Assembly: GCF_009193175.1 (NCBI RefSeq)
Contig: NZ_VUKE01000006.1
Coordinates: 62,001-126,000, forward strand
From: Georgenia ruanii
Lineage (GTDB): Bacteria > Actinomycetota > Actinomycetes > Actinomycetales > Actinomycetaceae
Length of the DNA stretch: 64,000 nt
Direction: 5' to 3'
The notes below the pieces were generated by a model, which saw only the letters and a program-made list of their open reading frames with translations, was not told where the DNA came from and made no database searches. Position numbers and translations under genes: made by a program. Numbering within the stretch: the first letter of the stretch is position 1; the number at the start of each line of letters is the position of its first letter. Positions 1-64,000 of this stretch are shown here, one piece after another.

Positions 1-602
1 CGCCGCACGAAGGTCGGTACGAGCCTCCCGATGTCTGGCTCGACGGACCGACCGACGTCACGCTCGCCGACCGCGTGCTGCACGCCATCCCCACGCCCGG
101 GCACACCACCGGACATCTCGTCTTCGCCGACGTGGCCGGAGGGATGCTCTTCTCCGGCGACCACGTGCTGCCCCACATCACGCCCTCGATCGGCCTGCAG
201 AACGTCCGCAGTCCGTACCCGCTCGAGGAATACCTCGCGTCGCTGCGCCTGATGCTCGACCTGCCCGACCTGGCAGTCCTGCCCGCCCATGGCCCGGTCG
301 GGCACAGCCTTCACGAGAGGTCCCGCCAGCTGCTCGCGCACCACGAGCAGCGGCTGGTGGAGTGCGCAGCGTCAGTGGGCGCAGGCGCGAGCACGGCGTT
401 CGAGACGGCGGAGGCGATGCGCTGGACCCGTCGCGGACACCACCTCAGCGAGCTCGACGGCCTGGCCCAGACGCTCGCGGTCGGCGAGACCGCCGCGCAC
501 CTCGAGGTCCTCGCGCGTCGCGGGGAGCTCGACCGTGCGGAGGTGGACGGCGTGGTGCGTTACACCGTCGCCTCTGTCGTGGCGGCAACACCGGTTCTCT
601 GA
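1..602 (+). CDS. MBL-fold metallo-hydrolase, C-terminal part (5' end outside window)
   Basis: The frame is already open at base 3 and runs to a TGA at 600-602, so only the last ~199 residues are present. PTPGHTTGHLVF (about bases 87-122) has the His-containing metal-site segment of the metallo-beta-lactamase fold, and SGDHVLPH about 20 residues later carries the bridging Asp. LPAHGPV supplies another expected His. The last ~90 residues are helical with a basic winged-helix look (RRGHHLSELDGLAQTLAVGETAAHLEVLARRGEL), as in LACTB2-like MBL proteins. Substrate cannot be told; in catabolic clusters such proteins often act as thioesterases or lactonases, which is inference. It precedes the first copy of the repeated operator, so it is probably outside that regulon. 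Confidence 0.85.
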   Translation, partial: PHEGRYEPPDVWLDGPTDVTLADRVLHAIPTPGHTTGHLVFADVAGGMLFSGDHVLPHITPSIGLQNVRSPYPLEEYLASLRLMLDLPDLAVLPAHGPVGHSLHERSRQLLAHHEQRLVECAASVGAGASTAFETAEAMRWTRRGHHLSELDGLAQTLAVGETAAHLEVLARRGELDRAEVDGVVRYTVASVVAATPVL

Positions 603-1012
603 CCTCGGCGAGCTGCTCGCTGAACGAGTCGCGGGCGTCCCCGCTTCCTCCCTGTGCGAGCGGCTCAGCAGGGCCACGAGCGCGGAAGCCCGATCCCCAG
701 ACGACTCAAGCCCTCTAGCGGTCCTGGTACCGAATGACGGCCGGAGTGGTGGTAGGCGTTGCGGGGCTTCCCGGCATCGCCCGAGAAGATGTCGGCGAAT
801 GACGGGGGCCTGCGCGGGTGCTCACCCAAGGCGTTGTGGAACCCCGCCCGGGGTGAGCGTGACGGCCGATCCCCTCACACCTCGCCGGTGCGCGCGGCTT
901 CAGCCAGGCGCCCTCCACCGCGGCGGCCGCGCTGCGCGGAGCGGCCGTGAAGCCCACGGACGTCGGCTGCCCTTGGAGCGGTGTGTTGAGGATTGACGCC
1001 CGTCGCCCGGGT
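603..1012. other. Intergenic region without a convincing gene
   Basis: About 410 bases separate the MBL gene from the first operator. Short open frames exist on both strands but have no ribosome-binding site and no recognisable protein pattern. The frame of the next gene is open upstream to an ATG at 947, but the residues before 1058 look untranslated. TTGACG at 993-998 is a possible -35 element. Confidence 0.5.
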
Positions 1013-1028
1013 ATTTATCGTGAGGAAT
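1013..1028. promoter_or_regulatory. Palindromic operator, copy 1
   Basis: ATTTATCGTGAGGAAT, a variant of the window consensus ATTCCTCATGAGGAAT. The right half matches perfectly. It ends 29 bases before the ATG of the KstD-like gene and is followed directly by TACCAT, a -10-like hexamer in the same relative position as at the other copies. Confidence 0.75.
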
Positions 1029-1057
1029 TACCATCAAAGGCGAGTGAGGAAGCTCCT

Positions 1058-2893
1058 ATGAACGTGCGCACGAGCGCTGGCAATGGCGTCGTCGGCTCGG
1101 CCGCAGACGCTGGTCTCCCGGACGAGGTCGACGTCGTCGTAATCGGGTCGGGGGGGTCGGGGCTCATGGCCGCGCTCAGCGCGGCCACTGGCGGTGCCCG
1201 CGTCCTGGTGCTCGAGTCCGAACCCCTGGTGGGTGGCACGACCGCGATCTCTGGCGGTGCGGTTTGGGTGCCCAACCATGGATACTCGTACAAGGCCCTG
1301 AAGACGTGGGACACGCCCGAGGCGGCACGCACGTACCTGCTCGGCGAGGGGCGCGACAAGGTCCTCGACCCTGACGTCGTCGACACGTTCATCGACACAG
1401 CCCCGCAGATGGCGCGGTTCATCGAGAAGCACACGTATCTCAGCTGGATCCCCGTCGTGTGGCCGGACTACACCTCCGACATCCCGGGTGCCTCGAACTA
1501 CAGGTCCCTGTTCCCCGGGCCGTTCTCGCCCGACGTCCTGGGCGAGGCTGCTGCGCTTGTCCGTCCGCCAAAGAAGTCCGGCATGGCGCGCAACCCGCTG
1601 CCGCTCTGGGTCATCAACAAGATCCAGGGAGTCTGGCTGGCCGGCTACGCCATGATCGGCGCCCTCCTCGAGGGGTGCCTCCGCAGGGGGGTGGACGTGC
1701 GGGTGGAGGCCCGTGCCGTGCGCCTCCTTGCCGGCGAGCACGGAGTCACCGGAGTCGTTGTCCGGGCGGGCGGCGAGGAGCGGACCGTACGTGCCTCTCA
1801 GGGCGTGGTTCTCGCGAGCGGCGGGTTCGAGGATTCCGAAGAGCTCACTTCCAAATACCTCGGTGCCCCCTTCCCTGTGCAGGTCAGCCCGCGTGGCCAC
1901 CACGGCGACGCGGTCCGCATGGCGCAAGAGGCGGGCGCCGATCTCGTCGCCATCGACCAGGCGTGGTGGATGCCAGGAATCCAGGTGCCCGGGGAAGAGA
2001 TGGACGGTGCCCCGATCAGTCGTCTGGTCCAGGGGGAGCGGGCGCTGCCGCACACCATCATGGTGAACAGTCACGGTGAGCGGTTCGCCAACGAGGCGGT
2101 GTCCTACAACGACCTCGGCGCGATCATGCGGCAGGCCGACCCGGTGACGGGGGAGATGCCGAATGCCACCGCGTGGATGATCTTCGACGAGTACTACCAC
2201 TCGCACTACGGCTTTCTGAGCACCCCGCCCGGGGGGATGTACCCGCCCAACGTCGTCCAGGCGCCTACGCTCGAAGAACTCGCGCGCAAGTGCGGGATCG
2301 ACCCCGAGGGGCTGGTGCGTACCGTCGAGGAGTTCAACCCCCTGGCGGCGCAGGGCCGGGACCCTTGGTTCAATCGCGGCACCAGCACGTTCGAGCGGTT
2401 CTTCGGCGATCACAACCCGTTCCTCGGCAGCCGGTCCCCGAACGCGTGGGCCCCGTCGGCCACCGAACGCGCCAGGCTCGCGACCGCAACGGCGGTCGCC
2501 CCAGTCGCTGGCCGCGTCATGGCCCGCATCGCGAAGGACCGGAACCCCGCGCGGATGCGCAAGATGCTCGTTCCCTCGCTCGCGAAGATCATGCGACCCG
2601 CCCTGGACAATCCCCCGACCGGTGCTCTGGGCCCTGTCGACACCCCGCCGTACTACGCCGTGAAGGTCGAGGCGAGCGCGATCGGCACGATCGGTGGTCC
2701 GGCCACCGACGCTACCGGGCGAGTCCTCGACACCGAGGGGGTCGTCATTCCTGGTCTGTACGCCGCTGGGAACGTGGGTGGTGCGGCGACGCACGGCTTC
2801 TACGGCGGCGCCGGGGGCACGATCGTGCTCGGGATGGTGTTCGGCTACCTCGCCGGGCGGCACGCAGCATCCCGGGAGCTGCAGGGCAGGTGA
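1058..2893 (+). CDS. FAD-dependent 3-ketosteroid delta-1-dehydrogenase-like oxidoreductase
   Basis: A 611-residue flavoprotein. The FAD-binding motif GSGGSGLMAALSA is at residues ~30-42, followed by LESEPLVGGTTAISGGAVWVPN, typical of the KstD / fumarate-reductase-like FAD dehydrogenase family. NSHGERFANEAVSYND and the C-terminal PGLYAAGNVGGAATHGFYGGAG are also family signatures, and PPYYAVKVEASAIGTIGG resembles the KstD active-site stretch. The family introduces C=C bonds next to a ring ketone; the true substrate here is unknown. The ATG at 1058 was chosen because GAGGA lies just upstream; the open frame starts earlier at 947. It is a single-gene unit behind operator copy 1, ended by hairpins at 2913-3019. 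Confidence 0.85.
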   Translation: MNVRTSAGNGVVGSAADAGLPDEVDVVVIGSGGSGLMAALSAATGGARVLVLESEPLVGGTTAISGGAVWVPNHGYSYKALKTWDTPEAARTYLLGEGRDKVLDPDVVDTFIDTAPQMARFIEKHTYLSWIPVVWPDYTSDIPGASNYRSLFPGPFSPDVLGEAAALVRPPKKSGMARNPLPLWVINKIQGVWLAGYAMIGALLEGCLRRGVDVRVEARAVRLLAGEHGVTGVVVRAGGEERTVRASQGVVLASGGFEDSEELTSKYLGAPFPVQVSPRGHHGDAVRMAQEAGADLVAIDQAWWMPGIQVPGEEMDGAPISRLVQGERALPHTIMVNSHGERFANEAVSYNDLGAIMRQADPVTGEMPNATAWMIFDEYYHSHYGFLSTPPGGMYPPNVVQAPTLEELARKCGIDPEGLVRTVEEFNPLAAQGRDPWFNRGTSTFERFFGDHNPFLGSRSPNAWAPSATERARLATATAVAPVAGRVMARIAKDRNPARMRKMLVPSLAKIMRPALDNPPTGALGPVDTPPYYAVKVEASAIGTIGGPATDATGRVLDTEGVVIPGLYAAGNVGGAATHGFYGGAGGTIVLGMVFGYLAGRHAASRELQGR

Positions 2894-2912
2894 GCGCGTC
2901 GGCTGCCGCCCC

Positions 2913-3019
2913 GCGAAGGTTTGCCTTCGCCGGGGCCGGGAAAACGAGGCCCCGGGGGAGTTGAGTAGGCCCACACGAGGGACTGCGTGCCCGCCGCCCG
3001 GATGTGGGCGGCGGGCACG
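2913..3019 (+). terminator. Hairpins downstream of the KstD-like gene
   Basis: Three inverted repeats follow the stop codon. GCGAAGG/CCTTCGC (2913-2930) has a 4-base loop. CCGGGGCC/GGCCCCGG lies at 2930-2955. A perfect 14-bp stem at 2986-2999/3006-3019 has a 6-base loop and is followed by TCGTTTCCTG. These probably isolate the gene from the ABC operon; the last is the best terminator candidate. Confidence 0.65.
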
Positions 3020-3167
3020 TCGTTTCCTGTGCGCGGTTGCGTCGCGGGAGAGCCGGCGCACGCAGCTTCGTCGCCCGCGCTGCCCCGCAAGAGCCCGCCA
3101 TTGCGGCGCGGGACGGGAGCGGTGATGCCTCGGGAGCGGGGCAGCGAAGTTCTCCCCAGAAGGACCG

Positions 3168-3197
3168 TTGACGAGACGAATCGTCATGATGAATACT
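3168..3197 (+). promoter_or_regulatory. Promoter with operator copy 2 for the ABC-importer operon
   Basis: AATCGTCATGATGAAT at 3179-3194 matches the consensus palindrome at 13 of 16 positions. TTGACG at 3168-3173 and GAATAC at 3191-3196 form a -35/-10 pair with 17-base spacing, so the operator fills the spacer. The first gene starts 94 bases downstream of the operator. Confidence 0.75.
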
Positions 3198-3288
3198 TCG
3201 GGGACCGGTGTCGCAATGAAGCGTTGCTCACGACCGTGCCGTCGGTGGAGCTCGTCGCGCCGATGCGTCGAGCTGGAGAGGGATGTCC

Positions 3289-4326
3289 ATGTCTTCCGTA
3301 ACGCCCACGCTCAGTTCGGCACCAGCCGGACCGAAGCCCTCGGGGACCACGCCAGATCTGAGGCAGCGCCTGGCACTGATCGACCAGGGGTTGCTCATTG
3401 CCGGGCTGACGCTGGCGATGGTGGTGATCGGCGCCGTCTTCGTCGACGGAATGTTCACGGTGGAGAACTTCACGACCATGGCGAGGCTGTCCGCCCCGTT
3501 GGCCATCCTGGCCGTGGCGTCGTCCATCGTCATCATGGGCAAGAACGTGGATCTCTCGGTTGTTGCCATCGTCGGCATCGCCGGCATGGCGACCGTCCAG
3601 CTCTGGACCCGGCACGGGTTTGGGGAGTGGCAGGCGATCCTGGCGGTGATCGGCGTGGCGCTGGTGATTGGCCTGCTGAACGGCTGGTTGGTCGCCTACG
3701 TCGAGATCCCGGCGCTCTTCGTCACCCTGGGCACCTGGAAGCTGTTCGAGGGCCTGTTCAACGTCACCCTGCTCGACACCCAGAACTACCCGCTGCCGCG
3801 AGACTCCGAGATCGTCGCGGCACTGGGCAGGGGGTCGGTACCGACGCTCCTCGCTGCAGCCGTTCTGGTCGGAGCGTGGGCATTCATGAAGTACACGACC
3901 TACGGCCAGCTCATCCGGGCCACCGGTGACAGCCCCGCCGCCGCGCGCCTCACCGGCGTGCCTGTGCGGCCGCTGGTCGTCGGGACCTTCGTGATCGCAG
4001 CGTTGCTGGCATGCCTCGTCGGGCTCCTCCAGCTCGGTGTCAACGGGGGCTACAGCAAGGCCTACGGCTCTGGCGAAGACCTGATGTTCAACGCGATCAC
4101 TGCGGCGGTGATCGGCGGCGTCTCCCTCACCGGCGGCCGCGGCACCATCTTCGGTGTCTTCGCCGGCACCGCGTTCATCACGGTCTTCGTCAACCTCATG
4201 ACGCTCCTCAACGTGAGCGTCGTCACCAGCGTGGTCATCCGCGGCGCGATCCTCCTCGCCGCTCTGGCGCTCGATGCGTGGCTCCATCCACGCGATGAAG
4301 AGACAGCGAAGTCCGACGACCTCTGA
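3289..4326 (+). CDS. ABC transporter permease, RbsC/XylH (BPD_transp_2) family
   Basis: A 345-residue inner-membrane permease of a carbohydrate-type ABC importer. Hydrophobic segments are spread over residues ~30-340. Family landmarks are GKNVDLSVVAIVGIAGM, ATGDSPAAARLTGVPV (cytoplasmic coupling loop) and AVIGGVSLTGGRGTIFGVFAG. Two ATGs are possible (3283 and 3289); 3289 gives GGAGAGG a 7-base spacing and is preferred. It is the first gene of a unit running 3289-10215 with binding protein, second permease, two propeller hydrolases and ATPase. Despite the sugar-transporter family, the neighbours suggest the cargo is a lactone- or ester-like compound feeding acyl-CoA catabolism (inference). Confidence 0.9.
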   Translation: MSSVTPTLSSAPAGPKPSGTTPDLRQRLALIDQGLLIAGLTLAMVVIGAVFVDGMFTVENFTTMARLSAPLAILAVASSIVIMGKNVDLSVVAIVGIAGMATVQLWTRHGFGEWQAILAVIGVALVIGLLNGWLVAYVEIPALFVTLGTWKLFEGLFNVTLLDTQNYPLPRDSEIVAALGRGSVPTLLAAAVLVGAWAFMKYTTYGQLIRATGDSPAAARLTGVPVRPLVVGTFVIAALLACLVGLLQLGVNGGYSKAYGSGEDLMFNAITAAVIGGVSLTGGRGTIFGVFAGTAFITVFVNLMTLLNVSVVTSVVIRGAILLAALALDAWLHPRDEETAKSDDL

Positions 4327-4367
4327 CCCCAGCCCCCAGCAGGACCTGATCTCCCGGAAAGGCACCC

Positions 4368-5426
4368 ATGCGCAAGCACAAGCTCAAGACTGTGGCCGCC
4401 GCCTCCTTGGCGGCCGCGGCCCTGTTCACGTCGGGCTGCGCGGTGAGCGCAGGCTCGATCGCCGACGTCGCCGCCGTCACCGAGTCCGACGGCGGGCTCC
4501 CCGTCGCGGTCGACGGTGAGAAAGCGCGATCAATGGTCCACGCGAGCGTGGCGGACAAGAAGATCGCCTACGTTCCGATGAGCCTGCAGTTCGAGCTGAC
4601 AGCGCTGTGGGGCCAGCAGTTCCGGAGCGTCTTCGAGTCCCTCGGTGCCGACTACTCCGAGTCCGACCCGGCCAACAACGTCGACACCCAGGTCCGGATG
4701 ATCGACTCCCTCATCGACGACGGCGTCGACCTGCTCATCATCCAGAACCCGGACGTCGGTGTGCTCTCCCAGCAGGTGCAGCGCGCGCACGAGCGGGGCA
4801 TCTACGTCGTCAGCGTCAACGTGCAGGGCACCCAGTCCTCCGACGCCTACGTCGGTGCCGACCACACGGCCATGGCCCAGGACCTCGCCGAGCGCATGGC
4901 CGACGACTGCAAGGCGGCGAACAAGGACAAGGTGGCCATCATCAGTGGGTTCGCCACCGACTCCAACAGCATCGAGGCCGACAAGGGCTGGGAGCCGGTG
5001 TTCGAGGAGCACGGCCTCGAGGTGGTCTCGAAGCAGCAGAGCAACTACGACGCCACACGAGCGAATGAGATCGCCACGGTGGTCCTGCAGCAGCACCCGG
5101 ACCTGTGCGGATTTGCCGTCATCTTCGACATCACCGCCCTGGGTGCCGCCCAGGCCGTCGAGGCCGCCGGTCTCAAGGGGCAGGTCGGGATCTACAACTT
5201 CGACGCCTCGCGGGTCTGGTGCGAGGCGCTCGCCGACGGCCGGGTGACCGCCGGCGCCGCGTACAACGCCTCGGGTATTGCCGTGGCCGCCGCGTACGCC
5301 GCGCAGGAGCTCTTCCTGGTCGGTGCCCCCGCGGGCACGCGGCGGGTCGCGGGCTACGTGCCGCACGAGTTGGCGGACAAGGACAACTACGAGAACGTGC
5401 CGGGAGCCTGCTATGGCGTCAACTGA
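4368..5426 (+). CDS. ABC transporter substrate-binding lipoprotein, RbsB-like
   Basis: A 352-residue extracytoplasmic binding protein. The N-terminus is MRKHKLK followed by a hydrophobic stretch and the lipobox FTSGC, so Cys24 should be lipidated. The mature part has the periplasmic-binding-protein type 1 pattern: IAYVPMSLQFELTALWGQQF, LIDDGVDLLIIQNPDVG, VAIISGFATDSNS and FAVIFDITALGAAQAVEAAG. It sits 41 bases after the first permease in the same operon and is the ligand receptor of the importer. Ligand is not predictable from the sequence. Confidence 0.92.
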   Translation: MRKHKLKTVAAASLAAAALFTSGCAVSAGSIADVAAVTESDGGLPVAVDGEKARSMVHASVADKKIAYVPMSLQFELTALWGQQFRSVFESLGADYSESDPANNVDTQVRMIDSLIDDGVDLLIIQNPDVGVLSQQVQRAHERGIYVVSVNVQGTQSSDAYVGADHTAMAQDLAERMADDCKAANKDKVAIISGFATDSNSIEADKGWEPVFEEHGLEVVSKQQSNYDATRANEIATVVLQQHPDLCGFAVIFDITALGAAQAVEAAGLKGQVGIYNFDASRVWCEALADGRVTAGAAYNASGIAVAAAYAAQELFLVGAPAGTRRVAGYVPHELADKDNYENVPGACYGVN

Positions 5427-5465
5427 TGTCGTGACGCGCGCCGCTACGCAGGAGGGCGCAGCCAG

Positions 5466-7637
5466 ATGAGCACCCGCACAGTGGACGCCTTCACCCGGAC
5501 GACGGGTCGTCCGTGGGTTGCCCGCTTCGCGCCACGCCGGGCGCTGGGCGACCTGTTGTCCAAGTCCTGGATGGAAGGGGCGGTGCCGATCGGGCTGGCG
5601 GTCCTCCTCGGGATGGTCGCCGTCCTCACCACGCCGCAGATCCTCTCGGGCGGTGACCGGGGGATCATCATGGCCCAGTTCGCTGAGGTGGGCCTTCTCG
5701 CCATCGCGCTGACCCTGGTGCTCGTCGGTGGCGGCTTCGACCTCTCGATCGGCGCGATGATGGGCATGGCTGCCATCGGCAGCCTGATCCTCTTCCGGGT
5801 CTACGAGCTCCCGGTCGAGGTCGTGGTCACGCTCACCCTGGTCGGCGGCGCGCTCCTCGGGGCGGTGAACGGGTTCTTCGTGGCGATCGTGAAGACCCGG
5901 CCGTTCATCACGACGCTCGTCACAGCCCTGACCTTCCGGGCGTTGATCGAGCTGATCCAGGGCGCGTACAGCCAGCGGATGATCTACCCCCGCTTCGAGA
6001 TCGACTGGTTGTTCATCGGGCACGGAACCGTCGCCGGAATTCCCACGGCGCTGTTCTTCCTCGGTGTCATTCTCATCGGCACCCATATCGCGCTCACCCG
6101 CTCGCGGTGGGGCTGGTGGCTCACGGCGGTCGGTAGCGACCGCCGCTCGGCCCGGCGCAACGGCATCCCGGTCAACGCCGTGTCGTTCGTCAGCTACGTG
6201 GCGAGCGGACTGCTGTGCGCCCTGGCCGGTCTGTTCATGTCGTCCCGTCAGGGCAGCACCGCGGCCAGCGTCGGGGCGGGGTACGAGATCATCGCACTGA
6301 CGGCCGTGGTGCTCGGTGGCGTGAGCCTGCGCGGGGGGCGCGGCTCGGTCATCCGTGCGACGACCGGTGCGCTCATCGTCGCCGCGATCGGGCAGGCCAT
6401 CTTCCGGCGGCAGTGGGACACCGCGATGGAGACGGTCGTGCTGGCCCTGGTGCTCCTCGTGTTCGCCGTGCTGGACCAGAAGTGGGGCAAGCACCGCAAC
6501 AACCTCGCGCAGAAGCTGACCATCTCGCCGTTCCGCTACGAGCCCGGGCCCCTCGAGGACGTCACCGATCCCCGCAGCAAGTGGGCGGTCAACGATGCGC
6601 TGTCCAACGCCCTCCCGATCGGCCTGGGCAAGATCGAAGGGGCCGAGGACTGCGTGGCGGACGCCGAGGGCAGCGTCTTCTGCGGGGACCGCCGAGGGTG
6701 GGTGTGGAAGTTCTCAGGCGAGAACTACGAGCACGGGGAGATCTATGCCCGCACGGGAGGCACCCCGCTCGGTCATGTGTGGGACACCGATGGCAACCTT
6801 GTCGTCGCCGTGAGTGGCATGGGCGTGTGCCGGATCGACGGCGATCGGCAGGTCGAGTGGCTCGCCACCCGGGCGCCGCGGTCCAGGTGGCAGCTCTTCG
6901 ACGACAGCGCCCTGCGCTTCGCAGACGACCTGGACATCGCACCCGACGGCTCGATCTACGTCAGCGACGCCTCCACCCGGGCGAGCACCGCAAACTATCA
7001 GGCGGTGGTCGCGGAGTACCGCCCGAACGGTCGCGTGCTGCGGATCGATCCAGACGGTTCGATCGAGACGGTGGTGACCAACCTCGCGGCAGCCAACGGC
7101 ATCGCGACCGCCCACGACGGCCAGTCGATCCTGATCGCCAGCACCACGATGTTCCGCGTGGACCGTCTGTGGATCAGCGGCCCGAAACAGGGGCAGTTCG
7201 AACCGGTCCTGGAGAACCTTCCCGGTGCGCCCGACAACGTCAACCGCGCGTCGGACGGCAACTACTGGCTCAGCTTCGTCGGAATGCGCACCCCGTTCTC
7301 CGACCTGGTCCTGCGCCATCCGGACTTCCGACTGAGGATGACCAAGCAGCTGCCGGTGGACGACTGGGTGGTGCCTCAGTGGAACGTCTCCTGCGTCGCG
7401 AAGTTCAGTGAGTCCGGCGAGATCCTCAAGGTCCTGTGGGACCGGGGCGGGAAGCGGCACCCGATGGTCACCTCGATGAGCGAGTACAACGGTTTCCTCT
7501 ACCTCGGCGGCCTGGAGAACAACCGCATCGGTCGGGTCCAGCTCGACCCCGAGGACGTGGGGCCGATCGATCCCTATCGGATTCCCGGCACGGGGGCCGC
7601 TCCCCAGTCGCCCACCATCGAGGAGGTGCCGGTGTGA
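5466..7637 (+). CDS. Fusion: ABC permease (RbsC family) + strictosidine-synthase-like beta-propeller
   Basis: A 723-residue two-part protein. Residues ~35-340 are a second RbsC-type permease (GGGFDLSIGAMMGMAAIGS, AVGSDRRSARRNGIPVNAVSF, VVLGGVSLRGGRGSVIRATTG). Residues ~370-710 form a beta-propeller of the SMP-30 / strictosidine-synthase-like type: RFADDLDIAPDGSIYVSDAS, ANGIATAHDGQSILIAS (~residue 542), RLWISGPKQGQF and LPGAPDNVNRASDGNYWLSF (~585). Family permeases are ~330 residues, so the propeller is an added C-terminal module. RbsC-type C-termini face the cytoplasm, so the propeller is probably tethered at the inner face of the channel, possibly acting on freshly imported substrate (inference). 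No internal stop or frameshift is visible. The stop overlaps the GTG of the next gene. Confidence 0.88.
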   Translation: MSTRTVDAFTRTTGRPWVARFAPRRALGDLLSKSWMEGAVPIGLAVLLGMVAVLTTPQILSGGDRGIIMAQFAEVGLLAIALTLVLVGGGFDLSIGAMMGMAAIGSLILFRVYELPVEVVVTLTLVGGALLGAVNGFFVAIVKTRPFITTLVTALTFRALIELIQGAYSQRMIYPRFEIDWLFIGHGTVAGIPTALFFLGVILIGTHIALTRSRWGWWLTAVGSDRRSARRNGIPVNAVSFVSYVASGLLCALAGLFMSSRQGSTAASVGAGYEIIALTAVVLGGVSLRGGRGSVIRATTGALIVAAIGQAIFRRQWDTAMETVVLALVLLVFAVLDQKWGKHRNNLAQKLTISPFRYEPGPLEDVTDPRSKWAVNDALSNALPIGLGKIEGAEDCVADAEGSVFCGDRRGWVWKFSGENYEHGEIYARTGGTPLGHVWDTDGNLVVAVSGMGVCRIDGDRQVEWLATRAPRSRWQLFDDSALRFADDLDIAPDGSIYVSDASTRASTANYQAVVAEYRPNGRVLRIDPDGSIETVVTNLAAANGIATAHDGQSILIASTTMFRVDRLWISGPKQGQFEPVLENLPGAPDNVNRASDGNYWLSFVGMRTPFSDLVLRHPDFRLRMTKQLPVDDWVVPQWNVSCVAKFSESGEILKVLWDRGGKRHPMVTSMSEYNGFLYLGGLENNRIGRVQLDPEDVGPIDPYRIPGTGAAPQSPTIEEVPV

Positions 7638-8713
7638 GCCACTGGCGCAGAGACCTGCTGGAGTTCATCAGTCCGGGACGTGTCCGGCGCAAGGCGATTC
7701 CTCCGCTCGAGGCGGGCTTGCGCCCCAACACGCTGCTCGAGGACGCAACAGTCCTTGCGGAGGTGCGCCCGTTCGACGACGTGGCCTTGCTCGGCGGTGA
7801 CGTGGTCGTGACCGCTGGGCGGTCCTTGCTTCGACTCGGAGAGGACGGTCTCGCGACGGTCGTCGAGTTCCCAGCCGCGGCCGGCGCGCTCACCACCACC
7901 GCTGAGGGCGTGGCCGTGGCGGTCGAGGGCCACGGGCTCAGCGCGGTCATGCCCGACGGGACGGTGTCGGTGATCACCGCAGACCCCCGCCTCCACACCT
8001 GCGTCACGGCGCTCACCGCCCTGGGCGACGGGTCCCTGCTCGCCTGTGTCGGCTCCACGGCGACCGGCGAGTGGGCCCGCAACCTGGTCGCCAGGGACTC
8101 CGCGACCGGCATGCTCTTGCGGATCAGCGACGGCCAGGTCGAGGAGCTGGATCGCGGGCTGGCCTGGCCGTCGGGTGTGTGCGACGACGGCGAGGGCGGG
8201 TTCCTGCTGTCGACCAGCGTGGGACACCGCATCGAACGCCGGTCGCTGGCCTCCCCCGACCGGGCGGGAGTTCCCCTCCTGGACAACCTGCCGGGCTACC
8301 CGGGCCGGATCACGCCGGCGTCACGAGCCGGGGAGTGGTGGGTCGCTATGCCCTACCTGCGGAACCGCGCGACCGAGCTCATCCTCGAGCACGACGAGCT
8401 GCTCGCCGAGATGGTCGGGTCCATGGAACCGGAGGCCTGGCTGGTGCCCAGCCTGGCCATCGAGAACGTCTACCGCACACCGCTGCAGACCGGCTCGGTG
8501 CGTGTGCTGGGTGAGATCAAGCCCTGGGCCCCGTCGCGGACCTACGGTCTGGTCTTCCGCGTGACCGCCGAGGGCCGGGTGGTCGCCAGCGCGCACTCCC
8601 GGGCCGACGGCCGCATGCACGGCGTCACCGGCGTCCTGGAGTGCGAACCCGGATCCGTCGTGGTCGCCTGCCGTGGCGCGGGCACCATCCTCATGTTGGG
8701 AGAAGATCGCTGA
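7634..8713 (+). CDS. SMP-30/strictosidine-synthase-like beta-propeller protein
   Basis: A 359-residue soluble protein without a signal peptide. GTG at 7634 overlaps the preceding TGA and has AGGAGG at 7621-7626. LLDNLPGYPGRITPASRAGEWWVAM corresponds to the PDN-containing blade of the fused propeller upstream, but the Asp-Asn of that motif is replaced (PGYPGRI), so the metal or active site may differ. GLAWPSGVCDDGEGGFLLS is a second propeller blade. The family contains lactonases, arylesterases and strictosidine-synthase-like hydrolases. Together with the fused copy it gives the importer operon two propellers, one membrane-tethered and one free. A degenerate paralogue with a structural role is also possible. 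Confidence 0.75.
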   Translation: MSHWRRDLLEFISPGRVRRKAIPPLEAGLRPNTLLEDATVLAEVRPFDDVALLGGDVVVTAGRSLLRLGEDGLATVVEFPAAAGALTTTAEGVAVAVEGHGLSAVMPDGTVSVITADPRLHTCVTALTALGDGSLLACVGSTATGEWARNLVARDSATGMLLRISDGQVEELDRGLAWPSGVCDDGEGGFLLSTSVGHRIERRSLASPDRAGVPLLDNLPGYPGRITPASRAGEWWVAMPYLRNRATELILEHDELLAEMVGSMEPEAWLVPSLAIENVYRTPLQTGSVRVLGEIKPWAPSRTYGLVFRVTAEGRVVASAHSRADGRMHGVTGVLECEPGSVVVACRGAGTILMLGEDR

Positions 8714-10215
8714 TGAGCACCACGACCGATGCCGCCGTCTTCCGGCTCGAGGGCGTGACCAAGCGGTACAGCGGGGCGCTCGCGCTGGACCGGGTGACGT
8801 TCGATGTCCGGCCGGGTGAGGTTCATGCCCTCCTGGGCGAGAACGGTGCGGGCAAGTCCACCATGGCCAAGATCATTGCGGGGGTGGCTCCTCCCGACGA
8901 GGGCAGGTTGGTGATCGACGGCGAACCAGTCAAGTTCGCTGCCCCCGCCGAGGCAACCGCCGCGGGCATCGCCATGGTTTATCAGGAGGGATCGCTGGTC
9001 GACACGATGACCGTGGCGCAGAACCTCTTCCTGGCCAATGCCGCGGTGCTCAACAACATGGCGCAGCTCAACAGCAAGGCGCGGCATCTGCTCGAGTCAC
9101 ACAACTTCCACATCGAGCCGAATGCCACCGTCGCCAACCTGGGCGCCGCGCAGAAGCAGATGGTGGAGATCGCGCGCGCGGTCCACCGCGACGCCAAGGT
9201 GATCATCTTCGACGAGCCGACGGCCTCGGTGACCCCGGAGGAGGCGCAACAGCTCTTCCTCTCCATGCACAGCCTCAAGCAGCGCGGCGTCGGGATCATC
9301 TTCATCACGCACAACCTCGAGGAGGCGCTCCGGCACTCCGACCGCATCACCGTCATGCGCGACGGGGTGCTGCAGGCGACCCACCCGGTCGAGGAGATGT
9401 CCCGGGAGAAGATCGTCCGCCTCATGGTCGGGCGCGACGTCGCCTACGAGCGCCACGCGGGAACGGTGGCTCCCGGTGTGAGGCCGGCGCTCGAGTTCGA
9501 CAACGTCACCATGGGCCGGGTGGTGCAGAACATGTCCTTCTCCGCGTACCCGGGACAGGTGGTGGTCCTCGCCGGCCTGGTCGGTGCAGGACGTACCGAG
9601 GCCGCCATGATCGCGGCCGGAGCGATGAAGCGTCGCCGGATCGGCGGCGGTGAGATCCGCCTCGAGGGCGAGCCCGTCCGGTTTCGGACGCCTCGTGAGG
9701 CGATCGAGCGGGGCATCGCCTACATCACCGAGGACCGCAAGGTGCTCGGCATCTTCTCCGACCTCAGCATCTACGAGAACATCGACATCGGGTACCTGGG
9801 CACCGCCCACCCCATGCCGCCGTGGATGAGCCCGAGGCGGCGCAAGCGCCTCGGCGCCAAGATGGTCGAGCGGTTCCACGTGCGTACCCTCAACCCGGCA
9901 AAGGCGAGGCTGGTCGAGCTGTCCGGCGGGAACCAGCAGAAGGTGCTCCTGGCCAAGGGACTGACCAAGAAGCCCAAGGTGGTGATCTTCGACGAGCCGA
10001 CCCGCGGGGTCGACGTCGGAGCGATCGAGGACATTCACGCCGCCATCCGCGCGTACGCCGAGGACGGTGTCGCGGTCATCGTGATCTCCTCCTACCTGCC
10101 GGAGGTGCTCTCGCTCGCGGACCGCGTGCTGGTCGCGCGCGGCGGCCGCGTGGTCGCGGAGTTCTCCGGGGACGAGGCGACGGAGGAGAAGATCATGTTC
10201 GCCGCGGTCCACTAG
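8713..10215 (+). CDS. ABC transporter ATP-binding protein with two ATPase domains, RbsA/XylG type
   Basis: A 500-residue tandem ATPase that energises the two permeases. First domain: Walker A GENGAGKST, Walker B VIIFDEPTASVT, and a signature loop that is unusual (LGAAQKQMVEIARA instead of an LSxGxQQ form). Second domain: degenerate Walker A GLVGAGRTEA as is normal for this family, signature LSGGNQQKVLLAKGL and Walker B VVIFDEPTRGVDVG. ATG at 8713 overlaps the previous TGA. It is the last gene of the importer operon. Confidence 0.95.
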   Translation: MSTTTDAAVFRLEGVTKRYSGALALDRVTFDVRPGEVHALLGENGAGKSTMAKIIAGVAPPDEGRLVIDGEPVKFAAPAEATAAGIAMVYQEGSLVDTMTVAQNLFLANAAVLNNMAQLNSKARHLLESHNFHIEPNATVANLGAAQKQMVEIARAVHRDAKVIIFDEPTASVTPEEAQQLFLSMHSLKQRGVGIIFITHNLEEALRHSDRITVMRDGVLQATHPVEEMSREKIVRLMVGRDVAYERHAGTVAPGVRPALEFDNVTMGRVVQNMSFSAYPGQVVVLAGLVGAGRTEAAMIAAGAMKRRRIGGGEIRLEGEPVRFRTPREAIERGIAYITEDRKVLGIFSDLSIYENIDIGYLGTAHPMPPWMSPRRRKRLGAKMVERFHVRTLNPAKARLVELSGGNQQKVLLAKGLTKKPKVVIFDEPTRGVDVGAIEDIHAAIRAYAEDGVAVIVISSYLPEVLSLADRVLVARGGRVVAEFSGDEATEEKIMFAAVH

Positions 10216-10811
10216 CCCTGGCATGCCTTCCCAACGGTCATCGAAACCCGTGTCCCGAGGAGTGGCTTCTTTGGCTGGAACGCTGCGAGCGCGTCGCGGA
10301 TCGCGGCCCTGAGCGCCGCGCGAGCCGCTGATGCCGTTCTCGGGTCGTCGGCGAGCTCGACCGCCCCGCGCCCGCCGGATGGTGGTCGAGGGCGTTGTCG
10401 TCCACCGGTACCGCACTCGGTGGCGTGGCGAGACCGCGTCCTTGCCGTGGTAGAGACGCTGGAAGCAGCCCCTCGCGTCAACGGTGACGGGTGCGCCCTG
10501 GCTCGCGGTCGCCCTGCTGGGCCCGCTCCCGGGCGATCTCACGAAGGCGGGCGCGCACGAGCCGCTCGACGGCGCAGCGGGCCACGGCGGCCGTTTGCGG
10601 CGCCGCTGGGGTGGACCTTTCGCGTCCGGCGGACACCGCGCATGTCGGTGTGCACGGCCGCGGTCCCCCGCGTCGGCTCGGGCGTGGCCGAACAGCGCGG
10701 GCCGGCAGGACACCGTTTCTTGGTGGCCGGATAGCCGCCCGGAGCTGGCTTTGGGCGACCTCCCGCTGCACGGCCTCAAGCGCGAGCCCGTCCCTCCGCA
10801 ACTCCGCCGCT
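10216..10811. other. 600-base region with no recognisable gene
   Basis: Between the ABC ATPase and operator copy 3 there are several overlapping open frames on both strands, none with a ribosome-binding site and a recognisable family pattern. Arg/Pro-rich translations look like high-GC noise. A long-decayed gene cannot be excluded. Confidence 0.5.
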
Positions 10812-10858
10812 AAAGATCATGAGAAATACTTGACATCGACTACGGACCGTTCCAGACT
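10812..10858 (+). promoter_or_regulatory. Operator copy 3 and promoter elements for the first TRAP binding protein
   Basis: AAAGATCATGAGAAAT at 10812-10827 is a variant of the palindrome. It is followed by TACTTG, and TTGACA lies at 10830-10835. CAGACT 17 bases further on could be a weak -10. The gene begins 123 bases after the operator, so the start site may lie in this downstream promoter. Confidence 0.65.
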
Positions 10859-10950
10859 CCATCAGACCGTTCACCGCAACGTCCGGGGACGGTCTCTCTC
10901 TACGGCCCCATGAGGGGCACGCCGTCATGGGTTCGAGGAGGAATCTGAAG

Positions 10951-12234
10951 ATGAGCAGGAAGAAGCGAGCCGGCCGCGTGGCCGCCGGTACCGTCGTCGC
11001 GATTGGTGCCGTCCTGGCGTTGGCCGCGTGCGCGCAGGACGCGAAGTCGCAGGCCCAGACCGCCAGTGAGGGTATCGCCTACGGCGCGTCCATCGAGACG
11101 TGGCGGGAGGCCTTCAAGGAGGTCGCGCCCATCACCATCGTCGCCCAGAGCTCGGCGCCGCAGGGGTCGGCCGTCGGCAAGATGTACGAGGAGTACTGGG
11201 CCGAGGTGGAGGAGTGGTCGGACGGGAAGATCACCTTCGACATCTCCTACTCCAACGCCATCGCCGCGACCCTGGAGGTCGACGACGCCCTCCGCGACGG
11301 GCGTCTCGACATGGGCAACGTCCTGCCGGTCTACGAGCCGGACCAGTACCCGCTGAACGCTGCCCTCGCGGACGCCTCGTTCATCGGCGACCAGGCCCCG
11401 AACATCAATCCCTTGATGTTGCACGGAGCCATGAACGACGTTGCTTGGTCGACGCCCCAGTTCCGCGAGGAGTACGAGTCGAACGGCATGGTTCCCGTCC
11501 TGCCTTGGTTCTCGGGCGACTCGAACGGTATCCAGTGTGTCGAGCCCACCTCCAGCCTGGCGGACTTCAAGGGCCGCCAGGTCGTGGCTGCCGGCCGTGT
11601 CAACGCGCTCGAGCTCGAGGCGCTGGGGGCCAGCCCCGTCTCGATGCCGTACACCGAGCTGTTCGAGGCGCTCCAGCGCGGCGTGGTCGACTGCTCGCTG
11701 AACTCCATGCGCGTCGCCACCCTGATGGGCACCTACGAGGTGGCTCGCAACTTCACCATCGATGACGAAGTCGGCCTGGCCAAGAACCCCGGTGGATGGG
11801 CGCTGAGCAAGTCCAAGTGGGACAGCCTCCCGCTGGTTGCCCAGCAGCTCCTCTTCGACAAGACGCGGGTCATCCTGGACAACAACATCGCCGGGTCCAC
11901 CAAGTTCCAGGTGGACGGACTGGCGACCATTCTTGAGCAGGGCGGTCAGACCAGCACCTTCGACGATGCTGCCCGCCAGGCCGTGAAGGCGGCCAACGAC
12001 AAGGCCCTCGAGGCCATGCGCGAGAGCAGCAACCTCGACGACGGGCAGAAGCTGGTCGACGACATGCGCGCGGCCACGACGGAATGGGCCAGCAAGGTGG
12101 CCGACGACCTCGGGTTCGGCGGCGACGTCGCGTTCGCGGACTTCCCGGACTGGCACAAGCAGCACGGCTACGACCTGAGCGCGTACCTCGACGCGGTCTA
12201 CGAGAAGGCCATGAACCAGGCCCGCCCCGCTTAG
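10951..12234 (+). CDS. dctP: TRAP transporter substrate-binding lipoprotein (DctP), copy 1
   Basis: A 427-residue DctP-family receptor. From ATG 10951 (GAGGAGG at 10935-10941) the N-terminus is a basic signal ending in LAAC, so Cys27 is a lipidation site. The frame is open to an ATG at 10927 but that lacks a ribosome-binding site. YEEYWAEVEEWSDGKITFDI, DALRDGRLDMGNVLPVYEP and FEALQRGVVDCSLNSMRVA are typical of DctP. It is clearly paralogous to the protein at 14830-16119. It has its own operator, and a strong hairpin separates it from dctQM. TRAP receptors usually bind carboxylates. Confidence 0.9.
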   Translation: MSRKKRAGRVAAGTVVAIGAVLALAACAQDAKSQAQTASEGIAYGASIETWREAFKEVAPITIVAQSSAPQGSAVGKMYEEYWAEVEEWSDGKITFDISYSNAIAATLEVDDALRDGRLDMGNVLPVYEPDQYPLNAALADASFIGDQAPNINPLMLHGAMNDVAWSTPQFREEYESNGMVPVLPWFSGDSNGIQCVEPTSSLADFKGRQVVAAGRVNALELEALGASPVSMPYTELFEALQRGVVDCSLNSMRVATLMGTYEVARNFTIDDEVGLAKNPGGWALSKSKWDSLPLVAQQLLFDKTRVILDNNIAGSTKFQVDGLATILEQGGQTSTFDDAARQAVKAANDKALEAMRESSNLDDGQKLVDDMRAATTEWASKVADDLGFGGDVAFADFPDWHKQHGYDLSAYLDAVYEKAMNQARPA

Positions 12235-12266
12235 GTCTCCACCGCTGCGCAGCAGCTCAGCACGAC

Positions 12267-12310
12267 GCCCGTGGGCGCGGTCGGCGGCGACGCCGACCGC
12301 GCCCACGGGC
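12267..12310 (+). terminator. Strong hairpin after dctP copy 1
   Basis: A perfect 20-bp inverted repeat (12267-12286 with 12291-12310) with a 4-base loop GCGA lies 33 bases after the stop codon. There is no T-tract, but its size and place fit a terminator. It would separate the highly needed binding protein from the membrane subunits. Confidence 0.7.
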
Positions 12311-12482
12311 CGGCGGACCTTCTGGGGCTCGTTCAGCGTCGGGAGGCACTTCCCCGGCGTGCTGGCCGCCGCGGTCCCTCAGGAGGGGGCCAGCGAGGGC
12401 TCCGCATCCGGGCGTCGGACGGCGACCGCGCGCAGGACGTCGCCGAGCCGAGGCTTGAGCGGGATGTCAAGCCCGGGCCGGT

Positions 12483-12498
12483 ATATCTCATGATGAAT
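12483..12498 (+). promoter_or_regulatory. Palindromic operator, copy 4
   Basis: ATATCTCATGATGAAT, followed by TGTTGACACAAC. The dctQ start is 88 bases downstream of the operator. The TTGACA just 3' could be the -35 of a promoter, which would put the operator immediately upstream of it, as at copy 3. Confidence 0.7.
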
Positions 12499-12586
12499 TG
12501 TTGACACAACGGGCTGAACGCTGCGATTCTTCCGACTCGGCGTGACGCACGTCATAGTGCCGCGATTTCCAGGAAGGCGAGACAGC

Positions 12587-13171
12587 ATGTCTGAGCAAGG
12601 TGCCGGTACGGACACGGCACGACGATCCTCGGCCGTCGATCTACTGATCGAGGTCCCGGCCGTGATCGTCACCATGGTCATGATGGTCCAGATCACGGCG
12701 AACGCCCTCATGCGGACCCTCTTCAGGGAGCCCCTTCCCTACACGCTGGAGATCACCCAGTACTGGTACATGCCGGTCGTGGCCTTCCTCGGCTTCATGG
12801 CCGCCCAGCGCCGTGGCCAGCACATCGCCGCGGACCTGATCTTCCAGGCGTTGCCGAGGGGCACCAAGCGCGCCGTGCTCGCCGCCCTGTACCTGCTGGC
12901 CGCCGTCGCGCTGGCGGGCATGGCCTACTACGGCTGGCACGAAGCGATCAAGGCCTGGGAGATCCGCAAGCACGCGGGCATCTCCCCGCTGCCGGCATGG
13001 CCGCTGTACTTCCTGCCGTCGCTGGCCTTCGGCGTGATGACGGTCCAGTTCGTCGCTGCGGCGATCGGCTTCATCCGGCACGGCGTCGGCCTCTCCATCG
13101 AGGAGGCCGAGCTGCAGTCGGTCGACCTGGAGGACGGCGTCCCGCACACACCCCAGCACGAGGAGCGTTGA
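12587..13171 (+). CDS. dctQ: TRAP transporter small permease (DctQ)
   Basis: A 194-residue protein with four hydrophobic segments, the usual layout of the DctQ subunit. YTLEITQYWYMPVVAFLGFMAAQRRGQHIAADLIFQAL is characteristic: in DctQ an Arg/His-rich motif after the second segment is followed by an Asp. ATG 12587 follows AGGAAGGCGA. The TGA overlaps the ATG of dctM, so the two membrane subunits are translationally coupled. Confidence 0.9.
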   Translation: MSEQGAGTDTARRSSAVDLLIEVPAVIVTMVMMVQITANALMRTLFREPLPYTLEITQYWYMPVVAFLGFMAAQRRGQHIAADLIFQALPRGTKRAVLAALYLLAAVALAGMAYYGWHEAIKAWEIRKHAGISPLPAWPLYFLPSLAFGVMTVQFVAAAIGFIRHGVGLSIEEAELQSVDLEDGVPHTPQHEER

Positions 13172-14658
13172 TGACGACGACCGAGCTCAGCCGGGTCCAG
13201 GTGCCCGAAGAGGGCAGGGCCCGCAGGCGTCGCGTCGGCTCCCGGCTGCTGTTCGTCCTGTCGATCGGCGGCCTCGTGGTGTTGACCGCCGCGATGTTCA
13301 TGCCACTGGTGCCCGAGGCCCTGGGCGTCATCGCGTGCGTCCTGATGCTGTTGCTGATCTTCCTGCGGGTGCCCGTCTCGCTCGCGATGATGCTGCCCTC
13401 GCTGCTGGGCATGTACGCCATGCGCGGCTGGTCCTTGGTGGAGTCCTCGCTCTCCACGATGCCGTACGCGCAGACCGCCACATGGAGCCTCAGCGTCATC
13501 CCGATGTTCATCCTGATGGGGCTCCTGCTCTGGAAGGCCGGCCTGACCGAGGCCCTCTACGTGGCGGCACAGCGATGGTTGGGCTGGATGCCGGGCGGCT
13601 TGGCCGTGGGCACCAACCTCGCCGGCGCCGGGCTGGCTGCCGTCAGCGGCTCCTCGGTCGGCACCACCTACGCCCTGGCCCGCGTCGGTGTGCCGGAGAT
13701 GCTCCGCGCGGGTTACGACAAGCGGCTCGCGATCGGCGCCGTCATCGTCGCCGGTCTGCCCGGCCAGCTCATCCCGCCCAGCATCATGCTGGTGATCTAC
13801 GCCGGCATCGCCGAGGTGCCGGTGGGTCCCCAGCTGATGGCCGGCATCGGTCCGGGCGTGCTTGTCGCGATCATGTTCACCGGCATGCTCATCGCCTTCG
13901 CCACCCTGCGCCCCGAGTGGGGTGGGCGCGGCCCCGAGGGGCTCCGCGAGTCTCACACATGGGGCGTGCGCTTCAGGTCCCTGCTGTCGGTGTGGCCGGT
14001 GCCCCTGGTCATCGCCGTGATCGTCTGGGGCACCTTCTCGGGCGTCTTCACCGCCAGTGAGGCCGGTGCCGCCTCCGCGCTCCTCGCGCTGATCATCACC
14101 CTGATCTGGCGCCGGCACTCGGGGTCCTGGCGAGCCGTGGCCGACGCGGCCGTCGCGACGGTGAGCAGCGTGGGTGCCATCTTCTTCATGCTCGTCGGCG
14201 TGGAGATGCTCTCCCGGATGATGGTGCTCACCGGCATCACGACCGGCTTCTCCAACCTCGTCGACGAGTTGGCGCTGGGCCGGGTCGGCTTCCTGCTGAT
14301 GATGCTGCTGGTGTACCTGGTGCTGGGCACATTCCTCGAGCCGCTGCCGATGCTCGTGCTCACCGTGCCGATCCTCATCCCCACGCTGCAGGCGCTCGAC
14401 ATCTCGCTGCTGTGGTTCGGCGTCTTCGCCGTGTTCATGGGCGAGCTGGCGGTGATCTCGCCGCCAGTGGGCATCCTCGCGTTCATCATCTACAGCATCG
14501 TCAAGGACCCCGAGGTCAACCGCGGCCAAAAGATCACCATGGGCGACGTCTTCGTTGCCGCCACCTGGTTCATGCCGATGGCGGTCCTGGTCTCCTTGCT
14601 GCTGATCTTCTTCCCGGAGGTCGCGACCTTCATTCCGGACCTGATGTCGAGCAAGTAG
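13171..14658 (+). CDS. dctM: TRAP transporter large permease (DctM)
   Basis: A 495-residue integral membrane protein with about 12-14 hydrophobic stretches. MPGGLAVGTNLAGAGLAAVSGSS, LIPPSIMLVIYAGIAEVP and PPVGILAFIIYSIVKDP are DctM signatures. It forms the ion-driven channel with DctQ; both binding proteins in the window could feed it. The N-terminal ~25 residues are an Arg-rich extension before the first membrane segment. Confidence 0.93.
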   Translation: MTTTELSRVQVPEEGRARRRRVGSRLLFVLSIGGLVVLTAAMFMPLVPEALGVIACVLMLLLIFLRVPVSLAMMLPSLLGMYAMRGWSLVESSLSTMPYAQTATWSLSVIPMFILMGLLLWKAGLTEALYVAAQRWLGWMPGGLAVGTNLAGAGLAAVSGSSVGTTYALARVGVPEMLRAGYDKRLAIGAVIVAGLPGQLIPPSIMLVIYAGIAEVPVGPQLMAGIGPGVLVAIMFTGMLIAFATLRPEWGGRGPEGLRESHTWGVRFRSLLSVWPVPLVIAVIVWGTFSGVFTASEAGAASALLALIITLIWRRHSGSWRAVADAAVATVSSVGAIFFMLVGVEMLSRMMVLTGITTGFSNLVDELALGRVGFLLMMLLVYLVLGTFLEPLPMLVLTVPILIPTLQALDISLLWFGVFAVFMGELAVISPPVGILAFIIYSIVKDPEVNRGQKITMGDVFVAATWFMPMAVLVSLLLIFFPEVATFIPDLMSSK

Positions 14659-14751
14659 CGCCGCTGCTGGCCGCCGAGCTGCGGTCCGGCGACTGCGAGG
14701 CCGAGCGCCGTCATGGCGGGCTCCGCCCGTACCGGAACGGCACGCCGCCGC

Positions 14752-14779
14752 TTGACTAAATCATCATGAGAAATATGCT
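14752..14779 (+). promoter_or_regulatory. Promoter with operator copy 5 for dctP2-ALDH-SDR
   Basis: AATCATCATGAGAAAT at 14759-14774 lies between TTGACT (14752-14757) and TATGCT (14774-14779), spacing 16. This is one of the clearest examples of operator-in-spacer architecture in the window. Confidence 0.8.
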
Positions 14780-14829
14780 GGCGTGGCAGGTTCGCCCTGT
14801 GCGGCGCCACTAAGCCGAGAGAGGTAATA

Positions 14830-16119
14830 GTGCGAGACTTCCGTCCCACGCGCAGCGGCCGAGTCCGCTGCGCCACCCTCGCCCTGCTGGTCAGTGCGGG
14901 CGCCCTGACCCTCACCGCCTGCGCCGAGAAGGCTAGCTCCCGCGCGTCCGTCGGCGGGGAGGGGGTGGCGGCCGGCGCTTCGATGGAGGAGTACCAAGCG
15001 GCCTTCGAGTCGATCGACCCCATCACTCTCAACACCCAGTCGCCCGCTCCCAAGGGCTCGCCGGTGGGCAAGAACTTCGAGGACTACTTCGCTGCCGTCG
15101 AGGAGTGGTCGGACGGCAAGATCACGTTCAACGTCTCGTGGGCCAACGCCGTGGCCGCCGCGCCCGAGGTCGACGAGGCGCTGGCCGACGGCCGGCTCGA
15201 CGTCGGCAGTGTCATGGCCGGTTACGACTCGGACAACTTCCCGGCGTACGCGGCGCTGTCCGACACCTCTTACATGGGCAACGGCAACCCGCTCGAGATG
15301 GTGATGGTGCCCCACGGCTACGTGACCGAGCTGGCGCTGGCGAACGAGCAGGTGACCGCCGAGTTCGAGGCGAAGGGGCTGAAGATCCTGGCCCCGGTCT
15401 TCACCGGGGGCATCAACGGCATCTACTGCTCCGACGAGCGTCGCTCGCTGGACGAGCTGAAGGGTGCGCAGGTCCGCATCTCCGGCAGCGCCCACGCCGC
15501 GGAGGCCCAGGCCCTGGGCATGTCCCCGGTCTCGCTGGCCTTCGAGGAGGTCTACGAGGCCCTGCAGCGCGGGGTGCTGGACTGTGCGTTCGCCGGCGCG
15601 ACCGTCGTGCAGCTCGGCGACCTGCTCTCCGTGGCACCGCACGTGATCCTGGGCAAACAGGTCAGCCTCGGCCAGGTGCCGTCGGCGCTCGCGATGAGCG
15701 AGGCGGTGTGGGGTGACCTCCCGCTGGTCGCGCAGCAGCTGCTCTACGACCGCGGCGACGTGTTCGTGGAGTCGAACATGCGGGGCCTGCTCGGCATGTT
15801 CGAGGACGTGCTCGGCGCGGTCGACGGCAAGGGCGGCTCCATCGGCGGCCTGGATGACCAGGCCCAGGAGGCCCTGGACCGGGGCAACGCCGCCTTCTTG
15901 GCGGCGGTGGCCGACAACGACCGGATCGAGGGCGCCCCCGACCTGGTCGCGAAGATCGAGGAGGCCTCGGCACGGTGGCGCGAGAAGGTCGCCGACCTGG
16001 GGTACGACACCTCTGTCGAGTATGCCGAGTTCCCGGCATGGGTCGCCGACAACCCGATCGAGCTCGAGCCCTACATGGAGAAGGTACGGGCGCTGCTCGA
16101 CGAGCACCGTCCCGCCTGA
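14830..16119 (+). CDS. dctP: TRAP transporter substrate-binding lipoprotein (DctP), copy 2
   Basis: A 429-residue DctP-family receptor starting at GTG 14830 after GAGAGGTAATA. The signal region ends in LTAC, so Cys31 is the likely lipidation site. It shares blocks with copy 1: EEWSDGKITFNVSWANAVAAAPEVDEALADGRLDVG against EEWSDGKITFDISYSNAIAA in the other, and FEEVYEALQRGVLDCAF. The two are diverged paralogues, suggesting related but different ligands for one DctQM channel. It heads an operon with the aldehyde dehydrogenase and the SDR, so its ligand may be processed by these enzymes (inference). Confidence 0.9.
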   Translation: MRDFRPTRSGRVRCATLALLVSAGALTLTACAEKASSRASVGGEGVAAGASMEEYQAAFESIDPITLNTQSPAPKGSPVGKNFEDYFAAVEEWSDGKITFNVSWANAVAAAPEVDEALADGRLDVGSVMAGYDSDNFPAYAALSDTSYMGNGNPLEMVMVPHGYVTELALANEQVTAEFEAKGLKILAPVFTGGINGIYCSDERRSLDELKGAQVRISGSAHAAEAQALGMSPVSLAFEEVYEALQRGVLDCAFAGATVVQLGDLLSVAPHVILGKQVSLGQVPSALAMSEAVWGDLPLVAQQLLYDRGDVFVESNMRGLLGMFEDVLGAVDGKGGSIGGLDDQAQEALDRGNAAFLAAVADNDRIEGAPDLVAKIEEASARWREKVADLGYDTSVEYAEFPAWVADNPIELEPYMEKVRALLDEHRPA

Positions 16120-16164
16120 CCCGCAGCACCTGTCCCACCCCCTAAGTACCCAGCGAGGAGAGAC

Positions 16165-17691
16165 GTGACCACGCAAGCAGGAGTGATCGATCACAGTTCC
16201 GGTGACTCGACCACGATCGTGGACGGCGCGACCGTCGCCGACGAGGCCGCTCGATTCATCTCCGCGGGGGTGGTCCCGCACGTGATCGGCGGCGAACGAC
16301 GCGAGTCGATCGCCGGCGGGCAGCGGGAGCTGGTCAACCCGTCGACCGGCAACACCTTCGGCGCCGTCGCCGACGGGACGGCCGAGGACCTGGACGCGGC
16401 CGTCCAGGCCGCACGGCAGGCCTACGACGACGGCCGCTGGCGCCACTTGGCGCCGCGCGAGCAGGAGGCGCGGCTGCACCGTCTCGCCGACCTGCTCGAG
16501 CAGCACAAGGAGGTGACCGGCGACCTGGACGCCCTCGACGCCGGCATCCTGCGCCGCTACGCGAGCTACATCTCGCAGTACTCCGCCAACGCCCTGCGCT
16601 ACTACGCCGGCTGGCCCACCAAGATGGTCGGTCAGATCCCGCCGGTCGGACCGGACTACGTCGTGCAGGAGCGGGTCGAGCCGATCGGCGTCATGGGTGT
16701 CATCAAGCCGTGGAACGGGCCGGGCGCGATCTTCGCGCAGGTCGCACCTGCACTCGCGGCGGGGAACTCGGTCGTGCTCAAGCCGGCCGAGCACAGCCCG
16801 CTCAGTGCGACGTACATGGCCCTCCTCGCCCTGGAGGCCGGCATCCCCCCGGGTGTGTTCAACGTGGTCCACGGGGACGGCGTGGTGGGCAGCGCCCTCG
16901 TCGCCCATCGCGGGGTCAACAGACTTTCCTTCACCGGCTCGGTGGGCACCGGTCGGGCGCTGGCCGCCGCCGCCGCGCAGACCTTCAAGAAGGTCAACCT
17001 GGAGCTGGGCGGCAAGTCCCCGGTGCTGGTCTTCCCGGACGCCGACCTCGAGACGGCGGTCGCCGCGGCGACCACCACCGTGTGGAACAACTCCGGCCAG
17101 GTCTGCACGGCCGGCACCCGGACGCTGGTCCACCGCAGCATCTACGACGAGTTCGTCGACGAGGCGGTGCGCGTCTCCCAGGACCTCACGGTGGGCAACG
17201 CCTTCGATCCCGCCAGCCAGCTCGGCCCGCTGATCACCCCCGCTCAGCTGGCGAAGGTTCGCTCCTACGTCGAGCTGGGCAAGTCCGAGGGGGCGACCAT
17301 GCGCTTCGAAGGCAGCGTGAGCTGCTCGGGAGGCAACTACCAGGCCCCGGTCATCTTCGCGGACGTGCGCAACGACATGACCATCGCGCGCGAGGAGATC
17401 TTCGGCCCCGTGATGTCGATCATCCCGTTCGATGACGAGGCCGAAGCGTATCGCCTGGCCAACGACTCCGAGTTCGGGCTCGCGGCCGGTGTCTTCACCA
17501 CCGACATCGCCCGGGCGAACCGGGCGGCGGCCGCGCTGGACGCCGGCACCGTCTGGTTGAACTGCTACCAGGTCACCGACGCGGCGGTCTCCTACGGCGG
17601 CGCCAAGGCCTCTGGTTACGGCCGGAGCCTCGGGGCGCCCGCCCTCGAGGAGTACACGCGGCGCAAGGCCGTCTGGTCCCGCAACTACTGA
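16165..17691 (+). CDS. NAD(P)-dependent aldehyde dehydrogenase
   Basis: A 508-residue ALDH-superfamily enzyme that oxidises an aldehyde to an acid. LELGGKSP gives the general-base Glu280 and NSGQVCTAGTR gives the catalytic Cys314. FTGSVGTGRA is the cofactor-loop motif and EEIFGPVMSIIPF is the usual C-terminal block. GTG 16165 follows GAGGAGAGAC. It lies 45 bases after dctP2. The substrate aldehyde is unknown; the P450 or the SDR next to it could supply it. Confidence 0.93.
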   Translation: MTTQAGVIDHSSGDSTTIVDGATVADEAARFISAGVVPHVIGGERRESIAGGQRELVNPSTGNTFGAVADGTAEDLDAAVQAARQAYDDGRWRHLAPREQEARLHRLADLLEQHKEVTGDLDALDAGILRRYASYISQYSANALRYYAGWPTKMVGQIPPVGPDYVVQERVEPIGVMGVIKPWNGPGAIFAQVAPALAAGNSVVLKPAEHSPLSATYMALLALEAGIPPGVFNVVHGDGVVGSALVAHRGVNRLSFTGSVGTGRALAAAAAQTFKKVNLELGGKSPVLVFPDADLETAVAAATTTVWNNSGQVCTAGTRTLVHRSIYDEFVDEAVRVSQDLTVGNAFDPASQLGPLITPAQLAKVRSYVELGKSEGATMRFEGSVSCSGGNYQAPVIFADVRNDMTIAREEIFGPVMSIIPFDDEAEAYRLANDSEFGLAAGVFTTDIARANRAAAALDAGTVWLNCYQVTDAAVSYGGAKASGYGRSLGAPALEEYTRRKAVWSRNY

Positions 17692-17748
17692 CCCGCACCA
17701 CCACTCCGTCCACCGCGGGCGGACAGATACACAGACTGGAATGGACAC

Positions 17749-18519
17749 GTGAACAGGTACGAGGGACGAGTCGTCCTCCTCATCGGCGCCGGCTCTGGCA
17801 TGGGGCGCGCGGCAGCGTTGCGAATCGGTTCGGAGGGCGGCCACGTGTGGGTGGCCGACCGCAACCAGGAGAGCGCCGAGGCGGTGGTCGAGGAGATCAT
17901 CGCCGCCGGCGGCACGGCGGTCGGCGTCGGTGTGGACGCGACCGACGTCGACGCCCTCAAGGCCCTCTTCGGCCGGATCGACGCCGAGCACGGCGTCCTG
18001 CACGCCGTGCACTATCAGGTGGGTATCCCGGCGGCCGCGGGCCTGGAGGTCGGCGAGGCCGACTGGCAGCTCGCGATGGACGTCAACATGAAGTCCGCCT
18101 TCTACTCCGCGACGCTCGGCTTCGACCTGCTGGAGAAGGCCCGCGGCAAGGGAAGCGTCACGCTCACCAGTACCGCGGCGGCGATCATCGGCTCGGGCCG
18201 ATCGCCGCTCTACTCGATGACGAAGGGGGCCCTGCTGCCGCTGGCCCGCTCGCTCGCCGTGATCGGTGGGAAGCGCGGCATCCGGGTCAACGTGGTCGCC
18301 CCGGGCATGGTCGAGACTCCGATGCTCAGCTCCTTCTTCCCCGGGGCGGAGGGCAAGGACACCTCCGAGCTGATGAAGGGCTTCCGTGACACGGTGCCGC
18401 TCGGCCGGGGCGCGCAGGCACGTGAGATCGGCGATGTCATCGCCTTCCTCAACAGCGATGACGCCAGCTACGTCACCGGTGTCACCATCCCGGTCGACGG
18501 CGGCGCCACGATCGTCTGA
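17749..18519 (+). CDS. Short-chain dehydrogenase/reductase (SDR)
   Basis: A 256-residue classical SDR. GAGSGMGRAAA (residues ~13-23) binds the cofactor and YSMTKGALL holds the catalytic Tyr-Lys. The usual NNAG segment is replaced by HYQVGIPA, which is unusual and may alter stability or substrate fit. VNVVAPGMVETPML and a GGATIV end are normal. GTG 17749 has only a weak ribosome-binding site (GGAATGGAC). It ends the dctP2-ALDH unit; operator copy 6 follows within 70 bases. Confidence 0.88.
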   Translation: MNRYEGRVVLLIGAGSGMGRAAALRIGSEGGHVWVADRNQESAEAVVEEIIAAGGTAVGVGVDATDVDALKALFGRIDAEHGVLHAVHYQVGIPAAAGLEVGEADWQLAMDVNMKSAFYSATLGFDLLEKARGKGSVTLTSTAAAIIGSGRSPLYSMTKGALLPLARSLAVIGGKRGIRVNVVAPGMVETPMLSSFFPGAEGKDTSELMKGFRDTVPLGRGAQAREIGDVIAFLNSDDASYVTGVTIPVDGGATIV

Positions 18520-18575
18520 CGAGGCGTGGCGGTGGCGCCAGGCCGGCCTCGGCGCGCGTCACACACGCCAGCCCC

Positions 18576-18604
18576 TTGACGATTTCCTCATGAGGAATTA
18601 GTGT
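18576..18604 (+). promoter_or_regulatory. Promoter with operator copy 6 for the P450 operon
   Basis: TTTCCTCATGAGGAAT at 18583-18598 is nearly the perfect palindrome. TTGACG (18576-18581) and TAGTGT (18599-18604) flank it with 17-base spacing. It drives the longest operon in the window, starting 44 bases downstream. Confidence 0.85.
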
Positions 18605-18642
18605 GATCGCACGCACATCGTCTAGCCTCGAAGGGGGATGTC

Positions 18643-19140
18643 GTGCTCAGCAGTGACGCCGAGGTCACCGGTCGGCTCCAGCGTGTCGTCGACGAGCTGG
18701 AGATCCGACGGGCGATCACCGACTACGCCGCCCTGGTCGACGCCCGGCAGTGGGAGAGGCTGCGCGCGGTGCTGGCCGACGACGTGCGAGTGGACTACCA
18801 CAACGGCCGGAGCCAGGTCCACGGCGCGCAGGCCGTCGTCGACTACATCGTCGCCAACACCGCTCACCTGGCCTGGCAGCACCACAATGTCTCGCCGTAC
18901 GGCATCGACATCGACGGAGATCGGGCATCCGCCCAGGCGTACCTGGTCTCGCACCAGGTGATCGCGGACGAGCCGGGCACCGTGCTGATGATGGCCGCCA
19001 CCTACGACCTCGAGATGGCTCGCGGGCCCAAGGGCTGGCAGATAGCCCACATGGTCCACCGGATCATGGTCGCCAACTACCTCCCGATCACCACGTCGCC
19101 GCCCGGCGGCGCCCATGTGCCCCCGGCCGTCCGGCACTGA
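18643..19140 (+). CDS. SnoaL-like / NTF2-fold protein
   Basis: A 165-residue protein of the SnoaL-like domain type. IRRAITDYAALVDARQWERLRAVLADDVRVDYHNG is the typical opening of these cone-shaped proteins, which include ketosteroid isomerases, scytalone dehydratase and polyketide cyclases. ATG is absent; GTG 18643 with AAGGGGGA just upstream is used. First gene of the P450 operon, so it may catalyse a non-oxidative isomerisation, dehydration or hydrolysis step on the pathway substrate; this is inference. Confidence 0.8.
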   Translation: MLSSDAEVTGRLQRVVDELEIRRAITDYAALVDARQWERLRAVLADDVRVDYHNGRSQVHGAQAVVDYIVANTAHLAWQHHNVSPYGIDIDGDRASAQAYLVSHQVIADEPGTVLMMAATYDLEMARGPKGWQIAHMVHRIMVANYLPITTSPPGGAHVPPAVRH

Positions 19141-19176
19141 AGCACCCGCCCACACCTCGAGAGACCAGGAACGAAC

Positions 19177-20433
19177 ATGAAATCCCAGACCGAGACCCTC
19201 AGCCCCCAGGACGCCCAGGAGGCGGCCGACCGCCTCGAGCGGGCCAAGGCCGCCGGCTGTCCGGTGGTGCACTTCGACTACACCACGCCCAAGCCCGCCC
19301 TGAGCTACTTCGAGGAGTTCGACAAGCTGCGCCATGAGGCGCCCACGGCGTACTCCACCTACGGGCCCGGCTTCTGGATGCTGCTGACCTCCGACCTGGT
19401 CCGCGAGGCGTACCAGACCCCGGAGGTGTTCAGCAGCAGCGCGACCATCCCGACCGTCCCGCACCCGGACTGGACGTGGATCCCGACCATGATCGACCCG
19501 CCGCTGCACGGCGAGTACCGCCGGATGATCAACATGGCCTTCTCGCCGCGTTTCGTCCGGGAGCTCGAGCCGACGATCCGCCAGGACTGCGTCGACACGA
19601 TCGAGAGCTTCCTCGCCAAGGGGGAGTGCGACTTCCTGGACGACTTCGCGAAGGTGTTCCCCACGAAGGTGTTCCTCCGCATCCTCGGCCTGCCCCAGGA
19701 GCACACCGACATGTTCATGGGGTGGGTCGAGACGATCTTCGAGGGCCTGGGCCACTTCGGGGAGGGGGCCGAGCGTCAGCTCAACGCCCAGCGCGAGATC
19801 CGCAACTACTTCGCCGGGGTGCTCGCGGACCGCCGGGAGAACCCCCCGGCGAACCCGGAGGACGACTTCTTCTCCATCATCGCCAGCGCCCAGATCAACG
19901 ACCGGCCGATCACCGACGAGGAGTTCCTCAACATCGCCGAGGTCTTGCTGCTCGCCGGGCTGGACACGGTGAAGAGCCAGCTCAGCTACATCTTCTACTG
20001 GCTCGCGACCACCCCGCGCGACCGCGAGTGGATCGTGCGCGAGCCGGAGATCATCCCCAACGCGGTCGAGGAGTTCCTCCGCGCGCACAACATCGTGATG
20101 ACCGCCCGCCAGGTCGCCCAGGACACCGATTTCCACGGCTGCCCGATGAAGAAGGGCGACATGGTGATGGTGGCCAACCCGTCCGCATCGCGCGACGAGG
20201 CCGAGTACGAGAACCCCACCGAGATCCAGCTGGACCGCAAGGTCAACAAGCACTACTCGTTCGCCGGTGGCCCCCACCGCTGCGCGGGTGCCCACCTGGC
20301 CCGCCTCGAGCTCCAGATCGTGCTCGAGGAGTGGCACAGGCGGATCCCGGAGTATCGCGTGACCAACACCGAAGGCCTCATCGAGAGCGGCCCGCAGGTC
20401 GGCATCGAGAAGCTCCAGCTCGCCTGGGGCTGA
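19177..20433 (+). CDS. Cytochrome P450
   Basis: A 418-residue soluble bacterial P450. The heme loop is FAGGPHRCAGAHLARLE with Cys369 as the iron ligand. The I-helix reads LLLAGLDTVKSQ, keeping the acid-alcohol pair Asp-Thr but with Val instead of the second Thr. EEFLRAHN corresponds to the ExxR helix region. It is followed at once by a [3Fe-4S] ferredoxin, and the operon ends with a ferredoxin reductase, so the complete three-component monooxygenase is encoded together. Its job is probably hydroxylation that opens degradation of the imported compound. Confidence 0.95.
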   Translation: MKSQTETLSPQDAQEAADRLERAKAAGCPVVHFDYTTPKPALSYFEEFDKLRHEAPTAYSTYGPGFWMLLTSDLVREAYQTPEVFSSSATIPTVPHPDWTWIPTMIDPPLHGEYRRMINMAFSPRFVRELEPTIRQDCVDTIESFLAKGECDFLDDFAKVFPTKVFLRILGLPQEHTDMFMGWVETIFEGLGHFGEGAERQLNAQREIRNYFAGVLADRRENPPANPEDDFFSIIASAQINDRPITDEEFLNIAEVLLLAGLDTVKSQLSYIFYWLATTPRDREWIVREPEIIPNAVEEFLRAHNIVMTARQVAQDTDFHGCPMKKGDMVMVANPSASRDEAEYENPTEIQLDRKVNKHYSFAGGPHRCAGAHLARLELQIVLEEWHRRIPEYRVTNTEGLIESGPQVGIEKLQLAWG

Positions 20434-20475
20434 GCAGCGCCGGACCGTGCGAGAGAACGTAGGAGAGCAGGAAGC

Positions 20476-20682
20476 ATGAAGCGCATCAACATCGACATGG
20501 GCAAGTGCAGCGGCCACGGTCGCTGCTACACCCTCGCCCCGCACCTCTTCGAGCCCGACGACGAGGGATTCCCGGTGGTCCGCAACGCGGTGGTCGCCGA
20601 CGACATGGACGGCATCTCCGCGCTGGCGGCCGCCGTCGACAACTGTCCCGAGCGTGCGCTCACCGTGACGGACGAGGCCTGA
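20476..20682 (+). CDS. [3Fe-4S] ferredoxin, P450 redox partner
   Basis: A 68-residue ferredoxin. Cys11, Cys17 and Cys57 (CSGHGRC ... NCPERAL) are the only cluster ligands; the missing fourth Cys is a His in CxxHxxC, the pattern of small [3Fe-4S] ferredoxins paired with actinobacterial P450s. AGGAGAGCAGGA precedes the ATG. It lies between the P450 and an acyl-CoA dehydrogenase in the same operon. Confidence 0.93.
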   Translation: MKRINIDMGKCSGHGRCYTLAPHLFEPDDEGFPVVRNAVVADDMDGISALAAAVDNCPERALTVTDEA

Positions 20683-20685
20683 GAA

Positions 20686-21918
20686 ATGACCGGTGTTGCG
20701 TCTTCGTCGCCTTCCCTCGGGGAGTACCGGGAGCAGGCTCGCGCCTGGCTCGCTGAGCACGCCCCGACCGGAGGCGCCCGACGCGACCCGTACGACGTCT
20801 CGGTGTTCCACCACCTCGATCGGGACGCGGAGCTGGAGGTCCTGCAGCGGCTGCGAGAGTGGCAGCGCGCGAAGTTCGAGGCCGGGTACGCCGCCATCAG
20901 CTGGCCCGCCGAGCTGCACGGGGCGGGGCTGCCCACCGAGTACGCCGACGCGTTCAAGGCCGAGGAGTCCGCAGCGGTCTCGCTGACCCGGCACGAGCTC
21001 TTCTCCGTGACCATCAACCTGATCGCCCCCACCGTGCGGCTCTACGGCTCGGAGGAGCTCAAGGCCGTGCTGCTGCCCGGGCTGCTCGACGGCTCCCTGC
21101 TGGCCTGCCAGCTCTTCTCGGAGCCGGGGGCCGGCTCGGACCTGGCCAACGTCGCCACCCGAGGCGTCCGAGAGGGCGACGAGTGGGTGCTCGACGGGCA
21201 GAAGGTCTGGACCTCCGGCGCGCAGTTCGCCGAGTGGGGGCAGGCCATCGTCCGGACCGAGCCGGGCTCGTCCGGCAACCGTGGCCTGACCACCTTCATG
21301 GTGCCGATGGACACGCCCGGGGTCGAGGTCCGGCAGATCCGTCAGATGTCCGGGGGCACCAGCTTCAACGAGGTCTTCCTCACGGACGTGCGGATCTCCG
21401 ACAGCATGCGGATGGGCGCGGTGGGCGACGGCTGGGCCGTCACCCGCGCGACGCTCGGCTTCGAGCGTGCCAACGCCTCCAACAAGGCTGGCGTCGGGGG
21501 GCAGTTCGACCAGCTGGTCGACCTCGCGCGGCGGACCGGCGCGCTGCAGCACCGGGACGTCCGGCTGCAGCTGGCCGAGGTGCGGATGCGCGAGGTGGCG
21601 GCCGAGGTGTCGCTGCACCGCGAGCAGCGGTCCCGTGACACCGGCCAGCCGCCGGGCGCGTCGGGCTCCATGCGCAAGCTGCAGTGGGTCACCAAGCTCC
21701 AGCTCGTCTCCGAGCTCGCCCGCACCATGCTCGGCGACCGCCTGATCGCCGACCTCGGCGACCCGGGCACCTGGTCCTGGAACGCGCACGTGCTGGGCGC
21801 GCCGGGGTATCGGATCGCCGGCGGCAGCGACCAGATCCAGCGCAACATCGTCGCCGAGCGCCACCTGGGCCTGCCGCCCGAACCGCGTCCGGCCAAGCCA
21901 CGTGGGGAGACCTCATGA
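20686..21918 (+). CDS. Acyl-CoA dehydrogenase
   Basis: A 410-residue flavoprotein of the acyl-CoA dehydrogenase family. The FAD/substrate block is CQLFSEPGAGSDLANVA, then WVLDGQKVWTSGAQFAEWG. The C-terminal helical domain is long and includes YRIAGGSDQIQRNIVAERHLG. It should introduce the alpha,beta double bond into a CoA thioester and pass electrons to ETF; etfB starts at the end of the window. It begins 3 bases after the ferredoxin and overlaps the next SDR by 4 bases. Confidence 0.92.
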   Translation: MTGVASSSPSLGEYREQARAWLAEHAPTGGARRDPYDVSVFHHLDRDAELEVLQRLREWQRAKFEAGYAAISWPAELHGAGLPTEYADAFKAEESAAVSLTRHELFSVTINLIAPTVRLYGSEELKAVLLPGLLDGSLLACQLFSEPGAGSDLANVATRGVREGDEWVLDGQKVWTSGAQFAEWGQAIVRTEPGSSGNRGLTTFMVPMDTPGVEVRQIRQMSGGTSFNEVFLTDVRISDSMRMGAVGDGWAVTRATLGFERANASNKAGVGGQFDQLVDLARRTGALQHRDVRLQLAEVRMREVAAEVSLHREQRSRDTGQPPGASGSMRKLQWVTKLQLVSELARTMLGDRLIADLGDPGTWSWNAHVLGAPGYRIAGGSDQIQRNIVAERHLGLPPEPRPAKPRGETS

Positions 21919-22670
21919 GCATCGCGATCGACCTGGACGGTCGGGTCGTCGTCGTCACTGGCGGCAGCCGCGGCCTCGGCCTGGAGATGTCCCGGGCTTT
22001 TGCCCGGGCCGGAGCCACCGTGATCGTGTCCAGCCGCAAGAAGGAGGCCTGCGAGGAGGTCGCGGCCGAGCTCACCCGCGACACCGGGGTCAGGGCACTG
22101 GGTGTCGGCGCCCACGTCGGGGACTGGGCCAGCTGCGAAAGTCTTGTCGACACGACACTGCGGGAGTTCGGCCGCCTCGACGTGCTGGTCAACAATGCCG
22201 GGATCGCGCCGCTCTACGAGACCCTGGAGTCCGCCACGGAGCAGCTCTTCGACAAGACCCTCGACGTCAACCTCAAGGGCCCGTTCAGGCTGAGCACGCT
22301 CGCCGCCCCCCGCATGGCCGAGGGGGGCTCGATCATCAACGTCAGCTCCATCGCGTCGGTGCGGCCGAAGGCCAGCGACCTGATCTACGCCGCCGCGAAG
22401 TCCGGACTGAACACCCTGACCAAGGGCCTCGCTCAGGCCTACGGACCCCGTGTCCGCTGCAACACGATCATGGCGGGTCCGTTCCTCACGGATATCAGCG
22501 AGGCCTGGTACACCGACGAGTGGCGGGCACGGGCGCAGGGCTTTCCCCTGCAGCGAGCCGGACAGCCCGGAGAGATCGTCGGGACCGCCCTCTACTTCGC
22601 CTCCGACCTCTCCAGCTTCACCACGGGCACGGTGCTGCCCGTGGACGGCGGTCGCTCCGCCATGCCCTGA
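21915..22670 (+). CDS. Short-chain dehydrogenase/reductase (SDR)
   Basis: A 251-residue classical SDR. TGGSRGLGLEMSRAF binds the cofactor, NNAGIAPLYETLE is the structural motif, and INVSSIASVRPKASDLIYAAAKSGL carries Ser, Tyr and Lys of the active site. The C-terminus GTVLPVDGGRSAMP is typical. ATG 21915 overlaps the previous stop. Probable role: oxidation of a hydroxyl in the ring or of a 3-hydroxyacyl-CoA. Confidence 0.92.
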   Translation: MSIAIDLDGRVVVVTGGSRGLGLEMSRAFARAGATVIVSSRKKEACEEVAAELTRDTGVRALGVGAHVGDWASCESLVDTTLREFGRLDVLVNNAGIAPLYETLESATEQLFDKTLDVNLKGPFRLSTLAAPRMAEGGSIINVSSIASVRPKASDLIYAAAKSGLNTLTKGLAQAYGPRVRCNTIMAGPFLTDISEAWYTDEWRARAQGFPLQRAGQPGEIVGTALYFASDLSSFTTGTVLPVDGGRSAMP

Positions 22671-22720
22671 GGCGGCTGACGGAACACGCCTCACGAACTC
22701 ACGACCGACAAGGACTATTG

Positions 22721-24028
22721 ATGACTGCCCACTCCCAGGCGCCACACGTCGCCGCGCGTCGTCCCGTGCCCCGTGTGGGGCCACTGGCCGGGATCCGCGT
22801 GGCCGACTTCTGCTGGATGGGTGTCGGGTCGGTCGCGACCCGGATGCTGGGCGACTTCGGTGCCGAGGTCATCAAGATCGAGAACCGCCGCCGCATCGAC
22901 CGGCCCCGCCTGCTGCCGATCTACAAGGGCGAGGTTCGCAACTACGGCGAGGAGATCGCCGACGCCGACCCGAACCGGGGCGGACTGCACAACAACTACA
23001 GCCGCAACAAGCTCGGCATCACCGTGGACATGAAGACCCGGCGGGGCCGGGAGCTGGTGGACGCGCTGATCGCCGCCAGCAGCGTGGTGACGGAGAACTT
23101 CGCGCCGGGCGTGATGGAGCGTTGGGGGCTGACGTACGAGCGCCTGGACGAGCTCTCGCCCGGGGTCATCTACGGCCGGATGAGCGGCTTCGGCCACTCC
23201 GGGCCGCACGCCCACTTCAAGTCCTACGGGCCGATCGTGCAGGCCGTCAGCGGCCTGTCCTTCATCAGCGGACTTCCCGGACGTGAACCGTCCGGATGGG
23301 GGCTGTCCTACATGGACAACCAGGCCGCCTACTACAACTCCGCCGCCCTGATGATGGCCATCCTGCGGCGTCACAAGACGGGCCAGGGTGCCGAGGTCGA
23401 TGTCTCCGCCACCGAGGTGGGCATCTCGATGATCGGGCCCGACATGCTCGACGTGTCGGTCAACGACGCCGTCACCCGCCGTCCCGACTTCCCGCGGGGC
23501 AACCGACTCGACGACCCACAGGCCGCCCCGCACGGCGTCTACCCCTGCGCCGGCGAGGACCGGTGGGTCGCGATCGCCGTCTTCGACGACGCCGACTGGG
23601 AGCGGTTCGTCCAGGCGATCGGCGAACCCGACTGGGCCCGTGACCCCCGCTTCGCCACCCAGGCGCTGCGCCACCAGCACCAGGACGAGCTGGACGAGCA
23701 CGTCAGCACGTGGACCCGGCATCGCAGCCCCCGCGCGGCGATGGAGCTCCTGCAGGCCGCCGGTGTCGCGGCCGGCGCCGCCCAGAACGCGGAGGACGTC
23801 AACGAGCACGACCCCCAGCTGGCCGCCCGGGGAACCTTCTTCGAGCTGGACCACCCCGTGATCGGGACGGCCCGGTTCGAGGGAAGCCCCATCCGGTTCT
23901 CGCGCACCGTCCAGCACACGTGGCGCTCGGCGCCGTTGCTGGGGGAGGACAACCACTACGTGTTCGGCGAGCTCCTGGGGCTGCCCCAGGAGGAGATCGC
24001 CGAGCTTGAAGCCGAAGGGGTGATCTGA
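22721..24028 (+). CDS. Class III CoA-transferase (CaiB/BaiF), subunit with catalytic Asp
   Basis: A 435-residue family III CoA-transferase. The N-terminal Rossmann part begins LAGIRVADFCWMGVGSVATRMLGDFGAEVIKIEN. SYMDNQAAYYNSAALMMAILRRHKTG places an Asp where the family's catalytic aspartate sits. It is one base upstream of a second, related CoA-transferase, so a heteromeric enzyme is likely. Such enzymes move CoA from a donor thioester to an acid substrate, activating it without ATP. Confidence 0.9.
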   Translation: MTAHSQAPHVAARRPVPRVGPLAGIRVADFCWMGVGSVATRMLGDFGAEVIKIENRRRIDRPRLLPIYKGEVRNYGEEIADADPNRGGLHNNYSRNKLGITVDMKTRRGRELVDALIAASSVVTENFAPGVMERWGLTYERLDELSPGVIYGRMSGFGHSGPHAHFKSYGPIVQAVSGLSFISGLPGREPSGWGLSYMDNQAAYYNSAALMMAILRRHKTGQGAEVDVSATEVGISMIGPDMLDVSVNDAVTRRPDFPRGNRLDDPQAAPHGVYPCAGEDRWVAIAVFDDADWERFVQAIGEPDWARDPRFATQALRHQHQDELDEHVSTWTRHRSPRAAMELLQAAGVAAGAAQNAEDVNEHDPQLAARGTFFELDHPVIGTARFEGSPIRFSRTVQHTWRSAPLLGEDNHYVFGELLGLPQEEIAELEAEGVI

Positions 24029-24029
24029 G

Positions 24030-25241
24030 ATGTGGGAGGGACCCACCGGTGAGCTGACCTACAGCGGGCTGCGCGTGGTGGAGCTGGCCCAGGACCCGCA
24101 GGGGGAGATCGTCGGCAAGCTGCTGGCCGACCAGGGCGCCGACGTCGTGAAGGTCGAGCCGCCCACCGGGGCCCGGGGCCGGCACATCGGGCCTTACGCC
24201 GCCGGTCGCGTCGGCGACCCGGACGCAAGCCTGCACTTCTGGACCTACAACACCGGCAAGCAGAGCGTCGTGCTGGACACCTCCACCAACGAGGGGCGCG
24301 ACCGCCGGGCGGCGCTGATCGCCGACGCCGACGTGCTGATCACCAGCGACGGCCCTCGCCGCCTGGCCGAAGACGGTCTCGACCTCGACGCGCTGGTGGC
24401 CGAGCACCCGCACCTGATCGCCCTCTCCGTCTCACCGTTCGGCCTGACCGGGCCGTGGGCCGACTGGCGCTCGAGCGACCTGGTCGCGCTGGCCGCCGGG
24501 GGGATCCTCATGAGCTGCGGGTACGACGACCACTCGCTCCCCCCGATCCGCCCGGGGGGCAACCAGGGCTTCCAGATCGCCGCCAGCTTCGGCCACAGCG
24601 GCGTGCTGCTCGCCCTCCTGGAGCGCCAGGCCACGGGGCTGGGCCAGGTCGTCGACGTATCGATGCACGATGCGGTCGCGGTCAGCGGCGAGCTCGCCAA
24701 CCCCTACTGGTTCTACCCGAAGGTGCTGTTGTCCCGGCAGACCTGCCGGCACGCCCAACCGTCCCCGACCCAGCCCGCGCTCTTCGAGTGCGCCGACGGC
24801 GTGCAGGTGTACTTCGCGCTCATCCTGAGCGACGCGCGCACGTGGCAGACCCTGGTGGCCTGGCTCGCGACGGTGGGCCTCGACCTGGACCTGGGTGAGG
24901 AGCGTTACCTGTCCCTGGCGTACCGGCAGGAACACTTCTCCCACATCCAGACGATCATGGAGTCGTTCTTCCTGATGCAGGACTCCGCGACGGTCTACCG
25001 CGAGGCCCAGGAACGGGGACTTCCCCTCGGACCCGTGCTCGCCCCGGAGCAGCTGTTGGAGGACGAGCACCTGGCCGCGCGCGGCTTCTTCGTCCCCGTG
25101 GAGCTGCCCGGGGGTGGCGAGGCGCGGTTCCCGGGGTCGCCGTACAAGTTCTCCTACGGCACGGGCCAGCCGGGCCGCCCGCCCCGCCTGGGCGAGCACA
25201 CCGAGCTCCTGCTCGACGTGCTCGACGGAGCCCGGACATGA
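24030..25241 (+). CDS. Class III CoA-transferase (CaiB/BaiF), probable non-catalytic partner subunit
   Basis: A 403-residue family III CoA-transferase directly after its paralogue. YSGLRVVELAQDPQGEIVGKLLADQGADVVKVEPPTG is the family N-terminus. At the place of the catalytic Asp the sequence reads PGGNQGFQIAASFGHSGVLLALLER, with Asn-Gln and no Asp. Known heteromeric family III enzymes exist, and one active plus one degenerate subunit is the simplest reading. Overlaps the thiolase-like gene by 4 bases. Confidence 0.88.
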   Translation: MWEGPTGELTYSGLRVVELAQDPQGEIVGKLLADQGADVVKVEPPTGARGRHIGPYAAGRVGDPDASLHFWTYNTGKQSVVLDTSTNEGRDRRAALIADADVLITSDGPRRLAEDGLDLDALVAEHPHLIALSVSPFGLTGPWADWRSSDLVALAAGGILMSCGYDDHSLPPIRPGGNQGFQIAASFGHSGVLLALLERQATGLGQVVDVSMHDAVAVSGELANPYWFYPKVLLSRQTCRHAQPSPTQPALFECADGVQVYFALILSDARTWQTLVAWLATVGLDLDLGEERYLSLAYRQEHFSHIQTIMESFFLMQDSATVYREAQERGLPLGPVLAPEQLLEDEHLAARGFFVPVELPGGGEARFPGSPYKFSYGTGQPGRPPRLGEHTELLLDVLDGART

Positions 25242-26419
25242 CCGCGACGTGGGTGCCCGACAGCTGCGCGATCGTGGGGATCGGCACCACCGCCTACACC
25301 AAGCAGTCGGGGGTCAGCGTGACCGCGCTGGCCGCCGAGGCGGCGCTGGCCGCGATCGCTGACGCCGGCCTGGAGCCGGGCGACATCGACGGGATGATCC
25401 GCAGCGACTACGACGAGGTGTCGCAGGTGGCCCTCGCCGACGCCCTCGGCATCGACGACCTGGCCTACTGGGGACAGAACGGCCCCGGCGGCTCTGGCCC
25501 CGCCGCCATGGTCGGCCACGCGGTGGCCGCGGTGCAGTCCGGCCAGGCCAGGAACGTGCTGGTCTACCGCGCCCTGAACGGGCGCTCCGGGCGGCGCCTC
25601 GGCAAGGGGGTCAGCGTCCAGGGCGGGGTGGGCGGCAGCTCGTCCTACCTGGAGCTCTTCTCGCCCTACGGCGTGACCTCGCCCGGGCAGTTCTTCGCCA
25701 TGCTCGCGCGCCGGCACATGAGCGAGCACGGCCTCACCGAGGCGGCGCTGGCCGAGATCGCCCTGGTGAGTCGGAAGCGCGCCAACGCCAACCCGGCCGC
25801 GCAGATGTACGAGCGTCCGCTCACCCTGGAGGACTACCACTCGGCCCGGATGATCTCCGACCCTCTGCGGCTCTTCGACTTCTGCCTCGAGACCGATGGA
25901 GCCGCCGCGGTGGTGGTGACCACCGCGGAGCGCGCCCGGGACCTGCCGCAGAAGCCGGCCCTGATCCGCTCGGTGGCCCAGGGCACCGGGCTGCGGGTCG
26001 GCCCCGGACAGATGTACCCGGTGCTGATGGGGGAGTCGCTCAACGACCTGACCTCGCGCCGGACCGCCCAACGGCTGTACGAGCGGGCCGGACTGACGCC
26101 CGCCGACGTCGACGTCGCGCAGATCTACGACTGCTTCACCGTCACCGTCTACCTGCAGCTGGCCGACTACGGCTTCTGCGGGCGCGACGAGGTCTCGGAC
26201 TACATTGAGAACGGTTCCCTCGACCTCGGTGGGCCCATCCCCGTCAACACGGCCGGCGGCCAGCTCTCGGAGGGATACATCCACGGCATGAACCACATCG
26301 TCGAAGGGGTCCGGCAGATCCGCGGCACCTCCACCTCCCAGGTGCCGGGAGCCGAGGTCTCGCTGGTCACCTCCGCCCCCCCGCCGGGCGCGAGCGCCCT
26401 GCTCCTGGTGGCGTCATGA
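25238..26419 (+). CDS. Thiolase-fold lipid-transfer-protein-like enzyme (Ltp type), probable retro-aldolase subunit
   Basis: A 393-residue thiolase-superfamily protein of the SCP-x/Ltp branch. It starts CAIVGIGTTAYTKQSG and ends with NTAGGQLSEGYIHGMNHIVEGVRQIRG. In true thiolases the nucleophilic Cys sits in the block that here reads GPGGSGPAAM, so the Cys is missing. That is expected for Ltp2-like proteins, which with a DUF35 partner cleave 3-hydroxy-acyl-CoAs by retro-aldol reaction in steroid side-chain loss. The next gene, overlapping by 4 bases, is exactly such a DUF35 protein. A C-C lyase function is therefore favoured over a normal thiolase. Confidence 0.88.
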   Translation: MTATWVPDSCAIVGIGTTAYTKQSGVSVTALAAEAALAAIADAGLEPGDIDGMIRSDYDEVSQVALADALGIDDLAYWGQNGPGGSGPAAMVGHAVAAVQSGQARNVLVYRALNGRSGRRLGKGVSVQGGVGGSSSYLELFSPYGVTSPGQFFAMLARRHMSEHGLTEAALAEIALVSRKRANANPAAQMYERPLTLEDYHSARMISDPLRLFDFCLETDGAAAVVVTTAERARDLPQKPALIRSVAQGTGLRVGPGQMYPVLMGESLNDLTSRRTAQRLYERAGLTPADVDVAQIYDCFTVTVYLQLADYGFCGRDEVSDYIENGSLDLGGPIPVNTAGGQLSEGYIHGMNHIVEGVRQIRGTSTSQVPGAEVSLVTSAPPPGASALLLVAS

Positions 26420-26868
26420 GCAGCCCCATCGGCACCGGCGGCGGACTGCGGCCGGTCATCGACGACCCCGACACCCGCGGGTTCTTCGCGGCCGCCCGCG
26501 ACCACCGCCTGGTCGTGCAGACCTGTCGGGACTGCGGCCAGCAGCAGCAGCCGCCCCGCCCGCGGTGCCGTACCTGCCGAGGGGGCGACCTCGGCTGGGC
26601 CGACGTCCCGGGCGTGGGCACCGTGCACACCTGGACCGTGGTCGAGCACCAGATCAACCCGCATTTCCCGACCCCGTACACGGCCGTGCTCGTCGACGTG
26701 GAACCTCGACCCGGTGAACCACCCGTCCGGTTCCTCGGACACCTCGGCGGGCGGCCGCCGCTGGCGGTGGGGGACCCCGTCCGGGTGACCTTCGTCGATC
26801 TCGGCGACGGCACCATCCTTCCCAACTGGGAGCCGGCCCGCGACGACGCGACCCCTCGCACCCACTGA
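26416..26868 (+). CDS. DUF35 zinc-ribbon/OB-fold protein, partner of the Ltp-type enzyme
   Basis: A 150-residue protein with a rubredoxin-like zinc ribbon (Cys37, Cys40, Cys51, Cys54) followed by an OB-fold segment (GVGTVHTWTVVEHQINPHFPTPYTAVLVD). DUF35 proteins bind acyl-CoA and form complexes with Ltp-type thiolases. In the ChsH2 protein of the cholesterol igr operon this domain is fused to a MaoC-like half; here it is free and no MaoC gene lies in the operon. ATG overlaps the preceding TGA. Confidence 0.9.
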   Translation: MSSPIGTGGGLRPVIDDPDTRGFFAAARDHRLVVQTCRDCGQQQQPPRPRCRTCRGGDLGWADVPGVGTVHTWTVVEHQINPHFPTPYTAVLVDVEPRPGEPPVRFLGHLGGRPPLAVGDPVRVTFVDLGDGTILPNWEPARDDATPRTH

Positions 26869-26894
26869 CCGGCACGTGATCAAGGAGCAGCACC

Positions 26895-28211
26895 ATGGCA
26901 TGGGACTTCCAGACCGACCCCGAGTACCAAGAGAAATTGGACTGGGTCGAGCAGTTCGTCCGTGAGGAGGTCGAGCCTGCCGACCGGATGTACGCCCACC
27001 CCCTCGACATGACCGACCCGGTCCGCAACGCGCTCATCAGGCCGTTGCAGGCCCAGGTCCGCGAGAAGGAGCTGTGGGCCTGCCACCTGGGCCCGGAGCT
27101 GGGCGGTCCCGGCTACGGGCAGCTCAAGCTCGCGCTGCTCAACGAGCTGATCGGCACGACGCTCAGCGGCCCGGTGGTCTTCGGCACCCAGGCGCCGGAC
27201 TCGGGCAACGCCGAGACGCTGGCGCACTTCGGCAGCCCCGAGCTCAAGGAGCGCTACCTCAAGCCCCTGCTCGAGGGCGAGATCGCCTCCTGCTTCTCGA
27301 TGACCGAACCCACCGGCGGCTCCGACCCGACCGGGTTCCAGTGCCGCGCGGTCCGCGACGGCGACCACTACGTGATCAACGGCGAGAAGTGGTTCTCCTC
27401 CAACGCGCGCTTCGCCTCCTTCCTGGTCCTCATGGCCGTCACCGATCCCGACGCCGAGCGGCACCGCCGGGCCTCGATGTTCATCGTGCCCGCGGACACC
27501 CCGGGCATCGAGATCGTCCGCAACGTCGGGGTCACCGGCCACGCGGGCCACGAAGGGACGCACGCCTACGTCCGGTACACGGACGTCCGGATCCCGGCGG
27601 ACCACCTGCTCGGTGAGGAGGGCGACGGCTTCAAGGTGGCGCAGGTCCGCCTCGGCGGTGGCCGGATCCACCACGCCATGCGGACCGTCGCGCTGGTGCG
27701 CCGATCGCTGGAGCTGATGCTCGAGCGCGCCGTGTCCCGTGAGACCCGTGGCAAGCGGCTCGGCGACCTGCAGATGGTGCAGGACATGATTGCGGAGTCC
27801 TGGGTGCAGCTGGAGCAGTTCCGGCTCTTCGTGCTGCGCACGGCCTGGAAGATCGACCAGGTCAAGGACTACAAGCTGGTCATCAAGGACATCGCGGGTG
27901 TGAAGGTCGCGATGCCCAAGGTGCTGCACGACGTCGCCAGCCGGGCCCTGCAGCTCCACGGCTCACTGGGAATCTCCACAGAGATGCCGTTCGGCAAGTT
28001 CGTGCTGGAGAGCTTCCACATGGCCATCGCGGACGGCGCCACCGAGCTGCACAAGCAGCAGGTGGCCAAGCAGCTGTTGCGCGGCGTCGAGCCGGCGCCC
28101 GACCTCTTTCCCTCGGCGCACGCGCTGCGTCTCGACGAGCAGGCGCGGGCCAAGTACGCCGACGTGCTCGCGGCCGTGCAGGCTGACCACGCCGCGCTGA
28201 TGGGTGCCTGA
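26895..28211 (+). CDS. Acyl-CoA dehydrogenase, probable subunit of a heteromeric enzyme
   Basis: A 438-residue protein with full acyl-CoA dehydrogenase features: CFSMTEPTGGSDPTGFQCRAV (flavin/substrate loop), YVINGEKWFSSNARFASF and a long C-terminal helical domain with LQLHGSLGISTEMPFGKF. Only 5 bases separate it from a shorter, more degenerate dehydrogenase. This pairing is like the ChsE1/ChsE2 and other alpha2beta2 dehydrogenases of actinobacterial steroid degradation. Confidence 0.92.
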   Translation: MAWDFQTDPEYQEKLDWVEQFVREEVEPADRMYAHPLDMTDPVRNALIRPLQAQVREKELWACHLGPELGGPGYGQLKLALLNELIGTTLSGPVVFGTQAPDSGNAETLAHFGSPELKERYLKPLLEGEIASCFSMTEPTGGSDPTGFQCRAVRDGDHYVINGEKWFSSNARFASFLVLMAVTDPDAERHRRASMFIVPADTPGIEIVRNVGVTGHAGHEGTHAYVRYTDVRIPADHLLGEEGDGFKVAQVRLGGGRIHHAMRTVALVRRSLELMLERAVSRETRGKRLGDLQMVQDMIAESWVQLEQFRLFVLRTAWKIDQVKDYKLVIKDIAGVKVAMPKVLHDVASRALQLHGSLGISTEMPFGKFVLESFHMAIADGATELHKQQVAKQLLRGVEPAPDLFPSAHALRLDEQARAKYADVLAAVQADHAALMGA

Positions 28212-28216
28212 TCGCG

Positions 28217-29314
28217 ATGATCCTGGACGACGTCGAGGGCACGGAGACCCGCAACGAGCTGGCCGACATCGTGACCAGCCTCTTCGACCGGGTCTCCCCC
28301 CCAGCCGAGGTGGTGGCCCGTGCCGACCGGGCCGCGGCCGGCCACCTGGACCTGGACCTGTGGAACCGGCTCAGCGGAGAGGTCGGGGTCCTCGGGCTCA
28401 CGGTGCCCGAGGAGCTCGACGGTGGCGGTGCCACGTTCGCCGAGGCCGCCGTGATCCTCGAGCTCGTCGGCCGACGGGCCGCGGCAGTGCCGTACCTGGG
28501 GACCTTCCTGGCCATCGAGGCGTTGGTGCGCTCCGGCGCGACCCCGGCCCGTGAAGCATGGCTGGAGCGCCTGATGGCGGGGGAGTCCCGTGGCGCGCTC
28601 ACCTGGGCCGGCGCCGGCCTGGAGGCCCGGTCGGACGACGGGTCCTGGGAGGTCACTGGCACCGTCGACCTGGTCATCGACGGGCATGGGGCCGATGTCC
28701 TCGTGCTCCCGGCCCGGACCCCGGACGGCGAGCGCTGGTTCGCCGTCGACCTCGCCGGCGCCGGGCGTACCCGGCGCGAGTGCCTCGACCTGACACGCGA
28801 GCTGGCCGAGCTGCGGCTGGCCGCGGCGCCGGCGCTGACGCTGACGGAGGCCGGGGACCAGACGTTGGGCGACGTGCTCGGCGACCTGGCCCGCACCGCC
28901 GTGGCGGTGGAGCAGCTGGGGGTCGCCGAGCAGGCCCTCGCCGACGCGGTCGCCTACGCCGGGGTGCGCCGGCAGTTCGGTCGGACGATCGGCTCGTTCC
29001 AGGCCCTCAAGCACCTCCTGGCCGATGTGGCGTGCGAGGTCGACCTGGCCCGTTCGCTGGTCGAGCACGCGGTCTGGGCCATCTGCTGCCAACCGGACGA
29101 GCAGGGCCGCGCGGCCGCGATGGCGATGCTCGCGGCCTCCCGGGCCGCGGTCGTCGCGACCGCCGAGAGCGTCCAGGTGCACGGCGGCATCGGCTTCAGC
29201 TGGGAGCACCCGGCACACCTGTACTTCCGCAAGGCCCGCAGCAACGAGGTCCTGCTCGGGGCTCGTGCCGAGCTGGCCGACCGGGTGCTGGCTGCCGAGG
29301 GAGTCAGGCCGTGA
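28217..29314 (+). CDS. Acyl-CoA dehydrogenase, degenerate partner subunit
   Basis: A 365-residue acyl-CoA dehydrogenase-like protein. It keeps FGRTIGSFQALKHLLADVACEVDLAR and VHGGIGFSWEHPAHLYFRKA near the C-terminus. The usual TEPxxGSD loop is missing; the corresponding region reads GALTWAGAGLEARSDDG. This split of features is what is known for the partner subunit of heteromeric dehydrogenases, so it likely works with the upstream gene. It overlaps the ferredoxin reductase by 4 bases. Confidence 0.88.
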   Translation: MILDDVEGTETRNELADIVTSLFDRVSPPAEVVARADRAAAGHLDLDLWNRLSGEVGVLGLTVPEELDGGGATFAEAAVILELVGRRAAAVPYLGTFLAIEALVRSGATPAREAWLERLMAGESRGALTWAGAGLEARSDDGSWEVTGTVDLVIDGHGADVLVLPARTPDGERWFAVDLAGAGRTRRECLDLTRELAELRLAAAPALTLTEAGDQTLGDVLGDLARTAVAVEQLGVAEQALADAVAYAGVRRQFGRTIGSFQALKHLLADVACEVDLARSLVEHAVWAICCQPDEQGRAAAMAMLAASRAAVVATAESVQVHGGIGFSWEHPAHLYFRKARSNEVLLGARAELADRVLAAEGVRP

Positions 29315-30507
29315 GCGTGCCCGCGCGAGTGGTCGTCGCCGGTGCCGGCCTGGCCGGTGGACGGACGTGCATGGCCCTGCGCTCCGCCGGGTTCGCGGGC
29401 GAGCTGGTGCTGCTGGGCGCCGAGAACCACCTTCCGTACGACCGGCCGCCCCTGAGCAAGACGGTGCTCACCCAGGGCGCTGACCCCGATCTCGCCCTTG
29501 GGCTGGAGCAGTCCGGCGTCAAGGTCGGCCTCGGCGTTCGCGCCACCGGGCTCGATCTGGCCGCTCGGACCCTGCTGACCGACGCAGGCCCCGAGCCGTA
29601 CGACGCGCTCGTGCTGGCCACCGGTGCGGCGCCGGTGCTGCTGCCCGGCGGCGGACCTCAGCTGTCGCTTCGCACCGTGGAGGATGCGCTCCGTCTGCGC
29701 GAGCGCTTGGCGCCGGGCGCGCGGGTGGTGCTCATCGGAGCCGGCTGGATCGGGGCGGAGGTCGCCACGGCCGCGCTCGCCCTGGGGTGCCACGTGACCT
29801 GTCTGGAGGGCTTGGAGACGCCATTGGCGGGGCCGCTCGGCGTTGAGGTCGGGGCCCGGTTCCTACCGTGGTGGCACGACGTCGACCTGAGTCTGGGAGT
29901 CAGGGTCCGCGAGGTCGTCGCCGAAGGCGTCCTGCTCGACGACGGCGAGCTGGTGCCCGCCGACGTGGTGCTCACAGCGGTGGGGGTGCGTCCCGAGACC
30001 GCCTGGCTGGCCGGCTCCGGGCTGGTGATCGGCCCCGCTGGGGTGCCCGTGGACGCCGACCGCCGCACCAGCGACCCGAACGTCTACGCGGTCGGCGACG
30101 TCGCATCTCGCTGGTCCGACCGGCTGGGCGCGCCTGTCCACGGCGGTCACTGGGACGAGGCCGCGAGCGGCCCCACGGCGGTCGCCGCGACCATCCTGGG
30201 CACCCCGCGCGGGGCCGACGAGGTGCCGTACTTCTGGTCCGACCAGTTCGGCAGGAAGGTCCAGTACGTCGGGCAGCACCGGCCGGAGGACACCGTTGTC
30301 CTGCGCGAGCATGCAGACCCGGAGAAGTGGGGAGCCGCCTGGCTGGACACGGAGGGGCGGATCACCGCACACCTGTCGATCGGGTTTCCTCGGTCGATGG
30401 TGCAGGCGCGGGCGGCGCTGGCGGAGCGGCGGGTCATCGACCCCGAGACCTGCCGGGACCTGACCCAGCCCCTGGCGATCCTCGAAGACGCCATCAAGGG
30501 TCGCTGA
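29311..30507 (+). CDS. NAD(P)H-dependent ferredoxin reductase (rhodocoxin/putidaredoxin-reductase type)
   Basis: A 398-residue FAD protein. VVVAGAGLAGGRTCMALRS binds FAD, LPYDRPPLSK is the hallmark of the family, VVLIGAGWIGAEVATAA binds the nicotinamide nucleotide and VYAVGDVASRW binds the flavin ribityl chain. A Reductase_C-type tail follows (YFWSDQFGRKVQYVGQH). GTG 29311 overlaps the previous stop. It is the obvious electron source for the [3Fe-4S] ferredoxin and P450 of this operon. A hairpin begins 20 bases after the stop. Confidence 0.94.
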   Translation: MSVPARVVVAGAGLAGGRTCMALRSAGFAGELVLLGAENHLPYDRPPLSKTVLTQGADPDLALGLEQSGVKVGLGVRATGLDLAARTLLTDAGPEPYDALVLATGAAPVLLPGGGPQLSLRTVEDALRLRERLAPGARVVLIGAGWIGAEVATAALALGCHVTCLEGLETPLAGPLGVEVGARFLPWWHDVDLSLGVRVREVVAEGVLLDDGELVPADVVLTAVGVRPETAWLAGSGLVIGPAGVPVDADRRTSDPNVYAVGDVASRWSDRLGAPVHGGHWDEAASGPTAVAATILGTPRGADEVPYFWSDQFGRKVQYVGQHRPEDTVVLREHADPEKWGAAWLDTEGRITAHLSIGFPRSMVQARAALAERRVIDPETCRDLTQPLAILEDAIKGR

Positions 30508-30527
30508 CGGACATGCCGGCCCCGTCG

Positions 30528-30555
30528 CTTCGAGACGGTCGTCACCGTCTCGAAG
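30528..30555 (+). terminator. Hairpin ending the P450 operon
   Basis: CTTCGAGACGGT (30528-30539) is perfectly complementary to ACCGTCTCGAAG (30544-30555) with the loop CGTC. The 12-bp stem lies 20 bases after the reductase stop and directly before operator copy 7. There is no T-tract. It could alternatively be a second regulator site for the GntR gene. Confidence 0.7.
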
Positions 30556-30559
30556 TCAG

Positions 30560-30581
30560 GTTCCTCGGAAGGAATTAAGGT
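30560..30581 (+). promoter_or_regulatory. Operator copy 7 upstream of the GntR gene
   Basis: GTTCCTCGGAAGGAAT at 30560-30575: arms TTCCT/AGGAA are intact but the centre differs from the other copies (CGGA in place of CATG). It is followed by TAAGGT, a -10-like hexamer. A weaker site in front of a regulator gene would suit autoregulation. Confidence 0.6.
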
Positions 30582-30682
30582 GAAGCGGGGACGCCACTGC
30601 CAGAGACCGACACCTGGTCGGTGTGAGACTGGACCATCCACACGGGGTGGCCCAGGGACCGGCCCAGAATGCTGAGGTGGAC

Positions 30683-31510
30683 ATGGTGAGCAACGCTTCA
30701 CCGATGAACGGCGCGACGAGCGGGAAGGCGTTGTCGGAGCCGGCCCGCACGGACGGCATCCCGATCGCGGCGGGCGGCTCGGTCCTGCGACCGCTGAAGG
30801 CGGCCGAGGTCGTCGCCCGTGAGGTCGTCCGCCGCATCCGTGCCGATGGACTGCAGCCCGGCGACAACCTGCCGTCCGAGGCTGAGATGCTCAAGCAGTA
30901 CGGTGTCAGCCGCGAGTCGCTCCGCGAGGGGCTGCGGCTCCTCGAGGTGCAAGGGATGATCAGCATCCGCCGTGGCCCCGGGGGAGGGCCTGTGGTCGGC
31001 ACCGTGGACTCGGCGAACCTGGGCCGGATGGAGGCGCTCTTCTTCCACATGGCGGGCGCTACCTACGATGAGCTGTTCGCCGCCTGGGTCTTCGCCGAGT
31101 CGACGCTGGCCAGGATGGCGGCGGCGAACCCGGACGCGGAGGCACGCCAGAGTGCCATGACGCCGTACCTCACCGGCGAGGTGGAGGATATCGAGCACGC
31201 GGACCTGGAGGTCTACATCTCGGGTCACGAGGGCTTCCACGGCGCGGTCTCCGCGTTGGCCGGGAACCGAGTGTTCCAGCTGACGTTCCGTGCCTACGGC
31301 CAGCTCGTGGCGCACCACCTGGCCACGATCGGTGACGTCCGCACCATCCATCAGGCACTGGTGGACGATCACCTCCAGCTGGCGCAGGCGATCGTCAGTG
31401 GCGACAGCGAGGCCGCGGCCTCGATCATGGAGAACCACCTGACCACGGTGGCGGAGATCAACCGTGCCGAGTTCGGCGTGAGGCTGCAGGGGTCGGTCGA
31501 GTGGTTGTGA
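30683..31510 (+). CDS. GntR-family transcriptional regulator with FCD ligand domain
   Basis: A 275-residue regulator. The winged HTH covers residues ~43-106: VVREVVRRIR-like helix, GDNLPSEAEMLKQYGVSRESLREGLRLLE and the wing RRGPGGGPVV. Residues ~115-260 form an all-helical FCD domain, which binds an organic acid or acyl ligand and a metal. ATG 30683 with GAGGTGG was preferred over GTG starts at about 30621. It sits behind its own variant of the repeated palindrome, in the middle of the regulon, so it is the leading candidate for the protein that binds all 13 sites (inference). The sites do not look like the classical FadR TGGTNNGACCA-type operator. Confidence 0.92.
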   Translation: MVSNASPMNGATSGKALSEPARTDGIPIAAGGSVLRPLKAAEVVAREVVRRIRADGLQPGDNLPSEAEMLKQYGVSRESLREGLRLLEVQGMISIRRGPGGGPVVGTVDSANLGRMEALFFHMAGATYDELFAAWVFAESTLARMAAANPDAEARQSAMTPYLTGEVEDIEHADLEVYISGHEGFHGAVSALAGNRVFQLTFRAYGQLVAHHLATIGDVRTIHQALVDDHLQLAQAIVSGDSEAAASIMENHLTTVAEINRAEFGVRLQGSVEWL

Positions 31511-31648
31511 CGGCCCTGGGCACGTGAGCGTGTGCGACGTGCAGTCGTCGCCGAGATGAGCGGGACCCTGAGCGGTTGCCCGGACCCTCTCGCTTGCTTC
31601 AAGCCGTGTGCGGGGCGCCGCAACGTCGCGGAACGGGCCGGCCCTTCC

Positions 31649-32038
31649 TCAAGAGCCGATCGGGGCTTGCTTGGGGGAGGAGTGCCAGGCGACGTGCCTG
31701 ATGTCCTCCCCCTGCCGGGCCCATACCGCGGTATAGCCCACGACGCTCTCGTGGCTTCCCGTCGCCACGCGAGCCTCGATGGCGACGTCGCCGGACACCA
31801 CGGCGAGATCACCGAAGATCCGGGTTCGCTGCTCGGTCGGCTCCAGCCGCACATAGCGCAGCGCGCCGCTCCTCAGCAGCTCCAGGAACGACTCCTTGGT
31901 GTCCCGCTGACCGTTGGAGTGGGTGTAGACGAGGTCGTCGGAGTAGAGCCGTCCGAGCTGCTCCAGGTCGGAGCGCATCAGTGCGGTCCAACGCGTGTGC
32001 TCGAGCTCCGCGATCTCCGCGTGGGTCAGTTCAGACAT
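31649..32038 (-). CDS. SnoaL-like / DUF4440-type NTF2-fold protein
   Basis: A 129-residue protein: HTRWTALMRSDLEQLGRLYSDDLVYTHSNGQRDTKESFLELL is typical of DUF4440/SnoaL small proteins, and VVGYTAVWARQGEDIRHVAWHSSP is the closing strand region. Substrate and reaction unknown; such proteins range from isomerases to non-enzymatic binding proteins. It lies 56 bases downstream of the stress-protein gene on the same strand and is probably cotranscribed from operator copy 8. Confidence 0.82.
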   Translation of the reverse strand: MSELTHAEIAELEHTRWTALMRSDLEQLGRLYSDDLVYTHSNGQRDTKESFLELLRSGALRYVRLEPTEQRTRIFGDLAVVSGDVAIEARVATGSHESVVGYTAVWARQGEDIRHVAWHSSPKQAPIGS

Positions 32039-32094
32039 GCGGTCCTCTCTCGTGCGGTGCTAGCGTGAATACGGAAATACGGAGCGGTGTGGGC

Positions 32095-32520
32095 TCAGTG
32101 GGTGTGGACGACGAAGACGTCACAGGGCGCGTGATGCGCCACCCCACCGGCGACACTGCCGAGCACACGCGCGATCCCTTGGACGCGGCGGTTGCCCACC
32201 ACGATGATCGAGGCGTTGAGGCGCTCTGCCTCGGACACCAGGGCGTCGGCGGGAGTGCCTCGAACCGCCGCGGAGGTGATCTGGGGGACGAGGGAGGCGA
32301 GCTCTTCGGCAGCCCCCCGCGCGATGCGCAGGGCGACGTCGGCCTCGGACTCCCCGCGGGCGTGGTCGCCACCATCGCGCAGGGCATCAGGTGCCTCGGC
32401 GGCGTACGCCGAGACCACGTGCAGCGCACAGCCGGTGGCCCGGGCCAGCTCGGCTCCCCGCCGGGCAGATGCCGCGGCCGTGAGGCTTCCGTCGACTCCG
32501 ACGACGATCAGTTTCTCCAC
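32095..32520 (-). CDS. Universal stress protein (UspA family)
   Basis: A 141-residue single-domain Usp. It starts at GTG (32520) with GGGAGGG just upstream; the open frame extends further but without sense. KLIVVGVDGSLTAAASARRGAELAR is the N-terminal signature, and IIVVGNRRVQGIARVLGSVAGGVAHHAPCDVFVV has the GxxGx9GS pattern of the ATP-binding type. Its control by operator copy 8 links stress physiology to the catabolic regulon. Confidence 0.92.
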   Translation of the reverse strand: MEKLIVVGVDGSLTAAASARRGAELARATGCALHVVSAYAAEAPDALRDGGDHARGESEADVALRIARGAAEELASLVPQITSAAVRGTPADALVSEAERLNASIIVVGNRRVQGIARVLGSVAGGVAHHAPCDVFVVHTH

Positions 32521-32547
32521 GTTCCCTCCCAAGTCTCTTGACCTGCT

Positions 32548-32563
32548 TTTTATCATGAGGAAT
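32548..32563 (-). promoter_or_regulatory. Palindromic operator, copy 8
   Basis: On the plus strand TTTTATCATGAGGAAT; on the gene strand ATTCCTCATGATAAAA. It ends 27 bases before the GTG of the universal stress protein gene. The AT-rich half (GATAAAA) could itself contribute a -10 element. Confidence 0.75.
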
Positions 32564-32770
32564 GACCTGTGTCGAGGTGGGCGGAGGGATCGCGGGAACC
32601 CGCGAACGGCACGCCACCGTCGGAGCCTGACCGGGGTCATCGCCGTCCGGTTCGGGTGACGCGGAGCGCTTGGAGGTGCGGGTACGGACCCAGGTGACTT
32701 CACGCAGTCCCGCTACAGCGACGGGCGGCGCGGCACCTCCCGTCACACGCGAGATCTCGCGGTGTTGGGC

Positions 32771-33658
32771 TCAGGAGCTGCCGGAGCCGCGCGGCCGAGC
32801 CAGGGCTTTGGCATCAAGGCCGCCCAGGGAGTCGCTTCCGACCTCTGCGTTGTGGGCGTGGGCCGCGTGGTGCAGGCCGAAGACCGAGTCCATGCCGGCG
32901 CGCATGCCCTGGAGGTCCTCCGCCTGGTTGACCGCCTTCTTGGTGAGCGCGAGGCCTAGGCGGGGCATGCCGGCGATGCGTTCGGCCATCGCCATCACCG
33001 TGTCGTGGAGCTCGACTCGCGGCACCACCTGGTTGACCATCCCCAGCTCGTGCGCTCGAGCGGCCGGGAAACGATCGCCGGTGTAGAGGAACTCCTTGGC
33101 CGCACGGGGGTTCATCACCCAAGGGTGGGCGAAATATTCAACGCCTGGGATGCCCATCCGGACAACCGGGTCGGAGAAGAATGCGTCGTCGGAGGCGATA
33201 ATGAAGTCGCAGGCCCAGGCGAGCATGAGGCCGCCGGCGATGCACGCACCGTGCACCATGGCGATCATGGGTTTGGGAATCTCGCGCCATCGTCGGCACA
33301 TGCCCAGGTAGACCTCGGACTCGCGAGCGAGGCGGGCGTCGACCCCCTGCTTTCCCACGTGGTCCCAGTGGATGATCGCCTTGCGCTCGAAGGTCTGGTC
33401 GATGTCCCGGCCCGGAGTGCCGATGTCGTGCCCAGCGCAGAAGTGCTTGCCGCTCCCTGTCAGCACGATCACCCGGACCTCGTCGTCGTCCACTGCCCGC
33501 ACAAAGGCTGCGTCGAGGGCATAGGTCATGGCTGAGTTCTGCGCGTTGCGGTACTCGGGGCGGTTCAGGGTGACGACTGCGACGGGGCCGCGAACCTCGT
33601 AGGTGACGGGTTCGGGCTCGACGGCGTGCTCGGGCGACATGTGGGGGAGGCTACCCAA
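32771..33658 (-). CDS. Enoyl-CoA hydratase/isomerase family protein
   Basis: A 295-residue crotonase. VTYEVRGPVAVVTLNRPEYRNAQN is the N-terminal strand block, GSGKHFCAGHDI forms the first oxyanion-hole loop and ACIAGGLMLAWACDFI the second. A TTG at 33658 has GAGGGG at good spacing; ATG at 33640 (six codons later) is the alternative and lacks a clear ribosome-binding site. It probably hydrates an enoyl-CoA, a step missing from the P450 operon. It is a one-gene unit under operator copy 9. C-terminal helices are long (residues ~200-295). Confidence 0.9.
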   Translation of the reverse strand: MGSLPHMSPEHAVEPEPVTYEVRGPVAVVTLNRPEYRNAQNSAMTYALDAAFVRAVDDDEVRVIVLTGSGKHFCAGHDIGTPGRDIDQTFERKAIIHWDHVGKQGVDARLARESEVYLGMCRRWREIPKPMIAMVHGACIAGGLMLAWACDFIIASDDAFFSDPVVRMGIPGVEYFAHPWVMNPRAAKEFLYTGDRFPAARAHELGMVNQVVPRVELHDTVMAMAERIAGMPRLGLALTKKAVNQAEDLQGMRAGMDSVFGLHHAAHAHNAEVGSDSLGGLDAKALARPRGSGSS

Positions 33659-33669
33659 TACGGCCCCTC

Positions 33670-33685
33670 ATTCATACTGATGAAT
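33670..33685 (-). promoter_or_regulatory. Palindromic operator, copy 9
   Basis: ATTCATACTGATGAAT has perfect 6-bp arms ATTCAT/ATGAAT but a shifted centre compared with the consensus. It lies only 11 bases upstream of the TTG start of the enoyl-CoA hydratase, so it must overlap the transcription start region. Confidence 0.6.
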
Positions 33686-33899
33686 AGGTGCGCACCTGCC
33701 CGCCGAGGCGCAGCCCCACCGAATCCGGTCCAGCTCGTCGCGAGCACACGGAAGGGCCGGCGGTCGATGAGGTGATGGGGAATTCCCGAGCCGCGAGAAC
33801 CGGTCAGATCTCCGTGGGTGGCAAACCGGTGGAGTGCGACTCGGTATGCTGCCCGGCACGTCCGGTCGCGTCAATCGGCCATCTCCAGGAGGCTTGCGC

Positions 33900-34235
33900 G
33901 TGCCTGTGCTCAACGGTGTCGGTGGTCGTACGTTCGTGACCGACCACGACACGCCCGGTCGTCGTGCACTCGGCGCTGCTGACGTCGGCGCTCGAATCCG
34001 CCGGCTGCTCGCGGAGCTGTCGGAGGGTTCGCAGGCGGCGCCGGCTGCGCTCGCAGGAGAGCTGTTCGCCGTCTCGGGTGTGATGCGCGGTGTCGCGAGA
34101 TCGCGGCTCACAGGCGTGGTGTCCAAGCGGAAGACCGCGCCGGAAGCCGACGGGACATTGACACGCGAAGTGGGCACCCGAGCGCAGTCCCGCCGGGGAG
34201 TGCGGACCGTCATGTCCACTGGAGCCAAACCGTGA
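33900..34235 (+). CDS. Small hypothetical protein upstream of the phosphatase
   Basis: An open frame of 111 residues from GTG 33900, with AGGAGG at 33887-33892, ending in a GTGA overlap with the phosphatase start. The ribosome-binding site and coupling argue that it is translated. No family is recognised. The middle (GARIRRLLAELSEGSQAAPAALAGELFAVSGVMRGVARSRL) is probably helical and the tail is Arg/Thr rich. It has no membrane segment or signal. It may be a decayed gene kept as a translated leader. Confidence 0.42.
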   Translation: MPVLNGVGGRTFVTDHDTPGRRALGAADVGARIRRLLAELSEGSQAAPAALAGELFAVSGVMRGVARSRLTGVVSKRKTAPEADGTLTREVGTRAQSRRGVRTVMSTGAKP

Positions 34236-34957
34236 ACCTCCTTTCCCGCCAAGAGCTCGTCAACCTCCGTGACGTCGGTGGGCTCCCCGCCAAGGGGGGT
34301 GGTGGGACGACGCGCCACGGAATGCTCTACCGCAGCGATGTCCCGCACGACGGGGACGCCGATCCGGCCCACGTGCCGCACTGGCCGCCGGCGACCGTCG
34401 TCGACCTGCGGACGGAACGCGAGGCCGAGCGAACGTCATACGCGCTTCGGGGTGCTGAGCGGGTGCCCTACCCCCTGCATGGGGCGGCGGCACCAGACAG
34501 CGTGCGCGGGTCCGACCTGGGCGCCATATACCGCCACATCCTCGAGTCGGTGCCCGAGCGGGTCGCCGCAGCCGTCGGCATCGTCGTCAGCAGCCCTGCC
34601 CCCGTCCTGGTGCACTGCACGGCGGGGAAGGACCGTACCGGCATCGTGATCGGTGCCCTGCTCCTCGCGGCTGGGGTCGCTCCCGTCGATGTGCTTGCTG
34701 ACTACCTGCGCACGGCGGACAACATGGACGCCGTGGTGCAGCGCGTCGCGCGCCGCGCACGACCCGGGGCGCGGCCGCTCAACCCGGCCTGGCTCCTCAC
34801 GCCTGCGGAGGCGTTCACTGAGGTGATCAAGGCACTCACCCTCTCTGCGCACGGGGACGTCCGCGGATGGCTCTGCGCGCACGGCACCCGTCGTGACCGC
34901 CTCGACGAGTGGGCTCAGCGGTTCGTGCAACCAGCCGTGCGTGCGGAGGCCTGGTGA
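34232..34957 (+). CDS. Tyrosine-protein phosphatase, PtpB/lipid-phosphatase-like
   Basis: A 241-residue phosphatase. The P-loop is HCTAGKDRTG with nucleophile Cys129 and Arg135, and the N-terminus LVNLRDVGGLPAKGGG ... GMLYRSD is typical of the bacterial tyrosine phosphatase/PtpB (DUF-type Y_phosphatase3) family. KDR in the loop is the form found in enzymes acting on phosphotyrosine and phosphoinositides. GTG 34232 overlaps the stop of the small upstream frame. No copy of the repeated operator precedes it, so it is probably outside the regulon. Confidence 0.9.
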   Translation: MNLLSRQELVNLRDVGGLPAKGGGGTTRHGMLYRSDVPHDGDADPAHVPHWPPATVVDLRTEREAERTSYALRGAERVPYPLHGAAAPDSVRGSDLGAIYRHILESVPERVAAAVGIVVSSPAPVLVHCTAGKDRTGIVIGALLLAAGVAPVDVLADYLRTADNMDAVVQRVARRARPGARPLNPAWLLTPAEAFTEVIKALTLSAHGDVRGWLCAHGTRRDRLDEWAQRFVQPAVRAEAW

Positions 34958-35095
34958 CGAGGCGCGGGTACCGGGTGTCAGAATGCCGCCTACGAGGACC
35001 TCGTCCGCGGGGTCGCGTTCGGCCGCCGGGCTGTGCTGGCCGCACCGCCAAGCGGGACAGGGCTGTGGGGCCAGGCTCGGTCAGCCAGAACGTGA

Positions 35096-35116
35096 GTTCC
35101 TCATGAGGAATATGCT
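35096..35116 (+). promoter_or_regulatory. Operator copy 10 with -10 element for the fused ferredoxin reductase
   Basis: GTTCCTCATGAGGAAT at 35096-35111 is almost the perfect palindrome, followed by TATGCT (35111-35116), the same -10 as at copy 5. No clear -35 is seen, suggesting low basal or activator-assisted expression. The gene starts 46 bases downstream. Confidence 0.8.
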
Positions 35117-35157
35117 AGCCTGGCGCTCCCATTGGGCCCAGGCGACCAGGAGCGGTC

Positions 35158-36870
35158 ATGACGTACGTGATCACCCAGAACTGCTGCAACGACGCGTCGT
35201 GCGTCGCCGTCTGCCCGGTGAACTGCATCCATCCGACCCCGGACGAGCCCGGGTACAAGACCGCGGAGATGCTGTACATCGACCCGGACGTCTGCATCGA
35301 CTGCGGAGCGTGCCTCGACGCCTGCCCCGTCAGCGCGATCGAGCCCGATTTCGACCTCCCGTCGGACCTCCTTCCCTACATCGACCTCAATGCCCAGTAC
35401 TACCGGCACCCGACACACCTCGGATATCCGCAGGTGCCCGCCAAGGCGGGCCGGCCCAGCCGCGAGTGGCCCGGGTCTGAACAGCTGCGGGTGGCCATCG
35501 TCGGTTCCGGGCCCGCCGCGAGCTACGCGGCGGAGGAGCTGTTGAGCCAACGAGGGCTGACCGTCCACGTCGACATGTTCGAACGGCTCACGGCTCCGTG
35601 GGGCCTCGTGCGATTCGGGGTGGCCCCAGACCACCAGGAGACCAAGGCCACCGCGGACGACTTCGCGCGCACGGCCAGGCGCAAGAACTTTCGCCTCTTT
35701 CTCGACGTCGAGGTCGGCAAGACCCTCACCCACGACGACCTGGCGGCTCGCTACCACGCCGTGATCTATGCCGTCGGTGCCATGGGCGACCGCCAGCTCG
35801 GCATACCTGGGGAGGATCTCCCCGGAAGCCACTCCGCCACCGAGTTCGTCGCCTGGTACAACGGCCATCCCGACTACGCCGATCGGACATTCGACCTGTC
35901 CGGTGAGCGCGCGGTCGTCATCGGCAACGGAAACGTCGCCCTGGACGTGGCTCGGGTCCTGCTCAGTGACGTCGACGACCTTCGGCGAACAGACATTGCC
36001 GACCACGCGCTGGAGCAGCTGGCGGCCAGCCGGATTCGCGAGGTCGTCGTCGTCGGGCGTCGAGGGCCTGCGCAGGCGGCATTCACGACGCCAGAGCTCC
36101 TCGGGCTCGCCGGGACGACCGGGCTCGACATCCAGGTCGCACCCGACGAGGTGTCGATCGACGAGGCGACCCGACAGTGGTCGGTCGGCCGCGAGGAGTC
36201 GATGGCGCTCTACAAGGCGCGCATGATCGCGGAGCTCGGCTCCGCGACGCCGACGGCGTCGCGGCGGGCGAGCCTGCGCTTTCTCTTGTCGCCTACCGAG
36301 ATCATCGGTGACGAGCGCGTCGAGGGGGTCCGCTTCATGCGGAACTCCCAGACCTTCGAAGACGGAGCTGTTGTCGCCCATGCCGCGGAGCGGGCCGAGG
36401 AGCTGAGCTGCGGCCTCGTGCTGAGGTCCGTCGGTTACCGCGGAGCCGCGATGCCGGGTCTGCCCTTCGACGAGAGCCGGGCCGTGCTGCCCAATGTGGG
36501 CGGCCGGGTCGTGCAGGCCGTGGGATCGCACGAGCCAGTGAACGGCGTCTATGCCACAGGTTGGATCAAGCGGGGCCCGTCCGGGGTGATCGGCACCAAC
36601 AAGCAGTGCGCCAAGGAGACGGTGGACGCCCTCTTGGAGGACTGGGTCAACGGGAGCCTTTTCGTCAGTGCTCCGGACCGCGATGTCATCGACCTGATCC
36701 CCGACCACCTGGACCTGGCCGGCTGGAACGCCATCGACGACCATGAGCGCCGCACCGGGCGGCCCTTGTCCCGGCCGCGAGTCAAGCTCGTCAAGCGCGC
36801 GGAGATGCTGCGGGTCGCCGCAGCGGCAGCGACCGCTGCCGCTGCCGCTGCCGCTGGATCCAACGCGTGA
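35158..36870 (+). CDS. fprB: Ferredoxin fused to ferredoxin-NADP reductase (FprB-like)
   Basis: A 570-residue fusion. Residues ~1-70 are a bacterial-type ferredoxin with Cys ligands in CCNDASCVAVCPVNC and CIDCGACLDACPVSAI. From residue ~105 an adrenodoxin-reductase-like FAD/NADP domain follows: VAIVGSGPAASYAAEELL, ERLTAPWGLVRFGVAPDH and VVIGNGNVALDVARVLL. GWIKRGPSGVIGTNKQCA is conserved in the family. The C-terminus carries an 18-residue Ala-rich tail not needed by the fold. Under operator copy 10, it may supply NADPH electrons to the P450 or to other oxygenases as an alternative to the reductase at 29311. Confidence 0.93.
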   Translation: MTYVITQNCCNDASCVAVCPVNCIHPTPDEPGYKTAEMLYIDPDVCIDCGACLDACPVSAIEPDFDLPSDLLPYIDLNAQYYRHPTHLGYPQVPAKAGRPSREWPGSEQLRVAIVGSGPAASYAAEELLSQRGLTVHVDMFERLTAPWGLVRFGVAPDHQETKATADDFARTARRKNFRLFLDVEVGKTLTHDDLAARYHAVIYAVGAMGDRQLGIPGEDLPGSHSATEFVAWYNGHPDYADRTFDLSGERAVVIGNGNVALDVARVLLSDVDDLRRTDIADHALEQLAASRIREVVVVGRRGPAQAAFTTPELLGLAGTTGLDIQVAPDEVSIDEATRQWSVGREESMALYKARMIAELGSATPTASRRASLRFLLSPTEIIGDERVEGVRFMRNSQTFEDGAVVAHAAERAEELSCGLVLRSVGYRGAAMPGLPFDESRAVLPNVGGRVVQAVGSHEPVNGVYATGWIKRGPSGVIGTNKQCAKETVDALLEDWVNGSLFVSAPDRDVIDLIPDHLDLAGWNAIDDHERRTGRPLSRPRVKLVKRAEMLRVAAAAATAAAAAAAGSNA

Positions 36871-37171
36871 GCACGTGCTGAGGCCCTGCTCCTCGACGGG
36901 TTCCGACGGGCCCTGACCCGAGCAGGATCCGCACCGGCGCCAGGTAGACGTCGTCGAGCGTGACGACCCGATGATCGGGACGGCGCCCTCCCGCCCCTCG
37001 ATCGCACTTGCGGCGTAGACGCACGGCAGGAGCTCTGAGGCGCCCACCGGTACTGCACCGTTCGCGGCAGTGCGACCTCTCTCGGGTATGCGGCGATCGG
37101 CTGCTGACGAAACTGGGAGCGCGAAGGGACTTTCGACCGGCCGTCCCTGCCGTGTGTCTCAGCGGCGCAAG
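36871..37171. other. Intergenic region left of the IS element
   Basis: About 300 bases between the fprB-like gene and the IS21 target site. Minus-strand frames give Arg/Ser-rich translations without family signs. Nothing convincing is seen. The insertion separates this stretch from 39377-39803; the two may once have been one non-coding region. Confidence 0.45.
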
Positions 37172-37176
37172 ATGCC
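37172..37176. repeat. Target-site duplication, left copy
   Basis: ATGCC directly outside the left end of the IS element is repeated exactly at 39372-39376 outside the right end, as expected for a 5-bp staggered insertion. Confidence 0.8.
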
Positions 37177-37247
37177 TGTCAACGCCGCGTGAATACTGAC
37201 CCCCAGATGCCGAGTGAATGTTGACCCCCTCGGACACAGTTCGGGGA

Positions 37248-38516
37248 GTGATCACTGTGGAAGATTGGGCCGAGATCCGACGGTTGCATCGGTCGGAGGG
37301 CATGGCGATCAAGGCGATCGCGAGGCAGTTGGGCGTCGCCCGGAACACGGTGCGCTCGGCGTTGGCGTCCGACTCGCCGCCGAAGTATGAGCGCAAGAAC
37401 GCCGGCTCGAAGCTCGACGCGGTCGAGCCGCAGATCCGGGCGTTGCTCGCCGCGACGCCGACCATGCCGGCGACCGTGATCGCCGAGCGCATCGGCTGGG
37501 AGCGGTCCTCGTCGATCCTGCGTGCCCGGGTCGCCGAGCTGCGCCCGCTGTTCGTCCCGCCGGACCCGGCCGACCGGACGCAGTACACGGCCGGGGAGAT
37601 CGTCCAGTGCGACCTGTGGTTCCCGGGTCGGGTCGTCCCGGTCGGGGACGACGTGCTCGCGGACCCGCCGGTGCTGACGATGGTCGCGGCGTGGTCGGGA
37701 TTCATCATGGCGCTGCTGATCCCGACGCGAACCACCGGGGACCTGCTGGCGGGGATGTGGCAGTTGCTCTCCGCCACGCTGGGAGCGGTGCCCAAGACGC
37801 TGGTGTGGGACAACGAGTCCGGCATCGGCCAGCGCCGCCGGCTGACGGTCCCGGCGCGGGCGTTCGCCGGCACGCTCGGGACCCGGATCTACCAGGCACG
37901 TCCGCGTGATCCGGAGACCAAGGGGATGATCGAGCGGGCGAACGGATACTTCGAGACCTCGTTCATGCCCGGGCGCACGTTCGCCTCGCCGGCGGACTTC
38001 AACGCCCAGCTGACCGGCTGGCTGCCCTGGGCCAACGACCGGGTGCTGCGCCCCACCGGTGTCCGGCCCGCCGCCCGGATCGGCACCGACGCCGCCGCGA
38101 TGGCCGAGCTGCCCCCGGTGGCCCCGACGACGGGGCTGACCACGAGGGTGCGGCTGGGCCGGGACTACTACGTGCGGGTACTGGGCAACGACTACTCCGT
38201 CGACCCGAGCGTGATCGGCCGGTTCGTCGACGTCGCGGCGGACCTGACCACCGTCACGGTCACCTGCGCCGGGCATGTCGTCGCCGTCCACCAACGCTGC
38301 TGGGACACCCGGCAGACGATCACCGACCCCGCGCACGTGGCCACCGCCGCGGTGCTGCGCCAGGCGCACCAGGCCCGCCACCGCACCCCCGCTGCGCCCG
38401 CCCGGGAGACCGGGGTCGGGATGCGGGCGCTGACGGACTACGACGAGCTCTTCGCCCTGGGCGCCATGGACGACCTGCACGCCGGCGACGGGCTGTACGA
38501 GGAGGCGTGCCAGTGA
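37248..38516 (+). CDS. istA: IS21-family transposase IstA
   Basis: A 422-residue DDE transposase. The N-terminal HTH is EIRRLHRSEGMAIKAIARQLGVARNTVRSAL. The rve/DDE catalytic core has GEIVQCDLWFPG (first Asp), LVWDNESGIGQ (second Asp) and ETKGMIERANGYFET (Glu). The frame is open to an ATG at 37218 inside the left end repeats; GTG 37248 or 37257 after GGGGAG is more likely. The stop overlaps the GTG of istB. Confidence 0.94.
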   Translation: MITVEDWAEIRRLHRSEGMAIKAIARQLGVARNTVRSALASDSPPKYERKNAGSKLDAVEPQIRALLAATPTMPATVIAERIGWERSSSILRARVAELRPLFVPPDPADRTQYTAGEIVQCDLWFPGRVVPVGDDVLADPPVLTMVAAWSGFIMALLIPTRTTGDLLAGMWQLLSATLGAVPKTLVWDNESGIGQRRRLTVPARAFAGTLGTRIYQARPRDPETKGMIERANGYFETSFMPGRTFASPADFNAQLTGWLPWANDRVLRPTGVRPAARIGTDAAAMAELPPVAPTTGLTTRVRLGRDYYVRVLGNDYSVDPSVIGRFVDVAADLTTVTVTCAGHVVAVHQRCWDTRQTITDPAHVATAAVLRQAHQARHRTPAAPARETGVGMRALTDYDELFALGAMDDLHAGDGLYEEACQ

Positions 38517-39298
38517 GCGCCGGCGCCGGGCGGGACCTGGCCGGCGAGGTCGCGTTCCTGGCCCGCGAGCTCAAGACCCCGGTGATCACCCAGACCTTCG
38601 CACAACTGGGCGAGCAGGCCCGCGCCGAGGCCTGGTCCCACGAGGAGTACCTCGCCGCCGTCCTGGGCCGCCAGGTCGCCTCACGCACCGCCAACGGCAC
38701 CCGGATGCGGATCTCCGCCGCGCACTTCCCGGCGACCAAGACCATCGAGGACTTCTCCTTCGACCACGTCCCCGCCGCCACCCGGGACCTGCTCGCCCAC
38801 CTAGCCACCACGACCTTCATCCCCAAACGAGAAAACGTGGTCCTGCTCGGACCGCCCGGCACCGGCAAGACGCACCTGGCCATCGCGCTGGGCATCAAGG
38901 CCGCCGAGGCGGCCTACCCCGTCGCGTTCGACTCCGCCACCGGGTGGATCAACCGCCTGGCCGAGGCCCACGCCCGCGGCAGCCTCGAGCGCGAGCTCCG
39001 CCGCATCCACCGCTTCCGCCTGCTGATCATCGACGAGGTCGGCTACCTGCCCTTCGACGCCGCCGCCGCGTCGCTGTTCTTCCAGCTCATCGCCAACCGC
39101 TACGAGACCGGCTCGGTGATCGTGACCTCGAACCTGCCCTTCAGCCGCTGGGGCGAGACCCTCGGCGACGACGTCGTCGCCGCCGCGACCATCGACCGCC
39201 TCGTCCACCACGCCCAGGTCATCGCCCTGGACGGGGACTCCTACCGCACACGGGCCCACCGCACGGGCCCACCACCAGCCGCACGAACCAGCAAGTAA
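38513..39298 (+). CDS. istB: IS21-family helper ATPase IstB
   Basis: A 261-residue DnaA/AAA-type ATPase that helps IstA choose targets. Walker A is GPPGTGKTHLA and Walker B LLIIDEVGYLPF. The sensor region reads RYETGSVIVTSNLPFSRWGE. GTG 38513 has AGGAGG at 38500-38505 and overlaps the istA stop; a GTG at 38507 is too close to that site. Full length for the family. Confidence 0.95.
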   Translation: MSAGAGRDLAGEVAFLARELKTPVITQTFAQLGEQARAEAWSHEEYLAAVLGRQVASRTANGTRMRISAAHFPATKTIEDFSFDHVPAATRDLLAHLATTTFIPKRENVVLLGPPGTGKTHLAIALGIKAAEAAYPVAFDSATGWINRLAEAHARGSLERELRRIHRFRLLIIDEVGYLPFDAAAASLFFQLIANRYETGSVIVTSNLPFSRWGETLGDDVVAAATIDRLVHHAQVIALDGDSYRTRAHRTGPPPAARTSK

Positions 39299-39371
39299 CC
39301 ACCATCAACGACCCCGAGAGGGGTCAACTTTCAACCGGCGCCAGGGGGTCAAGATTCGACCGGCGTTGACA

Positions 39372-39376
39372 ATGCC
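39372..39376. repeat. Target-site duplication, right copy
   Basis: ATGCC, identical to 37172-37176, directly follows the right end of the IS element. Confidence 0.8.
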
Positions 39377-39796
39377 GGCGGGCGGAGGGGCAGTCTCCGC
39401 TGGTGAGGCGGTCGGCGGTGCGCACCCGCCGGATCACCCCCACTGAGCACCGGGGCGCCACGGTGCTGCACCCAGAGTCCGGGGATGTGACTGTGGGCGG
39501 GGTCAACGTGGTGTCCCTCGCGCTCGCGGATCACGTGAGGACGACCGAGCGCGCCGGCCTCGGCCACGGCGTGCTGGTGGTGACGACGCGACCGGGGGCG
39601 GGACGACACCCGGTCGTGCAGGACTGGATCGGTGCGGGCGTAGCGACTCGTGCCCTCGCGACGGGCAGATCGGCCGTGCGCCGCGCCGGCGCGGGACTGC
39701 CCTCGCAGCCACGAGCCCGCCGGGGCCTCGCGACGATGCGCGGCACGTCGAGTGCGCGCTTCGGCAGGGGTTGGCAGCGGTAGGGGCAGCCAAGGC
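39377..39796. other. Intergenic region right of the IS element
   Basis: About 420 bases with overlapping open frames on both strands (for example 39403-39783 plus) that are Arg/Ala/Gly rich and have no ribosome-binding site or family pattern. No gene can be supported. Confidence 0.45.
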
Positions 39797-39825
39797 TTGC
39801 CTTAATCCTCATGAGGAATTACTGT
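39797..39825 (+). promoter_or_regulatory. Promoter with operator copy 11 for the CoA-ligase operon
   Basis: AATCCTCATGAGGAAT at 39804-39819 sits between TTGCCT (39797-39802) and TACTGT (39820-39825), spacing 17. The first gene starts 59 bases downstream of the operator. Confidence 0.82.
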
Positions 39826-39878
39826 TGCGATGTGGCTGGGGGACGCCCGAGCCCGTAACGACGTACCAGGGAGACGCA

Positions 39879-40967
39879 ATGTCGAACAACGAGGTCGCGG
39901 CTGTCCGCCCCGGGGAAGACCTTGACTGGGCAAGGCTCGACGCCTGGCTCAAGGACGCCCTCCCGCAGCTCACCGGGGACTTCTCGGTGCTGCAGTTCCC
40001 GAAGGGCTCGGCGAACCTGACGTACCAGGTGACTGTCGGCGCCACGAAGCTCGTCGTCCGGCGGCCTCCGTTCGGCAGGCTGGCCAACAAGTCGCACGAC
40101 ATGGGGCGCGAGTACCTCGTTCTCTCACGGCTCCATGCGGCATACGACCGCGCCCCGCGCGCCTTGACGTACTGCAGCGACCCGGCCGTGATCGGCGCCG
40201 AGTTCTTCGTCTCCGAGTACCGGCCCGGGGTCATCGTGTGGGACCACGTCCCCGAAGCGCTGTCCACCGATCCGGATGCTGTCGAGCGTGTCGGCTTCGC
40301 CGTGGTCGATGCGCTCGCCGAGTTGCACGAGGTGAACGCCGAGAAGTGCGGGCTCGGTGACCTGGGCCGTCCCGACGGCTACCTCGACCGCCAGCTCTCG
40401 GGATGGGCACGCCGCTGGGCGGACGTCGCGGAGGTCTCCTTGCTGTCGAGCGCTGATGAGACAGCCGCAACGATGCGGGAAGTGGCTGCACGGCTCCTCG
40501 CTCAGCAGCCGACCAGTCAGCTCCCGGGAATAGTCCACAACGACTTCAAGATCGACAACTGCCAGTTCACAGCGGGACTGCCCGACCGTGTGTACTCAGT
40601 CTTTGACTGGGACATGGCGACCCTGGGCGACCCGCTGTGCGACCTGGGCACCCTGCTCAACTACTGGCCCGACCACACTTTGACCGAGGACGATGTTCGC
40701 TACTTCATTGCGGCGTCCGCCACGCGCGCTCTCCGGCTGCCGTCCCGATCCGACATCGTCGAACGGTATGCGAAGGGCAGCCGCCTCGACCTGTCGGACG
40801 TGACCTGGTACGAGGCCCTCGGCTGCTGGAAGACCGCCGTCATCCTGCAACAGCTCTATGCCCGCAGCGTCCGCGGCGAGACGTCCGACGAGCGCATGCG
40901 GCAGCGCGGCGAGATGGTCGCCCCGCTCGCCCGGCGGGCCGTTGACCTGCTTGGCGGTCAGGTCTGA
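39879..40967 (+). CDS. Phosphotransferase family protein (APH/ACAD10-N-terminal-like kinase)
   Basis: A 362-residue protein of the aminoglycoside-phosphotransferase-like fold. Kinase motifs are IVHNDFKIDNCQF (catalytic Asp, Asn) and VFDWDMATLGDPLCDLGTLL (metal-binding Asp). FPKGSANLTYQVTVGATKLVVRRPPFG is the ATP-lid region. This subgroup is common beside acyl-CoA metabolism genes and corresponds to the kinase domain of human ACAD10, which phosphorylates 4-hydroxyacyl-CoAs. A similar role on a hydroxyacyl-CoA is plausible. ATG 39879 follows AGGGAGA. First gene of the operon 39879-45449. Confidence 0.88.
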   Translation: MSNNEVAAVRPGEDLDWARLDAWLKDALPQLTGDFSVLQFPKGSANLTYQVTVGATKLVVRRPPFGRLANKSHDMGREYLVLSRLHAAYDRAPRALTYCSDPAVIGAEFFVSEYRPGVIVWDHVPEALSTDPDAVERVGFAVVDALAELHEVNAEKCGLGDLGRPDGYLDRQLSGWARRWADVAEVSLLSSADETAATMREVAARLLAQQPTSQLPGIVHNDFKIDNCQFTAGLPDRVYSVFDWDMATLGDPLCDLGTLLNYWPDHTLTEDDVRYFIAASATRALRLPSRSDIVERYAKGSRLDLSDVTWYEALGCWKTAVILQQLYARSVRGETSDERMRQRGEMVAPLARRAVDLLGGQV

Positions 40968-41031
40968 TGCAGGCCCCAGCTTGGAATGAACCACATCATC
41001 GATGCGCGCGAACGGCTCCGAGGAGGACCAC

Positions 41032-41325
41032 ATGAAAGCAGGAATGCGGCTGGCCAGCTCCGTCTGCGAGACGGAGGTCATGGTGATCCGAGCCGCGGAC
41101 GTCGCACTGGACTGCGGGGGGCAGCCGATGCTCGCGCCGGGCGGGGAACGTCCAGGCGGCGAGCCAGCCGCAGATCTGGCGGGCGGGACCGAGCTCGGCA
41201 AGCGGTACTCGCATGACGAGTCCGGACTCCAGGTGCTGTGCGTGCGGCCAGGGGCAGGGACGCTTTCCATCGCCGGCGTGCCTCTTGAGCAGATGGTCAG
41301 CAAGCAGCTGCCCTCGTCGGACTGA
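41032..41325 (+). CDS. Small conserved hypothetical protein
   Basis: A 97-residue protein from ATG 41032, preceded by GAGGAGG. It starts MKAGMRLASSVCETEVMVIRA, has VALDCGGQPML in the middle and ends with VPLEQMVSKQLPSSD. I recall similar short proteins beside acyl-CoA ligases in actinobacteria but know no function. Two Cys residues (SSVCETE and LDCGG) could bind a metal. It lies 11 bases before the ligase gene, so a role with the ligase is likely. Confidence 0.75.
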   Translation: MKAGMRLASSVCETEVMVIRAADVALDCGGQPMLAPGGERPGGEPAADLAGGTELGKRYSHDESGLQVLCVRPGAGTLSIAGVPLEQMVSKQLPSSD

Positions 41326-41336
41326 AAGGCGCACGA

Positions 41337-42812
41337 ATGAACCTGGCGATGCTGCTGGAGATGGTGGCGCAGGCGGAGCCCGACCGCGTCGCGGTGTCTT
41401 CCGGCGGGAGCAACTTCACCTACGCGGAGCTCTTCGACCGCGCTCGGCGCTACGCGACCGCGCTCGAGGGACGTGACGTCTCCGCAGTGTGCTACCTGGG
41501 CGTCAACTCCCCGGAGGCGGTCGCGCTGATGTTCGGGGCCTCCTTGGCGGGATTGCCCTACGCGCCGCTGAACTACCGCTGGACGGCCGCACAGCTGGCC
41601 GAGGCGGTCGGCCGGATCGCCCCGGTTGCCATCCTGGCCGACGAGGACTGCGAGGCCCGTGTGCCGGATGTCCCCGGCGTGGCCCGCGTCGACCTCACCG
41701 GCGCGCGGGAAGGCGGCGTGCCCGTCGATCCTGATGGGGAGGCGCCAGCGGTGCTCCTCTTCACCAGTGGAACGAGCGGCACGCCCAAGGCCGCCCTGCT
41801 GCGCAACCGGCACCTGGTCCCTTACGTCCTCGAGACCGTCGGCTTCGTCAACGCCGAGCCGGACGAGGCGATTCTCGTGTCGGTCCCGCCGTACCACATC
41901 GCGGCGATCAGCTCCGTGCTCACCTCGGTGTACGCCGGACGCCGCATGGTGCAGCTCGCGGCGTTCGAACCCAGCGACTGGGTGCGCGTCGCCCGCGAGG
42001 AACGCGTCACCCAGGCGATGGTCGTCCCCACCATGCTCAACCGCATCCTCGACTGCCTGGAGGAGGACGGTCAGGGGCTGCCGGCCCTGCGGCACCTGTC
42101 GTACGGCGGTGGGCGGATGCCGGCCGCGGTCGTGGAACGGGCGATGCGTCTGCTCCCCGAGCTCGATCTGGTGAACGCCTACGGCCTCACCGAGACGAGC
42201 TCGACGATCACGCTCCTGTCGCCCGACGACCACCGTGAGGCAGCGGGCAGCGAGGACCCGGCGGTGCGAGCACGTCTCGGCTCCGTCGGTCGTGCCCTGC
42301 CTTCGATCGAGATCGAGGTGCGCGACGACGACGGGAACGCTGTGCCGGCAGGATCGCCGGGGGAGATCTGGGTGCGAGGCGACCAGGTCTCAGGGGAGTA
42401 CCTCTCCCACCGCACCATCGAGAGCAGCGGCTGGTTCCCGACCCGGGACCACGGCTACCTCGATGCCGATGGCTTCCTGTACCTCCACGGGCGTGCCGAC
42501 GACGTCATCGTGCGAGGCGGGGAGAACCTCTCCCCGGCCGAGATCGAGGACAGGCTGGCCGAGCACGACGGCGTCGCGGAGGCCGCGGTGGTCGGCGTTC
42601 CCGACCTCGAGTGGGGCGAGCGAGTCGAGGCCTTCGTCGTCCTCGCCCCGGGTGCGCACGTCCAGACGGCGGAGCTTCAGACCTGGGTGCGGGAGACTCT
42701 GCGCTCCACGCGCGTCCCGGCCGAGATCCACTACGTCGACGAACTCCCCTACAACGAGACCGGGAAGCTCCTGCGCCGCGAGCTGCGCGCCAGGCTCGCC
42801 ACCGGGTCATGA
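41337..42812 (+). CDS. AMP-dependent acyl-CoA synthetase/ligase
   Basis: A 491-residue member of the ANL adenylating family that activates a carboxylic acid to its CoA thioester. The P-loop motif is VLLFTSGTSGTPKAALL, then NAYGLTETSS (A5) and YLHGRADDVIVRGGENLSPAEIE (A8 hinge region). The final Lys motif is ELPYNETGKLLRREL. The acid is unknown. With the SDR, MaoC and thiolase that follow, it provides most of a beta-oxidation cycle; the dehydrogenase step is missing here but several acyl-CoA dehydrogenases exist elsewhere in the window. Confidence 0.94.
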   Translation: MNLAMLLEMVAQAEPDRVAVSSGGSNFTYAELFDRARRYATALEGRDVSAVCYLGVNSPEAVALMFGASLAGLPYAPLNYRWTAAQLAEAVGRIAPVAILADEDCEARVPDVPGVARVDLTGAREGGVPVDPDGEAPAVLLFTSGTSGTPKAALLRNRHLVPYVLETVGFVNAEPDEAILVSVPPYHIAAISSVLTSVYAGRRMVQLAAFEPSDWVRVAREERVTQAMVVPTMLNRILDCLEEDGQGLPALRHLSYGGGRMPAAVVERAMRLLPELDLVNAYGLTETSSTITLLSPDDHREAAGSEDPAVRARLGSVGRALPSIEIEVRDDDGNAVPAGSPGEIWVRGDQVSGEYLSHRTIESSGWFPTRDHGYLDADGFLYLHGRADDVIVRGGENLSPAEIEDRLAEHDGVAEAAVVGVPDLEWGERVEAFVVLAPGAHVQTAELQTWVRETLRSTRVPAEIHYVDELPYNETGKLLRRELRARLATGS

Positions 42813-42825
42813 GGCAAAGGTGAAG

Positions 42826-43719
42826 ATGGTGGGAATCTGCCAGGACCGGGTCGTGATCGTGACCGGGGCGGCGAACGGCATCGGCCGTGAGCACGCCCTG
42901 GAGTTCGCCCGACAGGGCGCGCGGGTGGTGGTGAACGACGTCGCGCCGGTGGACGGTGTGCTCGAGGAGCTCCGCGCGCTGGGGGCCGACGCGCTCGGCA
43001 ACAGTGACGACATCTCCTCCTGGGAGGGGGCGCAGGCCCTGGTCGCCGCTGCCGTCAGCGAGTTCGGCGTCTTGCACGCGGTGGTCAACAACGCCGGCAT
43101 CCTGCGGGACAAGATGGTCGTCACCATGGAGCCGGACCAGTGGGACGCGGTGATCCGGGTGCATCTGCGGGGTACGTTCTGCGTCACCCGCCACGCTGCG
43201 GCGTACTGGCGGGCGCAGAACAAGGCAGGCACCCCCGTCGAGGCCCCGAGGATCGTCAACACGTCGTCGCCGTCGGGGCTGTTCGGAAACGTGGGGCAAT
43301 CCAACTACGGGGCGGCCAAGGCCGGCATCGCCGCCTTCACCGTCATCGCAGCGGATGAGCTTGCCCGTCTCCACGTAGGCGTCAATGCCATCGCGCCGAC
43401 CGCCCTGACCGACATGACCATCGGACTGGACTCGTACGTCGACAAGGTCCGGCGGGACAGCGAGGCCGCCGGGTTCGACGTCGGGTCGCCGGCCAACGTG
43501 TCACCACTCGCGGTCTGGTTGGCCAGCCCCGCCAGCGAGGGCATCACCGGGCGCGTCTTCACCATCAACGGTGGCGCCATTTCGGTGGTGGAGACCTGGG
43601 TCAAGGGCCCGACAGCTCGCCAGGATGCCAGGTGGGACGTGCGCGAGCTGGACGACGTCGTCCCCGACCTCGTTGCGCGGGCACGCCCCAACTCCCAGAT
43701 GAACGGCATGCCCCGATGA
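42826..43719 (+). CDS. Short-chain dehydrogenase, 3-hydroxyacyl-CoA dehydrogenase-like
   Basis: A 297-residue SDR. VTGAANGIGREHALEFARQGARVVVND binds NAD, NNAGILRDKMVVTMEPDQW matches the multifunctional-enzyme type (HSD17B4/FabG4-like), and SSPSGLFGNVGQSNYGAAKAG has Ser, Tyr and Lys. About 50 residues of extra C-terminus follow the normal GGAISVVE end. Start ATG 42826 after AAGGTGAAG; a GTG two codons earlier is possible. It overlaps the MaoC gene by 4 bases, so hydratase and dehydrogenase are made together. Confidence 0.92.
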   Translation: MVGICQDRVVIVTGAANGIGREHALEFARQGARVVVNDVAPVDGVLEELRALGADALGNSDDISSWEGAQALVAAAVSEFGVLHAVVNNAGILRDKMVVTMEPDQWDAVIRVHLRGTFCVTRHAAAYWRAQNKAGTPVEAPRIVNTSSPSGLFGNVGQSNYGAAKAGIAAFTVIAADELARLHVGVNAIAPTALTDMTIGLDSYVDKVRRDSEAAGFDVGSPANVSPLAVWLASPASEGITGRVFTINGGAISVVETWVKGPTARQDARWDVRELDDVVPDLVARARPNSQMNGMPR

Positions 43720-44189
43720 CCGAGGGCAGCGGCGGGACGAAGGTCTTCGCAAGCATCGACGAGTTCTGCGCGGCTGAGGGAACGCTCATCGGAGCCAGTG
43801 AATGGTTCACAATCGACCAGGAGCGCATCAACGCCTTCGCGGACGTCACCGAGGACTGGCAGTGGATCCACGTGGATCCCGTGCGCGCCGCGTCCGGACC
43901 GTATGGGGCGCCCATCGCTCACGGCTACCTGACGCTCTCGCTGATCCCGCGGCTCGGCGGAGCGATCTTCCGGGTCGAGGGCAGCGACATGCAGGTCAAC
44001 TACGGCCTCAACAAGGCCCGGTTCCCCCAGGCGGTGACCGCTGGCGCGAGCATCAGGGCGGTGGCAACGCTGCTGTCGACCCAGCGCACGGCGGCCGGTA
44101 TCCAAGCGGTCATCCAGTACACGATCGAGATCAAGGGGCAGAACAAGCCCGCCTGCGTCGCGGAGACCGTGCGTCTTCTCGTCACCTGA
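43716..44189 (+). CDS. MaoC-family enoyl-CoA hydratase
   Basis: A 157-residue single hot-dog protein. FADVTEDWQWIHVDPVRAASGPYGAPIAHGYLTLSLIP is the hydratase-2 motif with catalytic Asp and His. It should add water to an enoyl-CoA, giving the (R)-3-hydroxyacyl-CoA for the upstream SDR. ATG 43716 overlaps the previous TGA. Confidence 0.93.
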   Translation: MTEGSGGTKVFASIDEFCAAEGTLIGASEWFTIDQERINAFADVTEDWQWIHVDPVRAASGPYGAPIAHGYLTLSLIPRLGGAIFRVEGSDMQVNYGLNKARFPQAVTAGASIRAVATLLSTQRTAAGIQAVIQYTIEIKGQNKPACVAETVRLLVT

Positions 44190-44192
44190 CCA

Positions 44193-44222
44193 GTTCGTCC
44201 TACGACCCGTTCGTCCTACGAC
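44193..44222. repeat. Short tandem repeat before the thiolase
   Basis: GTTCGTCCTACGAC occurs at 44193-44206 and again at 44209-44222, 16 bases apart, filling the gap between the MaoC stop and the thiolase. Function unknown. Confidence 0.7.
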
Positions 44223-44234
44223 ATGGAGCAACTC

Positions 44235-45449
44235 GTGCCTGAAGCAGTCATCGTCTCGACGGCCCGGTCCCCGATCGGCCGTGCGACCAAGGGCTCGCTC
44301 ACCCACTTCCGGCCGGACGACCTTGCCGCGACGATCGTGCGCGAGGCGCTCGCGAAGGTGCCGGAGCTGGACCCGGCCGACGTCGAGGACCTGATGCTCG
44401 GGTGCGCTCAGCCCGCGGGCGAGGCCGGGTACAACCTCGCCCGCGCCGTCGCCGTGCTGGCCGGTCTCGACACGGTGCCCGGCACGACCGTGAACCGATA
44501 CTGCGCGTCGAGCCTGCAGACCACACGCATGGCCTTGCACGCGATCAGGGCCGGGGAAGGATCGGTCTTCATCTCGGCGGGGGTCGAGACAGTCAGCCGA
44601 TACGTGCACGGCAAGGCGGACGGTCTGCCCGGCACCCACAATCCCGTCTTCGACGAGGCGCAGGCTCGTAGCGCCCAGCACGCTGAGGCCGGGGGCGCCT
44701 GGTCCGACCCGCGGAGCGCTGGATCCCTCCCCAACCTCTACCTCACCATGGGGCAGACCGCGGAGAACGTTGCGCAGCTGCGCAACGTCTCGCGTGCCGA
44801 TCAGGACGAGTTCGCCGCGTTGAGCCAGCAGCGCGCGGCACGGGCGCTCGCCGAGGGGTTCTGGGCGCGCGAGATCACCCCAGTGCCGGCCCCCGACGGG
44901 CACCTGATCACCGCGGACGACGGTCCCCGGCCAGGGGTCACCATCGAGGGGCTGGCTGCGCTCCAACCGGTTTTCCGGACAGACGGCACCGTCACCGCGG
45001 GGAACTGCTGCGCCCTCAACGACGGAGCCGCCGCTCTCGTGATCATGTCGGCCGATCGGGCGTCGGAGCTGGGCGTCCGGCCGCTGGCGCGAATCGTGTC
45101 GACCGGCGTCAGTGGCATCTCACCGGAGATCATGGGCCTCGGCCCGGTGGAGTCCTCCCGGAAGGCCCTGCGCGCGGCCGGCATGACCATCAGAGACGTA
45201 GACCTCGTGGAGATGAACGAGGCGTTCGCGGCCCAGGTGATCCCATCTGCCCGCGAGCTTGAGGTGGATCCCGAGACCCTCAACGTCCATGGCGGCGCGA
45301 TCGCCGTGGGCCACCCCTTTGGGATGACCGGCGCCCGTCTGGTGACGACCTTGGTCAACGGTCTCGAGTGGAGCGACAAGGAGATCGGCCTCGCCACCCT
45401 CTGCGTGGGCGGGGGACAGGGCATGGCCCTGGTGCTGCAGCGGCTCTAG
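44235..45449 (+). CDS. Thiolase (acetyl-CoA C-acyltransferase)
   Basis: A 404-residue thiolase. The nucleophile is Cys90 in NRYCASSLQTTRMA, and NVHGGAIAVGHPFGMTGARL plus TLCVGGGQGMALVL carry the catalytic His and second Cys. It completes beta-oxidation by CoA-dependent cleavage. GTG 44235 has GGAG six bases upstream and gives a normal N-terminus (PEAVIVSTARSPIGRA); the upstream ATG 44223 is an alternative with no ribosome-binding site. A hairpin follows the stop. Confidence 0.94.
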   Translation: MPEAVIVSTARSPIGRATKGSLTHFRPDDLAATIVREALAKVPELDPADVEDLMLGCAQPAGEAGYNLARAVAVLAGLDTVPGTTVNRYCASSLQTTRMALHAIRAGEGSVFISAGVETVSRYVHGKADGLPGTHNPVFDEAQARSAQHAEAGGAWSDPRSAGSLPNLYLTMGQTAENVAQLRNVSRADQDEFAALSQQRAARALAEGFWAREITPVPAPDGHLITADDGPRPGVTIEGLAALQPVFRTDGTVTAGNCCALNDGAAALVIMSADRASELGVRPLARIVSTGVSGISPEIMGLGPVESSRKALRAAGMTIRDVDLVEMNEAFAAQVIPSARELEVDPETLNVHGGAIAVGHPFGMTGARLVTTLVNGLEWSDKEIGLATLCVGGGQGMALVLQRL

Positions 45450-45452
45450 CGC

Positions 45453-45469
45453 GGCGGCGGAGCGCCGCC
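45453..45469 (+). terminator. Hairpin after the thiolase
   Basis: GGCGGCG (45453-45459) and CGCCGCC (45463-45469) form a 7-bp stem with a 3-base loop beginning four bases after the stop codon. It lies between converging genes and has no T-tract. Confidence 0.5.
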
Positions 45470-45478
45470 CGGCGCGGG

Positions 45479-45679
45479 CTACATCGTCAGCACAACCTTG
45501 CCGACGTTGCTGCTCTGCTCCACCATGCGGTGCGCCTGGGTGGCTTCCTCCAGCGGCAGGGCGGCGTGGACCACCGGCCTGACGAGTCCCGCCCCGACCG
45601 GCGGCAAGACCTTGCGGACGACCTCGCGGCAGATGACCCCCTTCTCGGCCGCGGGGCGTGGTCGCAACGACGTGGCCAC
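45479..45679 (-). pseudogene. Quinone oxidoreductase (zinc-type alcohol dehydrogenase superfamily), C-terminal remnant
   Basis: The ~66 residues include SLRPRPAAEKGVICREVVRKVLP and RPVVHAALPLEEATQAHRMVEQSSNVGKVVL, the well-known C-terminus of NADPH:quinone reductases. The N-terminal ~260 residues with the catalytic and Rossmann domains are absent; upstream bases 45680-45888 show no continuation. This is a broken gene, probably left by a deletion. Confidence 0.8.
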
Positions 45680-45888
45680 CTCGTCACGAGGAGGAGACCC
45701 CCGGCAGCCGGGCCCCGCCTGTCGTCAACGTGTGCGGACCAACTCCTGGGTGGGGACGCCGCCGCGAGCCGGGAGCGGAGGAGCAACCTCTGCGACGTTC
45801 TGCGCGGGAGCCAACGGCTCAGGCGACGGCGACAGCCTGGGACGAGCCGGCGCAGGAACGCCCTCGGCACCCATAAGGCCCGGGCCAC

Positions 45889-47133
45889 TCAGAATGCCCG
45901 TTGTTCGAGAGGAAACCGCGGATCGAGTGACCAGACGCGCAGGATCAGGACGGTCGCCGCGCCGATGACGAAGGCGCCCGCCGAAGAGAAGGCGGCGCTT
46001 GGTCCTACCCAGGCCCATGACAGACCGAGGAGCAGGCCGCCCACGGGAATCAGTCCTGCGTAGCAGAGCTGGTTGAGACTCATGACTCGACCGCGGTGGC
46101 TGTTCGCGATCGAGCCCTGGATCACGCGAAAGCACAGCGTGAGAGTCGTGAACTGGCAAGCGGCCGCGGCCATGACGAGGACCAGCTGGACGGGCTCACT
46201 CCTTGCCCACCCCAAGGCGCCGACACAGAGTCCGAGTCCCAGCATGCTTGTGCATATGCGCCGGAGGTCCCAGGAGGTCGGCATTGGCACCGCCGCCAGC
46301 ACCACGCCCACGATCGCGCCGAGGCCGGTCGCGGACATCAGGACGGCGAACCAAGTGCTGTCGTCGGTGGCCAGGGTTGCCAGTGAAGCGATCTGCGAGA
46401 GGTAGGACGACCCGAAAAGGGAGACCGCGCCGACTGCCATAAGGCTCGCCATGAAAGGCCACCTCTCGGTGGCATGGGCCGCGCCGCTCCGGATCGACTG
46501 GGAGAAGCTCGAGGAGACGGCAGAACCGCGTGTCTGGGAGGCGCGCGTGGTCAGGGCCAGTGCGACGATGGCAACGCACAAGACGCAGTGGACGACCATC
46601 GTCAGCGAATTTCCCGCGGCTGCGATGAGGATCGCTGCGAGAGCCGGTCCGAGGAACCTGGACAGCGTGATGCCGAAGCTATGCAGCGTGACAGCCGTCG
46701 TTGTCAGGCCCCGCGGGACCGACTCGGCCACGAGCGCCTGGCCGGCGGGCTGACTCGCTGCCAACGCAAGCCCGAAGACGAAGCCACTCACCATGAACGT
46801 CGTCGGTGCAGTGCGACCGGCAAGGAGGAGTGTGACGATGCTCGCGCTCACCGCCAGGATGAGCAGGTGGGAGGCGGCGAGAAGGCGGAGCCGATCGAAC
46901 CGGTCCGCCCACACGCCCGCATGCAGCGAGACCAGCAGGAACGGCACCAGTGTCGCGAAGTAGAAGAGACCGAGGGCCATCGGGTCAGCGTCGGTCTGGC
47001 TCGCCACCATCCCCTGGAAGGTAAGGATCACCATCCAATAGCCGAGGTGGGGAAGGGTTCCCAGTGCCCATGCTCTTCGGTACAGAGGTCTACGGACCGT
47101 TGCCAGCCACCGATTGTCGCCTTGCCGGGTCAC
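45889..47133 (-). CDS. MFS transporter (EntS/DUF894-like)
   Basis: A 414-residue membrane protein with about 11-12 hydrophobic segments. VSLHAGVWADRFDRLRLL is the MFS loop-2/3 motif A and SHRGRVMSLNQLCYAGLIPVGG resembles its repeat in the second half, as in enterobactin-exporter-like transporters. GTG 47133 overlaps the TGA of the upstream SDR remnant (GTGA), so its translation depends on that remnant. The frame is open further upstream but that part codes for the remnant in another frame. Probable exporter of a pathway product or toxic intermediate; substrate unknown. Confidence 0.85.
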   Translation of the reverse strand: MTRQGDNRWLATVRRPLYRRAWALGTLPHLGYWMVILTFQGMVASQTDADPMALGLFYFATLVPFLLVSLHAGVWADRFDRLRLLAASHLLILAVSASIVTLLLAGRTAPTTFMVSGFVFGLALAASQPAGQALVAESVPRGLTTTAVTLHSFGITLSRFLGPALAAILIAAAGNSLTMVVHCVLCVAIVALALTTRASQTRGSAVSSSFSQSIRSGAAHATERWPFMASLMAVGAVSLFGSSYLSQIASLATLATDDSTWFAVLMSATGLGAIVGVVLAAVPMPTSWDLRRICTSMLGLGLCVGALGWARSEPVQLVLVMAAAACQFTTLTLCFRVIQGSIANSHRGRVMSLNQLCYAGLIPVGGLLLGLSWAWVGPSAAFSSAGAFVIGAATVLILRVWSLDPRFPLEQRAF

Positions 47134-47489
47134 CGTGCGAGGAATCCTGCATCGACGGCGAGGCGGTGTCCGGTGACGACGGAGGACGCAACGGAGGACC
47201 TGTCCGAGCACAGCCAAAGGCTGGCGTGGGCGACCTCGTCGGGCGTGCCCAGGCGGCCGGAGAGGCTGAGCGTGAACTCGTCGTGGGCCACGACTCCTGC
47301 ATGTTCACGGGGCTTTCGGATCATCGGGGTATCGATGGCACCGGTGAGCACCGCATTGACGCGGACGAGTTGTTGGCCGTACTCCGCAGCGGCGATTTTC
47401 GTCAGGCCGAGCACCCCGTGCTTGACGGCGCCGTAGGCGGCGTTGTTGGGTCGCGCGCGGATCGAGCTAGTTCCTGGCACCTGTGGCAT
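47130..47489 (-). pseudogene. SDR remnant (C-terminal half) retaining start signals
   Basis: The 119-residue frame contains NNAAYGAVKHGVLGLTKIAAAEYG, with the SDR Tyr-Lys pair, and ends normally (HRLAVDAGFLAR). The N-terminal Rossmann half with the cofactor motif is absent; only ~10 unrelated residues precede. An ATG with GAGGGG upstream still allows translation, and the stop couples to the MFS gene by GTGA. It is likely inactive as an enzyme but may persist because it carries expression signals for the transporter. Confidence 0.7.
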
Positions 47490-47541
47490 GACGCCCCTCT
47501 GCGAACGGTGATCGGGCCTGCTGCGCCCGCGGAAACTGCGG

Positions 47542-47557
47542 GTTCCTCATGATAATT
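47542..47557 (-). promoter_or_regulatory. Palindromic operator, copy 12
   Basis: Plus strand GTTCCTCATGATAATT. It lies 52 bases upstream of the minus-strand SDR remnant/MFS unit. The left arm is intact, the right arm has two mismatches. Between it and 47697 no gene is seen. Confidence 0.7.
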
Positions 47558-47696
47558 GAGGCGTCAAGAGCAGATCCGTGAGCGTCGCTACGTAACAACG
47601 CGGACCGTGAGGGGTGTGGACATTCGGACAAGCGAAGTGGACGGACTGAATCCGATCCCTTTCGCGTCAGAGAGACTGAGGGATCCTAGAGAATCT

Positions 47697-48983
47697 TCAC
47701 GGCTGCTCGAACGCTTCTCCACCGACGACGACGGCGCGTACCTGAGGCTCCCCGGACCGCAGTGGGGCCTTCAGCAGACAGAGGTCTGCGAGCGCCCCGA
47801 CCTCGACCCGACGGGCCGCCCCGCCGGGGTCATCTGGAGGGCTGAGGTAGCCAGTCAGCACCTCGACGGGGTTCACTCGCTCACGGGGGCCGAGCACTCG
47901 GCCCCGGCGAGTACGCCGCGCGGCGGCGTCGGCCATGGTCCGCCAGGGGTCGGCATCGCCGTACGGCGCGTCGCTCGAGGCGGCGACGCGCACCCCCGCA
48001 TCAAGGAGGCTGCGATAGGGGTAGAGGCGCGCAATGTCCTCCCGGTCGAGGTCGCGCAAGTACTCATCTCCGCGGAGCCGGAGGAAGCTGGGCTGGGTCA
48101 CCACGGCAAGCCCGAGTGCCGCCAGTGCCTCCGCGATGCCAATGGGCACCACCGCGGCGTGCTCGATGCGGTCACCGGGGACAGACCCGACCTCACGCAG
48201 TGCCGCCAGCGTCAGCAAGAGTGACTCCGGCGTCACGCAGTGCACCGCAACGGGCCGGCCGGCGGCGTGGGTGCCGCCGATGACCTGGACGAGGTCGTCA
48301 TACGTGGGGAGATCGTGGTCGCGCAGCAGCAGCTTGCGCGGGCCTGTGAGTCCGCCGAGCAGCGTCACCCTGATGCCGCTCAGTGCCGTCAGCGCCTCCA
48401 CGGCAGCCGGGGACAGGTCAGGGGTGGCGTCCGTGACGCCGGTGATGCCGTACCGGTGGAGCCGCGCCACCACGCCGCCGAGATCGGGCAAGGTCGACGG
48501 CAGGGCGGCGCGGAGCCGCGCGTCGTACCTGAAGAGCCGGCCCGTGGGCTCACCGTGTTTGTCTCGTTCGACGTCGGCGGTCCCATCCAGCCAGGAGCTG
48601 ACCTCGGCCAGGGCGCGGCTATTGAGCATCCACAGCGCGCCGCTGCGGTGCTGCACGCGCACGGGCACGTCTGAACGCACGGCGTCGAGGTCGTGCCGGT
48701 CCGGGGTGGAGGCGGTTCCGAAACCTCGCACCCATCCCTCGTTCACGGGGGCGGTTGCCAGAGCGTCGAGCGACTCCGAGCAGTCGATCGACGCCATCGC
48801 CGCTGCCATCGCAAAGAGATGGAGGTGGTGGTCGTGCAGCCCGGGAAGCAGGGTCCCGCCTCGAGCCTCGACCACGCGCGAGCTGCCGCACAGGCCCGCG
48901 CCGATCTCCACGATGCGGTCGCCTTCGATGCGTACGTCGACTACCGCTTCCTCGAGCTCAACCTGCCGCAACAGGAGGCTCAC
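47697..48983 (-). CDS. Amidohydrolase family protein (amidohydrolase_3-like)
   Basis: A 428-residue metal-dependent hydrolase. LPGLHDHHLHLFAMA has the HxH metal motif, PVAVHCVTPESLLLTLAALREVG and RIEHAAVVP give further His residues, and ASSDAPYGDADPWRTMADA carries the final catalytic Asp. The closing segment VEVGALADLCLLKAPL is the small beta-domain. The longer upstream frame was rejected: GTG 48983 overlaps the TGA of the CoA-transferase and has GGAG 7 bases upstream. It may open an amide, lactam or cyclic imide. Confidence 0.88.
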   Translation of the reverse strand: MSLLLRQVELEEAVVDVRIEGDRIVEIGAGLCGSSRVVEARGGTLLPGLHDHHLHLFAMAAAMASIDCSESLDALATAPVNEGWVRGFGTASTPDRHDLDAVRSDVPVRVQHRSGALWMLNSRALAEVSSWLDGTADVERDKHGEPTGRLFRYDARLRAALPSTLPDLGGVVARLHRYGITGVTDATPDLSPAAVEALTALSGIRVTLLGGLTGPRKLLLRDHDLPTYDDLVQVIGGTHAAGRPVAVHCVTPESLLLTLAALREVGSVPGDRIEHAAVVPIGIAEALAALGLAVVTQPSFLRLRGDEYLRDLDREDIARLYPYRSLLDAGVRVAASSDAPYGDADPWRTMADAAARRTRRGRVLGPRERVNPVEVLTGYLSPPDDPGGAARRVEVGALADLCLLKAPLRSGEPQVRAVVVGGEAFEQP

Positions 48984-50161
48984 ATGGGTCTCCGCGACGG
49001 CGCGGCGACGGGAAAGCGGCCCGTCGCGGACTCCACCCACCAACCGTCCGACGCCCGTGAGACGACGTGCGGCTCGATCGTCCCCGATGCCGCGTCGGCG
49101 GCGACGTCGTGCATCGAGACGTCGATGAGCAGTGCGTGCTCGCCCAGCAGCGCCTCTGACGCGGCAGCCGCTGCGACGACGCCGGCGAGGGGGTCGCCCA
49201 GCGCATCGCCACAGGGCAGCACGTCACCGGAGTCCTCGACATAGAGCCCCGCACCCACGGCCACGTCGTCGCCGAAGCCCACCGCGTTGGACGAACGTCC
49301 CGCTGCTGTGATCGAGAGCCACGTGATGCCTGCCTCGACGACGTCCTCGGCCACCAGCCCGAGCTGGCGCAGCGCCCGTGGACGTGAGGACTCCAGGACG
49401 AGGTCGGCCGACAGCACCAGTCGCCGGAGCTCCTCTCGCCCTGCGGAGGACGAGAAGTCGACGGAGACCATCTCGTGGCCCGCGTGCATGAGGTTGAAGA
49501 ACTCGGCCGGGCCGCGTCGGGCACCGTCCGGCCTGGACGTGCTCTCGACCTTCGTCACGGTCGCACCGGTGCGGCCCAGCAGGTGAGCACAGAGCGGGCC
49601 TGCCCACATCGCTGTCAGGTCGACGACGACGGGGTGCGCGCCCACGGACCTGCGTCGTCCCCCGCGTGCAGTCAGGACACCCGGCCGCACCGAGGGGCGC
49701 CGCTCGGCGCAGGGAAGTCCGAGCAGGCGTGCCCGTGCGGCGGCCTCCGCGGTGTCGACCCAGGCGGCCCAGGCCAGGACGGAGGGCCAGCCCCACGCGT
49801 CGGCGTCTTCGACGAGTGCGGGCACCAGCTCCAGGTCGCTGGGGCGGGCCAGCGAGAGCCCCATCCAGCCGTCCCTGGTCCGGAAGGTGCGGAATGCGCC
49901 GCCGCAGGACGAGGGCCCGCTCCGATGGAGCCCGGTGATCGCGGCGCGCTCGCCGAGCACTCGAACGTCAGGCAGCTCCGGTCGTGTGCCGGTGCGCCGG
50001 AAAGCCGCGTCGGCGACACGTCGGAGTCCGGACGCCGTCGTGGACGCGGGCTGACCAGGCGCCGCCAGCGGTGGGCCGTCGGCCCTGCCCGTCAGCGCCA
50101 TGGCACCTGACCATGCCCAGAGCTCCAGCTCAGACGCGGGCATCGACTCAGACGCCGGCAT
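48980..50161 (-). CDS. CaiB/BaiF-type CoA-transferase with rearranged domain order
   Basis: A 393-residue protein of class III CoA-transferases, but the order of parts is unusual. Residues ~15-165 resemble the middle and small-domain part of normal members (SGAMALTGRADGPPLAAPG, then RDGWMGLSLARPSDLELVPAL). The Rossmann start, normally at residue 1, comes at ~178 (PVVVDLTAMWAGPLCAHLLGRTGATVTKVES). Near the C-terminus CGDALGDPLAGVVAAAAASEALL carries an Asp at the catalytic place. A circular permutation or a cut-down fused double CoA-transferase fits. ATG 50161 overlaps the upstream gene by 14 bases; ATG 50143 lies in an 18-bp direct repeat. Confidence 0.8.
   Translation of the reverse strand: MPASESMPASELELWAWSGAMALTGRADGPPLAAPGQPASTTASGLRRVADAAFRRTGTRPELPDVRVLGERAAITGLHRSGPSSCGGAFRTFRTRDGWMGLSLARPSDLELVPALVEDADAWGWPSVLAWAAWVDTAEAAARARLLGLPCAERRPSVRPGVLTARGGRRRSVGAHPVVVDLTAMWAGPLCAHLLGRTGATVTKVESTSRPDGARRGPAEFFNLMHAGHEMVSVDFSSSAGREELRRLVLSADLVLESSRPRALRQLGLVAEDVVEAGITWLSITAAGRSSNAVGFGDDVAVGAGLYVEDSGDVLPCGDALGDPLAGVVAAAAASEALLGEHALLIDVSMHDVAADAASGTIEPHVVSRASDGWWVESATGRFPVAAPSRRPM
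50126..50161 (-). repeat. 18-bp tandem duplication at the CoA-transferase start
   Basis: On the minus strand the first 18 bases of the gene (coding MPASES) are followed by a near-identical 18 bases (MPASEL), doubling the start codon. One of the two ATGs was probably created by slippage. Confidence 0.7.
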
Positions 50162-51104
50162 CGACCAGCCCCCACGCGAGCGCGGTGTCGAGGTCGATCC
50201 GGCGTCCGGTCAGTGCCATGTAGGCGGTCCGATAACGGCCGATCCGGCGGGTGACGCTGACCGTGCCACCAGCGCCTGGCACCAACCCCAGCGACAGCTC
50301 GGGAAGCATGAACCACGCTCCCTCGCGCGCCTCGACCCGGGCGGCGAATGCGGAGAACTCCAGGCCGGCCCCGATGCACGCGCCGTGCACTCTCGCCACG
50401 ACCCGTTCACGAATCCGGTGCACGTGGAGACCGGCACTCTGCTCGAGGCGCACCTGGTGGGCGGCGACGACATCGGGCGCCGTGCCGAACTCGTCGAGAT
50501 CGCCGCCGCTGCAGAACGATGGCCCAATGCCGCGCAGCTCGACCTGGGTGATCGACTCATCCAGAAGTGCCACCTGAAGACCCTCGATGAGCCGGTCGCG
50601 GACTGCCCGCCCGAACGCGTTGTGTCGCCCCGGACGATTCAGCGCGAGAGTGAGCACATCCCCCTCGCGTGAGAACAGCACGGGATCGTCGCCGGTGGGT
50701 ACCTCCCGTCGAGGCGTCGCGGCGCGCCAGCTCCGGAAGTCCGGCCCGGCCAGGAGCATCGAGTACGCGAGCGACTCCGCCACGAGCGCGTCTGCCACGT
50801 CGAGCTGAGCGGTCAGTGGAAGGAGCGAAGCGAGAGCCCGCGAGGCGCCCGGCGCTCGCGTGACGGTTTCACGGATGAGGTCGAGATCGTCCGGCTCGGG
50901 TGCCACCCAAAAACGCCCCGGTCCGTCGGGCGCCAGGGTCAGCGTGAGGGCACTGAGGACATGGGCGGACTCGGGCGGGAGCGCCTGGCTGCTCACGCCG
51001 ACCAGGACTGTGGTGCGCGCACGGCGTGCGTACGCCTCGCCGACGGCCGGAGACCAGTGAGTGTTGTCGAGGTCCACGATCTCCATGGCTTCGGCCGCTG
51101 TCAC
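50148..51104 (-). CDS. Enoyl-CoA hydratase/isomerase-like protein with N-terminal extension
   Basis: A 318-residue protein. The crotonase core begins only at residue ~135 (VLTLALNRPGRHNAFGRAVRDRL), with oxyanion-hole loops GIGPSFCSGGDLDEF and GACIGAGLEFSAFA, and LGLVPGAGGTVSVTRRIG. It then stops after GLVDAGV, so the usual ~70-residue C-terminal helical part is missing, while ~130 residues of unrecognised, helix-rich sequence precede the core. GTG 51104 follows GAGGAG; ATG 51086 is an alternative. First gene of a minus-strand set with the CoA-transferase and amidohydrolase. Confidence 0.78.
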   Translation of the reverse strand: MTAAEAMEIVDLDNTHWSPAVGEAYARRARTTVLVGVSSQALPPESAHVLSALTLTLAPDGPGRFWVAPEPDDLDLIRETVTRAPGASRALASLLPLTAQLDVADALVAESLAYSMLLAGPDFRSWRAATPRREVPTGDDPVLFSREGDVLTLALNRPGRHNAFGRAVRDRLIEGLQVALLDESITQVELRGIGPSFCSGGDLDEFGTAPDVVAAHQVRLEQSAGLHVHRIRERVVARVHGACIGAGLEFSAFAARVEAREGAWFMLPELSLGLVPGAGGTVSVTRRIGRYRTAYMALTGRRIDLDTALAWGLVDAGV

Positions 51105-51714
51105 CGCGCTCCTCACGACTACCTTCTCTTTCGGTCCGCGGCGGCCGAGATGCCACCAACGGCGGGCCACGCGGGCCGCGAAAGACCGGGAGAGCGCCCG
51201 CTGCTTCCGCGAATATACCTCACGAAATTCGGCGTCCGGCGTGGCCTGCAGGAGTCCCACCCGTCGTGCCCGCGCTCGCCCATGCCGTTCAGTGGCCCTC
51301 GCAGGAACCAGCAAAGATCATGAGGAATATTGACGCGAGTGACGCTGCATGCCAATGTCATCGCTCACACGGCGGCAACACGACGGGCTGCCGGGCTAGC
51401 AGTTCTTCGCCGAGGCAGAGAGGGGTGATGGAGGTGGTCCCGTCACTCGCCTTTCTCGGACCTGGGCCCCGGTACTGCGCGTGCGCTCCTCGCCCCGGAG
51501 CCCATCACGACCCCCGACGGGGTGGCCCGCGGCCGCAGACGGCTCTCGACATCGTCAGCGGTGACACCGAGCAGGCCACCGGTCGGTCTCGGGCGTCTCT
51601 ACGAAGCGTTACCCAGATCGGTCGCGAGGGGCCTGGCGGCACGCCGACGGGCCGGTCACTTGGTGCCAGCGCTGAGCGCTTGAAGCGGCAACGACAACAC
51701 ACAAGGAGTTCTCC
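51105..51714. other. Divergent intergenic region
   Basis: About 610 bases between minus-strand and plus-strand units. It contains operator copy 13 and no convincing gene. The minus-strand frame that continues to 51314 reads through this stretch but lacks family pattern upstream of 51104. Confidence 0.5.
51313..51328. promoter_or_regulatory. Palindromic operator, copy 13
   Basis: AAAGATCATGAGGAAT followed by ATTGACGCGAG; nearly the same as copy 3. It lies 208 bases from the minus-strand hydratase start and ~390 from the plus-strand TPP gene, so it could control either or both. Confidence 0.7.
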
Positions 51715-53331
51715 ATGCTTTTCCACGACGTGATCGCGCAGGCGCTCAGGGACCACGGCATCACGGATGTCTTCGGTGTGATGGGCGACGCGAACCTCTA
51801 CATGATGGACAGCTTCCAGCGGCACGCGGGATGCCACTTCTACTCGGTGTCACACGAGAGCGGTGCGGTCCTCGCGGCCAACGGCTACGCACGGGCGACG
51901 GGCGGCGTCGGCGTCGCGTCCGTGACGCACGGGCCCGCGTTCACCAACATCGTCACGGCGTTGGTCGAGGGCGTGAGGGAGCGCACTCCCATCTTGGTCG
52001 TGGCGGGCGACACGGCCGTGGTCGACAAGGACAATTTCCAGAACATCAGTCAGCGCGACGTCACCATCCCGACGGGCGCCGGCTTCGAGCAGGTCCGCTC
52101 CGTGAAGACCGTGTGCGAGGACGTCGCGGTCGCCGTGCACCGCGCGCTGAACGAACGTCGACCGGTGGTGCTCAACGTGCCCGTCGACTTCCAGTGGCAG
52201 GAGGCGAAGTACGCACCGCCGGCCGGGCCGCGTTGGTCGGGGCACCAGCAGCTCGCCCCCTCCCAGGCTGCGCTCGAAGACGCCCTGGGGATCATCGCGT
52301 CTGCCAGGCGTCCGGTCGTCCTGGCGGGGCGGGGGGCGTCGAGCGAGGAGTCACGCGCCGCTCTCGTGCGCCTGGCCGACCGTATCGGGGCTCCGCTCGC
52401 CACGACCCTGCGCGCCCGCGACCTGTTCCGCGGTGAGCCCCACAACCTCGGCATCTGCGGCACGCTCTCGCACGAGGTGGCACTCCAGGCCCTCACCGAC
52501 GCGGACTGCCTCATCACGTTCGGTGCGGGACTGAACCGCTGGACCACGGCCGAGGGCTCGATCCTGGCCGACAAGGCGGTGGTGCAGGTCGACAGCGAGA
52601 GCGCCGCGCTCGGCCGGTTCCAGGTGGTCGATGCGATGGTCCAGGGGGATGCGGGCGCGGTGGCCGACCTGATCGGAGACCTGCTCGACGAGGCCGAGGT
52701 GAAGCCGACCGGCTACGCATCCCCGGAACTCGCCGCCAAGCTCGCCGCCCGCTCCGACGCTGACTTCACCGATGCGAGCACCGACCGCACGGTCGACCAC
52801 CGCAGCGCGATCCTCAAGCTGGACGCCGCCTTCCCCCAGGACCGCACGCTGGTCTTCGATGGTGGCCGGTTCGTCATGAAGTGCTTCTCGATGTTCCATG
52901 TCTCGCACCCGAGCGACTACCACCACACGGTCAACTTCGGCTCGATCGGCCTGGGGATGGGGACGGCGATCGGGGCGGCGACCGGCTCCGGGAAGCCGAC
53001 GCTCCTCATCACCGGCGATGGAGGGTTCATGCTCGGTGGGCTCGCCGAGTTCAACACGGCCGTACGCCACAAGCTCGACCTGGTCGTGGTGATGTTCAAC
53101 GACGGCGCCTACGGCGCCGAGCACATCCAGTTCCGGAACAAGGACATGGACCCCACTTCCTCGACCTTCGACTGGCCGGAGTTCGCGCCGGTGGCCGATG
53201 CGCTTGGCGGCAAGGGGTACACCGTGCGCAACCTCGCCGAGCTCGATGCGGTGATCGCTGAGCTGCCCGCACGGGATCGGCCGGTGCTGATCGACATCAA
53301 GCTCGACCCGGACAAGGTCACCGCGCACTGA
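51715..53331 (+). CDS. Thiamine-pyrophosphate-dependent enzyme (acetolactate-synthase-like)
   Basis: A 538-residue member of the acetolactate synthase/benzoylformate decarboxylase family. SHESGAVLAANGYAR carries Glu48, the residue that activates TPP. GDGGFMLGGLAEFNTAVRHKLDLVVVMFNDGAYG is the TPP/Mg-binding motif. HGPAFTNIVTALVEGVRERTPILVVAGDT is the usual N-terminal domain end. ATG 51715 with AAGGAG upstream. Substrate unknown: probably a 2-oxo acid, or an acyl-CoA as in 2-hydroxyacyl-CoA lyases. Confidence 0.93.
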   Translation: MLFHDVIAQALRDHGITDVFGVMGDANLYMMDSFQRHAGCHFYSVSHESGAVLAANGYARATGGVGVASVTHGPAFTNIVTALVEGVRERTPILVVAGDTAVVDKDNFQNISQRDVTIPTGAGFEQVRSVKTVCEDVAVAVHRALNERRPVVLNVPVDFQWQEAKYAPPAGPRWSGHQQLAPSQAALEDALGIIASARRPVVLAGRGASSEESRAALVRLADRIGAPLATTLRARDLFRGEPHNLGICGTLSHEVALQALTDADCLITFGAGLNRWTTAEGSILADKAVVQVDSESAALGRFQVVDAMVQGDAGAVADLIGDLLDEAEVKPTGYASPELAAKLAARSDADFTDASTDRTVDHRSAILKLDAAFPQDRTLVFDGGRFVMKCFSMFHVSHPSDYHHTVNFGSIGLGMGTAIGAATGSGKPTLLITGDGGFMLGGLAEFNTAVRHKLDLVVVMFNDGAYGAEHIQFRNKDMDPTSSTFDWPEFAPVADALGGKGYTVRNLAELDAVIAELPARDRPVLIDIKLDPDKVTAH

Positions 53332-53427
53332 CGATCGGTGGAGGTTCGCCCGCGATGGCCGGAGGGTCCTGAGTTTGCCCTGTTCGCCATTCAATCATCC
53401 GGATAGAAGTCCAGCTGAGGAGTGAAC

Positions 53428-54471
53428 GTGAGGCTGTCGATCATGCTTGCCGGCGGTGGGGGCATGCGCGTGTCGGACATGGTGTCGCTCGCCGTCCGCG
53501 CCGAAGTCGCTGGCGCGGACGGCGTGTACATGCCGGAGGCGTGGCGGTCGGGATTCGTGACCCTGTCGGCGATCGCGGTCGCGACGAGTCGCCTCAGTCT
53601 TGGGCCCTATGTCCTCAACGCGCACGCGCGCACACCGATGATCGCGGGCATGTCGGCGGTCGACCTTGACGAGTTGTCCGGGGGGCGACTCGTGCTGGGC
53701 GTGGGGAGCGGGAACCGTGTGACGAACGAGTCCTACCAAGGGGTTCCCGTGATCCGGCCCCTGGAGAAGATGCGTGACTACCTCGCGGTTCTGCGCGGCG
53801 TGGTCGAGGCCCGCTACGGCCAGCGGGTCGACTATGTCGGCGCGAGGCACAGCATGTCGGGCTGGCACCCCCAGGTCAGTCCCGTGCGTAGCCGGATCCC
53901 CATCCTGTTGGCCGCCACCTCGCCGAAGATGGCACAGGTCGCGTATGAGCGGGCGGACGGGCTGGCACTCGGCAGCCTGCTCACCCGAGAGTACGTCGCA
54001 CAGGCCCGGGCCGAGGGGCAGCGCGCGGCGGGTGAGAGCTTCACTGTCACCGCAGCATCATTCGTCTCGGTCGACGACGACCGGGAGCGAGCCCGCAACG
54101 CCGCCCGGTCGGCAGTTGTCAACCTCTATGCGGGCAAGCCCCACCCGCACTACGACTCCCTCTTGCGACAGCAGGGCTTCGCCGACGTAGCGGACGCCGT
54201 CGGCGAGGCCGTCGAAGCGGGCGACCTGGCCGCGGCGAGATCGGCGGTCAGCGACTCGGTGGTGGACAGGCTCACGATCGCCGGGACCAGGGAGGACTGC
54301 CTGGCGCGCCTGGAGGACTACTCGGACCTTGCCGACGAGCTCATCTTGGTGAACGTCAACACCATGCGTTACCAAGCGGGCGACCACGCTGTGGGAGCCG
54401 CAGCGACCGGCACGCAGGATTCCTTCTCGCCACTGCTTGGCCTGATCGAGGAGGCGTCCAGCCGCCGCTGA
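53428..54471 (+). CDS. LLM-class flavin/F420-dependent oxidoreductase
   Basis: A 347-residue bacterial luciferase-like TIM-barrel protein. [23 protein letters not shown] and [21 protein letters not shown] are typical; the latter resembles the F420-dependent methylenetetrahydromethanopterin reductase-like subgroup. GTG 53428 is preferred, with GAGGAG at 53416-53421; GTG 53422 is too close. It follows the TPP enzyme by ~96 bases and may be cotranscribed. It could use FMN or F420. Confidence 0.88.
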
Positions 54472-54542
54472 GCTCGCGGCGGTTCCCGCCTCCCGCTGCT
54501 CACGACCGGCCCGCTCGCTCGGACGGAAAACGTTCGGACATC

Positions 54543-54570
54543 TTGGTAATTGGTATTTTGACTTCATAAT
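54543..54570 (+). promoter_or_regulatory. Promoter of the SDR/hydratase unit with ACTTCATA motif
   Basis: TTGGTA (54543-54548) and CATAAT (54565-54570) are spaced by 16 bases, a strong promoter for this GC-rich DNA. ACTTCATA at 54561-54568 overlaps the -10 and recurs at 58397-58404 upstream of mmsA. Confidence 0.6.
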
Positions 54571-54667
54571 GTTCAGAGGCAGCGTTGCCACCCGCACAAG
54601 GGCGTGGCGGCCACGACTTATCGGCGCATGCGCGAGCGCGGCGCACCCGCAAACTGAGAGGACTCTC

Positions 54668-55429
54668 ATGGACATCTCCAGCACGTCGGCACTGGTCACC
54701 GGCGGGGCCTCAGGGCTCGGCCTCGCGACGGTCAAGCTCCTGCTGGACAGGGGAGCATCCGTCGTCATCGCCGACCTCGCGGGATCGCGCGGCGCTGAGG
54801 TGGCCGCCGAGCTCGGCGAACGGGTGCGGTTCGCGCCCGCCGACGTCACTCGCCCCGCCGACGTCGAGGCGGCGCTCGACGCCGCTGAGGGTCTCGGGCC
54901 GCTCACGGTGGTCGTCAACTGCGCCGGCGTCTCCATGACGGCACGAGTGGCCGGAAAGAACGGGGCATTCCCGCTCGAGGTTTTCCAGAAGGTCATCGAC
55001 ATCAACCTCGTCGGCACATTCAACGTGATCCGGCTTGCTGCAGTTCGCATGAAGGACAGTGCGATGGACGGCGACGAGCGTGGCGTGATCGTCAACACGG
55101 CCTCGGTCGCCGCTTTCGACGGGCAGGTGGGTCAGGCCGCGTATGCGGCGTCCAAGGGCGGGGTGGCGGCGCTCACGCTGCCGATTGCGCGTGACCTTGC
55201 CCAGTACAAGATTCGCGTCGTCACGGTCGCGCCGGGGCTTTTCCACACACCGATGTTCGATTCGCTTCCCCCGGAGACGATCGAGTCGCTAGGCAAGCAG
55301 ACGCCGCACCCCGCGCGGCTCGGCACGCCCGAGGAGTACGCAGCCCTCGTCGGTCACGTCGTCGAGAACGCGATGCTCAACGGGGAGACGATCCGCCTCG
55401 ACGGCGCGATCCGGATGGCGCCTCGCTGA
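54668..55429 (+). CDS. SDR, 3-hydroxyacyl-CoA dehydrogenase type II-like
   Basis: A 253-residue [31 protein letters not shown] binds [33 protein letters not shown] and [25 protein letters not shown] match the HSD17B10-like group, which oxidises 3-hydroxy-2-methylbutyryl-CoA in isoleucine breakdown and short 3-hydroxyacyl-CoAs. [12 protein letters not shown] is also typical of that group. ATG 54668 with GAGAGGA. It overlaps the next hydratase gene by one base. Confidence 0.93.
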
Positions 55430-56250
55430 TGGCAGCGATCGGAGGTGGTAGCGACTACCGGTACTTGCGCGTCGCGCACGAGGCCGGCGTCGCGTGGATC
55501 GTGTTGGACCGCCCGAACGAAGGGAACGCCCTCAGTCAGGCGCTTGCCGACGAGTTCGTGCGCGCTGTCGACGGCGCCGTCGATGATCCGTCGGTGCGCG
55601 TGGTCGTGCTGAGCGGGAATGGCCCGTTCTTCTGCGCGGGCGGTGACGTCGTCGGCATGGCGGATGCCGATGACCCCGTCGCGTTCACCGGCCACCTGGC
55701 ACGCACGATGCACCGCGGGATCCTCGCTCTCGCGCGCTCCGAGCTCCTGGTGATCGCCGCGGTCAACGGCGCCGTCGCCGGCGCAGGCGTAGGGCTGGTG
55801 CTCAACGCGCAGCTTGTCATCGCGTCGTCGGCCGCCTCTTTCGTCTCGGCGTACGCCGGAATTGGCGTGTCGCCCGACTGTGGTGTCAGTTACCTCTTAC
55901 CGCGGGCCGTGGGTGACGTTCGAGCGGCAGCGCTGCTCTTCGGCGGTCGGCCGATCGACGCCGCCACGGCAGAGTCGTGGGGCCTCGTCGGCGAGGTGAC
56001 GGACGTGGCAGGGTTCGACGAGCATGTGCGAGCGACGGTCGAGCGCCTGGCCCGCGGTGCGTCGCAGGCCTATGGCCCGACCAAGCGGCTCGCAATGGCC
56101 CCGTGGATCGCTGCGTATGAGGAGCACCTCGAGGCGGAGGCTGCCAGCATCGCCACGCTCGTCGGCCACCCCGACTCGCAGGCCCGCGTGCGCAAGTTCG
56201 TTGCGGCCAGTCGCGAGCGGGCCGCGGCCAAGGCGGAGACCATGCGCTAG
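55429..56250 (+). CDS. Enoyl-CoA hydratase/isomerase
   Basis: A 273-residue crotonase. VAWIVLDRPNEGNALSQALADEF, GNGPFFCAGGDVVGM (oxyanion loop 1) and NGAVAGAGVGLVLNAQLVIAS (loop 2) are present. SYAGIGVSPDCGVSYLLPRAVG keeps an acidic residue in the catalytic helix region. With the upstream SDR it forms hydratase plus dehydrogenase of a short-chain beta-oxidation step. Confidence 0.92.
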   Translation: MAAIGGGSDYRYLRVAHEAGVAWIVLDRPNEGNALSQALADEFVRAVDGAVDDPSVRVVVLSGNGPFFCAGGDVVGMADADDPVAFTGHLARTMHRGILALARSELLVIAAVNGAVAGAGVGLVLNAQLVIASSAASFVSAYAGIGVSPDCGVSYLLPRAVGDVRAAALLFGGRPIDAATAESWGLVGEVTDVAGFDEHVRATVERLARGASQAYGPTKRLAMAPWIAAYEEHLEAEAASIATLVGHPDSQARVRKFVAASRERAAAKAETMR

Positions 56251-56573
56251 CGATTTTGGCGTCCACAGAGCGGTGCGGCAGGTGCGAACACTTTGCGTAG
56301 CGTGAATGGCCGGAAGCGTTGAGAAAACTCGACCGCAGCGTGAATCTCGAGGACGTTCGGTCAACGGGCGAGCTCCGTCCGCCTCTCCCAGGCAATCACC
56401 GGTGAGGGTGAGCCTCCTGCATCACCGAGCGCCGCCGCCGGCGGCGCCGGTTACGCCCGGGTTTGTAGGTGAGCCGTGTTTCTCGCGCACGAGTAGATCG
56501 GGTACTTTCCGGATCGTCGCGAGGTGCCCCATTGCTTCCCTCGGGCTGAGGAAGCCACGTGGAGTAGGTTTGG
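56251..56573. other. Convergent intergenic region
   Basis: About 320 bases between the converging hydratase and MarR genes. It holds a near-perfect GC inverted repeat at 56429-56447 (9-bp arms, 1-base centre), which may end transcription from both sides. No gene is seen. Confidence 0.5.
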
Positions 56574-57110
56574 TCAGAGCGGGTCGGGCACTGGTCTGGG
56601 CTCGGCGAAGTCACCCGCTCGTTGACGGAGCGCCGCGAGCGTGCGCACGAGGGTCCGCGTCTCGTCCTCGGTGAGGCCGGGCCGGGTGAAGACCTCGTCG
56701 TTGAGCGAGGCGGTGGCCGCCTCTACCCGCTCCCCTCCCGCGTCCGTCAGTACCAGGATCGTCGCCCGGCCGTCGTGCGGGTGGGGTTCCCGGCGCACGA
56801 GGCCGTCGTGCTCGAGCCGGTCAACGGTATTGGTCACGCTCGCGGGATGGACCTGCAGGCGTGCGGTCGCGCTTGCCATGGGCAGCCGGCCCTCGCGGGC
56901 GAAGGCGAGCAGACGGAGCATCTCGTAGCGGGCGAAGCTCAACCCGTGCGGTTTGAGCGCCTGGTCGATGCGCGCCAGCATGAGCTGCTGGGCACGCATG
57001 ACACTTGTGACCGCGGCCATTCCGTCCGCGGCGTCCTCCCAGCCGTGCGCCAACCACTGACGGCGTGCCTCAGCGATCGGGTCGACCGGTAGTGGCTGTT
57101 GTTGCGCCAT
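56574..57110 (-). CDS. MarR-family transcriptional regulator
   Basis: A 178-residue winged-HTH regulator. LSFARYEMLRLLAFAREGRLPMASATARLQVHPASVTNTVDRLEHDGLVRREPHPHDGRATILVLTDAG is the complete MarR DNA-binding unit with recognition helix and DGR wing. It lies 55 bases after the thiolase gene on the same strand. It is the best candidate to control the mmsA block and the SDR/hydratase pair through the shared ACTTCATA motif (inference). The ligand may be an acyl-CoA. Confidence 0.93.
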   Translation of the reverse strand: MAQQQPLPVDPIAEARRQWLAHGWEDAADGMAAVTSVMRAQQLMLARIDQALKPHGLSFARYEMLRLLAFAREGRLPMASATARLQVHPASVTNTVDRLEHDGLVRREPHPHDGRATILVLTDAGGERVEAATASLNDEVFTRPGLTEDETRTLVRTLAALRQRAGDFAEPRPVPDPL

Positions 57111-57165
57111 CGATCATTTCCTCCTCGCGCGGTAGCGCGTGCCGTCAACACCCAGCTCGGTCGGG

Positions 57166-58335
57166 TCAGACCCGCAGGACGAGTGCATCACCCTGGCCAC
57201 CGCCCCCGCACAGGGAGGCGACACCGAGGCCGGCGCCGCGGCGGCGAAGCTCCAGCGCTAGTGTGAGAGCGAGGCGGGCACCGGACATGCCGACCGGGTG
57301 GCCGAGGGCGATCGCCCCTCCGTTGACGTTGACGATCTCGGGGTCGATGCCCAGCTCGCGTGTCGAGGCGATCGCTACGCTGGCGAAGGCTTCGTTGATC
57401 TCCACGAGCTCGAGGTCCGACACGGCCACTCCCGCGCGCTTCGTTGCGTGCGCGATGGCCCGGGCGGGCTGGTGGAGCAGTGAGGGATCGGGGCCGGCGA
57501 CGCTCGCGTACGACACGATCTCGGCGAGCCACGGGATGCCGCGACGCTCGGCTTCGGCCTTGTCCATGACCACGACAGCCGCGGCGCCGTCGGAGAGCTG
57601 CGAGGCCGAGCCGGCGGTGATGGTGCCGTCGGGGGCGAAGGCGGGGCGGAGCGCCGCCAGTGACTCCGCTGTCGTCCCCGGGCGTACGCCCTCATCCTGC
57701 GTGACGACCTCCGTGCGGCGGCCGCGTCGGACCGTCACCGACACGATCTCCTCGGCGAAGATGTCGTTCGCGATGGCGGCAGCGGCGCGCTCGTGGGAAC
57801 GGGCCGCGAAGGCGTCCTGCTCGTCGCGGGTGATCTGCAGCTCGGCCTGATACTTCTCCGTGCCGGCCCCCATGACCAGACCGTCGATGCCGCACACGAG
57901 GGCGTCGCGCTCGAGCGCGTCGGCGAGGTCGGCCGACCCGTACTTCACCCCGCCGCGCACGTCTGTCAGGTGCGGGGCGTTAGTCATCGATTCCGTGCCA
58001 CCGGCGATGACGGTCTGTGCGAGGCCCCCGCGGATCGCGAGGTCGGCGTGCCCGATGGAGGTCATCCCGGACAGGCAGAGCTTGTTGATCGACGTGGCAG
58101 GGACGCTCAGCGGAACGTCCGCGGCGACGGCGGCGAGGCGCGCGGGGTTGGGGCCCACGCCGGCCTGCACGACGTTGCCGAAGTAGACCGCCTCGGCATC
58201 GCCCGGCTCGACTCCTGCGCGCTCGAGCGCGGCGCGGATGGCGATCCCCCCGAGCTGGGCGGCGCCGAGGGGAGCGAGAGTCCCCAGCAGCTTGCCGATC
58301 GGGGTGCGGGCTCCCGAGACGATGACGCTGGTCAT
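57166..58335 (-). CDS. Acetyl-CoA acetyltransferase (thiolase)
   Basis: A 389-residue thiolase. Cys87 in SINKLCLSGMTSIGHA is the nucleophile, and NVNGGAIALGHPVGMSGARLALTLALEL plus SLCGGGGQGDALVLRV hold the catalytic His and Cys. Length and motifs fit type II acetoacetyl-CoA or short-chain branched thiolase. It is divergent from mmsA and followed by the MarR gene. Confidence 0.95.
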   Translation of the reverse strand: MTSVIVSGARTPIGKLLGTLAPLGAAQLGGIAIRAALERAGVEPGDAEAVYFGNVVQAGVGPNPARLAAVAADVPLSVPATSINKLCLSGMTSIGHADLAIRGGLAQTVIAGGTESMTNAPHLTDVRGGVKYGSADLADALERDALVCGIDGLVMGAGTEKYQAELQITRDEQDAFAARSHERAAAAIANDIFAEEIVSVTVRRGRRTEVVTQDEGVRPGTTAESLAALRPAFAPDGTITAGSASQLSDGAAAVVVMDKAEAERRGIPWLAEIVSYASVAGPDPSLLHQPARAIAHATKRAGVAVSDLELVEINEAFASVAIASTRELGIDPEIVNVNGGAIALGHPVGMSGARLALTLALELRRRGAGLGVASLCGGGGQGDALVLRV

Positions 58336-58396
58336 GGCTTCTCCTTCGTCGAGCCCACCGCAGACAGGCGGAGCGGCCCGGGCGGGGTCTGTTTGG

Positions 58397-58428
58397 ACTT
58401 CATAGTATATAGTTGGCTGTCATAGTAT
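58397..58428. promoter_or_regulatory. AT-rich control region with direct repeats upstream of mmsA
   Basis: TCATAGTAT occurs at 58400-58408 and 58420-58428, 20 bases (two helical turns) apart. ACTTCATA at 58397-58404 matches 54561-54568. TTCATA-N16-CATAGT (58399-58426) is a possible promoter for mmsA; the other strand could serve the thiolase. Candidate MarR-binding region. Confidence 0.6.
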
Positions 58429-58466
58429 CCTGCAGCAGATGCTTCACCCAACGGAGGGACCGCAGC

Positions 58467-59990
58467 ATGACCGCCAGCATGACCACAACCACGACCCGCG
58501 AGCTCACCCATTTCGTCGGCGGACGCCACGTCAGCGGCACCTCGGGTCGCTTCTCCGACGTGTTCGACCCCAGCACCGGACAGGTGCAGGCAAGGGTGCC
58601 CCTCGCGAGCGCCGACGAGGTTGCCGCGGCGATCGCGGTGAGCGAGGAGGCGCAGCAGGTCTGGGGCGCGTACAACCCCCAGCGGCGCGCCCGCGTGCTG
58701 CTGAAGTTCCTCGACCTGATCGCCAAGGACACGCCGAGCCTCGCCCGCACCCTCTCCCGGGAGCACGGCAAGACGCTCGACGATGCCAAGGGTGACATCC
58801 AGCGCGGCGTGGAGGTTGTCGAGTTCGCGGTCGGTGCGCCGCACCTCCTCAAGGGCGAGTACACGACCGGTGCCGGCACCGGCATCGACGTCTACAGCAT
58901 GCGTCAGCCCCTCGGCGTCGTCGCCGGCATCACCCCGTTCAACTTCCCGGCGATGATTCCGCTGTGGAAGATGGGCCCGGCGCTCGCGGCGGGCAACGCC
59001 TTCGTGCTCAAGCCGAGCGAGCGTGACCCCTCGGTGCCGCTGCGCATCGCCGAGCTCTTCCTCGAGGCGGGCCTGCCCGAGGGCGTGCTCAACGTCGTCA
59101 ACGGCGACAAGGAGGCGGTCGACGCGATCCTGCACGACGACCGGATCAGGGCTGTCGGGTTCGTGGGCTCGACCCCCATCGCGCAGTACATCTACGCCAC
59201 GGCTGCAGCCAACGGCAAGCGCGCACAGTGCTTCGGCGGCGCGAAGAACCACATGGTCGTCATGCCCGACGCCGACATGGACCAGGTCGTCGACGCGCTC
59301 ATCGGGGCCGGCTACGGCTCCGCGGGCGAGCGGTGCATGGCGATCTCCGTCGCCGTCCCGGTCGGGGAGGCGGCCGCCGAGGCGCTGGCCGCGAAGCTCG
59401 TCGAGCGGGTGAAGGACCTCAAGGTGGGGCCGGCGCTCGCAGAGGGCGTCGACTACGGCCCGCTCGTGTCGAGAGACGCGGTCGACCGGGTCAGCGCGTA
59501 CATCCAGCAGGGCATCGACGAGGGGGCGACGCTGCTGGCCGACGGCCGGGGCTACACCGTCGCCGGGCACGAGAACGGCTTCTACCTCGGCCCCACCCTC
59601 TTCGACCACGTCACGCCTGACATGACGATCTATAAGGAAGAGATCTTCGGCCCGGTCCTGACGATCGCGCGGGCAGCCGACTACGAGCAGGCCGTCGCGA
59701 TGGTCAACAACCACCAGTTCGGCAACGGTGTCGCGATCTTCACGCGCGACGGCGACGCCGCCCGGGACTTCTCCGCCCGGATCGACGTCGGCATGGTCGG
59801 GGTCAACGTTCCGATCCCGGTTCCCATCGCCTACCACACCTTCGGCGGCTGGAAGAAGTCCGGATTCGGCGACCTCAACCAGCACGGGCCCGACGCCTTC
59901 CGCTTCTACACCAAGACGAAGACCGTCACGAGCCGCTGGCCTTCCGGGATCAAGGAAGGCGCCAGCTTCGTGATCCCGACGATGAGCTGA
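58467..59990 (+). CDS. mmsA: CoA-acylating methylmalonate-semialdehyde dehydrogenase
   Basis: A 507-residue ALDH-superfamily enzyme of the MmsA type, converting (methyl)malonate semialdehyde to propionyl- or acetyl-CoA. FSDVFDPSTGQVQARVPLAS, REHGKTLDDAKGDIQRGVEVVEFA, GITPFNFPAMIPLWKMGPALA and CFGGAKNHMVVMPDADMD are MmsA signatures. The catalytic Cys290 is in GSAGERCMAIS. ATG 58467 follows GGAGGG. First gene of the valine/isobutyrate block. Confidence 0.96.
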   Translation: MTASMTTTTTRELTHFVGGRHVSGTSGRFSDVFDPSTGQVQARVPLASADEVAAAIAVSEEAQQVWGAYNPQRRARVLLKFLDLIAKDTPSLARTLSREHGKTLDDAKGDIQRGVEVVEFAVGAPHLLKGEYTTGAGTGIDVYSMRQPLGVVAGITPFNFPAMIPLWKMGPALAAGNAFVLKPSERDPSVPLRIAELFLEAGLPEGVLNVVNGDKEAVDAILHDDRIRAVGFVGSTPIAQYIYATAAANGKRAQCFGGAKNHMVVMPDADMDQVVDALIGAGYGSAGERCMAISVAVPVGEAAAEALAAKLVERVKDLKVGPALAEGVDYGPLVSRDAVDRVSAYIQQGIDEGATLLADGRGYTVAGHENGFYLGPTLFDHVTPDMTIYKEEIFGPVLTIARAADYEQAVAMVNNHQFGNGVAIFTRDGDAARDFSARIDVGMVGVNVPIPVPIAYHTFGGWKKSGFGDLNQHGPDAFRFYTKTKTVTSRWPSGIKEGASFVIPTMS

Positions 59991-59993
59991 GCC

Positions 59994-61148
59994 ATGGCGA
60001 CAACCATGACCGAGGAGCGTGCGGCGCTCGTCGAGGCGGTCCGCGACTTCGCGGAGGCTGAGCTCGAGCCGTACGCCAACCAGTGGGATGCCGAGAAGCA
60101 CTTCCCCGTCGACACGCTCCGGCAAGCCGGCGAGATGGGACTCGGTGGCGTGTACGTCCGCGAGGACGTCGGCGGCAGTGGCTTGAGCCGTTCCGACGCC
60201 GTCGCCATCTTCGAGGAGCTGGCCCGCGGAGACACCACGCTCGCCGCGTACATCTCCATCCACAACATGGTTGCCTGGATGATCGACCGCTTCGGCGACG
60301 AGGACCAGCGCCACCGGTGGGTGCCGCGCCTCGTCACCATGGAGGACCTCGGCAGCTACTGCCTCACCGAGCCCGGCGCCGGCTCCGACGCAGCGGCGCT
60401 GACGACGTCCGCCCGCCGCGATGGCGACCACTACGTCATCAACGGCACCAAGCAGTTCATCTCGGGCGCCGGCACGTCGGCCGTGTACCTCCTCATGGCT
60501 CGCACCGGGGGACCGGGCCCGGACGGCATCAGCGCGATCGTCGTCCCGGCCGGCACCGCGGGAATGAGCTTCGGGCCGAACGAGAAGAAGATGGGCTGGA
60601 ACGCCCAGCCCACCCGACAGGTGATGTTCGACGACGTCCGTGTCCCGGTGTCCTACCGGCTCGGTGCCGAGGGCGACGGCTTCAAGATCGCGATGAAGGG
60701 CCTGAACGGCGGCCGCGTCAACGTTGCTGCCGCGTCCCTCGGTGGCGCTCAGTGGGCATTCGAGAAGGCGGCGCGCTACGTCCAGGAGCGCGAGGCGTTC
60801 GGTGCCCCGCTGGCGGCGAACCAGAGCATCGTGTTCGGGCTCGCGGACATGGAGACCGAGCTGCACGCGGCGCGGCTCCTGCTGCAGCACGCGGCGCAGA
60901 AGATGGACGACGAGGCGCCCGACGTGGCGGTCGCATGCGCGAAGGCGAAACGGTTCGCCACCGACGTCGCCTTCCAGGTGGCCAACACGGCGCTGCAGAT
61001 GCACGGGGGGTACGGCTACCTGCACGAGTACGGCATCGAACGGGTCGTCCGTGACCTACGAGTGCACCAGATCCTCGAGGGCACCAACGAGATCATGCGC
61101 GTGATCATCGGCCGAGAGGTGCTCCGCAGAGCGAAGGGAATGTCATGA
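59994..61148 (+). CDS. Acyl-CoA dehydrogenase, isobutyryl-CoA-dehydrogenase-like
   Basis: A 384-residue dehydrogenase. YCLTEPGAGSDAAALTT and YVINGTKQFISGAGTSAVYLLMART are the flavin-loop blocks, and MHGGYGYLHEYGIERVVRDLRVHQILEGTNEIMRVIIGRE is the C-terminal signature. Its place between mmsA and the HIBYL-CoA hydrolase-like gene strongly supports isobutyryl-CoA as substrate. ATG 59994 starts 3 bases after mmsA; ATG 60006 is an alternative. The stop overlaps the next start by 4 bases. Confidence 0.94.
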   Translation: MATTMTEERAALVEAVRDFAEAELEPYANQWDAEKHFPVDTLRQAGEMGLGGVYVREDVGGSGLSRSDAVAIFEELARGDTTLAAYISIHNMVAWMIDRFGDEDQRHRWVPRLVTMEDLGSYCLTEPGAGSDAAALTTSARRDGDHYVINGTKQFISGAGTSAVYLLMARTGGPGPDGISAIVVPAGTAGMSFGPNEKKMGWNAQPTRQVMFDDVRVPVSYRLGAEGDGFKIAMKGLNGGRVNVAAASLGGAQWAFEKAARYVQEREAFGAPLAANQSIVFGLADMETELHAARLLLQHAAQKMDDEAPDVAVACAKAKRFATDVAFQVANTALQMHGGYGYLHEYGIERVVRDLRVHQILEGTNEIMRVIIGREVLRRAKGMS

Positions 61149-62215
61149 GCGGGACGGACCAACCAGTACTCCTCGAGCGCCGAGGAGTGCTGGGCCTCAT
61201 CACGCTCAACCGTCCGCGGGCGATCAACGCGCTCACCCACGAGATGGTCCTGCTCGTGTCCCGTGCCCTCGACGAGTGGGAGCACGACGACGCCGTCCGA
61301 ACCGTCGCCATCACCGGTGCCGGGGAACGGGGCCTGTGTGCCGGAGGGGACATCGTGGCCCTCTACGAGGCAGCAGTGGAGGGGCCGGCGGAGCCAGCCG
61401 TGGAGTTCTGGGCCGACGAGTACGCGATGAACGCGCGGATCGCTACCTACCCCAAGCCCATCGTGGCGGTCCAGGACGGGCTCGTGCTTGGCGGGGGTAT
61501 CGGGATCTCCGCGCACGCGTCCCACCGCGTCGTCACCGAGCGGTCGCGCCTCGGCTTCCCCGAGGTCACCATCGGGTTCGTCCCGGACGTCGGCGGCACG
61601 TGGCTGCTCTCGCGCTCGCCCGGCGAGCTCGGCACGAGGCTCGCGCTCACCGGCGCTCACGTCGGTGCGGCAGACGCGATCCTCGTTGGCCTGTCCGACC
61701 AGTTCGTGCCGTCGGAGCTGATCCCGGCTCTGCTCGACCGGCTGGGCACCGAGGAGCCCGACATCGCCATCGCCGCCGTGCGAGCGGACCCCGGACCGGC
61801 CCCGCTCGAGGCCGAGCGTGAGCTCACGGACCGGACCTTCGGGCAGGCAACGGTCTGCGAGATCATCGCCGCACTCGAGGCCGACGGGGATGAGCCAGCA
61901 CGCCAGATCGCTGGGACGGTTGCGGCGAAGTCACCGACCGCCGTCAGCGTCGCCCTCGAGGCACTCCGTCGCGCCCGGGCGCTGGACTCGCTCGAGGAGG
62001 CGCTGGAGCAGGAGTTCCGGGTGTCCACCCGGCATCTGTCCGCCCCCGACTTCGCCGAGGGCATCCGTGCCCAGGTCATCGACAAGGACCGCTCGCCGGC
62101 CTGGAGGCCGGCCGACCTCGGCGAGATCACCACATCCATGGTGGAGGAGTTCTTCCGCGAGTCCCCGTGGGGCTCGTTCCACTCCGCCCGCGTCATGTCG
62201 AAGGAGACCTCATGA
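61145..62215 (+). CDS. Enoyl-CoA hydratase/3-hydroxyisobutyryl-CoA hydrolase
   Basis: A 356-residue crotonase of the long HIBCH type (normal hydratases are ~260). GLITLNRPRAINALTHEMV, GAGERGLCAGGDIVALYE and GLVLGGGIGISAHASHRVVTERSRLGFPEVTIGFVPDVGGTW are conserved in 3-hydroxyisobutyryl-CoA hydrolases, and the C-terminal third with FAEGIRAQVIDKDRSPAWRP is the HIBCH tail. It releases 3-hydroxyisobutyrate for the dehydrogenase that follows. Confidence 0.94.
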   Translation: MSGTDQPVLLERRGVLGLITLNRPRAINALTHEMVLLVSRALDEWEHDDAVRTVAITGAGERGLCAGGDIVALYEAAVEGPAEPAVEFWADEYAMNARIATYPKPIVAVQDGLVLGGGIGISAHASHRVVTERSRLGFPEVTIGFVPDVGGTWLLSRSPGELGTRLALTGAHVGAADAILVGLSDQFVPSELIPALLDRLGTEEPDIAIAAVRADPGPAPLEAERELTDRTFGQATVCEIIAALEADGDEPARQIAGTVAAKSPTAVSVALEALRRARALDSLEEALEQEFRVSTRHLSAPDFAEGIRAQVIDKDRSPAWRPADLGEITTSMVEEFFRESPWGSFHSARVMSKETS

Positions 62216-63138
62216 CCACGATCGGATTCATCGGGCTCGGCCACATGGGCGGCCCCATGGCCAAGAACCTGCGCGCCGCCGGGCACGAGGTCCGCGGTTT
62301 CGACCTGTCGCCCGCCGCTCTCGATGCGGCTCGCGCAGCCGGCATCGACGTCGTCGCGTCCGCCGCCGAGGCGGTGATGGGTGCGCGAGTGGTCATCACG
62401 ATGCTGCCCGCCGGCCGGCACGTCATCGACCTCTATCGCGGGACCGACTCTGACCCCGGGATTCTCGGCGCCGCCAGTCCCGACACGCTGTTCATCGACT
62501 CGTCGACCATCGCGGTCGACGAGGCGCGCCACGCGCACGAGCTCGCCGTGGGCGCGGGCCATCGCTCCCTCGACGCACCGGTGTCGGGCGGCGTGGTCGG
62601 GGCGGAGAATGGCACCCTCGCGTTTATGGTCGGCGGCGACGAGCGCGACTTCGCCCAGGCGGTCCCGCTGCTGGAGACCATGGGTCGGCGCGTGGTCCAC
62701 TGTGGCGGGCCCGGGCTCGGGCAGGCCGCGAAGGTCTGCAACAACATGCTCCTCGCGGTCTCGCAGATCGCGGTCGCGGAGGCGTTCGTGCTCGGTGAGC
62801 GACTCGGGCTCTCGCACCAGACGCTGTTCGACGTGGCGTCCAACGCCACGGGCCAGTGCTGGGCGCTCAGCACGAACTGCCCGGTCCCGGGCCCGGTACC
62901 GACCAGTCCGGCCAACCGCGACTACCAGCCAGGGTTCGCCGGCGCGCTCATGTCGAAGGACCTGGGGCTGGCCGAGCAGGCGATCGACCTCGTCGGCGTC
63001 GACGCGCGCATGGGCCGCCTCGCCCGCGAGATGTACCTCGCCTACGCGAACGGTGAGGGCACGGACCGCGACTTCTCCGGCATCATCCAGACGATCCGTG
63101 CGCACAGCACCTCGGCAACCCAGGGAGCTCAGCGATGA
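62212..63138 (+). CDS. mmsB: 3-hydroxyisobutyrate dehydrogenase
   Basis: A 308-residue beta-hydroxyacid dehydrogenase. [24 protein letters not shown] binds [22 protein letters not shown] is the substrate-binding motif and [16 protein letters not shown] has the catalytic Lys. KDLGLAEQA near the C-terminus is typical. The product is methylmalonate semialdehyde, the substrate of MmsA, which closes the valine route in this operon. ATG 62212 overlaps the previous stop; an upstream start at 62167 was rejected. Confidence 0.96.
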
Positions 63139-63911
63139 CCCACTACACCACCATCCTCGTCGAGAAGCGGGGGCGCGTCGGGTGGATCACCCTCAACCGG
63201 CCCGAGGCCCTGAACGCGCTCAATGCGGCCTCGGTGGCCGAGATCGTCGATGCGGCGAAGGCCTTCGACGACGATGCCGAGGTCGGGGCGATCGTCCTGA
63301 CCGGCTCCGACCGCGCGTTCGCGGCGGGGGCCGACATCAAGGAGATGGCCGACAAGCAGTACGTCGACATGTTCCTCAACGACCCGTTCGCCTCGTGGGG
63401 GGACTTCGGGAAGCTGCGGACGCCGGTGATCGCCGCCGTTGCCGGTTACGCCCTGGGCGGAGGCTGTGAGCTGGCGATGATGTGCGACATCATCCTGGCG
63501 GCCGACACGGCGAAGTTCGGCCAGCCCGAGATCAACCTCGGGGTCATCCCGGGCATCGGTGGCACCCAGCGGTTGCCGCGGGCCGTGGGCAAGTACAAGG
63601 CCGCCGAGCTGGTGCTCACCGGCCGGACGATGGGTGCTGAAGAGGCCGAGCGCGCGGGGTTGGTGTCGCGCGTCGTGCCGGCAGGCGAGCTGCTCGAGGA
63701 GGCGGCGCGCGTCGCCGAGACGATCGCCGCGAAGTCGCTCCCGGTCGTCTACGCCGCGAAGCACGCGCTCCAGGCCGCCCAGGAGACGACGCTGGAGGAA
63801 GGCTTGCGTTTCGAGAAGCAGGCATTCGCCGCAACCTTCGCCCTCGACGACCAGACTGAGGGCATGGCTGCGTTCCGTGGCAAGCGGGCAGCCGAGTTCA
63901 CCCATCGATGA
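63135..63911 (+). CDS. Enoyl-CoA hydratase
   Basis: A 258-residue canonical crotonase. [37 protein letters not shown] and [21 protein letters not shown] are present, with the catalytic Glu residues in CELAMMCD and [20 protein letters not shown]. It should hydrate methacrylyl-CoA in the valine route, the step between the acyl-CoA dehydrogenase and the hydrolase. ATG 63135 overlaps mmsB. Confidence 0.95.
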
Positions 63912-63971
63912 CACCGGCGCGGGGCGAGCCCGGCGATGAACCTGCTTTGACGTGACGAAGGAGTTGCCACC

Positions 63972-64000
63972 ATGAAGATTGTCGTACTGGTGAAGGAAGT
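63972..64000 (+). CDS. etfB: Electron-transfer flavoprotein beta subunit, first codons only
   Basis: AAGGAG at 63957-63962 precedes ATG 63972, and the readable residues MKIVVLVKEV are the conserved N-terminus of EtfB. The gene continues beyond the window. ETF would accept electrons from the five acyl-CoA dehydrogenases encoded here. Confidence 0.8.

Follow-up and report, generated by a model that had tools for sequence, protein, structure and literature searches.

The 64,000-nucleotide stretch of Georgenia ruanii DNA analysed here (the window) raises a question of shared control: do the short palindromes that lie before its catabolic and transport genes mark one regulon and, if so, which protein reads them? 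The initial annotation had listed 13 such 16-mers, and each was found at the position given for it. Taken singly they are imperfect: from copy 1 to copy 13 they carry 3, 3, 5, 3, 3, 1, 4, 3, 4, 1, 1, 4 and 4 mismatches to ATTCCTCATGAGGAAT, and their symmetry covers 4-7 of the 8 base pairs. Matches to ATTCCTCATGAGGAAT with at most 3 mismatches nevertheless number 8 in the window against 0.02 expected from shuffles. A matrix trained on 11 sites (all but 30560 and 33670) gave leave-one-out scores of 20.6-31.5 bits. With a second matrix, built from the same 11 sites and two sites to the right of the window, 12 sites of at least 20 bits were found in the window and none in 100 simulated 64-kb windows, where the best score was 18.7 bits. 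Twelve of the 13 sites, at 20-34 bits, belong to one motif with the consensus WWTCMTCATGAKGAAT. The listed set thus holds for the 12 that reach 20 bits and fails for copy 7 (30560), which scores at background (10.0-10.9 bits) and is unsupported because that level is reached 11 more times elsewhere in the 164 kb scanned, including 5 times inside the window. Copy 9 (33670), which likewise lacks the TCATGA core, reaches 20.2 bits although it was outside the training set, and two Streptomyces genomes have a corresponding site ahead of the orthologous gene.

Could the palindrome be a dispersed repeat, or a chance likeness of AT-rich promoter sequence? Single sites often match well in one palindrome half only, and TTCNTCATGANGAA alone is present in 112 of the 394 genomes of the class and in two copies on other contigs of this genome, both of which would suit such an origin. 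However, TTCNTCATGANGAA-type words number 6 here and at most 3 in each of the 393 other genomes, and the flanking sequence is not the same between copies. Scatter across the whole genome was checked by pattern rather than by matrix, and the exact words are confined to this stretch: all 10 TCATGAKGAAT words of the 4.42-Mb genome lie within these 70 kb, at promoters, and all 7 exact occurrences of TCATGAGGAAT fall, like those 10, in the 65-134 kb region of contig C33. With up to one mismatch TCATGAGGAAT has 40 matches in the genome, of which 17 (at 13 sites) are in this stretch, 1 is elsewhere on C33 and 22, counted as a group, are on other contigs; the reversed TCATGAGGAAT control has 4 matches at the same tolerance. 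Between them the shuffles, the simulated windows, the confinement and the class-wide word counts speak against chance or a repeat element, which was rejected, and we give that origin practically no credence.

The sites are also placed as operators would be. No site inside a gene had been reported, and this held: all 14 sites of the contig stretch are intergenic or at most 150 nt from the 5′ end of the longest-possible ORF. The reported lack of sites past 51.4 kb is correct for the window and not for the contig. Two more sites score strongly there, at window-equivalent positions 68907 and 71888, and the genes behind them encode an NMT1-type importer and a zinc-dependent alcohol dehydrogenase; the regulon extends past the window by these two sites.

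Within the window, the first operator (1013-1028, + strand, 30.9 bits) precedes a gene for a 3-ketosteroid-dehydrogenase-like (KstD-like) FAD flavoprotein (1058-2893, +), which matches 3-oxosteroid 1-dehydrogenase in the PDB (E 2e-73) and whose orthologue in Streptomyces sp. NWU339 (75% identity) has three sites upstream. An equivalog assignment of this enzyme was rejected, its NCBIfam scores lying under the curated cut-offs among the 25 matches listed of 52. Transport genes follow on the + strand. The operator at 3179-3194 (25.9 bits) stands before a monosaccharide-type ABC importer operon (3283-10215, an operon by spacing only) that encodes a permease, a binding protein, another permease whose ORF also contains a strictosidine-synthase/SGL-like domain, and an ATPase. 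Three more stand before TRAP genes: 10812-10827 (28.5 bits) before the binding protein DctP (10927-12234), 12483-12498 (28.2 bits) before DctQ/DctM (about 12587-14658), and 14759-14774 (34.0 bits) before a TRAP binding protein, an aldehyde dehydrogenase and an SDR (14830-18519). The operator at 18583-18598 (+, 30.5 bits) precedes the P450 operon (18643-30507, +, again by spacing only), which runs from a SnoaL-like protein through a CYP101-like P450, a 4Fe-4S ferredoxin, an acyl-CoA dehydrogenase and two class III CoA-transferases to an Ltp2-like thiolase/aldolase, a ChsH2-like protein, two acyl-CoA dehydrogenases and a ferredoxin reductase (29311-30507).

Two operators on the - strand come next, one at 32548-32563 (30.2 bits) before a universal stress protein with a Usp domain (about 32095-32520, -), and one with a degenerate core at 33670-33685 (20.2-20.8 bits) before an enoyl-CoA hydratase (about 32771-33640, -). 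The operator at 35096-35111 (+, 28.8 bits) lies before an FdxA-like ferredoxin/pyridine-nucleotide reductase fusion (35158-36870); of the two ferredoxin reductases said to have a site in front, only this one does, since the other, at 29311-30507, closes the P450 operon without a separate site. At 39804-39819 (+, 33.3 bits) an operator heads an operon reaching to 45449 and consisting of an APH-type kinase (39879-40967), a 107-aa protein (no match in a Pfam and NCBIfam search), an AMP-dependent CoA ligase, an SDR, a MaoC hydratase and a thiolase. The last two operators are again on the - strand: 47542-47557 (26.3 bits) before an SDR fragment (47130-47489) and an MFS transporter (45889-47217), both on that strand, and 51313-51328 (30.1 bits) before an enoyl-CoA hydratase/CoA-transferase/amidohydrolase operon (47697-51314, -). 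The start codon of this last operon is uncertain.

How might a protein bound at these sites act? TTGAC words lie within 28 bp of 10 of the 14 site centres, whereas 7% of random positions and 11% of upstream ones have one that near. At 14759 and 18583 the site fills the -35/-10 spacer (TTGACT-N16-TATGCT and TTGACG-N17-TAGTGT), and by eye the same is true at 39804; at 10812 and 12483 a TTGACA starts 2 nt past the site, and at 51313 a TTGAC word starts 1-2 nt past it. We infer that an FCD-type GntR dimer would occupy the palindrome and, by filling the spacer or abutting the -35 box of sigma70-type promoters, would block transcription. About a dozen operons would be repressed in this way: those for uptake (ABC, TRAP and NMT1-type), P450 hydroxylation, CoA activation, beta-oxidation of a side chain with retro-aldol cleavage, and export. 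An acid or acyl-CoA derived from the substrate would then bind the FCD domain and release the repressor. The protein could instead activate, or act both ways, in which case the sites that abut a -35 box (10812, 12483 and 51313) would be activator sites. Placement in the spacer at 14759 and 18583, and by eye at 39804, is on the other hand typical of repression, and AlkR, likewise an FCD protein, represses until acyl-CoA releases it (PMC12042122); activation seems unlikely, and repression is the preferred mode.

The proposed cognate repressor, a 275-aa protein, is encoded at 30683-31510 (+) and is identified by its domains, its fold and the co-occurrence of gene and motif. A winged-helix domain of the GntR family (PF00392, E 4.7e-13) covers residues 61-120 of the 295-aa ORF 30623-31510, and a C-terminal FCD domain (PF07729, E 1e-12) places the protein in the FadR/FCD subfamily. 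Its AlphaFold2 model (mean pLDDT 71.8) is nearly all-helical after the wing, and the best Foldseek matches are NanR 6on4 (TMq 0.39) and LldR 2di3 (TMq 0.56-0.58). The operators of this subfamily are defined in PMC4494728 by TKGT/ACMA boxes in which 2-3 nt separate GT from AC; the 69 distinct sites of at least 20 bits yield WWTCMTCATGAKGAAT, with neither the boxes nor the GT/AC pair. Because the same paper names exceptions, the operator is taken as a variant and the protein is kept in FadR/FCD. HTH position 28 of FadR is an Arg that contacts G, the most frequent though not universal residue in the subfamily (PMC4494728). The corresponding residue here, which aligns with the Arg of LldR, is Ala67 in 13 of the 14 aligned relatives and Pro in the other, and the operator in its turn is without the G that the Arg normally reads. 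Copy 7 (30560-30575, +) lies before the GntR gene itself and was considered as an autoregulatory site; it was rejected on its background score and on the lack of an upstream site in most orthologues. Since 9 of 12 regulator orthologues have no site of at least 18 bits in the 450 bp before the gene and copy 7 is at background level, autoregulation is not general.

The link between this protein and the palindrome comes from other genomes. Relatives of the regulator (42-79% identity) occur in 12 other genomes or plasmids (Streptomyces, Geodermatophilus, Rhodococcus megaplasmids and five other actinobacteria), and each has the same palindrome, often before orthologous operons; the stretches examined hold 2-11 sites of at least 20 bits per genome or plasmid, 10 of the 12 having been retrieved with the regulator as bait. 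Many of the exact TCATGAKGAAT words of these relatives lie at the regulator locus in whole genomes (7 of 8 in Streptomyces sp. NWU339, 6 of 9 in G111, 3 of 4 in Geodermatophilus, 1 of 1 in G172) and on the regulator's contig in fragmented assemblies (5 of 10 in G324, 3 of 6 in Streptomyces NTH33). Two of the Geodermatophilus sites are deep inside ORFs. When an acyl-CoA dehydrogenase was used as bait instead, 10 loci were recovered, and sites of at least 20 bits were present only in the two with a close GntR relative (best scores 31.3 and 28.3 bits, against at most 18.7 in the other eight). One control locus, L057, has sites of 18-19 bits and a GntR protein only 29% identical.

These comparisons bear on whether the palindrome is read by some other regulator (the MarR protein encoded at 56574-57110, say, or a TetR or IclR protein from an unlinked gene), with the GntR protein a mere neighbour. 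The MarR gene, 5 kb past the last window site, has the window sites on one side and the two additional contig sites on the other, and palindromes without GT/AC are unusual among FadR-type GntR proteins (PMC4494728). The palindrome nevertheless accompanies the GntR gene in 13 genomes or plasmids, this one included, 8 of the 10 control loci have neither a close GntR relative nor a site of at least 20 bits, and the base-reading Arg is altered in this very GntR clade; a different binder seems quite unlikely. The cognate regulator is very probably the FCD-type GntR protein. One dedicated regulator of one regulon, as first proposed, has strong comparative-genomic support, with the GntR protein then named as the best candidate, and substrate-responsive control is plausible from the protein family, whose FadR/FCD members respond to carboxylic acid or acyl-CoA effectors by altered DNA binding.

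How far does the regulon hold at the level of single promoters? An upstream site is present in 9 of 10 CoA-transferase loci (three of the nine being near-identical Rhodococcus plasmids), in 5 of 11 APH-type kinase orthologues and in 2 of 6 aldehyde dehydrogenase orthologues. It also precedes both Streptomyces orthologues of the enoyl-CoA hydratase at 32771-33640 (82-84% identical) and, at 21.3 bits, both orthologues of the ferredoxin reductase fusion, all from the same two similar Streptomyces loci. For the enoyl-CoA hydratase (ECH2) of the operon 47697-51314, one of five orthologues has sites (three, in Streptomyces sp. NWU339) and the other four have none within 450 bp; P450 (0 of 3) and thiolase (0 of 1) orthologues have none upstream. 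Many of the site-less kinase, aldehyde dehydrogenase, ECH2, P450 and thiolase orthologues seem to be internal to operons. In the relatives' stretches there are no orthologues of at least 45% identity for the importers, the MFS gene or the alcohol dehydrogenase, so their membership is drawn from this genome only, as is that of the stress protein.

The regulator is absent from the eight congeneric species searched, and for this reason the island of regulator and operons looks horizontally acquired. The joint presence of regulator and site in distantly related soil bacteria points likewise to a mobile, self-contained gene package, one that would move among actinobacteria with its regulator, operator and enzyme core kept and its importers differing. 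A tRNA scan of loci L002-L005 found a single gene, for tRNA-Lys; it lies in L002, some 34 kb to the left of the window. The explanation as a whole (a GntR operator, repression, release by an acid or acyl-CoA, and a horizontally moving package) is in our judgement highly probable.

The enzyme set points to a cyclic terpenoid- or steroid-like acid as a candidate substrate. Structure matches did not narrow this to one compound: the solved structures nearest to the P450 are CYP101-type, including CYP101D1 and camphor 5-monooxygenase, the Ltp-like protein matches the lipid-transfer protein 6ok1, and the APH-type kinase matches the N-terminal part of ACAD11 (E 5e-33) and also 9o56. A more far-reaching reading, for and against which we would lean equally, is that these FCD-type GntR repressors are a clade apart, whose operator code (TCMTC-AT-GAKGA in place of TKGT...ACMA) is explained by the Arg to Ala replacement at the base-reading position, and that they govern a mobile catabolic package with interchangeable importers for one such acid in several actinobacterial lineages. 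Were it true, the operator would be a tag for finding the complete pathway in any genome. Among the titles and abstract openings of the open-access papers listed no description of such a regulon was found, and the predicted regulator-operator pair for a multi-operon catabolic package appears undescribed there. It would present a natural change of specificity in GntR proteins, in which residue and base differ together, and the motif allows pathway genes, importers included, to be gathered across genomes. Pair and motif together therefore make a substrate search and a matching biosensor tractable.

Several known systems resemble this one in part. The cholesterol regulons of actinobacteria are controlled by KstR and KstR2, TetR-type regulators with other operators, and comprise catabolism with KstD, an Ltp2-ChsH2-type aldolase, a P450 and acyl-CoA dehydrogenases. 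All of these enzymes have counterparts here, but the regulator differs: the only one among the scanned proteins between the window sites is of GntR/FCD and not of TetR type, and membership in a KstR-type steroid regulon was rejected on this ground. The levulinate (Lva) gene order has an APH-type kinase next to genes for a CoA ligase and a small protein, an arrangement that recurs here within another gene set. The kinase also resembles the N-terminal part of ACAD11, from the ACAD10/11 4-hydroxyacid pathways. In an Lva-type pathway such a kinase acts on 4-hydroxyacyl-CoA, which is no more than a candidate activity for the one here. With FadR, LldR, PdhR, NanR and VanR the protein shares a winged helix joined to a helical FCD domain and, as proposed here, palindromic operators and a role in acid catabolism; it differs from FadR/FCD proteins in its proposed operator, TCMT-C-AT-G-AKGA without TKGT/ACMA, and in the Ala rather than Arg at HTH position 28. 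Precedents for non-canonical operators in the FadR subfamily are the sites of BioR (TTATMKATAA) and NanR (direct repeats of TGGTATAW), both given in PMC4494728, although their sequence and symmetry differ from those of the operator here. The closest likeness in mode of action to what is proposed for the GntR protein is AlkR, a VanR-type FCD repressor of alkane degradation in Pseudomonas that covers the -10 region of the promoter of an oxygenase gene and is released by acyl-CoA (PMC12042122). Its operator, ATTGTCAGACAAT, is near the canonical form, and the targets reported for it are alkB2 and a small number of other alkane genes, whereas the GntR protein here would govern a package of a dozen operons.

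The palindrome is real: related 16-mers are present at all 13 positions named by the initial annotation when the window is read directly, and at up to three mismatches the first consensus finds eight matches among the copies (0.02 in shuffled sequence). A 20-position matrix was trained on 11 copies, with those at 33670 and 30560 kept out, and run over 164 of the contig's 174.9 kb. Training sites, each scored when left out, reached 20.6–31.5 bits, and 33670 scored 20.2 bits by the 11-site matrix. Past the window the contig carries two further sites: window-equivalent position 68907, before an NMT1-type binding-protein gene, and 71888, before a zinc alcohol dehydrogenase gene. With these two added to the matrix, 12 window sites score at least 15 bits and all 12 also score at least 20; 100 first-order Markov simulations of the window gave no site of at least 20 bits and 17 of at least 15. 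Twelve of the 13 proposed palindromes are therefore supported, but 30560 is not: it scores 10.0 bits by the 11-site matrix, no better than 11 further positions within those 164 kb. The statement that no copies occur past 51.4 kb holds within the window but not on the contig.

The proposed enrichment at the locus was borne out across the host genome (4.42 Mb, 36 contigs), checked by pattern and not by matrix. All seven exact matches to TCATGAGGAAT lie in the roughly 70 kb stretch that overlaps the window, as do all ten matches to TCATGAKGAAT (control 0); at up to one mismatch, 17 of 40 genome matches to TCATGAGGAAT are in the stretch (reversed control 4). The looser palindrome TTCNTCATGANGAA occurs six times in the host, two of them on other contigs (C16 and C28), versus at most three times in each of 393 other genomes; single matches carry little meaning, since 112 of 394 genomes have at least one.

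The palindromes had been said to avoid genes, and all 14 contig sites are indeed intergenic or near the 5′ end of the longest-possible ORF. The same is true of 56 of 58 sites of at least 18 bits in the host's own and eight related stretches (a count made without Rhodococcus and the control loci), where deep-ORF sequence makes up 58–73%; both exceptions come from Geodermatophilus. Ten of the 14 sites have a TTGAC no more than 28 bp from their centre. The palindrome fills the −35/−10 spacer at 14759 and 18583, and TTGACA starts 2 nt past it at 10812 and 12483. AlkR is an FCD repressor that sits over the −10 region until long-chain acyl-CoA releases it (PMC12042122). By analogy with AlkR-type repressors, the regulator would repress the operons and an acid or acyl-CoA intermediate would relieve repression; that it instead activates them seems unlikely.

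The operons encode uptake systems (a sugar-type ABC importer and TRAP importers), redox proteins (a KstD-like flavoprotein, an aldehyde dehydrogenase, and a CYP101-like P450 with ferredoxin and reductases), acyl-CoA dehydrogenases, class III CoA-transferases, enoyl-CoA hydratases, an Ltp2-like thiolase with a ChsH2-like partner, an APH-type kinase with a CoA ligase, a stress protein and an MFS transporter. Read together, these genes describe uptake, hydroxylation, CoA activation, side-chain oxidation and retro-aldol cleavage, and we infer a branched or cyclic terpenoid- or steroid-like acid as substrate. One ORF (5466–7637) joins an ABC permease (BPD_transp_2) to a strictosidine-synthase/SMP-30-like domain; the fusion is unusual, and the protein might hydrolyse a lactone or ester while importing it. 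A complete-looking IS21-type element (37177–39371), with IstA-like and IstB-like genes and 52-bp inverted ends that are 79% complementary, separates the ferredoxin-reductase gene from the kinase/CoA-ligase operon. The C-terminal piece of an apparent short-chain dehydrogenase (47130–47489, minus strand) directly follows operator 47542 and precedes the MFS gene; it resembles a decayed gene that has kept its place under that operator.

Of the proteins scanned between the sites of the window, a single one is a transcription factor: the candidate regulator, a GntR protein with an FCD domain (30683–31510). A MarR gene (56574–57110), between the last window site and the two further contig sites, belongs to a second catabolic cluster (53422–63911) resembling valine catabolism, with aldehyde dehydrogenase, acyl-CoA dehydrogenase, enoyl-CoA hydratase and 3-hydroxyisobutyrate-dehydrogenase-like genes; the matrix scan found no palindrome of at least 15 bits there.

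The claim of one dedicated regulator over one catabolic regulon is essentially right, as GntR relatives and palindromes co-occur. Relatives of the regulator were read in ten genomes or plasmids (Streptomyces sp. NWU339, NTH33, Geodermatophilus amargosae, three other genomes and four Rhodococcus megaplasmids), and palindromes of at least 20 bits are present in the stretches of all ten, with 3–11 per genome or plasmid; one genome (G324) has nine, five of them on the regulator's contig. A site precedes the orthologous CoA-transferase in nine of ten loci (three of the nine being near-identical plasmids), and in the tenth the gene is internal to the P450 operon, as in the window. Sites also lie upstream of orthologues of the enoyl-CoA hydratase and ferredoxin reductase (2/2 each, both in two similar Streptomyces loci), KstD (1/1), SnoaL (1/1), kinase (5/11), aldehyde dehydrogenase (2/6), ECH2 (1/5) and the GntR gene itself (3/12). 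In these stretches none was found upstream of P450 (0/3) or thiolase (0/1) orthologues, and no importer has an orthologue there at 45% identity. NWU339 (loci L006 and L009) and G. amargosae (L008 and L010) each carry two regulator copies on one contig; Geodermatophilus sites are mostly weaker.

Because these loci had been fetched with the regulator, the bait was swapped to the acyl-CoA dehydrogenase (26895–28211), which has a relative at E 1e-130 in 71 of 394 genomes. Ten loci with no regulator match at E 1e-60 were read, nine spanning 20 kb and the other 18 kb. Two have sites of at least 20 bits (best 31.3 and 28.3), and only those two have a GntR relative of 42–43% identity. The best scores of the other eight were 18.7, 14.6 and 14.5 bits, with five at no more than 9.7. 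One of the ten is another cluster of the host itself (L060, G000 contig C23:1-18000), whose Ltp-like and acyl-CoA dehydrogenase genes are 59–65% identical; it lacks a GntR relative, and none of its palindromes scores above 14.5 bits. The 18.7-bit locus (L057, G031 contig C87) has related genes, a TRAP transporter 51–62% identical to the window's, 18–19-bit sites and a GntR protein only 29% identical, and may be a sister regulon whose operator has shifted.

The regulator is rare. At E 1e-60 it occurs in four of the class's 394 genomes, the host included, and 35 genomes from a single family yielded the same three relatives. Four of 72,556 plasmid records carry one, and none turned up at E 1e-25 in 58 other relatives, eight of which are congeners. 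The three other matches in the host genome are 24–31% identical. Third-position GC of called genes is mostly 0.94–0.99 over the 22 kb that precede the window on its left and mostly 0.77–0.95 within it. Rarity and lower GC together point to horizontal acquisition of the locus.

A GntR-controlled catabolic regulon is an already known kind of system; the accessible literature searched yielded no description of this operator class, of so broad a package or of its spread. An AlphaFold2 model of the regulator (mean pLDDT 71.8) resembles NanR and LldR, though the TM-scores are modest. According to a comparative study of the family, the FadR-subfamily operator is TKGT/ACMA, and Arg at HTH position 28 contacts G in FadR (PMC4494728). 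The present operator differs from that form: 69 distinct sites give WWTCMTCATGAKGAAT, without GT/AC, and at position 28 Ala stands in 13 of 14 aligned relatives and Pro in the other, the remainder of the recognition helix being nearly invariant. The proposed operator register has TCMT in place of TKGT and a wider centre.
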